Shown one piece after another: positions 1 to 42,587 of a stretch of DNA of 42,587 nt. A program made the position numbers and the translations under genes. The stretch lies in contig JANXTM010000307.1 of assembly GCA_025352405.1 (NCBI GenBank), positions 1 through 42,587 on the forward strand. Reading direction: 5' to 3'. Each line of letters begins with the position of its first letter. Within the stretch, counting starts at the first letter, position 1. This DNA is from Polaromonas sp. (lineage in GTDB: Bacteria; Pseudomonadota; Gammaproteobacteria; Burkholderiales; Burkholderiaceae_C). The notes beneath the pieces were generated by a model. The model saw nothing but the letters and a program-made list of their open reading frames with translations. It was not told the DNA's origin and did not search any database.

Positions 1-608
1 TGAAAATTGGCGCGCAGCTTGACTTCGCCCAAGCGCGTTTGCATGGCGGCGCGCACAAAACCGCAATCGCGCTCCTGGTCTTCAAACGCGCGGCGCAAGT
101 TGAAATCCGACAATAGTTGCATCAGTGTCCGCTGCATATTGTCGAACGTCGGGTAATACGCGCGATAGGTCGGAAGCGCGGCCGGTTCGTTGTTTTCTAT
201 GTATTCGGTGCTGACGGCGGGGCGTACAAAAATGAAGTCGTTCTGGAAATAACTGCGGTGCAGGATTTTGGTGGTGACCGAGTTGAAGAAGCTTTCGGCA
301 AGCTCGGGTTGACGGTGGTCCACCAGCAAGCCGATGTAATGCAGCTTGATTTGTTGCCACAATTCCATCGGTTGCTCGCCAGCCTTGAACTCGCGCTCCA
401 GCCGGGTCGAGGCTTCGCGCACGCGCAGGTCATAAAACTCGATGCGTTCTCGCTGGGCGCGTTGCTGGCCGTGCCAGTCTGAGGTTTCAAAGCGGTGCTT
501 GGCGCGGCTTGATTCGGTGCGGAACAACTGGTAATGGCGGTTAAAGCCATCGATCATGGCCTTGGCAATGCTGTAGGCAATGGTCGAATCAAGGCGCTGG
601 GGGAACAT
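1..608 (-). CDS. aceK: Isocitrate dehydrogenase kinase/phosphatase AceK, 5' part only
   Basis: The reverse strand from the ATG at 608 reads open to the window edge, giving the first 202 residues of a protein of roughly 600. It begins MFPQRLDSTIAYSIAKAMID and continues with HYQLFRTESSRAKHRFE, DWHGQQRAQRERIEFYD and YRAYYPTFDNMQRTLMQLL, which I recognise as the N-terminal regulatory region of AceK. AceK phosphorylates and dephosphorylates isocitrate dehydrogenase in the cytoplasm and so sets the split between the TCA cycle and the glyoxylate shunt. The kinase/phosphatase catalytic part lies outside the window. An AGGGA lies just upstream of the start. Only 16 bp separate it from the carbonic anhydrase gene, so the two are probably co-transcribed. 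Confidence 0.93.
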   Translation of the reverse strand, partial: MFPQRLDSTIAYSIAKAMIDGFNRHYQLFRTESSRAKHRFETSDWHGQQRAQRERIEFYDLRVREASTRLEREFKAGEQPMELWQQIKLHYIGLLVDHRQPELAESFFNSVTTKILHRSYFQNDFIFVRPAVSTEYIENNEPAALPTYRAYYPTFDNMQRTLMQLLSDFNLRRAFEDQERDCGFVRAAMQTRLGEVKLRANF

Positions 609-624
609 GGCTAGTCCCTGACTC

Positions 625-1338
625 TTACGCGGTGGTTGCAGAAGCGGGCGCTGCCAACTGGCCCGCAAGCGGTTGCGCGTCAGCCTTGTTCCAGTGATCC
701 CACACCTTGTCAACGGCGTGGCGGTACAGGCTGTCCAGCTGTGCCGGACTGGAAATCGTCATCTGCAAGTCTTTAAGCAGACCATCATGCACACCAAACG
801 ACCAGCCATGGACAGACACTTTCTGGCCGCGTGCCCAGGCGTCCACCATCACTGTACTGACCGACACGTTGACGACCTGCTCAATCACGTTGATGTCGCA
901 CAGGGCATTGGCACGTGCGGCTTCTGGCAGGCTGTCGAGCAACTGGCGGTGGCGGTGGCGCACGTCCTGAATGTGGCGTATCCAGTTGTCGGCCAGGCCT
1001 ATTCGCGCACCTTCAAGCGCAGCCTGCACGCCCGAGCAGCCGTAGTGGCCCACCACCATGATGTCTTCAACCTTGAGCCGCTCAACTGCAAACTGAATTG
1101 CGCTCAATGCGTTCAGGTCTGAATGCACCACGATATTGGCAACGTTGCGGTGCACAAACACCTCACCCGGCTCCAGCCCGGTGATCTGGTTGGCAGGCAC
1201 GCGGCTGTCAGAGCAACCAATCCACATGTACTTGGGCGTTTGCTGCTTGACAAGGCTGGTAAAAAAGCCGGGCCGCGTAGCTTCCATTTCGGCAGCCCAG
1301 GCGCGGTTGTGGGAAAAAAGGTCTTGAATAGATGGCAT
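625..1338 (-). CDS. can: Beta-class carbonic anhydrase
   Basis: This 237-residue protein interconverts CO2 and bicarbonate in the cytoplasm. The beta-class signature is complete: C42, D44 and R46 in the CSDSR motif and H98 and C101 in HYGCSGV supply the zinc ligands and the Asp/Arg dyad. The length is normal for proteobacterial Can. It lies 29 bp downstream of the isovaleryl-CoA dehydrogenase gene and 16 bp upstream of aceK on the same strand, so it is probably part of a leucine/isovalerate operon. A plausible role there (inference) is to supply bicarbonate to biotin-dependent carboxylases such as methylcrotonyl-CoA carboxylase, the step after the dehydrogenase. The start is an ATG and nothing in the gene looks damaged. 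Confidence 0.95.
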   Translation of the reverse strand: MPSIQDLFSHNRAWAAEMEATRPGFFTSLVKQQTPKYMWIGCSDSRVPANQITGLEPGEVFVHRNVANIVVHSDLNALSAIQFAVERLKVEDIMVVGHYGCSGVQAALEGARIGLADNWIRHIQDVRHRHRQLLDSLPEAARANALCDINVIEQVVNVSVSTVMVDAWARGQKVSVHGWSFGVHDGLLKDLQMTISSPAQLDSLYRHAVDKVWDHWNKADAQPLAGQLAAPASATTA

Positions 1339-1367
1339 ATTTCGTAATTTTTTTCTTGTCGGCCGGA

Positions 1368-2549
1368 TTACAGAGTCTCTGCAAACAGCTCGCGCCCGAT
1401 CAGCATGCGCCGAATTTCGCTGGTGCCAGCACCAATCTCATACAACTTTGCATCGCGCCACAGGCGGCCGAGCGGGTAATCGTTGATGTAGCCGTTGCCG
1501 CCAAAAATCTGCACGCCCTCGCCCGCCATCCAGGTGGCTTTTTCAGCGCACCACAAGATGACGGAGGCGCAGTCCTTGCGCACCTGGCGGACGTGGTCCG
1601 TGCCCAGCATGTCGAGGTTTTTACCGACGGTGTAACAAAAGGCCCGGCCGGCCTGCAACACGGTGTACATGTCAGCGACTTTGCCTTGAATCAACTGGAA
1701 TTCGCCGATGCTCTGGCCAAACTGTTTGCGGTCGTGAATGTAGGGCACCACGCTGTCCATGACCGACTGCATGATGCCCAAGGGCCCGGCGGCAAGCACG
1801 GCGCGCTCGTAGTCCAGCCCGCTCATCAATACTTTGGCACCACCGTTCAGGCCGCCCAATATCTGGCTGGCAGCCACTTCGACATTGTTAAATACCAACT
1901 CGCCCGTGTGGCTGCCGCGCATGCCAAGCTTGTCCAACTTCTGCGCACATGAAAAACCCTGCATGCCTTTTTCAATCAGAAAGGCCGTGACGCCCCTGGC
2001 ACCCAATTCGGGTTCGGTTTTGGCGTATACAACCAGTGTGTCGGCATCGGGTCCGTTGGTGATCCACATCTTGGTGCCGTTCAGCAAGTAATAACCACCC
2101 TTGTCCTCCGCCTTGAGCTTCATGCTGATGACATCGCTGCCAGCGCCCGGCTCGCTCATGGCCAGCGCACCCACATGCTCGCCTGAAATCAATTTGGGCA
2201 GGTATTTTTGGCGCTGCTCGGATGTGCCGTTGCGCTTGATTTGGTTGACACACAGGTTGCTGTGCGCGCCGTAGCTCAAACCCACCGAGGCACTGGCGCG
2301 GCTGATCTCTTCCATCGCCACCATGTGGGCCAGATAGCCCATGCCTGCGCCCCCGTATTCCTCGCTCACAGTGATGCCCAGCACGCCAAGTGCGCCCATT
2401 TTTTGCCACAGGTCAGCGGGAAACAAGTCGTTTTTATCAATTGCGGCAGCGCGTGGGGCGATTTCACTTTGTGCAAAGTCACGCACGGCGTCTCGCAGAG
2501 CATTGATGTCTTCGCCGAGTTGAAAGTCAAGGCCGGGCAGATTGGTCAT
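1368..2549 (-). CDS. ivd: Isovaleryl-CoA dehydrogenase
   Basis: A 393-residue acyl-CoA dehydrogenase that oxidises isovaleryl-CoA to 3-methylcrotonyl-CoA in leucine breakdown, passing electrons to ETF. The family signatures are in order: EEYGGAG near residue 63, the FAD-binding [10 protein letters not shown] at 131-140, WITNG near 163, and the C-terminal [20 protein letters not shown]. The catalytic base expected for isovaleryl-CoA dehydrogenases is E248 in [12 protein letters not shown], in the middle of the chain rather than near the C-terminus, which separates it from short-chain and medium-chain paralogues. It lies downstream of a hotdog thioesterase and upstream of can and aceK on the same strand. 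The adjacent liuR gene and palindromes suggest LiuR control. It could also be called liuA. Confidence 0.95.
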
Positions 2550-2612
2550 GGATGGTCGCTTTGTTAAAACTGATGGGGCTATTGGCGTGGCGTCAGCATG
2601 GTGAGAGAAGCC

Positions 2613-3056
2613 TTAGTAAGTCCTGGGTACCGGAACGATAGTTTGCTGCATCAGAGCGCAGGCGGTTTGGGTACCGTCCAAGTCCACATGGGTGACTTCC
2701 ACAGTGGTCACGATGATACGTTTACCGGCTTTGACGACGCGGCCAACGGCACGTAGTTCGCCACCTTTAAAACTGGTCAGAAAATTGATTTTGTACTCCA
2801 CCGTCGTGACCTCTGCATCAGGCCCCACCATGGTCATGGCGGCATAACCACCGGCAATGTCGGCCAACGAACCCATAGCTCCGCCGTGAAAGCCGCCCTG
2901 CTGCTGCGTCACGCGCTCCGAATGGGGCAAAGCGAGCTCGCACAGGCCTGGCTCCACACGCAGCAGCCGTACACCCAGTTGCAGCATCATGCCTTGACGC
3001 AAAAAGCTGGTCTCAATGCGCTGGAATAACTCTGAACTGGCGCCGTTTGCGTCCAT
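2613..3056 (-). CDS. PaaI-family hotdog-fold acyl-CoA thioesterase
   Basis: About 147 residues starting at MDANGASSELFQRIETSF. An in-frame start at 3095 exists, but it would run closer to the operator region and adds an unconserved-looking tail, so I prefer 3056. The core QQGGFHGGAMGSLADIAGGY is typical of the PaaI/YbgC-like hotdog fold, with the helix that holds the catalytic acid and the HGG loop, followed by TVEYKINFLTSFKGGELRA. Such enzymes hydrolyse acyl-CoA thioesters, and the substrate cannot be read from sequence. It is the first gene of the leftward block thioesterase-ivd-can-aceK and sits just downstream of a perfect 28-bp palindrome. A role in trimming branched acyl-CoAs is inference. 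Confidence 0.85.
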   Translation of the reverse strand: MDANGASSELFQRIETSFLRQGMMLQLGVRLLRVEPGLCELALPHSERVTQQQGGFHGGAMGSLADIAGGYAAMTMVGPDAEVTTVEYKINFLTSFKGGELRAVGRVVKAGKRIIVTTVEVTHVDLDGTQTACALMQQTIVPVPRTY

Positions 3057-3098
3057 GGGAAAGTACCTTGTAGATTGAATACGGACGGTCGTCAAATG

Positions 3099-3129
3099 AA
3101 TATTTAATTGACGTTTACGTAAACGTCAA
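3099..3129 (-). promoter_or_regulatory. Putative LiuR-dependent promoter for thioesterase-ivd-can-aceK
   Basis: On the reverse strand TTGACG (3129-3124) inside the palindrome and AATATT (3104-3099) are separated by 19 bp. MerR-family activators typically act on promoters with over-long 19-20 bp spacers and bind the spacer itself, as the geometry here would require. The -10 element matches the consensus at four of six positions. This is an inference from layout; no transcription start is known. Confidence 0.4.
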
Positions 3130-3132
3130 TTA
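3105..3132. promoter_or_regulatory. Perfect 28-bp palindrome, probable LiuR operator 1
   Basis: The half-site TAATTGACGTTTAC is followed directly by its exact reverse complement, giving 28 bp of uninterrupted dyad symmetry. It lies between the stop codon of liuR and the start of the thioesterase gene. The 20-bp core recurs identically upstream of liuR. The sequence resembles the ACGT-rich palindromes known for LiuR-type MerR regulators of branched-chain amino acid catabolism. Confidence 0.75.
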
Positions 3133-3136
3133 TGAC

Positions 3137-3532
3137 TTATTTCACTTTTTCAGCTTTCCCCAGCAGGGCTTTGGCTTCTTTCTCGTGGGTACGAATTTCG
3201 TCCAGATTGGCTTCGAGGTCCAACATCTGCGCCTGCAGCTTTTTCCTGTGCTCAGTCAGTATTGCCAAAAACTTGCGCAGCTGCGGCGCGGTATCACGCG
3301 GGCTGTCGTACGAGTCAATGATTTCCTTGGCCTCAACCAACGACAGACCCAGGCGCTTGGCGCGCAAAGTGAGTTTGAGGCGCGTGCGATCACGAGCGGT
3401 GTAGACCCGGTTACGCCCACCCGGGCCTTCGCGTAGCGGCTGCAACAAACCCATGTCTTCGTAAAAGCGCATGGCGCGCGTGGTCAGGTCAAACTCTTTT
3501 GCCAGATCGCTGATAGTGAAAGTGGTGGCCAT
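3137..3532 (-). CDS. liuR: MerR-family regulator LiuR (branched-chain amino acid catabolism)
   Basis: About 131 residues from the ATG at 3532 (MATTFTISDLAKEFDLTTRA). A longer frame to 3595 only adds a cysteine-rich tail that does not look like a MerR N-terminus. Residues 5-70 form the MerR winged HTH (FTISDLAKEFDLTTRAMRFY, then GLLQPLREGPGGRNRVY), followed by a dimerising coiled coil at about 85-125. There is no cysteine set for metal sensing, which fits a metabolite-responsive MerR. Its position beside ivd and between two identical palindromic cores supports LiuR, which controls leucine/isovalerate genes. The upstream palindrome at 3603-3622 would serve both liuR and the divergent hydrolase, and probably gives autoregulation. 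Confidence 0.85.
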   Translation of the reverse strand: MATTFTISDLAKEFDLTTRAMRFYEDMGLLQPLREGPGGRNRVYTARDRTRLKLTLRAKRLGLSLVEAKEIIDSYDSPRDTAPQLRKFLAILTEHRKKLQAQMLDLEANLDEIRTHEKEAKALLGKAEKVK

Positions 3533-3602
3533 GGTGGTGCAAGGTAATACGGCGCAGGGCAGGCAACGCCGGATACGCGCTGTCCCTACAATCAATAAGC
3601 TT

Positions 3603-3622
3603 TGACGTTTACGTAAACGTCA
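3603..3622. promoter_or_regulatory. Perfect 20-bp palindrome, probable LiuR operator 2
   Basis: TGACGTTTAC followed by GTAAACGTCA is a perfect 20-bp palindrome identical to the core of the site at 3105-3132. It lies in the divergent region between liuR and the metallo-beta-lactamase-fold gene, about 18 bp before that gene's ATG. A rightward TTGACG at 3602-3607 overlaps it. Likely a shared operator for autoregulation and for the hydrolase. Confidence 0.72.
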
Positions 3623-3640
3623 TCTATCTGCGGATATTAC

Positions 3641-4744
3641 ATGAACCATCTCGAGCAATTTCTTGATTACGCTTTTGGTGATGCCCTGCCTGAAGCGGGT
3701 GGCGCGCTGGAAGTGGCTCCTGGCATCAAGTGGATCCGCATGGGCCTGCCGTTTGCGTTGAACCATATCAACCTGTGGCTGCTGCGCGACGAAATCGAAG
3801 ATCCAACCCGGCCTGGTACCACGTTGCAAGGCTGGAGCGTGGTGGACTGCTGTGTCAGCAGGGAGGAGTCCAAAGCACAGTGGGAAACCATTTTTGTCAC
3901 GCAGCTTGAAGGTCTGCCGATATTGCGCGTTGTCGTGACGCACATGCATCCTGACCATATCGGCTTGGCGCATTGGCTTTGCGAGCGCTGGACCACCACA
4001 GCAAATCTGTGTCACTTGTGGATCAGCGCGACTGACTTCAATGCCGCCCGTAATGGTTCGCGCGGCGCATCGGGGTTTGGTGGCGAGGCTTCAGCACTTT
4101 TTTTTGCTTCTCACGGGCTGCTGGATTCTGATTCGCTGGAAAAAATACGGAACCGCACTGGTTACTATCCCAGCATGGTTCCAGACGTACCGGACAGTTT
4201 TGTCCGCCTGATGGACGGTAAAAGCATAGCGATCGGCGTGGGCAAACAAAGATTCAATTGGCGCTGCATCAGCGGTTATGGCCATGCACCAGAACATATG
4301 GCGCTTTACTGCGACGACCTCAAGATACTCATCAGCGGCGACATGATCCTGCCGCGCATTTCGACCAACGTCAGCGTTTACGACCAGGAGCCGGAAGCCG
4401 ATGCGCTGCGCCTGTTTTTGGAATCCATCGATAAATTTTTACCACTGGCCGAAGGCACCTTGGTATTGCCTTCCCACGGCAAGCCCTTTCGGGGGCTGCA
4501 TGTGCGGATTGCCCAGCTGCACGCACATCACCACGACAGGCTGGCAGAAGTCATGCAAGCCTGTTCGCTGCGCCCCTGCCATGCGGCAGACATACTGCCC
4601 ATCATGTTCAGGCGCGAGCTGGATTTGCACCAGACAACATTTGCCATGGGTGAAGCCGTGGCGCATCTGCATTTATTGTGGTTTGAAGGCCGATTGCAGC
4701 GGACGCTGGGCGCCGATGGCATCTATCGCTTCACCCCGGCCTGA
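3641..4744 (+). CDS. Metallo-beta-lactamase-fold hydrolase
   Basis: A 367-residue cytoplasmic protein with an N-terminal MBL fold. The metal site THMHPDHIG gives H101, H103, D105 and H106. Further ligands are likely the histidine in SGYGHAPEHM, the aspartate in LISGDMILPR, and the histidine in LPSHGKP. A C-terminal helical region (about 290-365) resembles the winged-helix extension of LACTB2-like MBL proteins. The family includes thioesterases, glyoxalase II and nucleases, so the substrate cannot be assigned. It is divergent from liuR with a LiuR-type palindrome in the shared promoter, which suggests a part in acyl-CoA or leucine catabolism (inference). It converges with the signalling cluster that ends at 4790. 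Confidence 0.85.
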   Translation: MNHLEQFLDYAFGDALPEAGGALEVAPGIKWIRMGLPFALNHINLWLLRDEIEDPTRPGTTLQGWSVVDCCVSREESKAQWETIFVTQLEGLPILRVVVTHMHPDHIGLAHWLCERWTTTANLCHLWISATDFNAARNGSRGASGFGGEASALFFASHGLLDSDSLEKIRNRTGYYPSMVPDVPDSFVRLMDGKSIAIGVGKQRFNWRCISGYGHAPEHMALYCDDLKILISGDMILPRISTNVSVYDQEPEADALRLFLESIDKFLPLAEGTLVLPSHGKPFRGLHVRIAQLHAHHHDRLAEVMQACSLRPCHAADILPIMFRRELDLHQTTFAMGEAVAHLHLLWFEGRLQRTLGADGIYRFTPA

Positions 4745-4789
4745 GTGGGCATCAGCAGAGTCTGCTCTCCCCCGTGATGCGTCTGGAGG

Positions 4790-6340
4790 CTAGACGCCAA
4801 GGCCACGAGGTTGCGGCAAGGACATGAAAAAACTGGCGCCCGTATGGTCAGTTTCTGCCCACACCCCACCGCCGTGACGTTCAGCCACACGCTTGACAAT
4901 GGCAAGTCCCAAGCCATTGCCCGCGAACTCGGCTGAAGAATGCAAGCGCTGAAACGCAGTGAAAAGCTTGTCCATGTAAGCCGGATCAAAACCTACCCCA
5001 TTGTCCATCACAAGTATGACCAATTCACCGGGCGCTTTGCCAGGCTGCAACCCAATGTTGATCCACCCTTCAGTTTTTTTGGCGGTAAATTTCCAGGCGT
5101 TTTCCAGCAAGCAAGCCAATGCAGTCATCAACAGGTTCCTGTCACCCACGAGAAGCATGCTGGCCTCTATTTCGACAGTTACAGCGCGACTTGGGTCGCC
5201 ACTGCGCAAATCTTCAATAATGTCGCGACAAATCGGCGATAAATCAATCTTTTCAGGCGTTGACGAGACGGGCGGCAACTGAACCAGCGTCAGCAGGTAG
5301 TGAACCAGCTTGGCCATCTGGCGGGTGCTGCCCTGAATACGGCGTACGTAATGCTGCCCGGTATCGCCCAACGCCGCTGCATATTTGTCGGCCAGCATCG
5401 CGGCGAAACCATTGGCGGCATGCAGTGGCCCCCTCAAATCATTGGACAAGGCGTAGGTCAGCGCTGTCAAATCAACTTCGGTATTTTTCAACTGCTTGCG
5501 AAGGCTTGCCAGTTCGTGGTCGTGTTCTGCGGGGACCTGCTTGATCGTGCTCTCAGCGGTCCGGCCCCCGACAAGGTCCGCCAGAGTCACCAGAACGGCC
5601 TGGTGACCATTCCAGCTCATGTGGCCACATGCCAGCTCGACGAGTACGGCTTGTCCGTCCATTTTCATCTGCTTGCAAAGCAGGGGATCCAGTCGCGGTT
5701 GCTGGCGGACTTGACCAGTGCTCACAAAATCCAGCAGCATGGCGCCATCATCCTCAGGAAACAACGCGCTCATGGTGAGCGTCAGGAAGCGTTTGTGCGA
5801 AATGCCGTAAAATGCAATAGCGGCGCGATTAGCAGCCAAAATACGCAGCGATCGGGCATCAAAAACCCACATCGCGTTGGGATTGACTTCAAAAATCAGC
5901 TGGTTGGTGCGCTCGCTGTCGTCCAGACGCTTGTGGAGTTTTTTGACGGAGGCGACGTCCCGCAGGTTCACGACGTACCCAACACCCTGCTTCCAAAAAG
6001 TGAACTCGATCCAGGTTCCCTCAAACTTGTCGTGCGCTATGAAGGCATGATGAGATGCAGATACCAAAGCGTTGCTGGTTTCAACCTGGAACTGGTCTGA
6101 AATCTCCTCAGGTACGACATCCCACAAATCAAACCCTTCAAGTGCCCGCATCCTGCAGTTCAAAAGTGCCAGGGCGCGAGAATCAATTTCGGTGATAAGC
6201 CACTGCGCGTTGAGCAGCAGCCGACCAACCTGGTTGAGTCCGATGTCGAATTCAGCACCAGGGTCATCCCCGGCGAGCGCCTCACTGTCGAGCCCGGCTT
6301 GCCATTTCCCTGCTGCGGCTTGTTTGCTAAGCCCTGACAT
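4790..6340 (-). CDS. PAS-containing histidine-kinase-like protein with phospho-acceptor His replaced by Asn
   Basis: About 516 residues from the ATG at 6340; a GTG directly before it at 6343 is an alternative start, and a GGGGG tract lies upstream. No membrane segment is evident. Two PAS-like regions (about 40-135 and 145-255) precede a coiled coil and a HisKA/HATPase module. The ATPase side looks intact: ENAWKFT N-box, DNGVGFD, and GNGLGLAIVKRVAERHGG. The H-box reads LSNDLRGPLHAANGF, where kinases of this subfamily have SHDLR, so the phospho-acceptor position is an asparagine (N300 from this start, codon at 5443-5441). It overlaps the 3' end of the HTH-receiver gene and is likely translated with it. 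It may act as a phosphatase, ATP-binding sensor or partner rather than an autokinase (inference). The C-terminal half closely resembles the large kinase upstream. Confidence 0.88.
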   Translation of the reverse strand: MSGLSKQAAAGKWQAGLDSEALAGDDPGAEFDIGLNQVGRLLLNAQWLITEIDSRALALLNCRMRALEGFDLWDVVPEEISDQFQVETSNALVSASHHAFIAHDKFEGTWIEFTFWKQGVGYVVNLRDVASVKKLHKRLDDSERTNQLIFEVNPNAMWVFDARSLRILAANRAAIAFYGISHKRFLTLTMSALFPEDDGAMLLDFVSTGQVRQQPRLDPLLCKQMKMDGQAVLVELACGHMSWNGHQAVLVTLADLVGGRTAESTIKQVPAEHDHELASLRKQLKNTEVDLTALTYALSNDLRGPLHAANGFAAMLADKYAAALGDTGQHYVRRIQGSTRQMAKLVHYLLTLVQLPPVSSTPEKIDLSPICRDIIEDLRSGDPSRAVTVEIEASMLLVGDRNLLMTALACLLENAWKFTAKKTEGWINIGLQPGKAPGELVILVMDNGVGFDPAYMDKLFTAFQRLHSSAEFAGNGLGLAIVKRVAERHGGGVWAETDHTGASFFMSLPQPRGLGV

Positions 6341-7070
6341 CACCTACCCCCGTATTTTCTTTGAAGAATTTGTTTGGCAACTCCAGCAAGTTGGATTGGG
6401 GACCATCCCTTGAAACAGATTGTGCTTTGATGTGCCACAGAACGTTAGCTGTGACAAGCGCTGTCACATAGCCCTGCAGCCAGTCGAAATTAATTGGCTT
6501 TTGCATCAGGCGGGTATGCAGCGGAACGCCCCCGCGCGCAGCAATGGCCTCTTTCGCCAAACCGCTGATCACCAAAATTTGCATGTCTGCCAGATGGTGG
6601 TTGCGTTTGATCACTTTGAGCATTTCCAGTCCATCCACACCAGGCATGGACAAGTCAGTGATCAGCAAATCCGGCCGCATACTGGCAATGTCCATCAACG
6701 CGCCCAGTGCCGAAGACATCCAGGTACAGTCAACCGGCAAATCCCATTCGTCAAACTGACACCGATACAACTCAAGCGTGTCTTCGTCATCTTCAACCAC
6801 CAAGATGCTCAAACGATCGCTTGAGTCAGTTGTCGGCTTCGGACGCTGCAGTCCCGTCTTGGACAGGTAGGCATGGATCGACTTCAGGGCAATCCGGCGG
6901 TGGCCGCCGAGCGTCTTCCAGGCTTCAATCTCTCCCTTTTCAACCAGCGCCTGCACCGTGGCAACAGACAAGCCCAGCAATTTTGCTGCATAGCTGGTGC
7001 CGCAGTAATCCTCTGCCAACAGATCAATGCTAGATATTGCGTCTTCAAAGGATTTGATTTTCTGCAGCAC
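6327..7070 (-). CDS. Excisionase-like HTH fused to a C-terminal receiver domain
   Basis: 247 residues with a GTG start at 7070 preceded by AGGAG at 7-bp spacing. Residues 23-70 are a MerR/excisionase-type HTH (GTSYAAKLLGLSVATVQALV, then GHRRIALKSIHAYL). Residues 86-205 are a receiver domain with acidic E93-D94-D95, phospho-acceptor D139 in LLITDLSMPG, the conserved Ser in VISGLA and Lys in MQKPIN. Putting the DNA-binding domain before the receiver is the reverse of the usual OmpR/NarL order. The gene lies between the large kinase and the kinase-like protein with Asn in its H-box, and overlaps the latter by 14 bp. A 9-bp tandem repeat sits at its promoter and is a candidate binding site for its own HTH. 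Target genes are unknown. Confidence 0.88.
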   Translation of the reverse strand: MLQKIKSFEDAISSIDLLAEDYCGTSYAAKLLGLSVATVQALVEKGEIEAWKTLGGHRRIALKSIHAYLSKTGLQRPKPTTDSSDRLSILVVEDDEDTLELYRCQFDEWDLPVDCTWMSSALGALMDIASMRPDLLITDLSMPGVDGLEMLKVIKRNHHLADMQILVISGLAKEAIAARGGVPLHTRLMQKPINFDWLQGYVTALVTANVLWHIKAQSVSRDGPQSNLLELPNKFFKENTGVGDVRA

Positions 7071-7100
7071 TACAAAACTCCTTCTTCACTTTAATTGTTT

Positions 7101-7127
7101 TGATAATTATGATAATTATGATAATTA
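7101..7127. repeat. Three perfect tandem copies of a 9-bp unit, TGATAATTA
   Basis: TGATAATTA is repeated three times head to tail without mismatch, followed by the related TTATAATTT. The tract lies 30 bp upstream of the GTG of the HTH-receiver gene and overlaps a perfect TATAAT on the reverse strand. Direct repeats of this length are typical of binding arrays for small HTH proteins, and copy number could change by slipped-strand pairing. Confidence 0.85.
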
Positions 7128-7132
7128 TTATA
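7127..7132 (-). promoter_or_regulatory. Putative -10 element (TATAAT) for the HTH-receiver gene
   Basis: A perfect TATAAT occurs on the reverse strand 57 bp upstream of the GTG start. No good -35 element is visible at 16-18 bp, which may mean an activator is needed. A start site near 7120 would place the 9-bp repeats across the -10 and first transcribed bases, where a repressor would block initiation. Inference only. Confidence 0.35.
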
Positions 7133-7176
7133 ATTTTTACACAGGCATGTAATTTGTGCTTTGCCTTTGATAAAAC

Positions 7177-10100
7177 CTAGGAGGCAAGCACCGTAAAAGG
7201 CAATGTGAAGAAGAAGGTGGCGCCGCGTCCCAGCACCGACTCAGCCCAGACGCGCCCCCCATGGCGGCTGACCACGCGGCCCACAGTCGCCAGCCCGATG
7301 CCTGTACCTGGAAACTCCGAAACCGCATGCAAGCGCTGAAACGCAACGAACAGCTTGTCGGCGTAGGCCATGTCAAACCCGACGCCGTTGTCTCGGACGA
7401 AAAATTCCGGTTGCCCTGCTGCGTCGAGCGTCTGGCCAACGTAAATCCTTGCCTCGTCTGCCATTGACGTGAACTTCCAGGCATTGCCAATCAGGTTTCC
7501 CATCAATATTTTGATGAGTCGCCCATCACACTGCGCTGTCAGCCCTTCTTCAATATGGACGGCCACCTGGCGCCCGGGCTGGCGCGCCTTCCAGCCATCC
7601 ACGACACGGTGACCCAGTGCTGACAAATCCACCTCTTCGTAACGCAAGTGCATGCGCGTTACCTGAGACAGCGACAACAGATCTTCTATTAACCGGCCCA
7701 TCTGTGCGACGCCCGCCTGGATGCGTGACAGGTAGTGCTGCACCTTCAGGTTCGGGTCACTGTTTACTTGCTTGGCAAGCAGACGGCTGAAACCGTCGAC
7801 CGTGTTGAGCGGTGAACGAAGATCATGCGAAACCGAATAGGCGAAGGCTTCGAGCTCCTCGTTGGACAGTCGCAAGGCTGCCTCAACAGTTTTCATCTCG
7901 GTGATATCAGCGTCAATGCCGACCCAGAATGACACTTCACCCTGGTTGTTTAGCACGGGCGAAGCCCGGTACGACATGGTGTGGTAATTTCCGTTTTTGG
8001 AACGCACGCGGCGTATGCCCACATAAGGCAAGCTGCTGGCCATGGCACCCTTCCAGTTGGCCTGCATGTCCGGCAGGTCTTCGGGGTGCATGGCATCAAA
8101 CCACCGGGTACCTGCCCAGTCCTGCAAATCTCCGCCCACCAGATCAAACCACGCCCGGTTAAAGTAAGTGACCTGCCCTTTGGGATTGATGGTCCACACA
8201 ACCTGTGGGGCTTGCTCAGCGAGGGCGCGAAAAAGCGCCTCCTGTCGGGCGAGGGCCACCGTCCGCTCGGCAACCTTTCGCTCCAGACCTGTATTGAGCT
8301 GGTTGACTTCTTCGATCAACTGCGCGTTCTGTATGGCAATGGACGCCAGCTGGGCCAGCTCAATCGCCACGTATTCATCCTGCAGGGTGAACTCACCTTC
8401 GTATTTATCTGACAGCTGGAGCACGCCCATGTTTTTGCCGCTTCGGCTCATCAAAGGTACAGCCAGCCAGCCGCGCATGGGCGGGTGTTTGTCGGTGTAG
8501 ACACCGTATCCGCGCCAGCGCGGGCGCGCCTCAAGCTCGGCTTGAGTCATTCGCAAGGCCCGGCTGCTTTCAAAAGCCATCGCGTATAAGCCATTGCCAT
8601 CAGGTTGCTTGATCAGATCACGGTAAGGCGCATATTTTTCAGCCAGTGAAACGGCCATCATGATAGGAAAATCGTTGCCGGCAGCAAGGCTGACCACGGC
8701 CTGGTTTGCACCAATTACCCCTCTGGCCTGCTCAACCACCTCTTGCAAGGTACCGTCCAAAGCCTGGTGCCAAGTGATGGCTTGGGCAGCATCAGCAGCG
8801 CGCTGCAAGGTAAACAAATGCTCCTGAATTACTTTTTCAGCTTCGACCTGGAATGTCACATCAAGCGCGACGATGAACCACGAGCCTTTACTGCCGTACT
8901 GGATTGACCTTGCAAATATATTGACCGGAAACACGGACCCATCTTTGCGACGATGCAGCCACGTCTCCTTTCGTTCCGATTCAGGTACTGCGTCAACCAA
9001 CTCCTTGCGCAAACGTTCATGCTCTGATGCGGGACGAATATCGAGAAGCGTCATCGACAGTAACTCCTCGTTCGAATAGCCATAGGCTTTAACTGCAGCG
9101 CTGTTGACCATCAGAAACCGACCGGTTTCCCGGTCAATCACCCACATTGGAACCGGCGCAGTCTCAAACAATGCGGTGTAACGCTGCTCACTTTCGACCA
9201 ATGCCTGTTCGGCACGCTTGCGTTGGGTGATGTCCTGCACGGCGCCCGTCAGTTTGTGCACTACTCCGTCTTTCATGACAGCCTGGCCTTGGGAACGCAC
9301 CCAGATGGTCCGGCCCCTGGCTGTTGTGAGTGACAACTCCAGATCCCAAGGCGTGCCGTTGGCTGTAGCGGCCTCCGCAGCGGCCACAAAAACGCGGCGG
9401 GCACCAAGTACATAAGCATCTCGGGCATCTTCCATCGTCAGCCTGCTGCCAGGCTCCAGATCGTGGATGCGAAGCATCTGGTCAGAGCAGATCAACTGCA
9501 TGCCATCGAGAATCAGCTCCCAGCCGCCGACTACCGCCATTTCACCGGTTCGGCGTAACAAATCGGCAGTGGCAGCCAGAGCCAGCTCGGACTCCTTGCG
9601 TGTAGTGATCTCTTGTACCACACCAGCCCGGTAAGCTGTCATGCCTTCATCGTTCAAATGGGACCGGCCCAACTGGTGCAACCAGCGGACAGCGCCATCC
9701 GGCGTTACAACGCGGTACTCGATGTCAAGCTCTGCACCGCAAAGTGTGGCGTGTTGCCGGCGCTGCTCGTAATCAGCACGGTCAGCGGGATGGATCATCT
9801 GCAGAAAGGTTTCGTGACTCCCGTCAAAAGACCCAGGCATCAAGCCGAACAACTCATAAATCTCGTCCGACAATGTAATTTTTTGGCTTGTTAGATCAAA
9901 CTCCCAGTGGCCAATACGGCATAGCCGCTGCGCATCCACGAGTCTGAGCTGTGCTTCACGCAGCTTGGCATAGCTTTGAGCCTGCACTTGCTGCGCCTTG
10001 TCCAGCGCTATCTGGGCGCGCTGGGTGTGATTTAACTCAATTTTCAGGTCTTCCTCGCGGCGCTGCAATGCATCGGCCATCTGGTTAAAACTTTTGGCGA

Positions 10101-11127
10101 TCCCCCGGAACTCCTGGCTTGAGCCAACACGCGCCAAAGCCACGCGTTCATGCAGATCCCCCGCTTCCAGCCCAAGAGTGGCTCTGCGAACTTCGCGAAT
10201 GGGCCAAATGATGAGCTTTCGGCCGAGCATCCACACAATTAGCCCCCCGCACAAAGTTATGACCAGCATTGCCAACAACTCAATGGCGAGTTCACGGTAG
10301 ATTGGCAACGCATACAGGCTGCGGGGCGCGCTGACCGCGACAAAAAATGCGGCGCTTGCTGCCCGGTTGCCAGGCGAAAAAGCCCAGAGACGCTGCTCCC
10401 CTGAGCTGTCCGGTCCTTCGGCAACACCGGCAACCCATTCGCGCAATGCCGCCAGAAAAACCGGGCTGACTCCCTTTTCCCCAATGCGTAACGGCAAATT
10501 AGAAGAGCCTGCCAACAAGGTGCCGTTGCGATCATGGATGCCTATGGAGGCCCCTGAAGGTATCGTGATACCAGCAAATGATTTGCTCATTTCCTGCAAG
10601 TCGAGCGTGATGTATACCACCGACATGGTTTTGCCCTCGGCGTTTACTATCGGGTAAGCAAAAGGCAGTACTCCTTTGCCCGGCAAGACACCCTCCCTGT
10701 ATGTTCCAGAAACCAGGCCCTGGCCCGTCAACGTCTGGCGAACCTCTGCACGGTCCCCTAAATATAGAGGTCCGTTCAATAAAATAGCGCTGCACTGAAC
10801 ATAGCCGTCCGCACCTATGGTGCTGATAGACGAATAGGCTGGCAACTGTCTTTTCACGCTTGACAAATAATCATTGCACCGCGGTAAATCGCCTTCGCGG
10901 ATAGAGCGCACGACGGCAATTGTTTTCAGCAGGTGGAGCGTTGATTCAGACACCTGACTCTGGTGAATGGCCACAAGCGATGCGGTAAGTTGCAGGCTGT
11001 CAGCAGCGCGGGTGACAGCAGCACGGGTTTCACTAAAGGCTTTGAACAGCGAAAGTGCGAGCAACGGCAACATGGAAACCAGCACCAGAAGGGCTAGGCG
11101 TGTGGGCAGGGAAACCGGTACCGTCAT
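7177..11127 (-). CDS. Membrane sensor histidine kinase with extracytoplasmic sensor, HAMP, four PAS and one GAF domain
   Basis: About 1316 residues from the ATG at 11127 with GAAAGG upstream; a TTG further up is less likely. Order: membrane segment at about 11-28, periplasmic Cache-like sensor at about 35-275, second membrane segment at about 282-302, HAMP at 303-355, coiled coil, PAS at about 400-505, 525-635 and 645-755, GAF at about 770-935, PAS at about 960-1078, then HisKA and HATPase. The phospho-acceptor is H1101 in YSVSHDLRSPLN, followed by GNAWKFT, DNGVGFD and GTGIGLATVGRVV. It has no receiver of its own; the stand-alone receiver 56 bp upstream and the HTH-receiver downstream are candidate partners. 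The ligand is unknown. The HisKA/HATPase part resembles the kinase-like protein at 4790-6340, which suggests duplication. Confidence 0.9.
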   Translation of the reverse strand: MTVPVSLPTRLALLVLVSMLPLLALSLFKAFSETRAAVTRAADSLQLTASLVAIHQSQVSESTLHLLKTIAVVRSIREGDLPRCNDYLSSVKRQLPAYSSISTIGADGYVQCSAILLNGPLYLGDRAEVRQTLTGQGLVSGTYREGVLPGKGVLPFAYPIVNAEGKTMSVVYITLDLQEMSKSFAGITIPSGASIGIHDRNGTLLAGSSNLPLRIGEKGVSPVFLAALREWVAGVAEGPDSSGEQRLWAFSPGNRAASAAFFVAVSAPRSLYALPIYRELAIELLAMLVITLCGGLIVWMLGRKLIIWPIREVRRATLGLEAGDLHERVALARVGSSQEFRGIAKSFNQMADALQRREEDLKIELNHTQRAQIALDKAQQVQAQSYAKLREAQLRLVDAQRLCRIGHWEFDLTSQKITLSDEIYELFGLMPGSFDGSHETFLQMIHPADRADYEQRRQHATLCGAELDIEYRVVTPDGAVRWLHQLGRSHLNDEGMTAYRAGVVQEITTRKESELALAATADLLRRTGEMAVVGGWELILDGMQLICSDQMLRIHDLEPGSRLTMEDARDAYVLGARRVFVAAAEAATANGTPWDLELSLTTARGRTIWVRSQGQAVMKDGVVHKLTGAVQDITQRKRAEQALVESEQRYTALFETAPVPMWVIDRETGRFLMVNSAAVKAYGYSNEELLSMTLLDIRPASEHERLRKELVDAVPESERKETWLHRRKDGSVFPVNIFARSIQYGSKGSWFIVALDVTFQVEAEKVIQEHLFTLQRAADAAQAITWHQALDGTLQEVVEQARGVIGANQAVVSLAAGNDFPIMMAVSLAEKYAPYRDLIKQPDGNGLYAMAFESSRALRMTQAELEARPRWRGYGVYTDKHPPMRGWLAVPLMSRSGKNMGVLQLSDKYEGEFTLQDEYVAIELAQLASIAIQNAQLIEEVNQLNTGLERKVAERTVALARQEALFRALAEQAPQVVWTINPKGQVTYFNRAWFDLVGGDLQDWAGTRWFDAMHPEDLPDMQANWKGAMASSLPYVGIRRVRSKNGNYHTMSYRASPVLNNQGEVSFWVGIDADITEMKTVEAALRLSNEELEAFAYSVSHDLRSPLNTVDGFSRLLAKQVNSDPNLKVQHYLSRIQAGVAQMGRLIEDLLSLSQVTRMHLRYEEVDLSALGHRVVDGWKARQPGRQVAVHIEEGLTAQCDGRLIKILMGNLIGNAWKFTSMADEARIYVGQTLDAAGQPEFFVRDNGVGFDMAYADKLFVAFQRLHAVSEFPGTGIGLATVGRVVSRHGGRVWAESVLGRGATFFFTLPFTVLAS

Positions 11128-11183
11128 GGGTATCGCCTTTCTCTTCAAGAATCAAGAATTACACGGATGACGCAGAAGTACCG

Positions 11184-11624
11184 TTAAACGGGCGCGGGGC
11201 ACTCGTTTGCACCGAGCCAATAGGCCTGCAATAAATTTAGTTTTTCAGTGAACTCACCAAAATCAACGGGCTTGCGGACAAAACTGTTGGCACCGCTGTG
11301 ATAACAGGCCACGATGTCTGATTGTTCGCTGGAAGATGTCAACATCACTACCGGTACCAGCGCCGTCAACGGGTTGGCGCGCAGGCTGCGCAGCACATCC
11401 AGCCCAGACAGCTTGGGCAGCTTCATGTCCAGAAGAATGAAGGTGGGTTGATGTTGGGTATCGCGGCCCGCGTGGACGCCTTGTCCGTAAAGAAAATCCA
11501 GCGCTTCGGCACCGTCGCGAGCAGTTGCGATTTTCGCTGTCACTCCTTGCTCTTCAAGTGTCAAAACTGTCAGCTCGAGGTGGTCGGGGTTGTCCTCAAC
11601 AACAAGTATCAGCTTTTCTTTCAC
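11184..11624 (-). CDS. Single-domain response regulator (Rcp1/CheY-like)
   Basis: 146 residues made of one receiver domain and no output domain. E10-D11 form the acidic pocket, D66 in FILLDMKLPKLSG is the phospho-acceptor, T96 in VVMLTSSSEQ and K118 in VRKPVDF complete the active site. The DMKLPK signature and the long insert before it (GQGVHAGRDTQHQP) are typical of Rcp1-like partners of multi-PAS and phytochrome kinases. The start is a GTG at 11624 with AAGGGA upstream. It is the first gene of the leftward signalling cluster, 56 bp before the large kinase, and is its most likely phosphotransfer partner. Confidence 0.9.
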   Translation of the reverse strand: MKEKLILVVEDNPDHLELTVLTLEEQGVTAKIATARDGAEALDFLYGQGVHAGRDTQHQPTFILLDMKLPKLSGLDVLRSLRANPLTALVPVVMLTSSSEQSDIVACYHSGANSFVRKPVDFGEFTEKLNLLQAYWLGANECPAPV

Positions 11625-11766
11625 AATGGGTTCCCTTGCTTATCAGTTTTAATAATTTGCTATCGTTTTCATCGTATGCTGGATTGCGACTTAATGTAAG
11701 TGCATTTACGCACGAATTCGATCTCAATTTACGCAGAGTATCTTATTACTTTGCAAGCCCGCAGGA

Positions 11767-12765
11767 TCACCAGCGCGGTATGGGTTGGTCTTTGAGCTGT
11801 CCACGCAGGTCCGAGTAGTTTGGCACCACGGCGCGCACAGTGTCCCAAAACCGCGGGCTGTGGTCCATCACCCGAAGGTGGCTCAATTCGTGGACCACCA
11901 CGTAGTCGATCACCGACGATTTGAAGTGAACCAGTCGCCAGTTCAACCTTATGGCGCCATCGGCACTGGCACTGCCCCAGCGCGTGCGGGCACTGGACAA
12001 GCTGAGCTTGCGCCACTGCACATCCAAAGTGGGTGCAAAGTGGTCGAGGCGTTCGATAAAAATCCGCTTGGCCTGCCGCATCAACCAAGTCTGTACCGCA
12101 TCGCGAATCTGGTCCGCTGTGGCGCTAAAAGGCAGCCCGACATGCAGCGTCAGGTGCGGCATGGCTGCAGCGACAACCTGCTGCGTGTCAAGAGGCTTGC
12201 TTTTAAGCTCGGTGACAACGCCGCCAGCGGCATGGCACGGGTCCAGCACCACCACCACCTGATCACCCAAAAAAGGCACGCTGCAACCATCTTTCCAATC
12301 AATGCGTCTCGACTCCAGCTGCTGATGCCGCGCACCGATTTCCTGAAGTTTTTTTAAAATCCAGCCTGATTTCTCCAGGACGGCCTTGTCAATTTCGTAA
12401 AGCGGTACCCACTTGGGGGCACTGACAACGAGCCCATCAGGGCAAGCGGAAAACCCGATGGTTCGGCGTTTACCACGCCGAAACTCGTAAGCCACCAAAA
12501 TACCGTCCAATAAAGTTTCCCGCGTCGCCCGGGGGTGGCGAAAAGTAGTTGGCGCCAGGGTCTGTGGTGCATGTGCAATATCAAGCGGTTTGGATTTAGC
12601 TCTTTTTTTAATAGCGATCGGCGCCCGACTTACTTGCCCAAAAGCCTCTTTTTCATCAACATATGACTGTTTTTCCGACGTCTTGGTCGACTTCACGGGT
12701 GCCGCAAACGGTGCAGGTTTGGGCTCAAAAAGATCAAGCGTGAACTGGAGAAGCCGTTGCATCAT
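11767..12765 (-). CDS. YgjP/M48-type zinc metalloprotease
   Basis: 332 residues. The C-terminal third carries the YgjP/SprT-like domain: LSLSSARTRWGSASADG, NWRLVHFKSSVIDYVVVHEL, and the zinc site HELSH at 292-296 with a further histidine at 302 (VMDHSPRFW). The N-terminal 60 residues look like an unstructured, basic linker. Part of it (about 47-57, RAPIAIKKRAK) is encoded by a copy of the short hairpin repeat at 12599-12627. Physiological substrates are unknown. It ends the leftward glyQ-glyS-gmhB-plsC group, 6 bp from plsC, a neighbourhood common in Burkholderiales. Confidence 0.88.
   Translation of the reverse strand: MMQRLLQFTLDLFEPKPAPFAAPVKSTKTSEKQSYVDEKEAFGQVSRAPIAIKKRAKSKPLDIAHAPQTLAPTTFRHPRATRETLLDGILVAYEFRRGKRRTIGFSACPDGLVVSAPKWVPLYEIDKAVLEKSGWILKKLQEIGARHQQLESRRIDWKDGCSVPFLGDQVVVVLDPCHAAGGVVTELKSKPLDTQQVVAAAMPHLTLHVGLPFSATADQIRDAVQTWLMRQAKRIFIERLDHFAPTLDVQWRKLSLSSARTRWGSASADGAIRLNWRLVHFKSSVIDYVVVHELSHLRVMDHSPRFWDTVRAVVPNYSDLRGQLKDQPIPRW
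12599..12627 (+). repeat. Short hairpin repeat, copy c (inside the YgjP-like gene)
   Basis: GCTCTTTTTTTAATAGC followed by GATCGGCGCCCG. This is one of seven copies in the window of a 17-nt imperfect hairpin (GCTAT-type arm, T/A-rich loop, ATAGC arm) with a GC-rich tail. It shares nearly all positions with copy b in gspF. Here it is read in the antisense direction as part of the metalloprotease linker. Confidence 0.75.
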
Positions 12766-12771
12766 GGCGGC

Positions 12772-13548
12772 TCAGCGAAATGGGGCAGCGCTTGGGCTCG
12801 GGTCACGCACAGCAGCGGGGTAGGCGTCGGGGTCGAGTCGGTGCATCTCGGTTTCAATCCAGGCCTCTACCTCGCGCATCAACTCATCGGGCTTGCGGCC
12901 AACGCTGGAGATCGGTTTGCCGATTGAGATATCAACCACGCCCGGCGTCTTGATGAAGGCCTTGCGCGGCCAGCATTTGGCAGACGTCACGGCCACCGGA
13001 ATCACCGGGGCACCGGTTTCAATCGCCAGCCGGGTACCGCCTGATTTGTAGACGCCTTTTTGCCCGCGTTCAATCCGCGTACCCTCGGGGAACATGATGA
13101 CCCAGGTGCCCTGCGCCATCAGGCGTTTGCCCTGCGCCACCACCTTGCTGAAAGCCTGTGCGCGCTGGCTGCGGTCAATGTGGATCATGTCCATGCGGCT
13201 CATGGCCCAGCCAAAAAATGGCACATAAAGCAGTTCTTTTTTAAACACAAAAGCCAGCGGGTGCGGCATCAGCGTGACCATGGAAAACGTCTCCCAGGTG
13301 CTCTGGTGCTTGACCAGCAGTACACAGGCCCCCAGCTCGTCTTTAGGCAGGTTTTCCATGCCGGTCACCCGGTTGCGAATGCCCAAAATTGCGGTGCCAC
13401 CGCTGACAGCCAGACGCAACCAACCCGCACACAGCCAGTAAACCTGGGTGCTGCTGCCAAACAGTGAGAACACCAGCACGGCCAGCGCCCAGGGAATCAC
13501 CGTGATGGCCATCCACAGGAGATGAAGAATGGAGCGGATCAGGGGCAT
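12772..13548 (-). CDS. plsC: 1-acyl-sn-glycerol-3-phosphate acyltransferase (PlsC family)
   Basis: 258 residues. A hydrophobic N-terminus (about 8-34) anchors the enzyme in the inner membrane, where it acylates lysophosphatidic acid to phosphatidic acid. Motif I is VKHQSTWETF: H81 is present, but the usual HX4D aspartate is E86. I recall the HX4E form from other betaproteobacterial members, so activity is likely kept. FPEGTR at 153-158 is motif III, and a VIPVAV block follows. It lies between gmhB and the YgjP-like gene on the same strand. It may be a paralogue rather than the sole PlsC of the cell. Confidence 0.88.
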   Translation of the reverse strand: MPLIRSILHLLWMAITVIPWALAVLVFSLFGSSTQVYWLCAGWLRLAVSGGTAILGIRNRVTGMENLPKDELGACVLLVKHQSTWETFSMVTLMPHPLAFVFKKELLYVPFFGWAMSRMDMIHIDRSQRAQAFSKVVAQGKRLMAQGTWVIMFPEGTRIERGQKGVYKSGGTRLAIETGAPVIPVAVTSAKCWPRKAFIKTPGVVDISIGKPISSVGRKPDELMREVEAWIETEMHRLDPDAYPAAVRDPSPSAAPFR

Positions 13549-13600
13549 GTCAGTTTTTCGGTGAGGTTACAAGACTTTTAGGGCTTTGCGGCAGCAATTA

Positions 13601-13626
13601 CGGGGGCCTGATGCTATTATTTTTGC
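13601..13626 (-). repeat. Short hairpin repeat, degenerate copy g (at gmhB 3' end)
   Basis: On the reverse strand GCAAAAATAATAGC is followed by ATCAGGCCCCCG. The right arm and GC-rich tail match copy e closely (15 of 17 positions over ATAGC plus tail), while the left arm is degraded. The gmhB stop codon TAA lies inside it. Confidence 0.5.
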
Positions 13627-14195
13627 AGTAATTCAGAGGTGGACGCTGCACCGCGCTCCAGGATGAAATCAACAAACGCCGACAAGTCCTGGTGAAAAAA
13701 GGTGCCGTAAGGCATGCCGTCGGGCTGCCCGCCCGCGCGGAATTGTGCTGATTTACCCGTCAGTACCAAATGCGGCTCGCAACCGACGGCAGCGCCCGCC
13801 TGCAAATCGCGGAGCGAATCACCCGCTGTGGGCACGCCCTTGAGCTGCACACCAAACCGCGCGCCTATCTGCTCGAACAAACCCAGCAAGGGTTTGCGGC
13901 AAGTACAGCTTTCCTGTGGGCTGTGCGGGCAGTAAAACACCGCATCGACCCGCCCGCCCACGGCCGCCAGCATCTTGTGCATTTTGGTGTGAATGGCGTT
14001 GAGCGAGGCCACATCAAACAGGCCGCGGCCCAGCCCCGACTGGTTGGACGCAATAACCACATGCCAGCCCGCGTGGTTGAGCCGGGCGATGGCCTCCAGC
14101 GCGCCAGGCAAAGGCATCCATTCTTCAGGGGTTTTGACAAAGTCGTCGCTGTCATAGTTGATGGTGCCGTCGCGATCCAGGATGATGAGTTTCAT
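13617..14195 (-). CDS. gmhB: D-glycero-beta-D-manno-heptose 1,7-bisphosphate 7-phosphatase
   Basis: 192 residues from the ATG at 14195 (MKLIILDRDGTINYDS). An upstream in-frame start would overlap glyS and add residues before a canonical HAD N-terminus. The HAD nucleophile pair is D7/D9 in DRDGT; motif II is IASNQSG at about 48-54. The zinc-binding loop typical of GmhB is present with C89, H91, C97 and C99 (CPHSPQESCTC). The AGDSLRD motif follows near residue 125. The enzyme removes the C7 phosphate in ADP-heptose synthesis for the lipopolysaccharide inner core. It follows glyS by 25 bp. The last residues and stop lie in a degenerate hairpin repeat. Confidence 0.93.
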   Translation of the reverse strand: MKLIILDRDGTINYDSDDFVKTPEEWMPLPGALEAIARLNHAGWHVVIASNQSGLGRGLFDVASLNAIHTKMHKMLAAVGGRVDAVFYCPHSPQESCTCRKPLLGLFEQIGARFGVQLKGVPTAGDSLRDLQAGAAVGCEPHLVLTGKSAQFRAGGQPDGMPYGTFFHQDLSAFVDFILERGAASTSELLQK

Positions 14196-14220
14196 GGGAT
14201 AACCAGAGGCAGGAAAAAGA

Positions 14221-16338
14221 TCAGGTCGCAAGCCGGGAAAGGTCTGCCACCCGATTCATGGCGGCATGCAGCGTGGCCAGCAGGCCCAGGCGGTTCAGGC
14301 GCAAATCCAGTTGCTCGGCATTGACCATCACGCCGTTAAAAAAGTCATCAACCGGGGAACGCAGGGCGGCCAGGGTTTGCAGTGAGGCAGCGTAGTCGCC
14401 CGCTTCAAACTGGGCGTTGGCTTTGGGAACCACGTCCTTGACGGTCGCATACAGGGCAATCTCGGCGGGTTCTGTGAGCAACACTTCGCTGACATGAGCA
14501 TCTACGCTATCTGTCTTTTTGAGGATATTGCTGATGCGTTTGTTGGCTGCGGCCAGGGCTGGGGCTTCGGGGAGGACTGCGAAGGCGCGGACGGCGGCCA
14601 GGCGTTTGGGGACATCTGCCAGGCGCTCGGGGTTCTGCGAAAGCACCGCATCAATCTCCTGGGCACTGAATCCTTGCTCCCGGAGAAGTCCGTCAAAGCG
14701 ATCATAGAAAAATTTGTACATCGACTGCAAGGTCGAATTTGGCACCAACAAGTTCTTGAAGGCGAGGGTGCCACATGCAGCAACACCAGACAAATCAAGT
14801 GGCAACTCTTTTTCCACCATGATTCGGATCACACCCAGCGCATGCCTGCGCAATGCAAATGGATCTTTATCGCCGGTCGGCAAATTCCCAATGGCAAACA
14901 TGCCCACCAGCGTTTCAAGTTTGTCCGCGAGCGCCACAATGACACCCACCTCGTTGCGCGGCAACTCATCGCCCGCGAAACGAGGCTTGTAGTGGTCTTC
15001 AATCGCATCGGCAACATCTGGGCTCAGGCCATCGTTGAGCGCGTAATAGCGCCCCATGGTGCCCTGCAGCTCCGGGAACTCACCGACCATATCGGTCACC
15101 AGATCAGTCTTGGCCAGCTGCGCGGCCTGGTCGGCTTTGTCGGCCAATGCATCACCACCCAGCTGCAGGCCAATCGCCCTTGCAATCGCCCGCACCCGTT
15201 CGACGCGTTCACCCTGCGAGCCCAGCTTGTTGTGATAAACCACTTTGCCCAAACCTTCAACGCGTGACGCCAGTGTCTTTTTGCGGTCCTGGTCAAAGAA
15301 AAACTTGGCATCGGCCAGGCGCGGTCGCACCACCCGCTCGTTGCCACCGATCACAAAGCTGGCGTCAGCTGGATTGATATTGCTGACGACCAGGAATTTA
15401 TTGGTCAGCCTGCCGCTTGCATCGAGCAGTGGAAAGTACTTTTGATTCGCCTTCATGGTCAGAATCAAACACTCCTGCGGCACATCGAGGAATTCTTTTT
15501 CAAACGCGCACACCAGCACGTTGGGGCGTTCGACCAATGCGGTGACTTCATCGAGCAAGGCGTCGTCGTCAATGGGCACCACGCCGCCGCCGATTTTGGT
15601 GGCTGCAGCAGCCAGCTGGCGCACGATCTCGGCGCGGCGCTCGGCAAAGCTGGCAATCACTGCACCGTCTTTTTGCAACGCGCTCGCATAGCTGTCGGCA
15701 TGCAGCAGAACCACCGGATCAACCAACGCTTCAAAGCGGTGGCCATGCGTGATGTTGCCCGCCTTCAGCCCCAGCGCTTCAATCGCCACGACGTCGCTGC
15801 CATGCAAAGCCACCAAGCCATGCGCAGGCCGCACAAACTTCACGTCACTCCAGCCGTCGGCGAGCTGGTAGGTCATAACTTTGGGGATTGGCAAAGCTTT
15901 GAGAGCGGCATCTAGTGCAGATTGAAGAGCAGGAAGAAGTTCTTTTCCAGAAACTTCCTGCTTCAAATACACCTGATCTGATTCGATATACAAATCGTCG
16001 CTAGGCAACGCCCCCTCGACATATCCCAAACTCGCCAATTTTTTAAGCATCGCGGTTGTGGGCTTCCCATCGGGGCCGTACGCCACCTTTGCTGGCATTA
16101 ATTTCTTTATTTCCTTTGTATTTGGAGTGCTTCCGTACACATTGGGAATCCAGGCGGCAAGCCGCCGCGGACTCGCAAAACCAACAACCATGCGTTCTTG
16201 TTCAGGCTCTACAAATCGTTTTGAAACCAGTTCATCAAACAAACGTGCCGAAAAAGCCTCACCCAGTTTTTTCAGTGCCTTGGGCGGCAGTTCTTCTACA
16301 AACAGTTCAACCAGAAGATTTTGAGTAGTCATCGTCAT
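14221..16338 (-). CDS. glyS: Glycine--tRNA ligase beta subunit
   Basis: About 705 residues from MTMTTQNLLVELFVEELPPK; a second ATG at 16332 is possible. It is the large subunit of the bacterial alpha2beta2 glycyl-tRNA synthetase, with the conserved start LLVELFVEELPPKAL, the HD-like/anticodon-binding region toward the C-terminus (residues about 560-690), and DPFALRRHALGVIRI near 520. It charges tRNA-Gly together with GlyQ. It starts 5 bp after the glyQ stop, so the subunits are co-translated. Length and motifs are normal. Confidence 0.97.
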   Translation of the reverse strand: MTMTTQNLLVELFVEELPPKALKKLGEAFSARLFDELVSKRFVEPEQERMVVGFASPRRLAAWIPNVYGSTPNTKEIKKLMPAKVAYGPDGKPTTAMLKKLASLGYVEGALPSDDLYIESDQVYLKQEVSGKELLPALQSALDAALKALPIPKVMTYQLADGWSDVKFVRPAHGLVALHGSDVVAIEALGLKAGNITHGHRFEALVDPVVLLHADSYASALQKDGAVIASFAERRAEIVRQLAAAATKIGGGVVPIDDDALLDEVTALVERPNVLVCAFEKEFLDVPQECLILTMKANQKYFPLLDASGRLTNKFLVVSNINPADASFVIGGNERVVRPRLADAKFFFDQDRKKTLASRVEGLGKVVYHNKLGSQGERVERVRAIARAIGLQLGGDALADKADQAAQLAKTDLVTDMVGEFPELQGTMGRYYALNDGLSPDVADAIEDHYKPRFAGDELPRNEVGVIVALADKLETLVGMFAIGNLPTGDKDPFALRRHALGVIRIMVEKELPLDLSGVAACGTLAFKNLLVPNSTLQSMYKFFYDRFDGLLREQGFSAQEIDAVLSQNPERLADVPKRLAAVRAFAVLPEAPALAAANKRISNILKKTDSVDAHVSEVLLTEPAEIALYATVKDVVPKANAQFEAGDYAASLQTLAALRSPVDDFFNGVMVNAEQLDLRLNRLGLLATLHAAMNRVADLSRLAT

Positions 16339-16343
16339 CACGT

Positions 16344-17249
16344 TTACGCAGCCTTCTTCGTCATCTGTTCGACCCATTCGCGCGGTGCCATCGGGAAACC
16401 CAAACGCTCACGACTTTCCAGGTAGCTCTGCGCCACCAGGCGCGACACATTACGGATGCGGCCCATGTAAGCGGCGCGTTCGGTCACACTGATCGCGCCG
16501 CGTGCATCGAGCAAATTAAAGCTGTGCGCCGCCTTGAGGACTTGCTCATAAGCAGGCAGGGCCAGCTTTTCTTCAATCAGGTGTTTGGCCTGCTTCTCGT
16601 ATGCCGTGAAGGCGGTGAACAAAAAGTCAACGTCGCTGTGTTCAAAGTTATAGGTGGATTGCTCGACCTCGTTTTGCTTGTACACGTCGCCATAGGTCAG
16701 GCCATCGGTCCAGGTCAGGTTGTAGACGTTGTCCACGCCCTGCAGGTACATGGCCAGTCGCTCCAAGCCGTAGGTGATCTCGCCGGTGATGGGCTTGCAG
16801 TCGATACCGCCTACCTGCTGAAAATACGTGAACTGCGTGACTTCCATGCCATTGAGCCACACCTCCCAGCCCAGGCCCCAGGCCCCCAGCGTGGGATTTT
16901 CCCAATCGTCTTCTACAAAACGAATGTCGTTTTGCTTCAAATCAAAGCCGAGTGCCTCAAGTGATCCGAGGTACAGCTCCAGAATGTTGGCCGGTGCGGG
17001 TTTGAGCACGACCTGGTATTGGTAGTAATGTTGCAGACGGTTGGGGTTTTCACCGTAGCGGCCATCTTTCGGACGACGGCTGGGCTGCACATAGGCGGCC
17101 TTCCAGGGCTCCGGGCCAAGTGCTCTTAAAAATGTAGCTGTATGGGACGTACCGGCGCCGACCTCCATGTCGTAGGGCTGCAAAAGTGCACAGCCCTTGT
17201 CAGCCCAGTAGGTCTGCAATGTCAAAATAATTTGCTGGAAAGTGAGCAT
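16344..17249 (-). CDS. glyQ: Glycine--tRNA ligase alpha subunit
   Basis: 301 residues from [20 protein letters not shown]. The open frame extends to 17315, but the family N-terminus begins at this methionine. It is the catalytic class II subunit, with [34 protein letters not shown] and the glycine-site region [14 protein letters not shown]-like segment near 160. It works with GlyS, which starts 5 bp downstream. The 190 bp upstream, shared with the end of gspC, shows no clear T-box or hairpin leader. This housekeeping pair borders the type II secretion cluster. Confidence 0.97.
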
Positions 17250-17439
17250 AAAAGTCGATGGTGAAAAAATGTCGCCCGGACGGGTTTTCGGGCACAAATT
17301 AGTGCGTGCAGACACTTGAATGAAATGGTGACTGGTACCGAGCGCAATCGAGTTACGTTTTTTTGCATTTTACGCAGGGCCTGCCAGAACCTGCTACATC
17401 CAGCAATCACCATCGACCGGCGGTCACAGGCAGCGCCGC

Positions 17440-17883
17440 CTACTTTGACAGCGAAGGCATGTCCAGGGTGACCAGCGCCGGGCTATTGCGCGTCTCGCCG
17501 AGGGTTGCCTGGCGGGCTGCTGCAGTTTGCAGCACCAGTCCCTCCTCCACCACGCTGCCCACGCGAAAAGGCCTGGCGGGCTTGCCGTCTACCGCAATCA
17601 GTGCTGCACCTCCGCCAGGCGCACCCGCCACCACGCCAGACAGCGCAAACCGGCTGGCCAGACTGGCCTGCGGAACCGCTTGCGCCGGGGTAGCACCCAA
17701 CAGACGTGCAACGACTGCCGGGTCAGGAGCGAACGGCACGCTCACCACCAGGGAGGCAGGGGCAAGCGCGCCGGGCCGGGCGAGCAGCCGCAAGCCCCAG
17801 TAAGCTACGCTGGCTGTTGCCAGCGCCCAGACCACCAGCGTCAGCCCGCGCAAGGTCCATTTGCTTTGTGAAAGTACCATCAT
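17440..17883 (-). CDS. gspC: Short GspC-like type II secretion inner-membrane protein
   Basis: About 147 residues from the paired ATGs at 17883/17880. One membrane segment (about residues 9-28) is followed by a proline/alanine linker and an HR-like domain: ARLLGATPAQAVPQ, then RFALSGVVAGAPGGGAALIAVDGKPARPFRVGSVVEEGLVL-type text characteristic of GspC homology regions. No PDZ or coiled-coil domain follows, so it is a minimal GspC. GspC links the inner-membrane platform to the GspD secretin. It is transcribed away from gspG-F with only 54 bp between starts and no clear Shine-Dalgarno; a CATAAT about 5 bp upstream could even give a near-leaderless message (weak inference). It could also be annotated as type II secretion protein N. 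Confidence 0.8.
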   Translation of the reverse strand: MMVLSQSKWTLRGLTLVVWALATASVAYWGLRLLARPGALAPASLVVSVPFAPDPAVVARLLGATPAQAVPQASLASRFALSGVVAGAPGGGAALIAVDGKPARPFRVGSVVEEGLVLQTAAARQATLGETRNSPALVTLDMPSLSK

Positions 17884-17937
17884 GCGCAGATTATGATGGA
17901 TGAGAACATTACTAAAACCGTTGCTTCTAATGCTTTT

Positions 17938-18378
17938 ATGACTAACTTCAAATCTTCTGCCCGACGTCACCTGCAAGCCGGCTTCACCCTGATTGAGCTG
18001 ATGGTGGTGCTGGTCATCATTGGTGTCTTGGCGGCGTTGATCGTGCCAAACGTGCTGGACCGGGCTGAAGATGCGCGGGTGATGGCCGCGCGCACCGACG
18101 TGAACAACCTGATGCAGGCGCTCAAGCTCTACAAACTTGATAACCAGCGCGCGCCCACTTCAGAGCAAGGCCTGCAGGCGCTGATTGCCAAGCCCAGCAC
18201 CGGCCCGATCCCCCCGAACTGGAAGCCGTACCTTGACAAGTTGCCCAATGACCCGTGGGGCCGCCCGTACCAGTACCTGAACCCCGGCATCAAAGGCGAA
18301 ATTGACGTGATGTCATTTGGTGCTGATGGCCAGCCCGGCGGCGAGGGAAAAAATGCAGATGTTGGAAGCTGGCAATAG
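17938..18378 (+). CDS. gspG: Major pseudopilin GspG
   Basis: 146 residues from MTNFKSSARRHLQAG; an in-frame ATG at 17893 would leave only 9 bp to gspC. The prepilin leader is cleaved at G15/F16 (AG|FTLIELMVVLVIIGVLAALI), with E5 of the mature protein present. The C-terminal part has the GspG signatures TDVNNLMQALKLYKLDN, PTSEQGLQALI, LPNDPWGRPYQYLNPG and a calcium-loop-like FGADGQPGGEG. It polymerises into the pseudopilus that drives secretion. It is the first gene of the rightward gsp operon. The next gene is separated by a 117-bp spacer holding a GC-rich repeat. Confidence 0.96.
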   Translation: MTNFKSSARRHLQAGFTLIELMVVLVIIGVLAALIVPNVLDRAEDARVMAARTDVNNLMQALKLYKLDNQRAPTSEQGLQALIAKPSTGPIPPNWKPYLDKLPNDPWGRPYQYLNPGIKGEIDVMSFGADGQPGGEGKNADVGSWQ

Positions 18379-18386
18379 TGGATATG

Positions 18387-18480
18387 TTGCCCCCACGTTC
18401 ATTCACTGCGTGTAACTTTCTGCCCCCCGAGGGGGCTGGCCTTGCTTGGGGCGGCCCGGCTCTGCGGCCGCTGCCCGTAC
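18387..18480. repeat. GC-rich intergenic repeat, copy A (gspG/gspH spacer)
   Basis: This spacer reads CCCCCACG, a CACTGCGTGT block, CTGCCCCCCGAGGGGGC (a short hairpin), then a C/G-rich tail. The same order of blocks occurs at 27412-27505 between gspE and gspF. Such elements are frequent between genes in Comamonadaceae as far as I recall. It may form an RNA hairpin that changes expression of gspH onward. Confidence 0.65.
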
Positions 18481-18495
18481 GTTGACCTGCGGCTA

Positions 18496-18975
18496 ATGTT
18501 CGGCTTGTTCAAAAATCGTGTCTCTAACCGTTTCACACCGGGCTTTACCCTGCTGGAGTTGCTGGTGGTGATTGCCATCATGGCGCTGGCTACTGCGGGT
18601 GTGAGTCTGGCCATGCGGGACAACTCGCAAACATCCCTGGAGCGCGAAGCGCAGCGGCTGGCGGTGTTGTTTGAGTCGGCCCGTGCGCAGTCACGTACCA
18701 GCGGCGTGCGGGTGGTCTGGCACACCACCGCCAATGGTTTTCAATTTGAAGGTCTGGTGCCCGGCGCCCTGCCAAGCCGGTGGCTGGTCGAAGGCACAAC
18801 CGTTCGCGGCACCAACAGCATTCAGTTGGGGCCTGAGCCCATCATCGGCCCGCAAGCGGTTGAGTTATTGACCAGTCAACCCCCAGGGCAAACAGCAGGC
18901 CAGGCCAGTCGTTCACTGCGGGTGGCCAGCGACGGCCTCAGGCCGTTTGCGGTGCAACCTGCGGGGCAACCGTGA
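18496..18975 (+). CDS. gspH: Minor pseudopilin GspH
   Basis: About 159 residues from MFGLFKNRVSNRFTPG; earlier in-frame starts fall in the repeat spacer. The leader is cleaved before FTLLELLVVIAIMALATAGV, which keeps the mature E5. The globular part (SLEREAQRLAVLFESARAQS, then SGVRVVWHTTANGFQFEG) matches the GspH/FimT fold. It is a tip-complex minor pseudopilin. The stop TGA overlaps the GTG start of gspI by 4 nt, which suggests translational coupling. Confidence 0.92.
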   Translation: MFGLFKNRVSNRFTPGFTLLELLVVIAIMALATAGVSLAMRDNSQTSLEREAQRLAVLFESARAQSRTSGVRVVWHTTANGFQFEGLVPGALPSRWLVEGTTVRGTNSIQLGPEPIIGPQAVELLTSQPPGQTAGQASRSLRVASDGLRPFAVQPAGQP

Positions 18976-19352
18976 CGCTGGCGCCGCGCCGAATGGCCCG
19001 ACTGCATCGCGGCTTCACCCTGATTGAGGTATTGGTAGCGCTGAGCATTGTCGCGGTCGCCCTCATCGCGGGTTTGCAGGCCACGGCAGCTTTAACCAAC
19101 AACGCGTTACGCCAGTCTGACGTGCTGCTGGCGCATGTGTGTGCAGAAAACGAACTGATCAAAACGCGGCTGTCGCGGCAAATGCCAGGGGTGGGCGACA
19201 CCACCACCGCCTGCGAACAGGGGGGTCGCGGTTTTCAGGTGACGCTGTCGGTGCGGCCCACACCCAACCCTGAATTCCGGCGGGTGGATGCCCAGGTCAG
19301 GGATGGCAACGCGTCTGTGCTGCAGCTGACTACCGTCGTTACCAGGTATTGA
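18972..19352 (+). CDS. gspI: Minor pseudopilin GspI
   Basis: 126 residues from the GTG at 18972, overlapping the gspH stop; an ATG at 18993 would shorten the leader to six residues. The prepilin site is RG|FTLIEVLVALSIVAVALIAG with E5 present. NNALRQSDVLLAHVCAENELI and two cysteines (CAENE, TACEQGG) are typical of GspI. It nucleates the GspI-J-K tip of the pseudopilus. gspJ begins one base after its stop. Confidence 0.93.
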   Translation: MTLAPRRMARLHRGFTLIEVLVALSIVAVALIAGLQATAALTNNALRQSDVLLAHVCAENELIKTRLSRQMPGVGDTTTACEQGGRGFQVTLSVRPTPNPEFRRVDAQVRDGNASVLQLTTVVTRY

Positions 19353-19353
19353 C

Positions 19354-20112
19354 ATGGCTGGTCCGCATGTAGCCCGGCCCCGCCAGCACACGGTCTTGGC
19401 CAAACATCAAAATCACGGCTTTACGCTGATTGAGTTGCTGGTAGCCATCACCATCATGGCCCTGCTGGCAGTGTTGAGCTGGCGCGGGTTGGACGGTATG
19501 GCACGCGCGCAAACGCAGACCAGCCAGCGTGCCGATGAAGTGCTGACGCTGCAAGCCGGCCTGGCCCAATGGAAGGTCGATCTTGATTCGCTGACCCAGA
19601 CCCCCTATGCCAGCAGCCTTGACTGGGACGGCCGGGTGTTGCGTCTGACGCGTCGCACCGCCCCGATCGGCGATGGCCTGGTGGTAGTGGCCTGGACGCG
19701 CCGCAGCGATGCGGGCGGCCAGTGGCTGCGCTGGCAATCACCGGTGCTGCGCAGCGTCGGTGCCTGGAACGACGCCTGGAGCCGGGCCATGCAGTGGGCA
19801 CAAAATGCCAGCACCGGAGACCGTGCCCGCGAAGTGCTGGTGGTACCCCTTGAAGACTGGCAAATCTTTTATTTTCGCAGCGACGCGTGGACCAACCCCT
19901 TGTCCAGTGATGCCGGCCAGGCCGCTACGGCGACGCCTACCACAGCCGTTACAGCCGCCACAGCCAATCCGGCTACTGGCGGTGCTGTGACATCCCAAGC
20001 CACGGTGCCAGAGGGGATACGGCTGGTACTTCACCTTCCAGCCAGCTCGGCCATCAACGGCAAGCTCACGCTGGACTGGGTACGACCAACCGTGAGCGGA
20101 GAGAAATCATGA
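19354..20112 (+). CDS. gspJ: Minor pseudopilin GspJ
   Basis: 252 residues with a long 22-residue basic leader before FTLIELLVAITIMALLAVLS; no closer start is available. The GspJ features SWRGLDGMARAQ, LAQWKVDLDSL and the WQIFYFRSDAW block are present. Residues about 186-222 are an Ala/Thr/Pro-rich low-complexity insert before the last beta strands (IRLVLHLP). It forms the pseudopilus tip with GspI and GspK. Its stop overlaps the gspK start in ATGA. Confidence 0.93.
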   Translation: MAGPHVARPRQHTVLAKHQNHGFTLIELLVAITIMALLAVLSWRGLDGMARAQTQTSQRADEVLTLQAGLAQWKVDLDSLTQTPYASSLDWDGRVLRLTRRTAPIGDGLVVVAWTRRSDAGGQWLRWQSPVLRSVGAWNDAWSRAMQWAQNASTGDRAREVLVVPLEDWQIFYFRSDAWTNPLSSDAGQAATATPTTAVTAATANPATGGAVTSQATVPEGIRLVLHLPASSAINGKLTLDWVRPTVSGEKS

Positions 20113-21083
20113 CGGACTGGCCGCACCGTTCAAGCGCTCAGTCCGGTGCGGCGCTTTTAGCCGCGATGCTGACGGTCACGCTGGTGGCCACTTTTGCGGC
20201 GGCTGCGCTGTGGCAGCAGTGGCGCAGTGTAGAGGTCGAGACCGCCGAGAGAGCGCGTGTGCAATCGGGCTGGATTCTCACCGGCGCGCTGGACTGGGCG
20301 CGACTGATCCTGCGTGAAGATGCACGATCTGGCGGCGCCGACCATCTGGCCGAACCCTGGGCGGTGCCGCTCAATGAGGCACGCCTGTCGAGCTTTCTGG
20401 CGGTCGATAAAACCGCGACTGAAACCGAGCGCGAAGCTTTTTTGTCAGGTCAGATCAGCGACTTGCAGGCGCGGCTCAACGTTACCAACCTGATCGACGG
20501 CAGCGCACTGTCTGAACCCGCCCTGCTAATTTTCGGGCGCCTATTTGACCTGCTGGGACTGCCAGCTGATCAACTGCAAACCCTGGCCAGCAACCTTTTG
20601 GCCGCAACGCAGCGAACAGGCCAGGCCGCCACACCGCTGACGCCTTTGATGCCCCAGCACGCGGACCAGTTGATCTGGCTGGGTTTGCGGCCAGAAGTGC
20701 TGGCGGAACTCAACGCCCACATCACCTTGCTGCCCGCTCGAACGCCCGTCAACCTCAATACCGCCAGCGCCGAGGTGATTTACGCCAGCACGCCCGGCCT
20801 GGATTTGGCCGACGCGCAAAAACTGGTCACTGCGCGGGCCAGCAGCCACTTCCGCACGCTGGCAGAGGCCAACTTGAAGCTCGGCTCGCAGAAGGTGCAG
20901 TTCAACGAAGGCCAGCATTCGGTATCTACCCGGTTTTTTGAAGTGCGCAGCCGGTTGCGACTGGACCAGAGCGTGGTTCAAGAGCGCGCGGTGTTGCAGC
21001 GCGATGGCCTGACGGTGCGCACGCTTTGGCGTGACCGGGGTGTTTTTGCAGATCGCCCCGGCACGCCGCCCACCCGCCCATGA
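20109..21083 (+). CDS. gspK: Minor pseudopilin GspK
   Basis: 324 residues. The N-terminus QSGAALLAAMLTVTLVATFA is prepilin-like but lacks the Glu at position 5, as is normal for GspK, which caps the tip. It contains ISDLQARLNVTNLI, the GspK helical domain with RTPVNLNTASAEVIYASTPG (a helix-hairpin-helix-like stretch), and FRTLAEANLKLG. It overlaps gspJ by 4 nt. A 70-bp gap with no strong signal separates it from gspL. Confidence 0.93.
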   Translation: MTDWPHRSSAQSGAALLAAMLTVTLVATFAAAALWQQWRSVEVETAERARVQSGWILTGALDWARLILREDARSGGADHLAEPWAVPLNEARLSSFLAVDKTATETEREAFLSGQISDLQARLNVTNLIDGSALSEPALLIFGRLFDLLGLPADQLQTLASNLLAATQRTGQAATPLTPLMPQHADQLIWLGLRPEVLAELNAHITLLPARTPVNLNTASAEVIYASTPGLDLADAQKLVTARASSHFRTLAEANLKLGSQKVQFNEGQHSVSTRFFEVRSRLRLDQSVVQERAVLQRDGLTVRTLWRDRGVFADRPGTPPTRP

Positions 21084-21153
21084 AAAAACCCTTCCCGGAG
21101 TTGTCGAGGCGCTGTCAAAACGCTCCCCTACAATGCGGCAATACCTCCCCGCC

Positions 21154-22407
21154 ATGAGCACACTGATCATCTGTCTCCCCCTCGCCGCGTCCGGCGCAAC
21201 GACCAGTTACGACTATGCCATCACGCCTGACGGACGCTCGCTGGCGGACCACGCCAGCGTACCATTGGCCCTGTTGCCCGCCCCTGCCAAAGGAGGCGAT
21301 GTGGTGGCTGTGGTACCTGCCAGCCTGTTGTCATGGCATGCAGTTGACTTGCCCAAAGGCGTGGGAACGGGCTCGCCGCGCCTGCGCGTAGTGCTTGAGA
21401 ACCTGCTGGAAGACCGGTTATTGGATGACCCGGTTAACCTGCACCTGGCGCTGGCCTCCGGGGCTTCTGCAGCGGGACCCGCCTGGGTCGCGGTGTGCGA
21501 CAAAGCCTGGCTGCGGGGGCATTTGCAGGCACTAGAAGCCGCGCAGCGCCCCATCACGCGTGTGGTCCCTGAATTTGCGCCCGAGGTGGGGCCGCTGCAT
21601 GTGCATGCTGTGGGTGACGCGGACCAGCCGCAACTGGTGGTCACGGGCATGGCCATCGGTGGCGTCCTGCGCATACCACTCAGTGCGGCGGCGATGGCCT
21701 TAATACCTGCAGACCACCTTGACGAAGCACCGTTGACGTTTGCCGAACCTGCAGTCGCAGAACTGGCCGAACAGCTGCTGGAGCGCAAGGTCACTCTTTT
21801 GACCCGAACAGAGCGCTGGCTCGATGCCACGCGTTCGCCCTGGGACCTGGCCCAGTTTGACATGGCCAATTCGGGGCGCGCCCGTACGGTCAAGCGCCTG
21901 TCAGGTGTGCTTGGCGAATTGTTGCAAGCCCCTGGCTGGCGACCTGCGCGCTGGGGTGTTGCCCTGTTGCTGGGCGCGCAGTTGCTAGGCCTTAACGCTT
22001 GGGCCTGGAAAGAACAATCGGCATTTCAAGCCAGGCGCACAGCAACACAGGGCCTGCTGACGCAGACTTTTTCGCAAGTCAAACTGGTGGTGGACGCGCC
22101 CCTACAGATGGAACGTGAAGTTGCGGCCTTACGTCAGGCGACAGGTGCCACGTCTGGCCGCGACCTGGAGGCCATGTTGGCTGCACTGGGCACCGCAGCG
22201 CCAGTTGACCGATCAGCCAGCGCCATTGATTTTTTGGCGGGTGAGGTAAAAATAAAAGGCCTGCAATTGAGTGTGCGAGAGGCCTCCGGTCTGTCAGCCC
22301 AGTTGAAGGCGCAGGGCTACCTGGCGCGCCTGGAGGGTGACGCCTTGATCGTCAAACAGGACGCTACCAGTGCCAACACTAACAACAGACTGGATGGCGC
22401 ACCATGA
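21154..22407 (+). CDS. gspL: GspL, inner-membrane platform protein
   Basis: About 417 residues from MSTLIICLPLAASGATTSYD, which matches the typical GspL start; an ATG at 21133 is an alternative. The cytoplasmic actin-like domain spans about 1-255 (VVAVVPASLLSWHAVDLPKG, LRVVLENLLEDRLLDDP). A single membrane segment lies near 266-285 (WGVALLLGAQLLGLNAWAW), followed by a ferredoxin-like periplasmic domain (about 330-405). GspL recruits the GspE ATPase and binds GspM. The gspM start overlaps the stop by 4 nt. Confidence 0.93.
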   Translation: MSTLIICLPLAASGATTSYDYAITPDGRSLADHASVPLALLPAPAKGGDVVAVVPASLLSWHAVDLPKGVGTGSPRLRVVLENLLEDRLLDDPVNLHLALASGASAAGPAWVAVCDKAWLRGHLQALEAAQRPITRVVPEFAPEVGPLHVHAVGDADQPQLVVTGMAIGGVLRIPLSAAAMALIPADHLDEAPLTFAEPAVAELAEQLLERKVTLLTRTERWLDATRSPWDLAQFDMANSGRARTVKRLSGVLGELLQAPGWRPARWGVALLLGAQLLGLNAWAWKEQSAFQARRTATQGLLTQTFSQVKLVVDAPLQMEREVAALRQATGATSGRDLEAMLAALGTAAPVDRSASAIDFLAGEVKIKGLQLSVREASGLSAQLKAQGYLARLEGDALIVKQDATSANTNNRLDGAP

Positions 22408-22931
22408 AGTTGCCTGCTGCTTTTTTACCCTGGCAGGTGCGCTGGCAAACACTGGGTGCCAGAGAACAAGCCCTGCTCCGAGGCGCGGCAGGGGTCGTTG
22501 GTCTGGCGTTGGTCTGGTGGGTATTGATTGCACCACCGCTGCGCACCTTGCGTCAGGCAGACGCACTGCAGCGCAGCCTGGACTTGCAAGCACAAAAAAT
22601 GCTGGCCCTGCAGGCCCAGGCCCTGGCGCTGCAGTCGCAACCCAAACTCAGCCGCGACGACGCATTGCGCGCGCTTGAAGCATCCATTAAACAGCGGCTG
22701 GGCCCAGGCGCCCAGTTGAATGTACTTGGCGACCGCGTCACCGTGACGCTCAAAAGCACCCCCGCAGACGCACTGGCCCAATGGCTGATGCAGGCCCGTG
22801 TCAACGCGCGTGCCATCCCCAGCGAAGCGCGTCTGGTACGCAGTACCAATCCGGCAACGCCCGAAGTTCCGGGTAGCCGCAACCCAGTCGCCTGGGACGG
22901 CACGCTGGTGCTGAGCCTTCCCGCACAGTAA
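22404..22931 (+). CDS. gspM: GspM, inner-membrane platform protein
   Basis: 175 residues. A short cytoplasmic N-terminus (WQVRWQTLGAREQALLRGAA) is followed by one membrane helix (about 28-46, VVGLALVWWVLIAPPL), a coiled coil rich in Gln/Leu (about 50-78), and a ferredoxin-like periplasmic domain ending in LVLSLPA. It binds and stabilises GspL. ATGA overlap with gspL indicates coupling. Confidence 0.92.
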   Translation: MKLPAAFLPWQVRWQTLGAREQALLRGAAGVVGLALVWWVLIAPPLRTLRQADALQRSLDLQAQKMLALQAQALALQSQPKLSRDDALRALEASIKQRLGPGAQLNVLGDRVTVTLKSTPADALAQWLMQARVNARAIPSEARLVRSTNPATPEVPGSRNPVAWDGTLVLSLPAQ

Positions 22932-22949
22932 GCAAGCCCAAGTCAGACC

Positions 22950-23753
22950 ATGCTGAACCCCCAACGCCTGACACGCCATCCTGCGCCGGCCGCGGCGTGG
23001 CGCTGGGCGGTGCTGGGCGCGCTGGTTGGCCTGGTCATGGCCATGGTGGTCTTCGCGCCAGCCAGCTGGCTGGCGGCCGCAGTGCAGGAGGCCAGCGCGG
23101 GGCGGGTTCAATTGATCGAGCCGAGAGGCACCGTCTGGACAGGTTCGGCGCAGCTGCAGCTCACGGGTGGCGTGGGCAGCCGTGACAGCGCGGTTCTGCC
23201 AGGCCAGATTAATTGGCGGCTGCGTCCGGGCTGGCTGGCCCTGAATGTGCAGGTCAGCGCCGACTGTTGTACGCCGGCGCCGCTTCAGGCCCGATTGACC
23301 CAGCACTGGAGCGGGGCCGCACTTCAGGTGCTTGATGGCCGCTCGCAGTGGCCCGCCGCCCTGCTTGCAGGGCTGGGAACGCCCTGGAACACGGTGCAGG
23401 CTGAAGGCAGCCTGCAACTGAGCACACAAAGCCTTTCCATGGCCTGGTTTGAAGGGCGGCTAACGGTGTCGGGGCAAGCCGAACTGGCGGCAATGGCGAT
23501 GTCATCAAGGCTGTCCACTCTCAAGCCGATGGGCAGCTACCGCCTCACATTAGTTGGCGGCGCCACGACCACCCTTGAACTCGCCACAATAGAAGGCAGT
23601 TTGCAGCTCAGCGGCAGTGGCCGCTGGACAGGCCCCCGCCTGCGCTTTGAAGGCGTGGCCAGCGCCAGCCCGGAGCATGAAGCCGCATTGTCCAATTTAC
23701 TGAACATTATTGGGCGCCGCAACGGTGCGCGCTCCATCATCACTCTGGGCTAA
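22950..23753 (+). CDS. gspN: GspN, type II secretion protein N
   Basis: 267 residues with one N-terminal membrane segment (about 18-40, WAVLGALVGLVMAMVVFAP) and a beta-rich periplasmic domain. Typical GspN stretches are GTVWTGSAQLQLTGG, INWRLRPGWLALNV and the closing LLNIIGRRNGARSIITLG. The role of GspN is unclear and it is not present in all type II systems. It lies 18 bp after gspM and 5 bp before gspD. Confidence 0.9.
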   Translation: MLNPQRLTRHPAPAAAWRWAVLGALVGLVMAMVVFAPASWLAAAVQEASAGRVQLIEPRGTVWTGSAQLQLTGGVGSRDSAVLPGQINWRLRPGWLALNVQVSADCCTPAPLQARLTQHWSGAALQVLDGRSQWPAALLAGLGTPWNTVQAEGSLQLSTQSLSMAWFEGRLTVSGQAELAAMAMSSRLSTLKPMGSYRLTLVGGATTTLELATIEGSLQLSGSGRWTGPRLRFEGVASASPEHEAALSNLLNIIGRRNGARSIITLG

Positions 23754-23758
23754 CGCAC

Positions 23759-26002
23759 ATGACCTCACGCCAAACAAGACCCCTCTTGCCCGTTACGCTG
23801 GCGGCATCGCCAAAAACCCGAATTGCTATTATTTCAATAGCAATAGGCGCTGCGTTTACCTGCCATACTGGCCTTTCCTTCGCTCAAAGTGCAAGCACCG
23901 TACCGGCAACAAGCGCCAGGAACGCCAACCGCCCCGGTGGGCCCGTCACGCTGAATTTCGCCAATGCCGAAATCGACGCTGTGGCACGCACCATGGCGGT
24001 GATCACCGGGCGCAATGTGGTGGTTGACCCACGTGTCAAGGGCACCATGACGCTAGTCACCACCACACCAGTGACGCCCGCGCAGGCGCTGCGCCAGTTC
24101 TCAAGCCAGCTGCGCACGCAGGGCTTTGCTTTGGTGGAGTCATCGGGCCTATATCTGGTGGTGCCTGAGGCCGATGCCAAATTGCAAAGCGGTGCGGTTT
24201 CGGCGGGCGCTGTACCGGCAGCCAGTGGTCAGATCATCACGCAGATATTCCGGCTTAACCACGAAACGGCCAATAACCTGGTGCCAGTGTTACGCCCGCT
24301 GATCAGCCCGAACAACACCATCAACGTCAACCCGGGCAACAACTCGCTTATCGTCACCGACTATGCCGATAACCTGCAACGCATCGGCACCATCATTGCG
24401 GCCTTGGACGTAGCCAATGCCACGGGCGTCGAGATCATTCGCCTGCAGTACGCCATTGCAACGGACCTCGCGCCGCTGGTCACGCGGCTGATTGACTCCG
24501 GTGCCGCCGGGGCAGCTGGCCAGGGCCAGGCAGACACGTCTTTCAAAACCACGCTGCTGGCCGAGCCGCGCAGCAACTCACTGATCCTGCGTGCTGCCAA
24601 TCCGGCCCGCCTGGCATTGGTCAGAACCCTGGTCGAAAAACTTGACCAGGGTGCGTTTGAGAACTCGTCCACCGGCGCCCACCAGGGCAAAGACACAGCC
24701 AGCGGCAACATTTACGTGGTCTACCTTAAAAACGCCGACGCTACCAAACTAGCCACCACCTTGCGTGCAGCGCTGGCAGCCAACGCTGGCAGTTCAGGCG
24801 GCTCCACCGCCAGCATCGGCTTGTCTTCTGCCCCGCTGGCAAGCAGCACCGGTGGCGCTTCCGGGGCAGCAAGTGCTGTCAATCCGGCAACTTCTTCGGG
24901 CCTGGCGAACAACCAGCCATCGACAGGCGGGCAAATCCAGGCCGATCCGTCCACCAACTCGCTGATCATTACGGCGCCCGAGCCGCAGTACCGGCAATTA
25001 CGCGCAGTTATCGACAAGCTCGACGCGCGGCGGGCCCAGGTGTTTGTAGAAAGCCTGATTGCCGAGGTCAACGCCGACAAGGCAGCCGAATTTGGCATAC
25101 AGTTCCAGGGCGCGCTAGGAAAAAAAGGCGACAACAACATCGGTCTACTGGGAACCAATTTCGCCATTGGCGGTGCCAACATCATTTCTCTTGCCACACA
25201 GGCGGCCAAAGGCGGAACACTGCCCTCAACGGGCGGCAACTTCGGCATCGCCTCCAAACAAGGCAACGGCGTATACGTGCTGGGTTTTCTGGCACGTTTT
25301 CTGGAGTCAAGCGGTGAGGGCAACGTGCTGTCCACGCCCAACCTGCTGACCCTGGACAACGAGGAAGCACGTATTGTGGTGGGCAGAAGCGTGCCCTTTG
25401 TTACTGGCCAGTACACGAGCAACAACAGCAACTCGGGGTCGGTCAATCCGTTTCAGACGGTTGAACGCAAAGACGTTGGCCTGACGCTGCGAGTCAAACC
25501 GCAAATCAGCGAGGACGGCAGCGTCAAATTACAAGTTTTCCAGGAGGTCAGCAGTGTCGACCAGGCCACCATCAACAACCCGAACGGCCCGACCACCGAC
25601 AAGCGTTCAATTGAATCCAACGTAGTGGTTGAGGACGGCGCCATTGTGGTTTTAGGCGGTCTGCTAACTGACGAATACTCGGGTGGCCAGGAAAAGGTTC
25701 CATTGCTTGGAGATATTCCACTTTTCGGCAACCTGTTTAAGGGCGAAAAGCGCGGGCGCAACAAAAAGAACCTGATGATTTTTCTGCGTCCCGTGGTAGT
25801 ACGCGATGCCGCGTCTACCGAGAGCCTGTCGATGGACCGCTACGACTTGATGCGCAGCCTGCAAATAAATGCCCAGCCTACGCCCAGCGTGATGGTTCCC
25901 ATCAACTCGGGGCCGCAGCTGCCCCTGCAAATGCCGCTGCCGGTGCGGCCAGAAACAGTTGCACCGCCCGTGCCAGCGCCTCTTTTGACACCCGTGAGAT
26001 AA
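23759..26002 (+). CDS. gspD: GspD, outer-membrane secretin
   Basis: 747 residues. A signal peptide (about 20-43, ending SFAQ) precedes N0 (LNFANAEIDAVARTMAVITG), N1-N3 domains, and the secretin barrel domain from about 430. The barrel region includes QVFVESLIAEVNADKAAEFG, ESSGEGNVLSTPNLLTLDNE and the closing VPLLGDIPLFGNLFKG. A Ser/Gly/Ala-rich loop (about 340-400) sits within N3. The C-terminus is Pro-rich and no pilotin-binding S-domain is obvious. It forms the outer-membrane gate. Residues 23-31 (AIISIAIGA) of the signal peptide are encoded by a hairpin repeat copy at 23825-23852. Confidence 0.97.
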   Translation: MTSRQTRPLLPVTLAASPKTRIAIISIAIGAAFTCHTGLSFAQSASTVPATSARNANRPGGPVTLNFANAEIDAVARTMAVITGRNVVVDPRVKGTMTLVTTTPVTPAQALRQFSSQLRTQGFALVESSGLYLVVPEADAKLQSGAVSAGAVPAASGQIITQIFRLNHETANNLVPVLRPLISPNNTINVNPGNNSLIVTDYADNLQRIGTIIAALDVANATGVEIIRLQYAIATDLAPLVTRLIDSGAAGAAGQGQADTSFKTTLLAEPRSNSLILRAANPARLALVRTLVEKLDQGAFENSSTGAHQGKDTASGNIYVVYLKNADATKLATTLRAALAANAGSSGGSTASIGLSSAPLASSTGGASGAASAVNPATSSGLANNQPSTGGQIQADPSTNSLIITAPEPQYRQLRAVIDKLDARRAQVFVESLIAEVNADKAAEFGIQFQGALGKKGDNNIGLLGTNFAIGGANIISLATQAAKGGTLPSTGGNFGIASKQGNGVYVLGFLARFLESSGEGNVLSTPNLLTLDNEEARIVVGRSVPFVTGQYTSNNSNSGSVNPFQTVERKDVGLTLRVKPQISEDGSVKLQVFQEVSSVDQATINNPNGPTTDKRSIESNVVVEDGAIVVLGGLLTDEYSGGQEKVPLLGDIPLFGNLFKGEKRGRNKKNLMIFLRPVVVRDAASTESLSMDRYDLMRSLQINAQPTPSVMVPINSGPQLPLQMPLPVRPETVAPPVPAPLLTPVR
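23825..23852 (+). repeat. Short hairpin repeat, copy a (inside gspD signal peptide)
   Basis: GCTATTATTTCAATAGC, with 6-bp arms, followed by AATAGGCGCTG. It lies in frame in gspD and encodes the hydrophobic core of the signal peptide. Same 17-nt layout as copies b-f. Confidence 0.75.
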
Positions 26003-26008
26003 AGCAGC

Positions 26009-27409
26009 ATGCGCTACCCTTTGCCTTACGCCTTTGCACGCAGCAATGCCTTGCTGCTGGAAGACGATGGCCACGGCCTGCTGCTGTGGCACAACGCCAG
26101 CCCGGACCTGGCAGCCCTGGGTGAAGTGATGCGTAAATACGGCGCGCAAAGCCCGGTAATGAACTTGAAGCGCGCCGACCCGGGCACGCTGGCGCAGCGC
26201 ATCAGTGCGGCTTATGCTGACGGCGAGTCGAGTGCGGCAGCGGTGGTCAGCGAGGTCGAGTCCGACGCCGACCTGTCGCGCATGATGCAAGACCTGCCGG
26301 CGGTAGAAGACCTCCTTGAAACCTCGGACGACGCGCCCATCATTCGCATGCTCAACGCGTTGCTCACGCAAGCCGCGCGCGATGGCGCCAGCGATATTCA
26401 TATCGAGCCTTACGAGCGTCATTCCAGCGTGCGTTTTCGGGTAGACGGTACGCTGCGCGAGGTGGTGCAACCGAACCGGGCACTGCACGCCGCACTGATA
26501 TCGCGCCTGAAGATCATGGCCGACCTCGACATTTCTGAAAAACGCCTGCCGCAGGACGGCCGCATCAGTTTGCGCATCGGTACCCGTGCAGTCGATGTGC
26601 GCGTCAGCACCTTGCCCAGCGCCCACGGCGAGCGCGCCGTGCTGCGTTTGCTGGACAAAAGCGAAAGCAAACTGAGCCTTGAGTCGGTGGGCATGCAGGG
26701 CGACGTGCTGCATCGCTTTGAAAATTTGGTCACGCAGCCGCACGGCATCATTTTGGTTACCGGGCCGACCGGCTCTGGAAAAACTACAACGCTATATGCG
26801 GCGCTTCAGCGGCTGGACGCCGGTGCCAGCAACATCATGACGGTGGAAGACCCGATTGAGTACGAACTGCCGGGCATTGGCCAGACCCAGGTCAACGCCA
26901 AAATTGATCTGGACTTTGCCAAGGCCCTGCGCGCCATCCTGCGGCAAGACCCAGACGTGATCATGATCGGCGAAATCCGCGATTTTGAGACGGCTCAAAT
27001 TGCCATCCAGGCTTCGCTGACTGGCCACCTGGTACTGGCCACGCTGCACACCAACGACGCAGCAAGCGCCGTCACGCGTCTGACCGACATGGGCGTTGAG
27101 CCATTTCTGCTGAGCTCTTCCTTATTGGGCGTGCTGGCACAACGCCTGGTGCGCAAGGTATGCATTCATTGTCACGGAACCGGTTGTGGCGAATGCGGCC
27201 AGACCGGCTACCAGGGCCGCACCGGTGTGTTTGAGCTGATGGTCGCCAACGACGCAATTCGTGCGCAGGTACATAACCGCGCCTCTGAAGCAGACATTCG
27301 CATGGCCGCCATTGAAGCTGGCATGGCGTTGATGCGTGAGGATGGCGAGCGCCTGGTAGCGAATGGCATCACCTCGCGCGAAGAGCTGATGCGAGTGACC
27401 CGAGATTAA
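26009..27409 (+). CDS. gspE: GspE, type II secretion ATPase
   Basis: 466 residues. An N1E-like region leads into N2E ([20 protein letters not shown] at 127-146), then the ATPase core with Walker A GPTGSGKT at 252-259, Asp box near 280 ([10 protein letters not shown]), Walker [11 protein letters not shown] at 316-325 and the His box [10 protein letters not shown] at 341-350. The tetracysteine zinc site is C385, C388, C393 and C396 with only four residues between the CxxC pairs, much tighter than the usual linker of a few tens of residues. It powers pseudopilus assembly at the inner membrane with GspL. A GC-rich repeat follows the stop. Confidence 0.96.
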
Positions 27410-27411
27410 TA

Positions 27412-27505
27412 TGGCCCCCACGGTCGCGCACTTTGTGTCGCTCCCTGCCCCCCTAGGGGGCCGCTGCGCCTGTGGCCCGGCAAAGCCGGTTCCACGGCCC
27501 CTGCT
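27412..27505. repeat. GC-rich intergenic repeat, copy B (gspE/gspF spacer)
   Basis: Shares block order with 18387-18480: GCCCCCACG, CACTTTGTGT, CTGCCCCCCTAGGGGGC (contains the perfect palindrome CCCCCTAGGGGG) and a tail with CCGGCAAAGCCGG, a second hairpin. CCCACGGTCGCGC recurs at 27537-27549, so part of the element is repeated in the same 174-bp spacer. It may attenuate or stabilise the message between gspE and gspF. Confidence 0.68.
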
Positions 27506-27583
27506 TGCAAAAACACGCCCACACTGCGGCATCGCACCCACGGTCGCGCGCAACGCGCAATCTGCCCCGGAAGTGATGACCTA

Positions 27584-28810
27584 ATGCCCGCCTATTCATT
27601 TGAAGCCATGCAAAGCGATGGCAAAATCCGCCGTGGTGTGATCGACGCTGACACGGCCAGGGCAGCCCGCAGCATGCTGCGTACCCAGGCGCTGGTGCCG
27701 TTAGCCGTGAATGCCGTCAGCAACGGCGAAGCGGCAACCGCATCACTGCTCCAGACCAATCTGTTTGGCGGTCGTGTGTTCAATGCTACAGGCCTGTCCA
27801 TCTGGACACGTCAGCTCGCCGGGCTGGTGGCTGCAGGTCTGCCGCTCGAACGTGCGTTAACGGCCCTGTCTGACGAAGCCGAGGACGAGAAACAGCGCAA
27901 CCTGGTGGCCGCCTTGCGTTCTGAAGTCAATGGTGGCTCCAGTTTTGGACGGGCGCTGGCGCAGCACCCACGCGAGTTTGAGCTGATCTACACCGCTGTC
28001 ATTGGCGCCGGTGAGCAAAGCGGCCAGCTGGGCATGGTGCTAGAGCGCCTGGCCGATGATCTTGAAGAACGCCAGACCCTCAAGTCCAAGCTCATGGCCG
28101 CGGCCCTGTACCCGGCCATCGTGACCTTGGTGGCAATTGTCATCGTGATGTTTCTGGTCGGCTATGTGGTGCCGCAAGTAGCCAATGTGTTTGCCGGCAC
28201 CAAGCGCGCCTTGCCCTTCCTGACCGTCGCCATGCTGGCCATGAGCGATCTGGTGCGGAGTTATGGCTGGGCATTATTGGGAGCTCTTATTTTGATAGCG
28301 TTTGGCGCCCGTATTTTCTTGCGGAACGAGGCTTTTCGTGAGAAATTTGACGCTGCAACGCTGACGATTCCCGTGGTTGGTCGCCTGGCGCGCGACTACA
28401 ACGCAGCGCGTTTTGCCAGCACACTGGCGATGTTGGCCGGTGCCGGTCTGCCTATCCTGAAGGCGCTGCAAGCGGCGGCTGAAACACTGTCCAACCGGGC
28501 CATGCGCGCCGATGCCCTAGACGCACTGTTACTGGTGCGTGAAGGTGCACCGCTAGCATCGGCACTGGCGCAAAAAAAGCGCTTTCCTGGCCTGGTCAGC
28601 ATGTTTGCGCGTTTGGGCGAGCAAACCGGTCAACTCCCGGTGATGCTGCAACGCGCAGCAGCCCAGTTGTCCAACGAGGTACAGCGCCGTGCCATGGCAC
28701 TGGCCACCATTTTGGAGCCCCTGCTGATTGTGGCCATGGGACTGGTGGTGATGCTGATCGTGCTGGCGGTGCTGCTGCCCATCATTCAATTGAACCAGTT
28801 CGTGAAGTGA
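27584..28810 (+). CDS. gspF: GspF, inner-membrane platform protein
   Basis: 408 residues with the two GspF repeats. The first starts with TRQLAGLVAAGLPLERALTAL, and the second with FASTLAMLAGAGLPILKALQ. Membrane segments lie near 170-190, 220-245 and 375-400. It is the polytopic core of the assembly platform. A 174-bp spacer separates it from gspE. Residues 234-243 (ALILIAFGAR), in a membrane helix, are encoded by a hairpin repeat copy at 28283-28311. It converges with lnt, 43 bp away, with only a small CGGGCTTCCCG hairpin between. Confidence 0.96.
   Translation: MPAYSFEAMQSDGKIRRGVIDADTARAARSMLRTQALVPLAVNAVSNGEAATASLLQTNLFGGRVFNATGLSIWTRQLAGLVAAGLPLERALTALSDEAEDEKQRNLVAALRSEVNGGSSFGRALAQHPREFELIYTAVIGAGEQSGQLGMVLERLADDLEERQTLKSKLMAAALYPAIVTLVAIVIVMFLVGYVVPQVANVFAGTKRALPFLTVAMLAMSDLVRSYGWALLGALILIAFGARIFLRNEAFREKFDAATLTIPVVGRLARDYNAARFASTLAMLAGAGLPILKALQAAAETLSNRAMRADALDALLLVREGAPLASALAQKKRFPGLVSMFARLGEQTGQLPVMLQRAAAQLSNEVQRRAMALATILEPLLIVAMGLVVMLIVLAVLLPIIQLNQFVK
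28283..28311 (+). repeat. Short hairpin repeat, copy b (inside gspF membrane helix)
   Basis: GCTCTTATTTTGATAGC followed by GTTTGGCGCCCG. In frame, it encodes part of a GspF membrane helix. It is nearly identical to copy c in the YgjP-like gene. Confidence 0.75.
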
Positions 28811-28853
28811 CCGCCACACCTCGGGCTTCCCGCCACTTTCTGCCACTTCCCGC

Positions 28854-30542
28854 TTAACGGCTCTGTCGGCGGCCCACAGCTGCAACACCCACCAAGCCCA
28901 GGCACAGTGCCCACCAAGGCCACAGCCCAAAACGAGACACCCACCATGCATAAGGGGTGATGCCACTGCGCCCCTCAACCGGCCCGACCAGCACGCCACG
29001 GGTGTGGCGTTCTAGGGCATGGGTGACCTGGCCGCGATGGTCAATGATGGCAGTCGCACCGGTATTGGTCGAACGGATCATGGGTCGCTCAAACTCGATG
29101 GCGCGCATGCGGGAGATATTCAGGTGCTGGTCAATTGCAATGGTGTTGCCGAACCAGCCGATGTTGCTGATGTTTACAAAAAGGGTGGGGCTGGTTGCCG
29201 GGTCGATAAAGCGCGCAGCGAGTTCTTCGCCAAACAAATCTTCATAGCAAATATTCGGGGCTACCCGCTGACCCTGCCAGTCAAAAGACGGCTGGCTGAC
29301 CTCGCCACGGTTGAAGTCCGACAACGGCATGTTGACGATGGCCAAAAACCATTTGAACAAGGGGTGCACGAACTCGCCAAACGGCACGAGGTGGTGCTTG
29401 TCGTAGCGGTACACCCTACTTTCAACATCATCCGGACTTGCGCCCACTGGACCTGTGACCACAGGTTTGAGCCCGATAACGGAGTTGGTATAGCCCTGCT
29501 GGCTGCTGCCCAGCGGTATGCCTACCAATGCCGCTGTTGGCGATGCCCCGGGCTCTGGTTGCATGAAATGATTCAGCAAATCGGCAAGGTAGCCTTCGGG
29601 CAATTGCTCTGGCAGCAGGGGGAGCGCCGTTTCAGGGGTCACCACGAGCGACGCCGTGCTGCGACGCAACTGCTCGCCGTACCACTCGAGTGCATCAGGA
29701 ATACCGCTGCCTCCTAAAAACTTTTCGTTCTGGGCGATATTGCCCTGAAGCAGCGCCACGGTAAAAGGTTTGGTGGCTATACCAGACACAGCGGCCGGAT
29801 GGGTTGACGTGAACAAGGACACGCCTTTGTCCACTTTGAGGGCGAAGCTGGCCACGCCAGCGAGCACAAGCACTGCAGCTACGCTCAAGACACTGCGCCA
29901 GCGTGGCCGCGGCGCCAACCCCACCACCGCAGCCCCAACCCACGCACTGGCAAATGTCAACCCATGAACACCCACCAACTTGGCCAGATTGGCAAACGGG
30001 CCATCGAGCTGCGCATAACCGCCCTCACCCCACGGGAAGCCGGTAAAAAATGCCACGCGGCCCAACTCGGCCAGCAGCCACAAGGCGGCGAAAACAAGCG
30101 CACTACTTGCGGTATGGCCGGTAGGACGACCCGCATCATAAACGGACGAAAGACGCACAAACACGGCGCAAACCACCGCGTGGTAGAGCGCCAGAAACCC
30201 AGCCAGCCCCACGATTGCCAGCACCGCCAGCCCAGAGGCCAGCCCGCCGTAGGTGTGCAAGGAAATAAACAGCCACCACCAGGTAGCGCACTGCATGGCG
30301 GTGGCGAACAACCAGCCCAACCAAGCCCCTTGACGGGCGCTGGTGCAGCGGCAAAGCTGCCACACCAGCGCCAGCATTGCTAGCACCTGCAACCACCAGA
30401 GCGGTTGTCCGTGCGCCAATCCGGCATAAAAAGGCCACGCCAGACTAGCTGCATGAGCGCAACCAGCTATTAAAACAATAGCAAATGCTGATTTGGGAAG
30501 GGCCGGCGCCAAGTCAGTGCGGCGCAAGGCTGGCCAGTGCAT
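28854..30542 (-). CDS. lnt: Apolipoprotein N-acyltransferase
   Basis: About 562 residues from MHWPALRRTDLAPALPKSAF, overlapping the end of corC by 29 bp; a frame to 30620 adds a cysteine-rich tail unlike the family. Several N-terminal membrane helices precede the nitrilase-fold domain. The Glu-Lys-Cys triad is visible in VTPETALPLL, YDKHHLVPFGEF and APNICYEDLFG. The enzyme N-acylates the lipid-modified cysteine of lipoproteins at the inner membrane. A C-terminal helix anchors it (about 540-558). A hairpin repeat copy encodes AIVLIAGCA at residues 21-29 in the first membrane helix. Confidence 0.95.
   Translation of the reverse strand: MHWPALRRTDLAPALPKSAFAIVLIAGCAHAASLAWPFYAGLAHGQPLWWLQVLAMLALVWQLCRCTSARQGAWLGWLFATAMQCATWWWLFISLHTYGGLASGLAVLAIVGLAGFLALYHAVVCAVFVRLSSVYDAGRPTGHTASSALVFAALWLLAELGRVAFFTGFPWGEGGYAQLDGPFANLAKLVGVHGLTFASAWVGAAVVGLAPRPRWRSVLSVAAVLVLAGVASFALKVDKGVSLFTSTHPAAVSGIATKPFTVALLQGNIAQNEKFLGGSGIPDALEWYGEQLRRSTASLVVTPETALPLLPEQLPEGYLADLLNHFMQPEPGASPTAALVGIPLGSSQQGYTNSVIGLKPVVTGPVGASPDDVESRVYRYDKHHLVPFGEFVHPLFKWFLAIVNMPLSDFNRGEVSQPSFDWQGQRVAPNICYEDLFGEELAARFIDPATSPTLFVNISNIGWFGNTIAIDQHLNISRMRAIEFERPMIRSTNTGATAIIDHRGQVTHALERHTRGVLVGPVEGRSGITPYAWWVSRFGLWPWWALCLGLVGVAAVGRRQSR
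30456..30482 (-). repeat. Short hairpin repeat, copy d (inside lnt first membrane helix)
   Basis: On the reverse strand GCTATTGTTTTAATAGC (6-bp perfect arms) is followed by TGGTTGCGCT. It is in frame with lnt and encodes AIVLIAG of the first hydrophobic segment. Confidence 0.7.
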
Positions 30543-31395
30543 CAACCGGTGACACCTTGAACCAGCGCACCGCGCCGCCTTTGGTGTGCAGCACTGTGAA
30601 TTGCAGGCCAGACAGCGCAAAGTGTTCCCCGCGCTTGGGGACGTGGCCCATTTCGTGGGCTACCAGGCCGCCTATGGTGTCGAAGTCGGCGTCAACCAGC
30701 GCCACACCAAAGGCCTCGCTCACGCGCTCAATCGAAGTGTCACCACTGACGCGATAGGTGCGGTCGGGCAGGCCAAAAATATCGCCTTCGTCTTCGGCGA
30801 TGTCAAACTCGTCCTCAATCTCGCCAACGATTTGTTCCAGCACGTCTTCAATCGTGATCAGCCCGGCCACGCGACCAAACTCGTCGATCACGATGGCCAG
30901 ATGGTTGCGATTGCCCCGAAACTCACGCAGCAAGTCGTTGAGTCCCTTGCTCTCGGGCACAAACACCGCTGACCGCAACAGGGCCTTGATGTTGAGCTCG
31001 GGCGCGCGCTGCATTTTGAGCAAGTCCTTGGCCATGAGAATGCCGAGGATGTTTTCCTTGTCGCCCTCATAAACCGGAAACCGCGAGTGGGCGGTGTCAA
31101 TGATCAAATGCAGCAGTTCGTCAAACGGTGCGTCAATATTGATCAAGTCCATGCGCGGGGCGGCCACCATCACGTCGCCCGCCGTCATGTCGGCCATACG
31201 GATCACGCCTTCGAGCATCTCGCGGCTCTGGGCACCAATGACGTCGTTGTCCTGGGCTTCCACCAGAGTTTCGATCAGCTCGTCTTTTGAATCCGGACCG
31301 GGGTGGAGCATTTCAGCGAGCTTTTGAAGAAAGCCGCGCTTGTCTTCCGGTTTGGAAACCTTGCCGGAGATGTGACTGGGGGGAATATCGGACAC
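30514..31395 (-). CDS. corC: CorC/HlyC-family CBS-domain protein
   Basis: 293 residues from a GTG at 31395. Two CBS domains (about 70-190: TAGDVMVAAPRMDLINIDAP, HSRFPVYEGDKENILGILMA, then FRGNRNHLAIVIDEFGRVAG) are followed by the CorC_HlyC C-terminal domain (about 205-285, TYRVSGDTSIERVSEAFGVA). The family is linked to Mg/Co efflux and to membrane lipoprotein biogenesis through its tie to lnt. It lacks the DUF21 membrane domain, so it is the short cytoplasmic form. Its end overlaps lnt, and corC-lnt is a common pairing. Confidence 0.92.
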   Translation of the reverse strand: MSDIPPSHISGKVSKPEDKRGFLQKLAEMLHPGPDSKDELIETLVEAQDNDVIGAQSREMLEGVIRMADMTAGDVMVAAPRMDLINIDAPFDELLHLIIDTAHSRFPVYEGDKENILGILMAKDLLKMQRAPELNIKALLRSAVFVPESKGLNDLLREFRGNRNHLAIVIDEFGRVAGLITIEDVLEQIVGEIEDEFDIAEDEGDIFGLPDRTYRVSGDTSIERVSEAFGVALVDADFDTIGGLVAHEMGHVPKRGEHFALSGLQFTVLHTKGGAVRWFKVSPVDALASLAPH

Positions 31396-31437
31396 GAGCG
31401 GTGTTCGGTAGTTAAGGAATGGCTAGTGTAGTGTTTC

Positions 31438-31452
31438 ACCATGACACATGGT
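31438..31452. other. Small hairpin between the GNAT gene and corC
   Basis: ACCATG-ACA-CATGGT forms a perfect 6-bp stem with a 3-nt loop, 43 bp upstream of the corC start. No T-run follows on either strand, so it is not a classical terminator. It could be an operator or RNA hairpin. Confidence 0.3.
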
Positions 31453-31504
31453 TAGCACCGCGCCTCGCCAGGCATTCACGCCAAATCAACGGCCTTCGAT
31501 AGTT

Positions 31505-32239
31505 TCAGGCGCTGGTTTTTTCGCGCGAGTCCTGTACACCGCGCCGCACGCCCCGAACCATCGCCAGCAAATCCCAGAACTGTTTGGCCTGCACTTTCAG
31601 GCGATAGTCGGTCTGGGCGATCTGCTCGAGTGCCATTTCTGTCATGCGCGAGTCAATGTCGGCGGGCGGCAGTTTGAGGTAGGCTTGGCTTTCAGAGCCG
31701 TCGCGTTCAATCGTGGCACCCGCCTTGCGGGCAATATTGAGCATCACCGTGTTCTCGCTGAGCGCGTGGATAAACATCATGTCAACGCCGTTATTACGGG
31801 CGTGCATCACGGCGCGGTCAAACAAGCGCGACCCGTAGCGCCGGCCCCGTGCATGCGATAACACCGAGACACCAAATTCGGCACAGCTTTCAAGCTCGGG
31901 ATTGGTCGAAAAAGCGAGATGCGCCATGGCGATCAACTCAAGCTTGCGGTTGTAAATACCAAAAATATCATCGCGCTCAAAGTTGAGTCCGTCCACGTAC
32001 CGACGAATCTGTTCGTCGTTGGCAGCATAACCAAAGCGCAGGTAGCGGTCCTGCGCACTAAGCGCCAGCAGGTGGGTGGAAATGCGCCCACCGTGGCTGG
32101 GCCCAATGGATCGGATGGGCACGATTACCGGACTGACATACGGCACGGTCACGCCAGTCACGCGCGCATCTGCGGGCGGGCGAAAGAATTCTCTGCCTGC
32201 ACTGAGGGAAGCTTTTAAAAGAACACCAGGTTTGACCAT
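31505..32239 (-). CDS. GNAT-family N-acetyltransferase
   Basis: About 244 residues from MVKPGVLLKASLSAGREFFR; an upstream in-frame start at 32305 adds a tail with no family character. The GNAT core runs from about 45 to 190: IRSIGPSHGGRISTHLLALS, RFGYAANDEQIRRYVDGLNF, LELIAMAHLAF, then AEFGVSVLSHARGRRYGSRL (the acetyl-CoA loop Q/RxxGxG/A, here RGRRYG) and MFIHALSENTVMLNIARKAG. A C-terminal helical tail follows. The substrate is unknown. It is on the same strand as corC and lnt, 109 bp upstream of corC. Confidence 0.82.
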   Translation of the reverse strand: MVKPGVLLKASLSAGREFFRPPADARVTGVTVPYVSPVIVPIRSIGPSHGGRISTHLLALSAQDRYLRFGYAANDEQIRRYVDGLNFERDDIFGIYNRKLELIAMAHLAFSTNPELESCAEFGVSVLSHARGRRYGSRLFDRAVMHARNNGVDMMFIHALSENTVMLNIARKAGATIERDGSESQAYLKLPPADIDSRMTEMALEQIAQTDYRLKVQAKQFWDLLAMVRGVRRGVQDSREKTSA

Positions 32240-32493
32240 AGACCAAAATATAAGGGTTTTCCCTAGGCCTGCAAGTCTAGAGGGTTTTAACGTTTGTTGT
32301 CCCACTTGACCAGGCCATCCGCAAGACCTGTAAGACCATGCATAAAATACGCTCCTGCGACAGCAAACTCAGAGGCCATATGCTATCCAAAAAATAGCAT
32401 TATCCGTCTCGCGCGGCAATCCGGATTACACATCCAAAGCCGATCGTTGGGTCATGCTGTAGCGGATTATTTTTGAAATTGGTTGAAAGCGCG
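32240..32493. other. 254-bp gene-free gap between the Lrp and GNAT genes
   Basis: No convincing reading frame, tRNA or known RNA was found. It holds one hairpin repeat (32370-32398). The promoter of the GNAT gene must lie here, but no clear -35/-10 pair stands out. The stretch 32400-32480 contains ATCCGGAT and AT-rich sequence of no assignable role. Confidence 0.5.
32370..32398 (-). repeat. Short hairpin repeat, copy f (intergenic)
   Basis: On the reverse strand GCTATTTTTTGGATAGC is followed by ATATGGCCTCTG. The arms GCTAT/ATAGC are perfect. This is the only clear intergenic copy. Confidence 0.7.
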
Positions 32494-32976
32494 CTAAACA
32501 GGCAGCGCCGTGGTCACCTTGACCCGGTCCAGCACAAAGCTGGTTTTGCAATCTTCGACACTGGGATGCTTGAGCAGTGTGTCCATGATGAAGCGGCTGT
32601 AGTGCGCCATGTCTGCCACCACCACGCGCAACAAATAGTCCATGTCACCCGTCAGCGATACGCACTCCACCACCTCAGGCCAGGCCTGTACGCTGGCGCG
32701 AAACACGTCCATCGGGTTGCGTTTGTGGTTCTCGCTGTGTTTTTCAAGTCGCACATTGAGGTAGGCCGTCAGGCTCAGGCCCACGGCTTCGGGTGTGACC
32801 AGCGCGACATAGCGATGAATCACGCCCGCCTCCTCCAGCCGCTTGACGCGGCGCAAAACGGCACTGGGCGACAACCCTACCTGCTCGCCGACCACGTCAT
32901 AGGTCTCGCGGCCATTGTGCTGGAGGCTACGCAAAATCGCACGGTCAAGCTTGTCAAGTGTGGCAATGGTGGTCAT
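32494..32976 (-). CDS. Lrp/AsnC-family transcriptional regulator
   Basis: 160 residues. The N-terminal winged HTH (about 8-60) reads LDKLDRAILRSLQHNGRETY and VGLSPSAVLRRVKRLEEAGV. The C-terminal RAM ligand-binding domain (about 70-150) has WPEVVECVSLTGDMDYLLRV with the GxxDYxL-type motif that binds amino acids. Such proteins sense amino acids in the cytoplasm and often control their catabolism or export. The divergent neighbour is a lipase; phhA lies 3 kb away. Lrp-type regulators commonly sit near phenylalanine hydroxylase genes, so control of pheC-phhA is possible but not shown. No strong Shine-Dalgarno is visible. Confidence 0.92.
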   Translation of the reverse strand: MTTIATLDKLDRAILRSLQHNGRETYDVVGEQVGLSPSAVLRRVKRLEEAGVIHRYVALVTPEAVGLSLTAYLNVRLEKHSENHKRNPMDVFRASVQAWPEVVECVSLTGDMDYLLRVVVADMAHYSRFIMDTLLKHPSVEDCKTSFVLDRVKVTTALPV

Positions 32977-33098
32977 GGCGCAATTTTACTGAGCCTTCGG
33001 TGCGGTGCAAACCGTACTGTTCGGGGGCCGGCAAACCCTTGCGCGGGATTGTCCCAATGGCGGATCTGTCAGTGTGCTGAAAAAATCAACACCAAATA

Positions 33099-33132
33099 AA
33101 AAGCACGATCGTTCGTTTTATTTTGTGCTTTT
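33099..33132. promoter_or_regulatory. Inverted repeats upstream of the lipase gene, possible operator
   Basis: AAAAGCAC (33099-33106) and GTGCTTTT (33125-33132) form an 8-bp inverted repeat around an 18-nt spacer. Inside, 33100-33117 is an imperfect palindrome centred on CGATCG with two mismatched pairs, similar in style to TetR-family operators. It ends 22 bp before the lipase ATG. Role inferred only. Confidence 0.4.
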
Positions 33133-33154
33133 CAATAACAGCAGGAGACACAGC

Positions 33155-34123
33155 ATGACCGTTTTTTCATTCCCCTGGCGCTTGCTATTGCGCACTTTTT
33201 TGCCCCCTCTGCATCGATTTGTTTTTGCTCTGGCCGCCACAACGCTGCTGTTTGGCGCCAGCGCACACGCAGACAGCGGCTACACCAAGACACGCTACCC
33301 CATCGTGCTGGTGCACGGTCTGTTTGGCTTTGACTCGTTTTTGGGCGTGGATTATTTTTATGGTATTCCCAGCGCCTTGAGCCAGGACGGCGCCCGTGTG
33401 TTTGTGGCGCAGGTGTCCGCAGCCAACAGCACCGAGGTGCGCGGCGAGCAGTTGCTGGCGCAGGTTAAAAACATCATGGCCATCACGGGGGCCAGCAAGG
33501 TCAACCTGATCAGCCACTCACACGGCGGCCCAACCATTCGCTATGTGGCCGGCGTGGCACCGCAGCTGGTGGCGTCTGTCACCTCCATAGGCGGCGTCAA
33601 CAAGGGCTCACGCGTGGCCGACATCCTGCGCGGCGCCGTGCCCGCCGGAACGCTGTCAGAAACGCTGGTCAACAACGCCGCCAAAGCCTTTGTGGCCCTG
33701 ATCAACCTGGGTTCGGGCGGCACCAGCTTGCCGCAAATGCCGACCGCCGCCCTCAATTCCCTGAGCACCGCCGGATCGCTCGACTTCAACCGCCGTTTTC
33801 CGCAAGCCCTGCCCACAGGTTGCGGCAGCGGCGCCGAGCTGGTCAACGGCGTTCGCTACTTTTCCTGGGCGGGCACGCAGCTGGTCACCAATATTCTGGA
33901 CATCAGCGACGGCGCACTCGGCATCATGAGCCTGGTCTTTGGCGAGGCCAATGACGGGTTGGTGTCGGCCTGCTCTTCACGTCTGGGCACCCATCTGGGC
34001 GACTACCGCCAGAACCACCTGGACGAGGTCAACCAGGTCGTGGGTCTGCGGGACTGGTTCTCGGTTGATCCGGTCACGCTGTACCGCCAGCAGGCCAACC
34101 GCCTCAAGCTGCTGGGGCTGTGA
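33155..34123 (+). CDS. Secreted triacylglycerol lipase, foldase-dependent (family I)
   Basis: 322 residues from the ATG at 33155, with AGGAGA upstream. A signal peptide ends at AHA39|D. The mature enzyme has YPIVLVHGLFGFD (oxyanion region), the nucleophile elbow VNLISHSHGGPTIRYVAG with S122, D267 in ANDGLVSACSS and H288 in QNHLDEVNQV. C223 and C273 match the disulfide of Pseudomonas lipase LipA. The elbow reads S-H-S-H-G where homologues have G-H-S-x-G, so residue 120 is Ser instead of Gly. This class needs a membrane foldase and leaves the cell by the type II pathway; both are encoded nearby. The foldase start overlaps the stop by 4 nt. Confidence 0.93.
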   Translation: MTVFSFPWRLLLRTFLPPLHRFVFALAATTLLFGASAHADSGYTKTRYPIVLVHGLFGFDSFLGVDYFYGIPSALSQDGARVFVAQVSAANSTEVRGEQLLAQVKNIMAITGASKVNLISHSHGGPTIRYVAGVAPQLVASVTSIGGVNKGSRVADILRGAVPAGTLSETLVNNAAKAFVALINLGSGGTSLPQMPTAALNSLSTAGSLDFNRRFPQALPTGCGSGAELVNGVRYFSWAGTQLVTNILDISDGALGIMSLVFGEANDGLVSACSSRLGTHLGDYRQNHLDEVNQVVGLRDWFSVDPVTLYRQQANRLKLLGL

Positions 34124-35070
34124 ACAGCAAGTCGCTGGCCTTGAGCACCGCTGCAGCGCTCTTGTGCGCGGCCGGGTTGTGGTGGCTGGTGTCCCCAGCC
34201 GCACCGTTTGGCATCCGTGGGGTGACCGTGCCAGCAAGCCTGGCCGCCGCATCCAGCCCAAGCTTGAGCACAGCCGCGCCAGCGCCCTTGACTGGGCACC
34301 CAAGCGAGGCGCAGGCAAGCACCACCGGCGATACCTTTTTAAGCCCCGACCTGCGCCAGACCTTTGAAGCCATGTTGTTTGAAGCCACAGGTGGCACCGA
34401 CATGCGCGACTTGGCTGTGCTCAAAAAACGCTTCCTGGCGCTGGTGCCGCGTTACCTTCCGGCACAGTACATCGCCCGGGCCACAGCGCTCATGGAGCGG
34501 TATGTGGACTACCGGGTTGCACTCGGCAGCCTGAAGCCCCCCACAGACCCGGGCGACCCGCGTGCATTGCGCGCCGCGATCGATGCGCGCCAGCAGGCGC
34601 GCGAGCAACACTTCACCAGCGAAGAGTACGAGGCGCTCTTTGCGCAAGAAGCGCGGCTGGATCGCTACACCGTGGCCCGAATAGAAATTGAACGCAACAG
34701 TGCACTGACAGCACCGCAAAAACAGGCGGCACTGAAGGACGCAGAACGTGGCCTGAGCGATGCGCAACGCGCCGAGCGCGACGCCGCAACCGCACACATG
34801 AATGTTGCCAGTCAGACCGCCGGGTTTGATGCCCAGGGAACCACATACAACGAGCGTTATGCACAGCGTCGCGCCCAGTACGGCGACGTCGCAGCCACCC
34901 AGCTGGGGCAACTGGACCGCGAAGAACGCGACTGGCAGGCACGGCTCAACGACTACGCTGGCGCACAGGCCCGCAAGGCCAGCCCCGAGCAACTCCAACT
35001 GCTGCGCCAGCAGCTGTTCTCGCAGCAGGAGCAGCTGCGTGTGGAAGCCGCTCTGGCGGCGCGCCCTTAA
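34120..35070 (+). CDS. Lipase-specific foldase (steric chaperone)
   Basis: 316 residues from a GTG that overlaps the lipase stop (GTGA). One N-terminal membrane anchor (about 7-25) is followed by an Ala/Pro/Ser linker and a helical periplasmic body (about 72-310) rich in Gln, Arg and Glu. The typical Lif motif RxxFDY(F/C)LSAxGE appears degenerate as R79-QT-F82-EAM-L86-FE-A89-T-G91-G. The mini-domains with FTSEEYEALFAQEARLDRYT and AERDWQARLNDYAG-like text match lipase chaperones. It folds the exported lipase in the periplasm before type II secretion. The assignment rests strongly on its coupling to the lipase gene. Confidence 0.88.
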   Translation: MNSKSLALSTAAALLCAAGLWWLVSPAAPFGIRGVTVPASLAAASSPSLSTAAPAPLTGHPSEAQASTTGDTFLSPDLRQTFEAMLFEATGGTDMRDLAVLKKRFLALVPRYLPAQYIARATALMERYVDYRVALGSLKPPTDPGDPRALRAAIDARQQAREQHFTSEEYEALFAQEARLDRYTVARIEIERNSALTAPQKQAALKDAERGLSDAQRAERDAATAHMNVASQTAGFDAQGTTYNERYAQRRAQYGDVAATQLGQLDREERDWQARLNDYAGAQARKASPEQLQLLRQQLFSQQEQLRVEAALAARP

Positions 35071-35242
35071 AGAGCTTTGCAAAGGCACGCATTTTTCTTG
35101 CAAAAGTTGACATGGCTTGCCCGGAATTCACCAGAAAACTGAGTGGGTCTGGCCTTAAATTCTCACACACTGGCGCTCAAGCGTTGCCGCCCCACAAGCC
35201 AAAGGGCAGAATAGAACATCTATACAACCACGGAATTCCACC

Positions 35243-36070
35243 ATGTCACTGCTTACTTTTTCAGCCTCAAACCGCAGCGTCTCTCTAAGTACGGTGGCTG
35301 CCGTCGCGTTGGCTTGCCTGCCTTTTCTGTTGCCCGCTGCCGCGTCAGCGCAAACTGCGGCATTGGCCTCAAGCCTCGACGCGGTACAAAAAGCAGGCGT
35401 ACTGCGCATCTGCACACCAGGCGACTACAAGCCCTTCAGTTTTCAAAAAGCCGACGGCGCGTTTGAAGGCATCGACGTCGATCTAATGGCCTCGCTGACG
35501 GCCAGCCTGGGCGTCAAGCCGGAGTGGGTTAAAACCAGCTGGTCCAACCTCATGCCCGATATGCTGGCCGGCAAATGCGACATGGCCGTGGGCGGTATCT
35601 CGGTGACCACCGAACGGCAGAAAAAAGCCTTTTTCAGCACCGCCTATATGGTCAACGGCAAAACGCCAATTGCGCGTTGCGCGGACGTTGCCAAATACCA
35701 GTCTGTGGCCGATATTGACAAGCCCGCAACCCGCGTGATCTTCAACCCGGGCGGCAGCAACGAGCGCTTTGCCAAGGCCAACTTCAAGCAGGCACAAATG
35801 CGTCTCAACCCTGAAAACCTCACAATTTTTGACGAAATCCTGGCCAACCGAGCCGACGTGTTTGTCACTGAATCAGCTGAAGCCATCACCCAGCAACGCC
35901 TCAAACCAGGCCTTTGCGCCATTAACCCTGACAAGCCCTTGCAGTACGGCGAAATGGCTTATCTGTTGCCGCGTGGTGATGTGACCTTCAAAGCCTATGT
36001 GGACCAATGGTTGCACCTGGCCAAAGCCAGCGGCGACTACCAGCGCGTAGAAGGTCAATGGCTGAAATAG
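35243..36070 (+). CDS. pheC: Periplasmic cyclohexadienyl (prephenate/arogenate) dehydratase-like protein
   Basis: 275 residues with a signal peptide ending near ASAQ36. The solute-binding fold carries PheC hallmarks: TPGDYKPFS at 58-66, KTSWSNLMPDMLAGKCDMAV near 98, GGISVTTERQKKAFFS, NGKTPIARC, IFNPGGSNERFAKANF at 166-181, and TESAEA with E213, the position of the catalytic Glu in Pseudomonas PheC. YLLPRGDVTFKAYVDQWLHL closes the match. PheC converts prephenate to phenylpyruvate (or arogenate to phenylalanine) in the periplasm. An orphan amino-acid binding protein is the alternative. It overlaps phhA by 13 nt, which supports a phenylalanine-linked role. Confidence 0.78.
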   Translation: MSLLTFSASNRSVSLSTVAAVALACLPFLLPAAASAQTAALASSLDAVQKAGVLRICTPGDYKPFSFQKADGAFEGIDVDLMASLTASLGVKPEWVKTSWSNLMPDMLAGKCDMAVGGISVTTERQKKAFFSTAYMVNGKTPIARCADVAKYQSVADIDKPATRVIFNPGGSNERFAKANFKQAQMRLNPENLTIFDEILANRADVFVTESAEAITQQRLKPGLCAINPDKPLQYGEMAYLLPRGDVTFKAYVDQWLHLAKASGDYQRVEGQWLK

Positions 36071-36945
36071 TCATTCAAGGCGCAAGCCCGGCGGTGTACG
36101 GTCAGTCAACCCGGCCGCCCCGGGGCGACTACGCACGCGGCGGGCAAGTCAATACAGACTACACCTGCCCGCAAAACTACGCAGCCTACACTGCAGCTGA
36201 CCACGACATCTACCGCCGGTTGTATGAGCGCCAGTCCGCCTTGCTGCCCGGCCTGGCGTGCGACGAATTCATCACGGCCCTGCCCTTGCTGGGCGTGAAA
36301 ACCCAGATTCCGCGCTTTGAAAAAATCAATGACCGCCTGTACAGGGCGACAGGGTGGGAAGTGGTCGCGGTTCCGGGGCTGATTCCCGAAGTGCCTTTTT
36401 TCACTTTGCTGGCCAACCGGAAATTCCCGGTGACAGACTGGATCCGCAGGCCAGACGAGTTTGACTACGTTGTCGAGCCCGATATTTTTCACGACCTGTT
36501 TGGCCATGTGCCCCTGCTGTTCAACCCGGTATTTGCCGACCACATGCAGGCCTATGGCGCGGGGGGCCTGAAAGCCCATGCGCTGGGTGCGTGCGAGCAG
36601 CTTTCACGCTTGTACTGGTACACGATTGAGTTTGGCCTGATACAGCAGAAAAGCGGCCTGCGCGCTTATGGTGCCGGTATTCTGAGCTCGGCTGGCGAAC
36701 TGGCGTACGCGGTCAAAAGCAGCGTACCCCACCGGATTGCCCTCAACCTGCTGCGCGCCATGCGAACGCGCTACAAAATCGACAGCTATCAGAAAACCTA
36801 CTTTGTGATTGACAGTTTTCAGCAACTGTTCGACATGACAGCGCCAGACTTTACACCGCTGTACGCTGCGCTCCAGCGCTTGACTGAACTTCCAGCCGAC
36901 GTGCAAGCGCCAGGCGATGTGATGGCCAGCGCAGTGATGGCGTAA
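36058..36945 (+). CDS. phhA: Phenylalanine 4-monooxygenase
   Basis: 295 residues from MAEIVIQGASPAVYG, starting inside the end of pheC. The enzyme hydroxylates phenylalanine to tyrosine with tetrahydropterin and non-haem iron. Iron ligands are H145 and H150 in FHDLFGHVPLL and E191 in YWYTIEFGL. PFFTLLANRKFPVTDWIR and the GILSSAGELAYA segment are typical. It lacks the N-terminal regulatory ACT domain of animal enzymes, as bacterial forms do. The pterin recycling gene phhB is not in the window. Overlap with pheC implies co-translation. Confidence 0.96.
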   Translation: MAEIVIQGASPAVYGQSTRPPRGDYARGGQVNTDYTCPQNYAAYTAADHDIYRRLYERQSALLPGLACDEFITALPLLGVKTQIPRFEKINDRLYRATGWEVVAVPGLIPEVPFFTLLANRKFPVTDWIRRPDEFDYVVEPDIFHDLFGHVPLLFNPVFADHMQAYGAGGLKAHALGACEQLSRLYWYTIEFGLIQQKSGLRAYGAGILSSAGELAYAVKSSVPHRIALNLLRAMRTRYKIDSYQKTYFVIDSFQQLFDMTAPDFTPLYAALQRLTELPADVQAPGDVMASAVMA

Positions 36946-36982
36946 AACGCTGAGTCACCCGTAAAATAACGCGGAGGACCTG

Positions 36983-37891
36983 TCAGGCAGGCGGGCGCTT
37001 CAGCATGGCCAGCGTAGTGTCCATGATGGACGGTAAAAATGCCATCTGAACGTGCGCTGCACCGCGCACAAGGCGGTTATCTGCACCCGGTAGGGTAGCG
37101 GTTGAGGTCGGAAAAACGATGTTGTCACAATTGGAGTACCAGCAGGTGAAGCGGCCATGGCGATCAACCGGCATGTCTCGGTCAAGCCGGGTCTGCCAGT
37201 CTGAGAGCAAGCGCATCTGCCGGCCATTGTGGCCATGACCAAAGCGCGCCAACCAGGTACCGCGATGTGGCGTTCCGATGGTCACGACATGGTGTACGCG
37301 CGCTTCGGATTTCATGGCTTGAAGCCACGCCCTCGCAGCCAGCCCGCCCATACTGTGGCACACCAACAAGGGCGGCAAACCAGTGACCAGCGTGACCTGA
37401 CGGACCGCTATTTCAATGTGCGGTACGTAGCCGTCAATTGAGCCGAACAGCGGCTCCAGGTTGACCGCCACAAAGGCGTGGCCCTGTCCCTGCAGTCGTT
37501 CGAGCCACGGGTTCCACAAACCACGGTTGCAGAAAAATCCATGCACGAAGACCACGCCCCGAAGGCCATGGGCGAGGCCCATCGGTGACAGGTTGTCCGG
37601 GAGGGCCTTGGCGCGAAAAGGCTGACGCCAGCAGAAGACCTGAGGCGCTGTCAAAGTCTCACCAACCCACGCGCGAAGCAGTTCTGACCAGCCCGGTTGG
37701 GGCGTCGGATCAGACTTATTGACATACCGCAGAATGACGAATTCAAGCGCCAGAATACCGGTGTAGGCAAAAACGATCAACAAAGAACCAGCGATGGCCA
37801 GCAGGGGCGAACTGTCGCGAAAATACACCCACCAACTACCGGCCAGGGCAATCAGCGCAAAGGTAAGGAATTTTTGTAAGCGGGCCAGCAT
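36983..37891 (-). CDS. Membrane-anchored alpha/beta hydrolase (esterase/lipase family)
   Basis: 302 residues. Two N-terminal membrane segments (about 9-24 and 29-54) are followed by an alpha/beta hydrolase domain on one side of the inner membrane. GVVFVHGFFCNRGLWNPWLE supplies the oxyanion strand, and VCHSMGGLAARAWL the nucleophile elbow, with Cys in place of the first Gly of GxSxG. A likely acid is in NCDNIVFPTSTATLPGADN, and the histidine in RGAAHVQMAFLP. This resembles PGAP1-like lipases found in betaproteobacteria. The substrate is unknown. It is downstream of and on the same strand as the GMC oxidoreductase. Confidence 0.85.
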   Translation of the reverse strand: MLARLQKFLTFALIALAGSWWVYFRDSSPLLAIAGSLLIVFAYTGILALEFVILRYVNKSDPTPQPGWSELLRAWVGETLTAPQVFCWRQPFRAKALPDNLSPMGLAHGLRGVVFVHGFFCNRGLWNPWLERLQGQGHAFVAVNLEPLFGSIDGYVPHIEIAVRQVTLVTGLPPLLVCHSMGGLAARAWLQAMKSEARVHHVVTIGTPHRGTWLARFGHGHNGRQMRLLSDWQTRLDRDMPVDRHGRFTCWYSNCDNIVFPTSTATLPGADNRLVRGAAHVQMAFLPSIMDTTLAMLKRPPA

Positions 37892-37970
37892 GGGAAAACG
37901 GTCGTCAAGTGCAAAGATCAGGTCGGGCGGTTAAAGCTGCGGGCCCGAGGTTCGCAGAACATACGGTGGC

Positions 37971-39596
37971 TCACACAAGCGCCACGTCCTCGCCCGTCAG
38001 CGTTTTTGCCAACGCTTGCGCCAGACGATTGACAGCACCATACACCGAGAGCTGCGGATTGGCACCGATGCTGGTCGGGAAAAGGGAGCCGTCATGAATC
38101 GACAGATTTTCAAGCTGCCAGTGCACCCCGTCAGGCCGGGTCACACCCAGCGCCTCGCTGCCCGCCAGACCACAGCCGCCCATTACGTGAGCGCTCACTA
38201 CCTTGGTTAACAATGGTTTCATGGGTAAGGCGTTAACGGCGTCACGTGCCTGTGACCAGGTGGTGTAGGGCTGCGCCATCTCATGCAGTGGCAAAACCTG
38301 CAGGGCACCGGCTGCAAACTGGATTTCCATCATTGAGAGCAGCGCCCTGCGGCCGCCTTCCATGATGTAGTTGGTCAGGGCGTAGTCGAGCACGGGGGAG
38401 TCGTCGCCACGGAGCTTGACCTGGCCGCCCGGTGCGCCGTCATGAAAGCCATCGCGCATGAGCGCCAGCAAGGTATGGTTGTGTGGGAAGGCCTTAAGCA
38501 AATCGTGCTGGCTCTTGCCGATGCCCGGCACGGTGGAGGCAAAAATAAGCGGATGCAGTGGCGGCGCTTCCAGCTTGTAGCCGATGGGGCCATCAATGGC
38601 CTGGGTTTCCAGAAAATGGTCGGTGTAAATGGTTTGTGGCGCGCCGTTCCAGGCCTCGACCTTTTGCTCGAACACCCCGGACGACATCACCACCGGATGC
38701 AGAAAGGTTCTTTTCCCCAGACGGCCATGGGGGTCAGGCGCGCCAGAACGCAGCAGCACGGCCGGGGAGTTGATGGCTCCACCTGCCAGCACATAATGTT
38801 TTGCTACTATTTTTATAGCGTCTGGCCCCCGCGTTTGCTGCCGCAGGGCATCATTTGACTCCAAAGAACGGCATAGTAATGCAGTTACCCGGCCATTGCG
38901 CAGCTCAAAGCGTTCAGCGCGGGTTTCTGTGAGCAGCCGCGCGCCCTTGTCGAGCGCAGCCGGGAGAGTGGTGACCAGCATGGATTGCTTGGCATTGGTC
39001 GGGCAGCCCATGCCGCACGAGCCCAGGTTCCAGCAGCCTTTGACATTGCGCGCGATGGCTTGCGCGGCAATGCCCAGCTTGGCCGCGCCGCGGCGCAACA
39101 AGTCGTTGTTCTCGTTGGGCGGCGTGAGCCACGGCACGATGTTGAGTCGCCGCTCGGCCTGTTCAAAATAAGGCGACAAGGCATCGACGGTGTAATGCTT
39201 CAGGCCAAACCGGTCTTGCCAGAACTGCAGCGTGGACGCTGGCGTGCGAAACGAAGAGGTCCAGTTCACCGTCGTAGAGCCACCAACACAGCGGCCCTGC
39301 AGGATATTGATGGCCTTGTCTTCAGTTTTGCGGGCCGCGCTTTCCTGATAAAGCTGGGGGTAGGCTTCAGACTCTTTTTGATTGAAGTCGCGGCTGCTTT
39401 TGAGCGGCCCCTCTTCAATGATCACCACCTGCAACCCGGCTTTGGTCAGGAGTTCAGCGGTAATGCCGGCGCCAGCGCCGCTGCCGATAATGGCAACATC
39501 GCAAAGGATGTTTTCAGGAGTGGCGCCAAACGGACCACCCATCACTTTCCAGCCGCGTTGGATGCCCTCACGGACGGGGTCTTGCAGTTGACTCAT
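37971..39596 (-). CDS. GMC-family FAD oxidoreductase
   Basis: 541 residues. The FAD-binding GSGAGAG lies at 38-44 (CDVAIIGSGAGAGITAELLT). A GRCVGGSTTVNWTSSFRTPA block, a CxxxxCGMGC cysteine cluster (residues about 188-199) and the C-terminal SAHVMGGCGLAG and GANPQLSVYGAVNRLA with the catalytic His/Asn region follow. Such enzymes oxidise alcohols, sterols or sugars. It has no signal peptide of its own, but the upstream gene encodes a Tat-signal small subunit, so the pair may be exported together. Residues encoding DAIKIVAK derive from a hairpin repeat copy at 38803-38831. The exact substrate is not known. Confidence 0.9.
   Translation of the reverse strand: MSQLQDPVREGIQRGWKVMGGPFGATPENILCDVAIIGSGAGAGITAELLTKAGLQVVIIEEGPLKSSRDFNQKESEAYPQLYQESAARKTEDKAINILQGRCVGGSTTVNWTSSFRTPASTLQFWQDRFGLKHYTVDALSPYFEQAERRLNIVPWLTPPNENNDLLRRGAAKLGIAAQAIARNVKGCWNLGSCGMGCPTNAKQSMLVTTLPAALDKGARLLTETRAERFELRNGRVTALLCRSLESNDALRQQTRGPDAIKIVAKHYVLAGGAINSPAVLLRSGAPDPHGRLGKRTFLHPVVMSSGVFEQKVEAWNGAPQTIYTDHFLETQAIDGPIGYKLEAPPLHPLIFASTVPGIGKSQHDLLKAFPHNHTLLALMRDGFHDGAPGGQVKLRGDDSPVLDYALTNYIMEGGRRALLSMMEIQFAAGALQVLPLHEMAQPYTTWSQARDAVNALPMKPLLTKVVSAHVMGGCGLAGSEALGVTRPDGVHWQLENLSIHDGSLFPTSIGANPQLSVYGAVNRLAQALAKTLTGEDVALV
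38803..38831 (+). repeat. Short hairpin repeat, copy e (inside the GMC oxidoreductase gene)
   Basis: GCTACTATTTTTATAGC followed by GTCTGGCCCCCG. It is in the antisense orientation to the gene and encodes GPDAIKIVAK on the reverse strand, between the FAD domain strands. The tail closely matches copy g. Confidence 0.7.
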
Positions 39597-39638
39597 GCGG
39601 AGATCATGCTCGGGTAAAGCCTGTGTGGGTGGGGAAAA

Positions 39639-40145
39639 TCAAATTTTCAGGGGCCCGGGATAGCCCAGCAACGGCCAGCTTGAAGGGTCTGAAAAATACG
39701 CCCCTGCCGTGATGTCATGCAGTGCTGCATAGGCCTGCTGCCGCAACGCCAGGCCGGATACACGCATGCCCTGAAGCGCTTTTTGCACCGCCTCAAGCGA
39801 TGCGTCCGCCCAGGGCGTACCAAGCCCGGCCAGACCCAAACGACCCGCAGGGGTGCCCAGCAGGGACAGCAGCTGTGACAACTCGTTTTGCGCATGCTGC
39901 GGCAGAGCACCTACCAAAACGTCAACGCGATTGAGCAAGCTGTCCAGGGCGATTTCGCGGGCACCGTCCTGTGCCGGCAACGTCTTGTCAAGCACGGCCA
40001 TCGCGACAGAACGAAACACTTCCCGGCCAAGCGGGCTCAAGGTGCCGCGGTCCAGGCCTGCTTGCAACCAGGCGGCAGCGCCCCCGACGACAGACAAAGC
40101 TACTGCCGATGTGACGCCGAGTTTGAGAAGGCCTCTTCTTTGCAT
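39639..40145 (-). CDS. Tat-exported small subunit, gluconate 2-dehydrogenase subunit 3-like
   Basis: 168 residues from MQRRGLLKLGVTSAVALSVV; an upstream ATG at 40169 adds a short tail. A twin-arginine signal (RRGLLK, then a hydrophobic stretch to about 32) targets it for folded export. The rest is helical with FRSVAMAVLDKTLPAQDG, LQGMRVSGLALRQQAYAALH and a C-terminal Tyr/Pro-rich end, as in small subunits of flavin dehydrogenases. It lies 42 bp upstream of the GMC oxidoreductase on the same strand and probably carries it through the Tat system. It has no haem motif, so electron transfer would need another protein. Confidence 0.82.
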   Translation of the reverse strand: MQRRGLLKLGVTSAVALSVVGGAAAWLQAGLDRGTLSPLGREVFRSVAMAVLDKTLPAQDGAREIALDSLLNRVDVLVGALPQHAQNELSQLLSLLGTPAGRLGLAGLGTPWADASLEAVQKALQGMRVSGLALRQQAYAALHDITAGAYFSDPSSWPLLGYPGPLKI

Positions 40146-40213
40146 GGTGGGAGTTTCGCATGGACACACCCAGATTCAATAGAGCCTCAACCCTAGATAA
40201 ACTCGGTGTTTAT

Positions 40214-40951
40214 ATGGAAACTTCTGCAGACCAAATTCGCGATGCACTACAAGCTGTAGCCCAGATCAGGCAGCAGCATGGCGCCAATCCTGCGCTCAAA
40301 CAGGCAAGTATTGACATCAAACGGTTTCAGGCCTGCAGGTTTCAGGCAAGCTACGCGGACCTGCTGGTAAGCCCGCGCTATAAGACAGCAGCGACTTTTT
40401 TTTTGCACGAGCTGTATGGCGACAAAGATTACGCCGAACGCGACCAGCAGTTTGCGCGTATCGCCAACACCATCGCCAAATTGTTCCCACAGGCTGTGGT
40501 CAATACAGCTGCGGCACTGGCGCAGGTTCATGCCTTGACCGAACAACTTGACGATTTGATGGCCCACCAGTGGCTGAAGGAAAACGCGCAGGACGGCGAT
40601 TGCGCTCGTTACATTCGCTGCTGGCGAAGCGTAGCCGACAGTGCGGCCAGGCACAGGCAGCTTGAGGTGGTGCAGTTGCTGGGGCAGGCGCTGGACAGCC
40701 TGACGCGTAAACCGGGTTTGCGTTTGCTGCTCAAACTAATGCGTGGCCCGGCCAATGCGGCTGGTTTAAGCGCACTTCAGCACTTTCTGGAAGCCGGTTT
40801 CGACGCCTTTGCCAACATGCGCGGTGCGGACGAGTTCTTGGAGCTCATCAGCTTGCGAGAGACTGAATGGATTCGTTCACTTTTTGAAGATGCCTCTGTC
40901 ACCTGCGAGACGAAATTAACCCATTTGATGGCCACCAGTCCACCGCATTAG
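40214..40951 (+). CDS. Conserved-looking protein of unknown function
   Basis: About 245 residues from METSADQIRDALQAVAQIRQ; an ATG at 40160 would leave only 14 bp to the divergent Tat gene. I do not recognise the family. It is helical and soluble with no signal peptide or membrane segment. Notable stretches are FQASYADLLVSPRYKTAATF, FFLHELYGDKDYAERDQQFA and FLEAGFDAFANMRGADEFLE. It is divergent from the GMC pair and 58 bp upstream of the acyl-CoA ligase on the same strand, so it might share a transcript with fatty-acid activation. Codon use looks normal for the region, supporting a real gene. Confidence 0.8.
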   Translation: METSADQIRDALQAVAQIRQQHGANPALKQASIDIKRFQACRFQASYADLLVSPRYKTAATFFLHELYGDKDYAERDQQFARIANTIAKLFPQAVVNTAAALAQVHALTEQLDDLMAHQWLKENAQDGDCARYIRCWRSVADSAARHRQLEVVQLLGQALDSLTRKPGLRLLLKLMRGPANAAGLSALQHFLEAGFDAFANMRGADEFLELISLRETEWIRSLFEDASVTCETKLTHLMATSPPH

Positions 40952-41009
40952 GACAAGTCCCATACAGTTTTTGCATCGCGTCTTTCAGAATCACTGGCTA
41001 GGAGATTGT

Positions 41010-42587
41010 ATGAACCGGCATTGGCTTAAAAGTTACCCCGAGGGCGTGGCCCACGACATTGACACCGAACAGTTTTCCTCGCTTAACCAGCTGCTGGAGG
41101 ATTCGTTCAAGCGAAACGCATCTAAACCATTTTCAGTGTGTATGGACCGCTGGATGTCCTACGGCGAGCTGGACGAACTCTCTACAGCGATGGGAGCCTG
41201 GTTGCAAAGCCTCGGGTTGGAGCCGGGCGCCCGCGTTGCAATCATGCTGCCCAACGTGCCTCAGTTTGCGGTCACCATGACGGCCATTTTGCGGGCGGGT
41301 TACACCTGCGTGAATGTCAATCCCCTCTACACCGCCCGTGAGCTGGAGCATCAGCTCAAGGACTCTGGCGCGAGCACCATTGTGATTCTAGAGAACTTTG
41401 CCGGTACGTTGGCTGAGGTGATTGAGCGTACACCAGTCAAGCACGTGGTCATGAGCTCGATGGGGGATTCACTCGGGTTTTGGTATGGCAGCTGGATCAC
41501 CTTTGCGGTTCGCCATCTCGCCAAACTGGTCCCTGCCTACAAGCTGCCTCTGGGAGACGGGCGTGCCGTGACGCCGTTTAACTTGGCAATTGCGCAGGGA
41601 GCCCGCCTGAACCTGAAGCCGGCGCACAGCCATCTGGACTCCATTGCTTTTTTGCAATACACCGGCGGTACAACCGGTTTGTCGAAAGGTGCGGTTCTCA
41701 CGCACCGCAACATTGTGGCGGCAGTCTTGCAGGCTGAGGCATGGTTCACGCCCGCCCTCACAAAAATTGGTGATGTCAGCAAAATCAACAATATCGCCGC
41801 GCTGCCGCTATACCACATCTTTGCACTGACACTGAGCCTGCTGACCATACGCTGGGGGGCGCATTTGACGCTGATTCCAAATCCGCGGGATTTCGGTAAT
41901 TTCATCGAAGTGCTTAAAAGGCGCCCTTTCCATATGCTTCCGGCTGTCAACACACTGTTCAATGCGCTGCTGCAACATCCACAGTTCAAAACAGTGGACT
42001 TTTCCGACCTGTGCGTATCCCAAGCGGGCGGCATGGCGGCATCTGAAGGTACAGCACGGCACTGGCAGGAGGTTACAGGCTGCGCCATGGTGGAGGGCTG
42101 GGGCATGAGCGAAACCTGCGCCATTGGCACCAACAACCCGGTAAACATTAAAGCTTTTACTGGCACCATCGGCCTGCCACTGCCCAGTATTGAAATTGCC
42201 ATCAAAGATGACGATGGAAATTCACTGGGCATTGAAGTATCCGGCGAGATCTGCATCAAAGGTCCGCAGGTGATGACCGGTTATTACCGGCAGCCTGAAG
42301 AGAACGAAAAAGCCTTTACCTTCGACGGCTTCATGCGGACCGGCGACATTGGCATCATGGATGCGCATGGGTACACCAGAATCATTGACCGTAAAAAAGA
42401 CATGATCATCGTTTCAGGGTTCAATGTGTTCCCCAATGAGCTTGAAAACGTGATTTCACTTTGCCCGGGCGTGGTTGAATGCGCCGCAATTGGCATTGCC
42501 GACAAAAACCAGGGGGAGGCCATCAAGGTCTTTGTCGTAAAAAATGATCCCACCTTGACCGAAGACGACGTGAGCGCGTATTGCAAG
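41010..42587 (+). CDS. fadD: Long-chain-fatty-acid--CoA ligase, 3' end cut by window
   Basis: 526 residues are visible from MNRHWLKSYPEGVAHDID, with TAGGAG upstream of the ATG. The frame runs open to the window end. The ATP/AMP-binding P-loop is YTGGTTGLSKGA; other adenylate-forming signatures are MLPNVPQFAVTMTAILRAG, LPLYHIFALTLS, VEGWGMSETCA, GYYRQPEENEKAF, MRTGDIGIMD and IDRKKDMIIVSGFNVFPNEL. It activates fatty acids to acyl-CoA at the inner membrane. Only a few tens of residues with the catalytic C-terminal lysine are missing. It is preceded closely by the unknown 245-residue gene. Confidence 0.95.
   Translation, partial: MNRHWLKSYPEGVAHDIDTEQFSSLNQLLEDSFKRNASKPFSVCMDRWMSYGELDELSTAMGAWLQSLGLEPGARVAIMLPNVPQFAVTMTAILRAGYTCVNVNPLYTARELEHQLKDSGASTIVILENFAGTLAEVIERTPVKHVVMSSMGDSLGFWYGSWITFAVRHLAKLVPAYKLPLGDGRAVTPFNLAIAQGARLNLKPAHSHLDSIAFLQYTGGTTGLSKGAVLTHRNIVAAVLQAEAWFTPALTKIGDVSKINNIAALPLYHIFALTLSLLTIRWGAHLTLIPNPRDFGNFIEVLKRRPFHMLPAVNTLFNALLQHPQFKTVDFSDLCVSQAGGMAASEGTARHWQEVTGCAMVEGWGMSETCAIGTNNPVNIKAFTGTIGLPLPSIEIAIKDDDGNSLGIEVSGEICIKGPQVMTGYYRQPEENEKAFTFDGFMRTGDIGIMDAHGYTRIIDRKKDMIIVSGFNVFPNELENVISLCPGVVECAAIGIADKNQGEAIKVFVVKNDPTLTEDDVSAYCK

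Follow-up and report, generated by a model that had tools for sequence, protein, structure and literature searches.

A dispersed repeat of about 55 bp, built on a palindromic core, in chromosomes of Polaromonas and its relatives, probably a recognition sequence formed by base substitution

Seven hairpin-like repeats, noticed in a 42,587-nucleotide stretch of a Polaromonas draft genome (the whole stretch is hereafter referred to as the window), are true members of a family of signals of about 55 bases, with several hundred copies, in the chromosomes of Polaromonas and its relatives. The motif is best explained, with a probability that we put at roughly 0.6, as a chromosome-wide recognition sequence of about 55 bp, acting as double-stranded DNA, with a dyad core, occurring several hundred times per Polaromonas chromosome and formed by substitution. 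In those genes where the mode of origin can be decided, it would form by point substitution wherever the encoded protein tolerates it; a DNA-binding protein would read it and selection or biased replacement would keep it, the leading guess for the force being that motif-bearing DNA is taken up preferentially in natural transformation.

Methods

Profiles were retrained on each genome scanned. The source genome (G000) was sampled in stretches totalling 360 kb, drawn from contigs with prior covariance-model matches, and a second Polaromonas genome (G024), which we take to be P. naphthalenivorans CJ2 partly on matches to the published CJ2 motif pair, over 400 kb. Genes were called with a simple home-made caller that trims N-termini, so that the intragenic share of the copies may be underestimated. 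The alignment of copies comprises 22 pattern-chosen rows, seven from the window and 15 from the 21 further pattern matches, and omits six matches with no clear tail (L004, L006, L011, L016, L019 and L022). The covariance-model count is a lower bound, with 150 of 1482 candidates scored, all at E-values of at most 1.1e-8; a further covariance scan covered at most 128 candidates per genome under stricter filters, and its zeros do not prove absence.

Structure and abundance of the motif

Each copy consists of the palindrome GCTAT-N7-ATAGC followed, after about 5 nt, by a tail near GCCCCCGTATTTnCTGCCGCAgaGGCcTTTTT whose end carries a T-run, giving a total of about 55 bp and an information content of about 46-57 bits. 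All seven repeats were found where the original prediction had placed them, including the copy at 13601-13626 with its degenerate 5' arm. The predicted layout of a hairpin plus tail is present but was drawn too short, as the common tail extends to about 55 bp, and the GGC(G/C)C tail is seen in five of the seven copies but reads TGCGC at 30456 and GGCCT at 32370. The seven sites score 30.1-60.1 bits with a profile built from the rest of the source genome, the window left out; every other position in the window stays below 8 bits with the same profile, and no match appears in the reversed window (Table 1). No Rfam family reached its gathering score in the window.

Table 1. Copies of the motif in the window, with their scores against the window-excluded profile
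Position	Strand	Detail	Location	Score (bits)
12594..12658	+	palindrome 12599-12615 plus tail	N-terminal part of YgjP-like gene (11767-12765, minus)	42.3
13570..13634	-		over stop codon of HAD-type gene (13617-14231, minus) and next gap	55.1
23820..23884	+		signal-peptide region of gspD (23759-26002)	30.1
28278..28342	+		membrane stretch of T2SSF gene (27584-28810)	34.8
30423..30487	-		N-terminal membrane stretch of lnt (28854-30620, minus)	31.4
32339..32403	-		intergenic	49.6
38798..38862	+		in GMC oxidoreductase gene (37971-39596, minus)	60.1

The existence of a single dispersed family far above chance, as originally proposed, is borne out genome-wide: the exact palindrome GCTATN7ATAGC occurs 228 times in the source genome as against 3 occurrences of the reversed pattern, and the exact GCTATTNTTTTNATAGC 22 times as against none. 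Profile scans, which had been suggested as a check, gave a clear excess, with 62 (G000) and 61 (G024) sites and zero matches in the reversed controls. The density is about 150-170 sites per Mb in the two Polaromonas genomes. Among 200 genomes of the family, 56 carry at least 20 palindromes and 131 fewer than five.

Five of the window copies lie in ORFs and one over a stop codon, as predicted, and palindromes occur at the equivalent place at the end of the HAD-type gene in G011 and G024. The description of the copies as mostly inside genes is correct for the window but fails in the larger samples, where 23 of 62 (G000) and 18 of 61 (G024) copies are wholly intragenic, that is 41 of 123 as against about 82-84% of random positions; 28 of these 41 favour one orientation and frame. 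Replication-strand bias is absent, 30 of the 61 G024 sites being on the leading strand as assigned by GC skew. Each of the 20 stretches sampled from G024 contains the motif, with no positional trend by eye, and an evenness of spacing beyond chance was not significant (P 0.12). The CJ2 plasmids, sampled as four 50-kb stretches from two plasmids of one strain, carry no copies as against 31 expected; one stretch gave marginal scores of 12.7 and 12.3 with the G000 profile and none with the G024 profile.

Origin of the copies within genes

The orthologues of lnt and the T2SSF gene, many of which are devoid of the motif, are informative with respect to the mode of origin. The palindrome codons of lnt are free of gaps at 20 of 22 orthologous loci, the other two having gaps of 1 and 5 residues, and those of the T2SSF gene are gap-free in all 19 orthologues, motif-bearing and motif-free. 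At the four lnt loci of motif-free congeners the motif is absent, with the protein gap-free in three and a one-residue gap in one. The motif-encoded stretches of LpxB, Dxr and CoaBC align without gaps to solved homologues and RarA shows no insertion relative to its own; DprA has small indels. Insertion into coding frames, as the original prediction had it, is thus not supported in these six genes (lnt, T2SSF, LpxB, Dxr, CoaBC and RarA), and the copies appear to have arisen by base changes in the genes where this is decidable, which makes them look more like recognition sites than jumping DNA. The comparisons are indecisive for GMC, GspD, YgjP, DprA and the intergenic sites.

In lnt both arms are exact in 8 of the 22 loci, with an identical 17-mer in 6, and one base off in 4. 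The copy uses the rare codons TTA and ATA, which make up about 3% of Leu and 9% of Ile codons, respectively, in long ORFs. It was not found in 30 other genomes, 20 of which hold 103-317 palindromes, suggesting that it was gained within part of Polaromonas. The GMC palindrome is present in all 10 aligned orthologues (11 were fetched), its arms being exact in 6, with one change in 2 and two changes in 2, and the gspD arms are exact in 7 of 9; neither alignment includes a motif-free congener. For YgjP, where the alignment, like those of the intergenic sites, is heavily gapped, the arms are exact in 4 and a single base away in 3 of the 16 congener loci aligned, in contrast to the 5 loci of motif-free congeners; the stretch is missing in G005. 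The flanks have diverged around kept palindromes, as judged by eye.

Conservation at the codon level varies between genes. No other codon window of GMC is as conserved as the palindrome (0/514), and 1 of 405 windows is so in GspD; the palindrome codons of these two genes rank with the most conserved in the gene. In agreement with the original prediction, the repeats are not explained by codon use. The corresponding figure is 19 of 270 for YgjP (a weak signal), 304 of 433 for lnt and 374 of 392 for T2SSF (as highly conserved or more), the congeners in the last two being split between motif-bearing and motif-free. Among 126 matches, in which a few palindromes are counted twice, once per strand, 100 arm changes are one-sided as against 4 compensatory, and pairing is no better than expected from independence.

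Comparison with known repeats

A spaced pair, ATAGCT(N)22CAAAAG, was reported in P. naphthalenivorans CJ2 as unexplained, with 125 copies, 101 intergenic, 18 in genes and 34 between convergent genes, the account of the pair assigning it no function (PMC5217627). Of its 14 matches in the 400 kb of G024, 13 fall inside motif matches and, judged by this sequence overlap, the CJ2 pair is the same element as the motif; it covers part of the motif, and its published description is not known to include an orthologue, plasmid or family-wide analysis (PMC5217627). The Acidovorax ebreus TPSY repeat GCTTAT(N)5AAGCG, with 4% of the copies in genes according to the same account (PMC5217627), is similar to the motif's second half as found in Acidovorax; at locus L153 a copy ends in CAAGCGCTAGAGGCCTTTTTT after the palindrome, and a scan of five named loci did not find the exact TPSY pair.

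The DNA uptake sequences of Neisseriaceae (DUS) and Pasteurellaceae (USS) are described as sharing several traits with the motif: they evolve in place by point mutation and have lineage dialects, many lie in genes yet they are enriched outside, and they have no strand bias around the chromosome (PMC1939737, PMC3630211). They differ in having 9-12 bp cores, a denser distribution and, as described there, no palindromic nature, and uptake is proven for them (PMC1939737, PMC3630211) but putative for the motif. HIP1 of cyanobacteria is likewise described as a highly repeated palindrome but is of 8 bp and linked to methyltransferases (PMC4390886). The Beta-proteobacterial repeat element (BRE) is repeated in Bordetella and Polaromonas and, like the motif, partly intragenic, but is given as about 90 bp long with 69% GC in Bordetella (PMC3110155). 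The window also contains a separate 98-bp repeat at 27409-27506 which, compared by description only, fits BRE better than the motif does (PMC3110155).

Possible explanations

The view that the repeats are a mobile element of the REP/MITE kind, or a palindrome spread by gene conversion, as originally proposed, is considered improbable. The long common consensus and the preference for intergenic positions would suit it, the intergenic, YgjP, GspD and GMC copies are compatible with insertion, and a Y1_Tnp (RAYT-type) gene is present in 53 of 56 motif-rich as against 99 of 144 motif-poor genomes, kinship being ignored. However, unit insertion of the RPE, REP or MITE type was not seen in the six genes named above, the CJ2 plasmid stretches are motif-free, and two genomes with more than 200 copies have no Y1_Tnp match. 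The postulated link to a RAYT-type transposase failed at the loci themselves, where 15 motif-rich genomes showed three exact palindromes in total, one lying within the RAYT gene and another at about 180 nt from the domain match, and no gene was bracketed by palindromes. The arms of a REP or other hairpin element would also be expected to covary, and the observed pairing matches independence. The same lack of covariation, together with a weak palindrome RNA (mean MFE about -2 kcal/mol), the intragenic third of the copies (41/123) and tandem copies of either orientation, leaves little probability for a bidirectional transcription terminator or RNA hairpin, despite the T-run, the preference for convergent gaps (21 of 66 intergenic copies vs 53 of 375 gaps; not significant within G000 by itself, with P 0.10) and the avoidance of divergent ones (4 of 66 vs 81 of 375). 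The palindromes of Lnt, GspD and T2SSF encode A-I/L-x-x-I-A membrane stretches, indicating that proteins predispose some sites; as a full explanation, a chance product of AT-rich membrane-protein codons is nevertheless refuted and its probability negligible, given the empty reversed controls, the roughly two thirds of copies that are not wholly intragenic and the similar stretches that motif-free congeners encode with different codons.

The main rival, possible but on the whole unlikely, is a site for an intracellular nucleoid-associated, segregation or repair protein under selection on the chromosome. It is consistent with the motif-free CJ2 plasmid stretches, with dyad half-sites that show no covariation and with the motif in 20 of 20 sampled G024 stretches, but selection would have to be strong at hundreds of sites carrying about 50 bits each, and the samples have neither the orientation bias of Chi- or KOPS-like sites nor a visible trend with position. 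A replication-polar motif of the Chi/KOPS type was rejected, since the orientation (30/61) is unbiased.

For the recognition sequence favoured here, the maintaining force may be uptake bias of the kind known for the uptake sequences in Neisseriaceae and Pasteurellaceae, a tentative reading to which we give appreciably less than an even chance. Traits shared with uptake sequences are the large genomic excess, the substitution inside genes (lnt, T2SSF) and the absence of chromosome strand bias. Its information content of about 46-57 bits would be long for an uptake sequence, its density is below that of the published ones and its core is palindromic where theirs are described as otherwise, all of which counts against uptake. 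ComEC (195/200) and ComP_DUS-type pilins (193/200) are nearly universal, in motif-rich and motif-poor genomes alike; they therefore do not track the motif and were rejected as its markers. Exact-phrase searches of one literature library returned no paper on a DNA uptake sequence for Comamonadaceae or an uptake signal sequence for Burkholderiales. It is conceivable, if doubtful, that the motif is another uptake or self-recognition sequence of an independent kind, belonging to the Comamonadaceae, with a long dyad, genus dialects and, across the chromosome, codons and some peptides reshaped by molecular drive.

Conclusion

We know of no other motif of such length (about 50 bits) assembling through substitution at many places, including conserved genes. 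Palindromes within genes should not readily be taken for insertions. If biased uptake is the true explanation, many environmental bacteria would have a sequence-specific mating barrier; if an intracellular protein is, an undescribed chromosome-wide binding system would be common to many genera.

Organisation and abundance of the motif

All the seven repeats claimed in the original prediction were found as described. The claimed 17-nt hairpin with a GC-rich tail is present, but the shared sequence extends further, since alignment of the window copies with copies elsewhere in the genome gives the consensus AATT-GCTATT-AT-rich-AATAGC, about five free bases and a tail near GCCCCCGTATTTnCTGCCGCAnAGGCcTTTTT. 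A profile trained solely on copies outside the window recovers precisely the seven sites (30.1 to 60.1 bits), with no further site above 8 bits in the rest of the window and zero matches in the reversed window.

The excess over the reversed control is large in the source genome (3.78 Mb, 346 contigs), which contains 228 exact GCTATN7ATAGC palindromes against 3, and 22 exact occurrences of GCTATTNTTTTNATAGC against 0. Distinct palindromes in motif context number 62 in 360.2 kb (reversed control 0), which extrapolates to about 650 copies per genome. G024, taken to be P. naphthalenivorans CJ2, carries 61 copies in 400 kb sampled across its 4.41-Mb contig (reversed control 0).

Distribution and lineage-specific forms

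In a survey of 200 genomes of the family, at least 20 exact palindromes were found in 56 (maximum 317) and fewer than five in 131. Covariance-model scans, run with strict filters and capped at 128 scored candidates for each genome, gave matches in 19 of the 25 Polaromonas genomes, including the source genome, and not in the other six; the 16 genomes taken from elsewhere in the order, outside the family, gave no match. The tail varies by lineage, being GCGCA...TGCGCAAAAGGC in G024 and CAAGCGCTAGAGGCC in an Acidovorax locus. The pair ATAGCT(N)22CAAAAG of CJ2 is described as an unexplained motif in PMC5217627. It is contained in the G024 form, 13 of its 14 matches in 400 kb lying within motif hits; thus, the element has already been reported.

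Comparison of genes with and without the motif

Orthologous stretches were fetched from congeners for comparison. The motif-bearing congeners contained 81 copies in 16 of the 17 examined, the remaining one (G003) having none in 10.9 kb, while five motif-free congeners had none in 40.6 kb, as did the reversed controls. Insertion of the motif as a unit was not borne out in lnt or T2SSF. Among 22 orthologous lnt loci, both arms are exact in 8, six of these having the identical 17-mer, and four others are one base off; the four loci from motif-free congeners use different, mostly GC-rich, codons. The palindrome codons are free of protein gaps in 20 of the 22 lnt loci (gaps of one residue in the motif-free G013 and five in G017) and in all 19 T2SSF orthologues, some of which have the motif and others not. 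Eight more lnt loci have additional gaps of up to 37 residues within 10 residues of the palindrome; in the alignments inspected, gaps near the palindrome fall mainly in an unconserved N-terminal extension. The lnt copy was absent from 30 further genomes, its position being extrapolated where the alignment started later, though 20 of them hold 103 to 317 palindromes elsewhere. From these comparisons we infer that the lnt copy probably arose in situ within Polaromonas.

For copies in other genes, individual proteins were compared with homologues of solved structure. The motif-encoded stretch aligns gap-free in LpxB, Dxr and CoaBC, and RarA has no insertion, its homologue being two residues longer. 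DprA shows small indels near the stretch, and the Lnt alignment stopped short of the motif. One of the six orientation/frame combinations accounts for 28 of 41 in-gene copies, with peptides like ...RAxxAIKxIA, the pattern predicted if protein sequence determines the places at which a DNA motif can arise.

Codon choice was as conserved as at the palindrome in 0 of 514 windows in the GMC gene, where GCT-ATH-AAA-ATA-ATA-GCA is kept with little change across 10 aligned orthologues, and in 1 of 405 in GspD, all congeners in both alignments being motif-bearing. The palindrome stood out only weakly in YgjP (19 of 270), and not in lnt (304 of 433) or T2SSF (374 of 392), where the species are split on the motif. 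The five motif-free congeners differ from the motif at the YgjP site, where the alignment contains gaps and the stretch is absent from G005; alignments at intergenic sites are likewise gapped.

Features located in the window and in fetched loci (L-numbers)
Sequence	Positions	Feature	Remarks
Window	27409-27506	Separate 98-bp repeat	GC-rich (71%); strong fold potential (-42.5 kcal/mol)
Window	32339-32403	Intergenic motif copy	Orthologues (L056, L060, L067, L068, L091): inverted repeat near TGTTGCAGCGCAACAAC beside the motif, common to congeners (by eye)
L186	1927-2646	Y1_Tnp (RAYT-type) match	
L206	1606-7526	Copies in two large ORFs	Resemble DNA-repair helicase/nuclease subunits (by eye)
L217	5381-6547	Copy in dprA	
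L218	2184-3548	Copy in rarA	

In the loci read, no Y1_Tnp (RAYT-type) match has motif copies on both sides. Matches of this kind occur in 152 of the 200 genomes of the family, frequently as a single copy. Pieces of the separate GC-rich repeat show 78-91% identity in the source genome and G024 and 87-96% in many congeners; it may be the BRE of PMC3110155, judging by the description of that element.

Nature and possible role of the site

Across five arm pairs in 126 hits, among which a small number of palindromes appear twice, once per strand, 100 one-sided and 4 compensatory changes were counted; pairing equals expectation under independence, without arm covariation. As the palindrome RNA is also weak (mean about -2 kcal/mol), these sequence data speak for double-stranded half-sites, putatively read by a protein. 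Orientation shows no bias relative to replication (30 of 61), and copies in tandem gaps do not follow transcription; intergenic copies are enriched in convergent and depleted in divergent gaps. Four 50-kb stretches of two CJ2 plasmids gave 0 copies against 31 expected with the G024 profile, and two marginal scores with the source-genome profile.

Uptake sequences, as described in PMC1939737 and PMC3630211, change by gradual substitution, occur in genes with enrichment outside, lack strand bias and form dialects. The motif shares these traits, including in-gene copies with a preference outside, but its length, dyad symmetry and density set it apart. The machinery for uptake may exist, since the source genome, like almost all of the family, encodes ComEC and ComP_DUS-type pilins, yet their presence does not track the motif. 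DNA uptake would be the leading candidate mechanism behind the motif, with reading by an intracellular chromosome protein a close rival. The motif is likely to belong to a class of chromosomal motifs that evolve in place and are putatively read by a protein.
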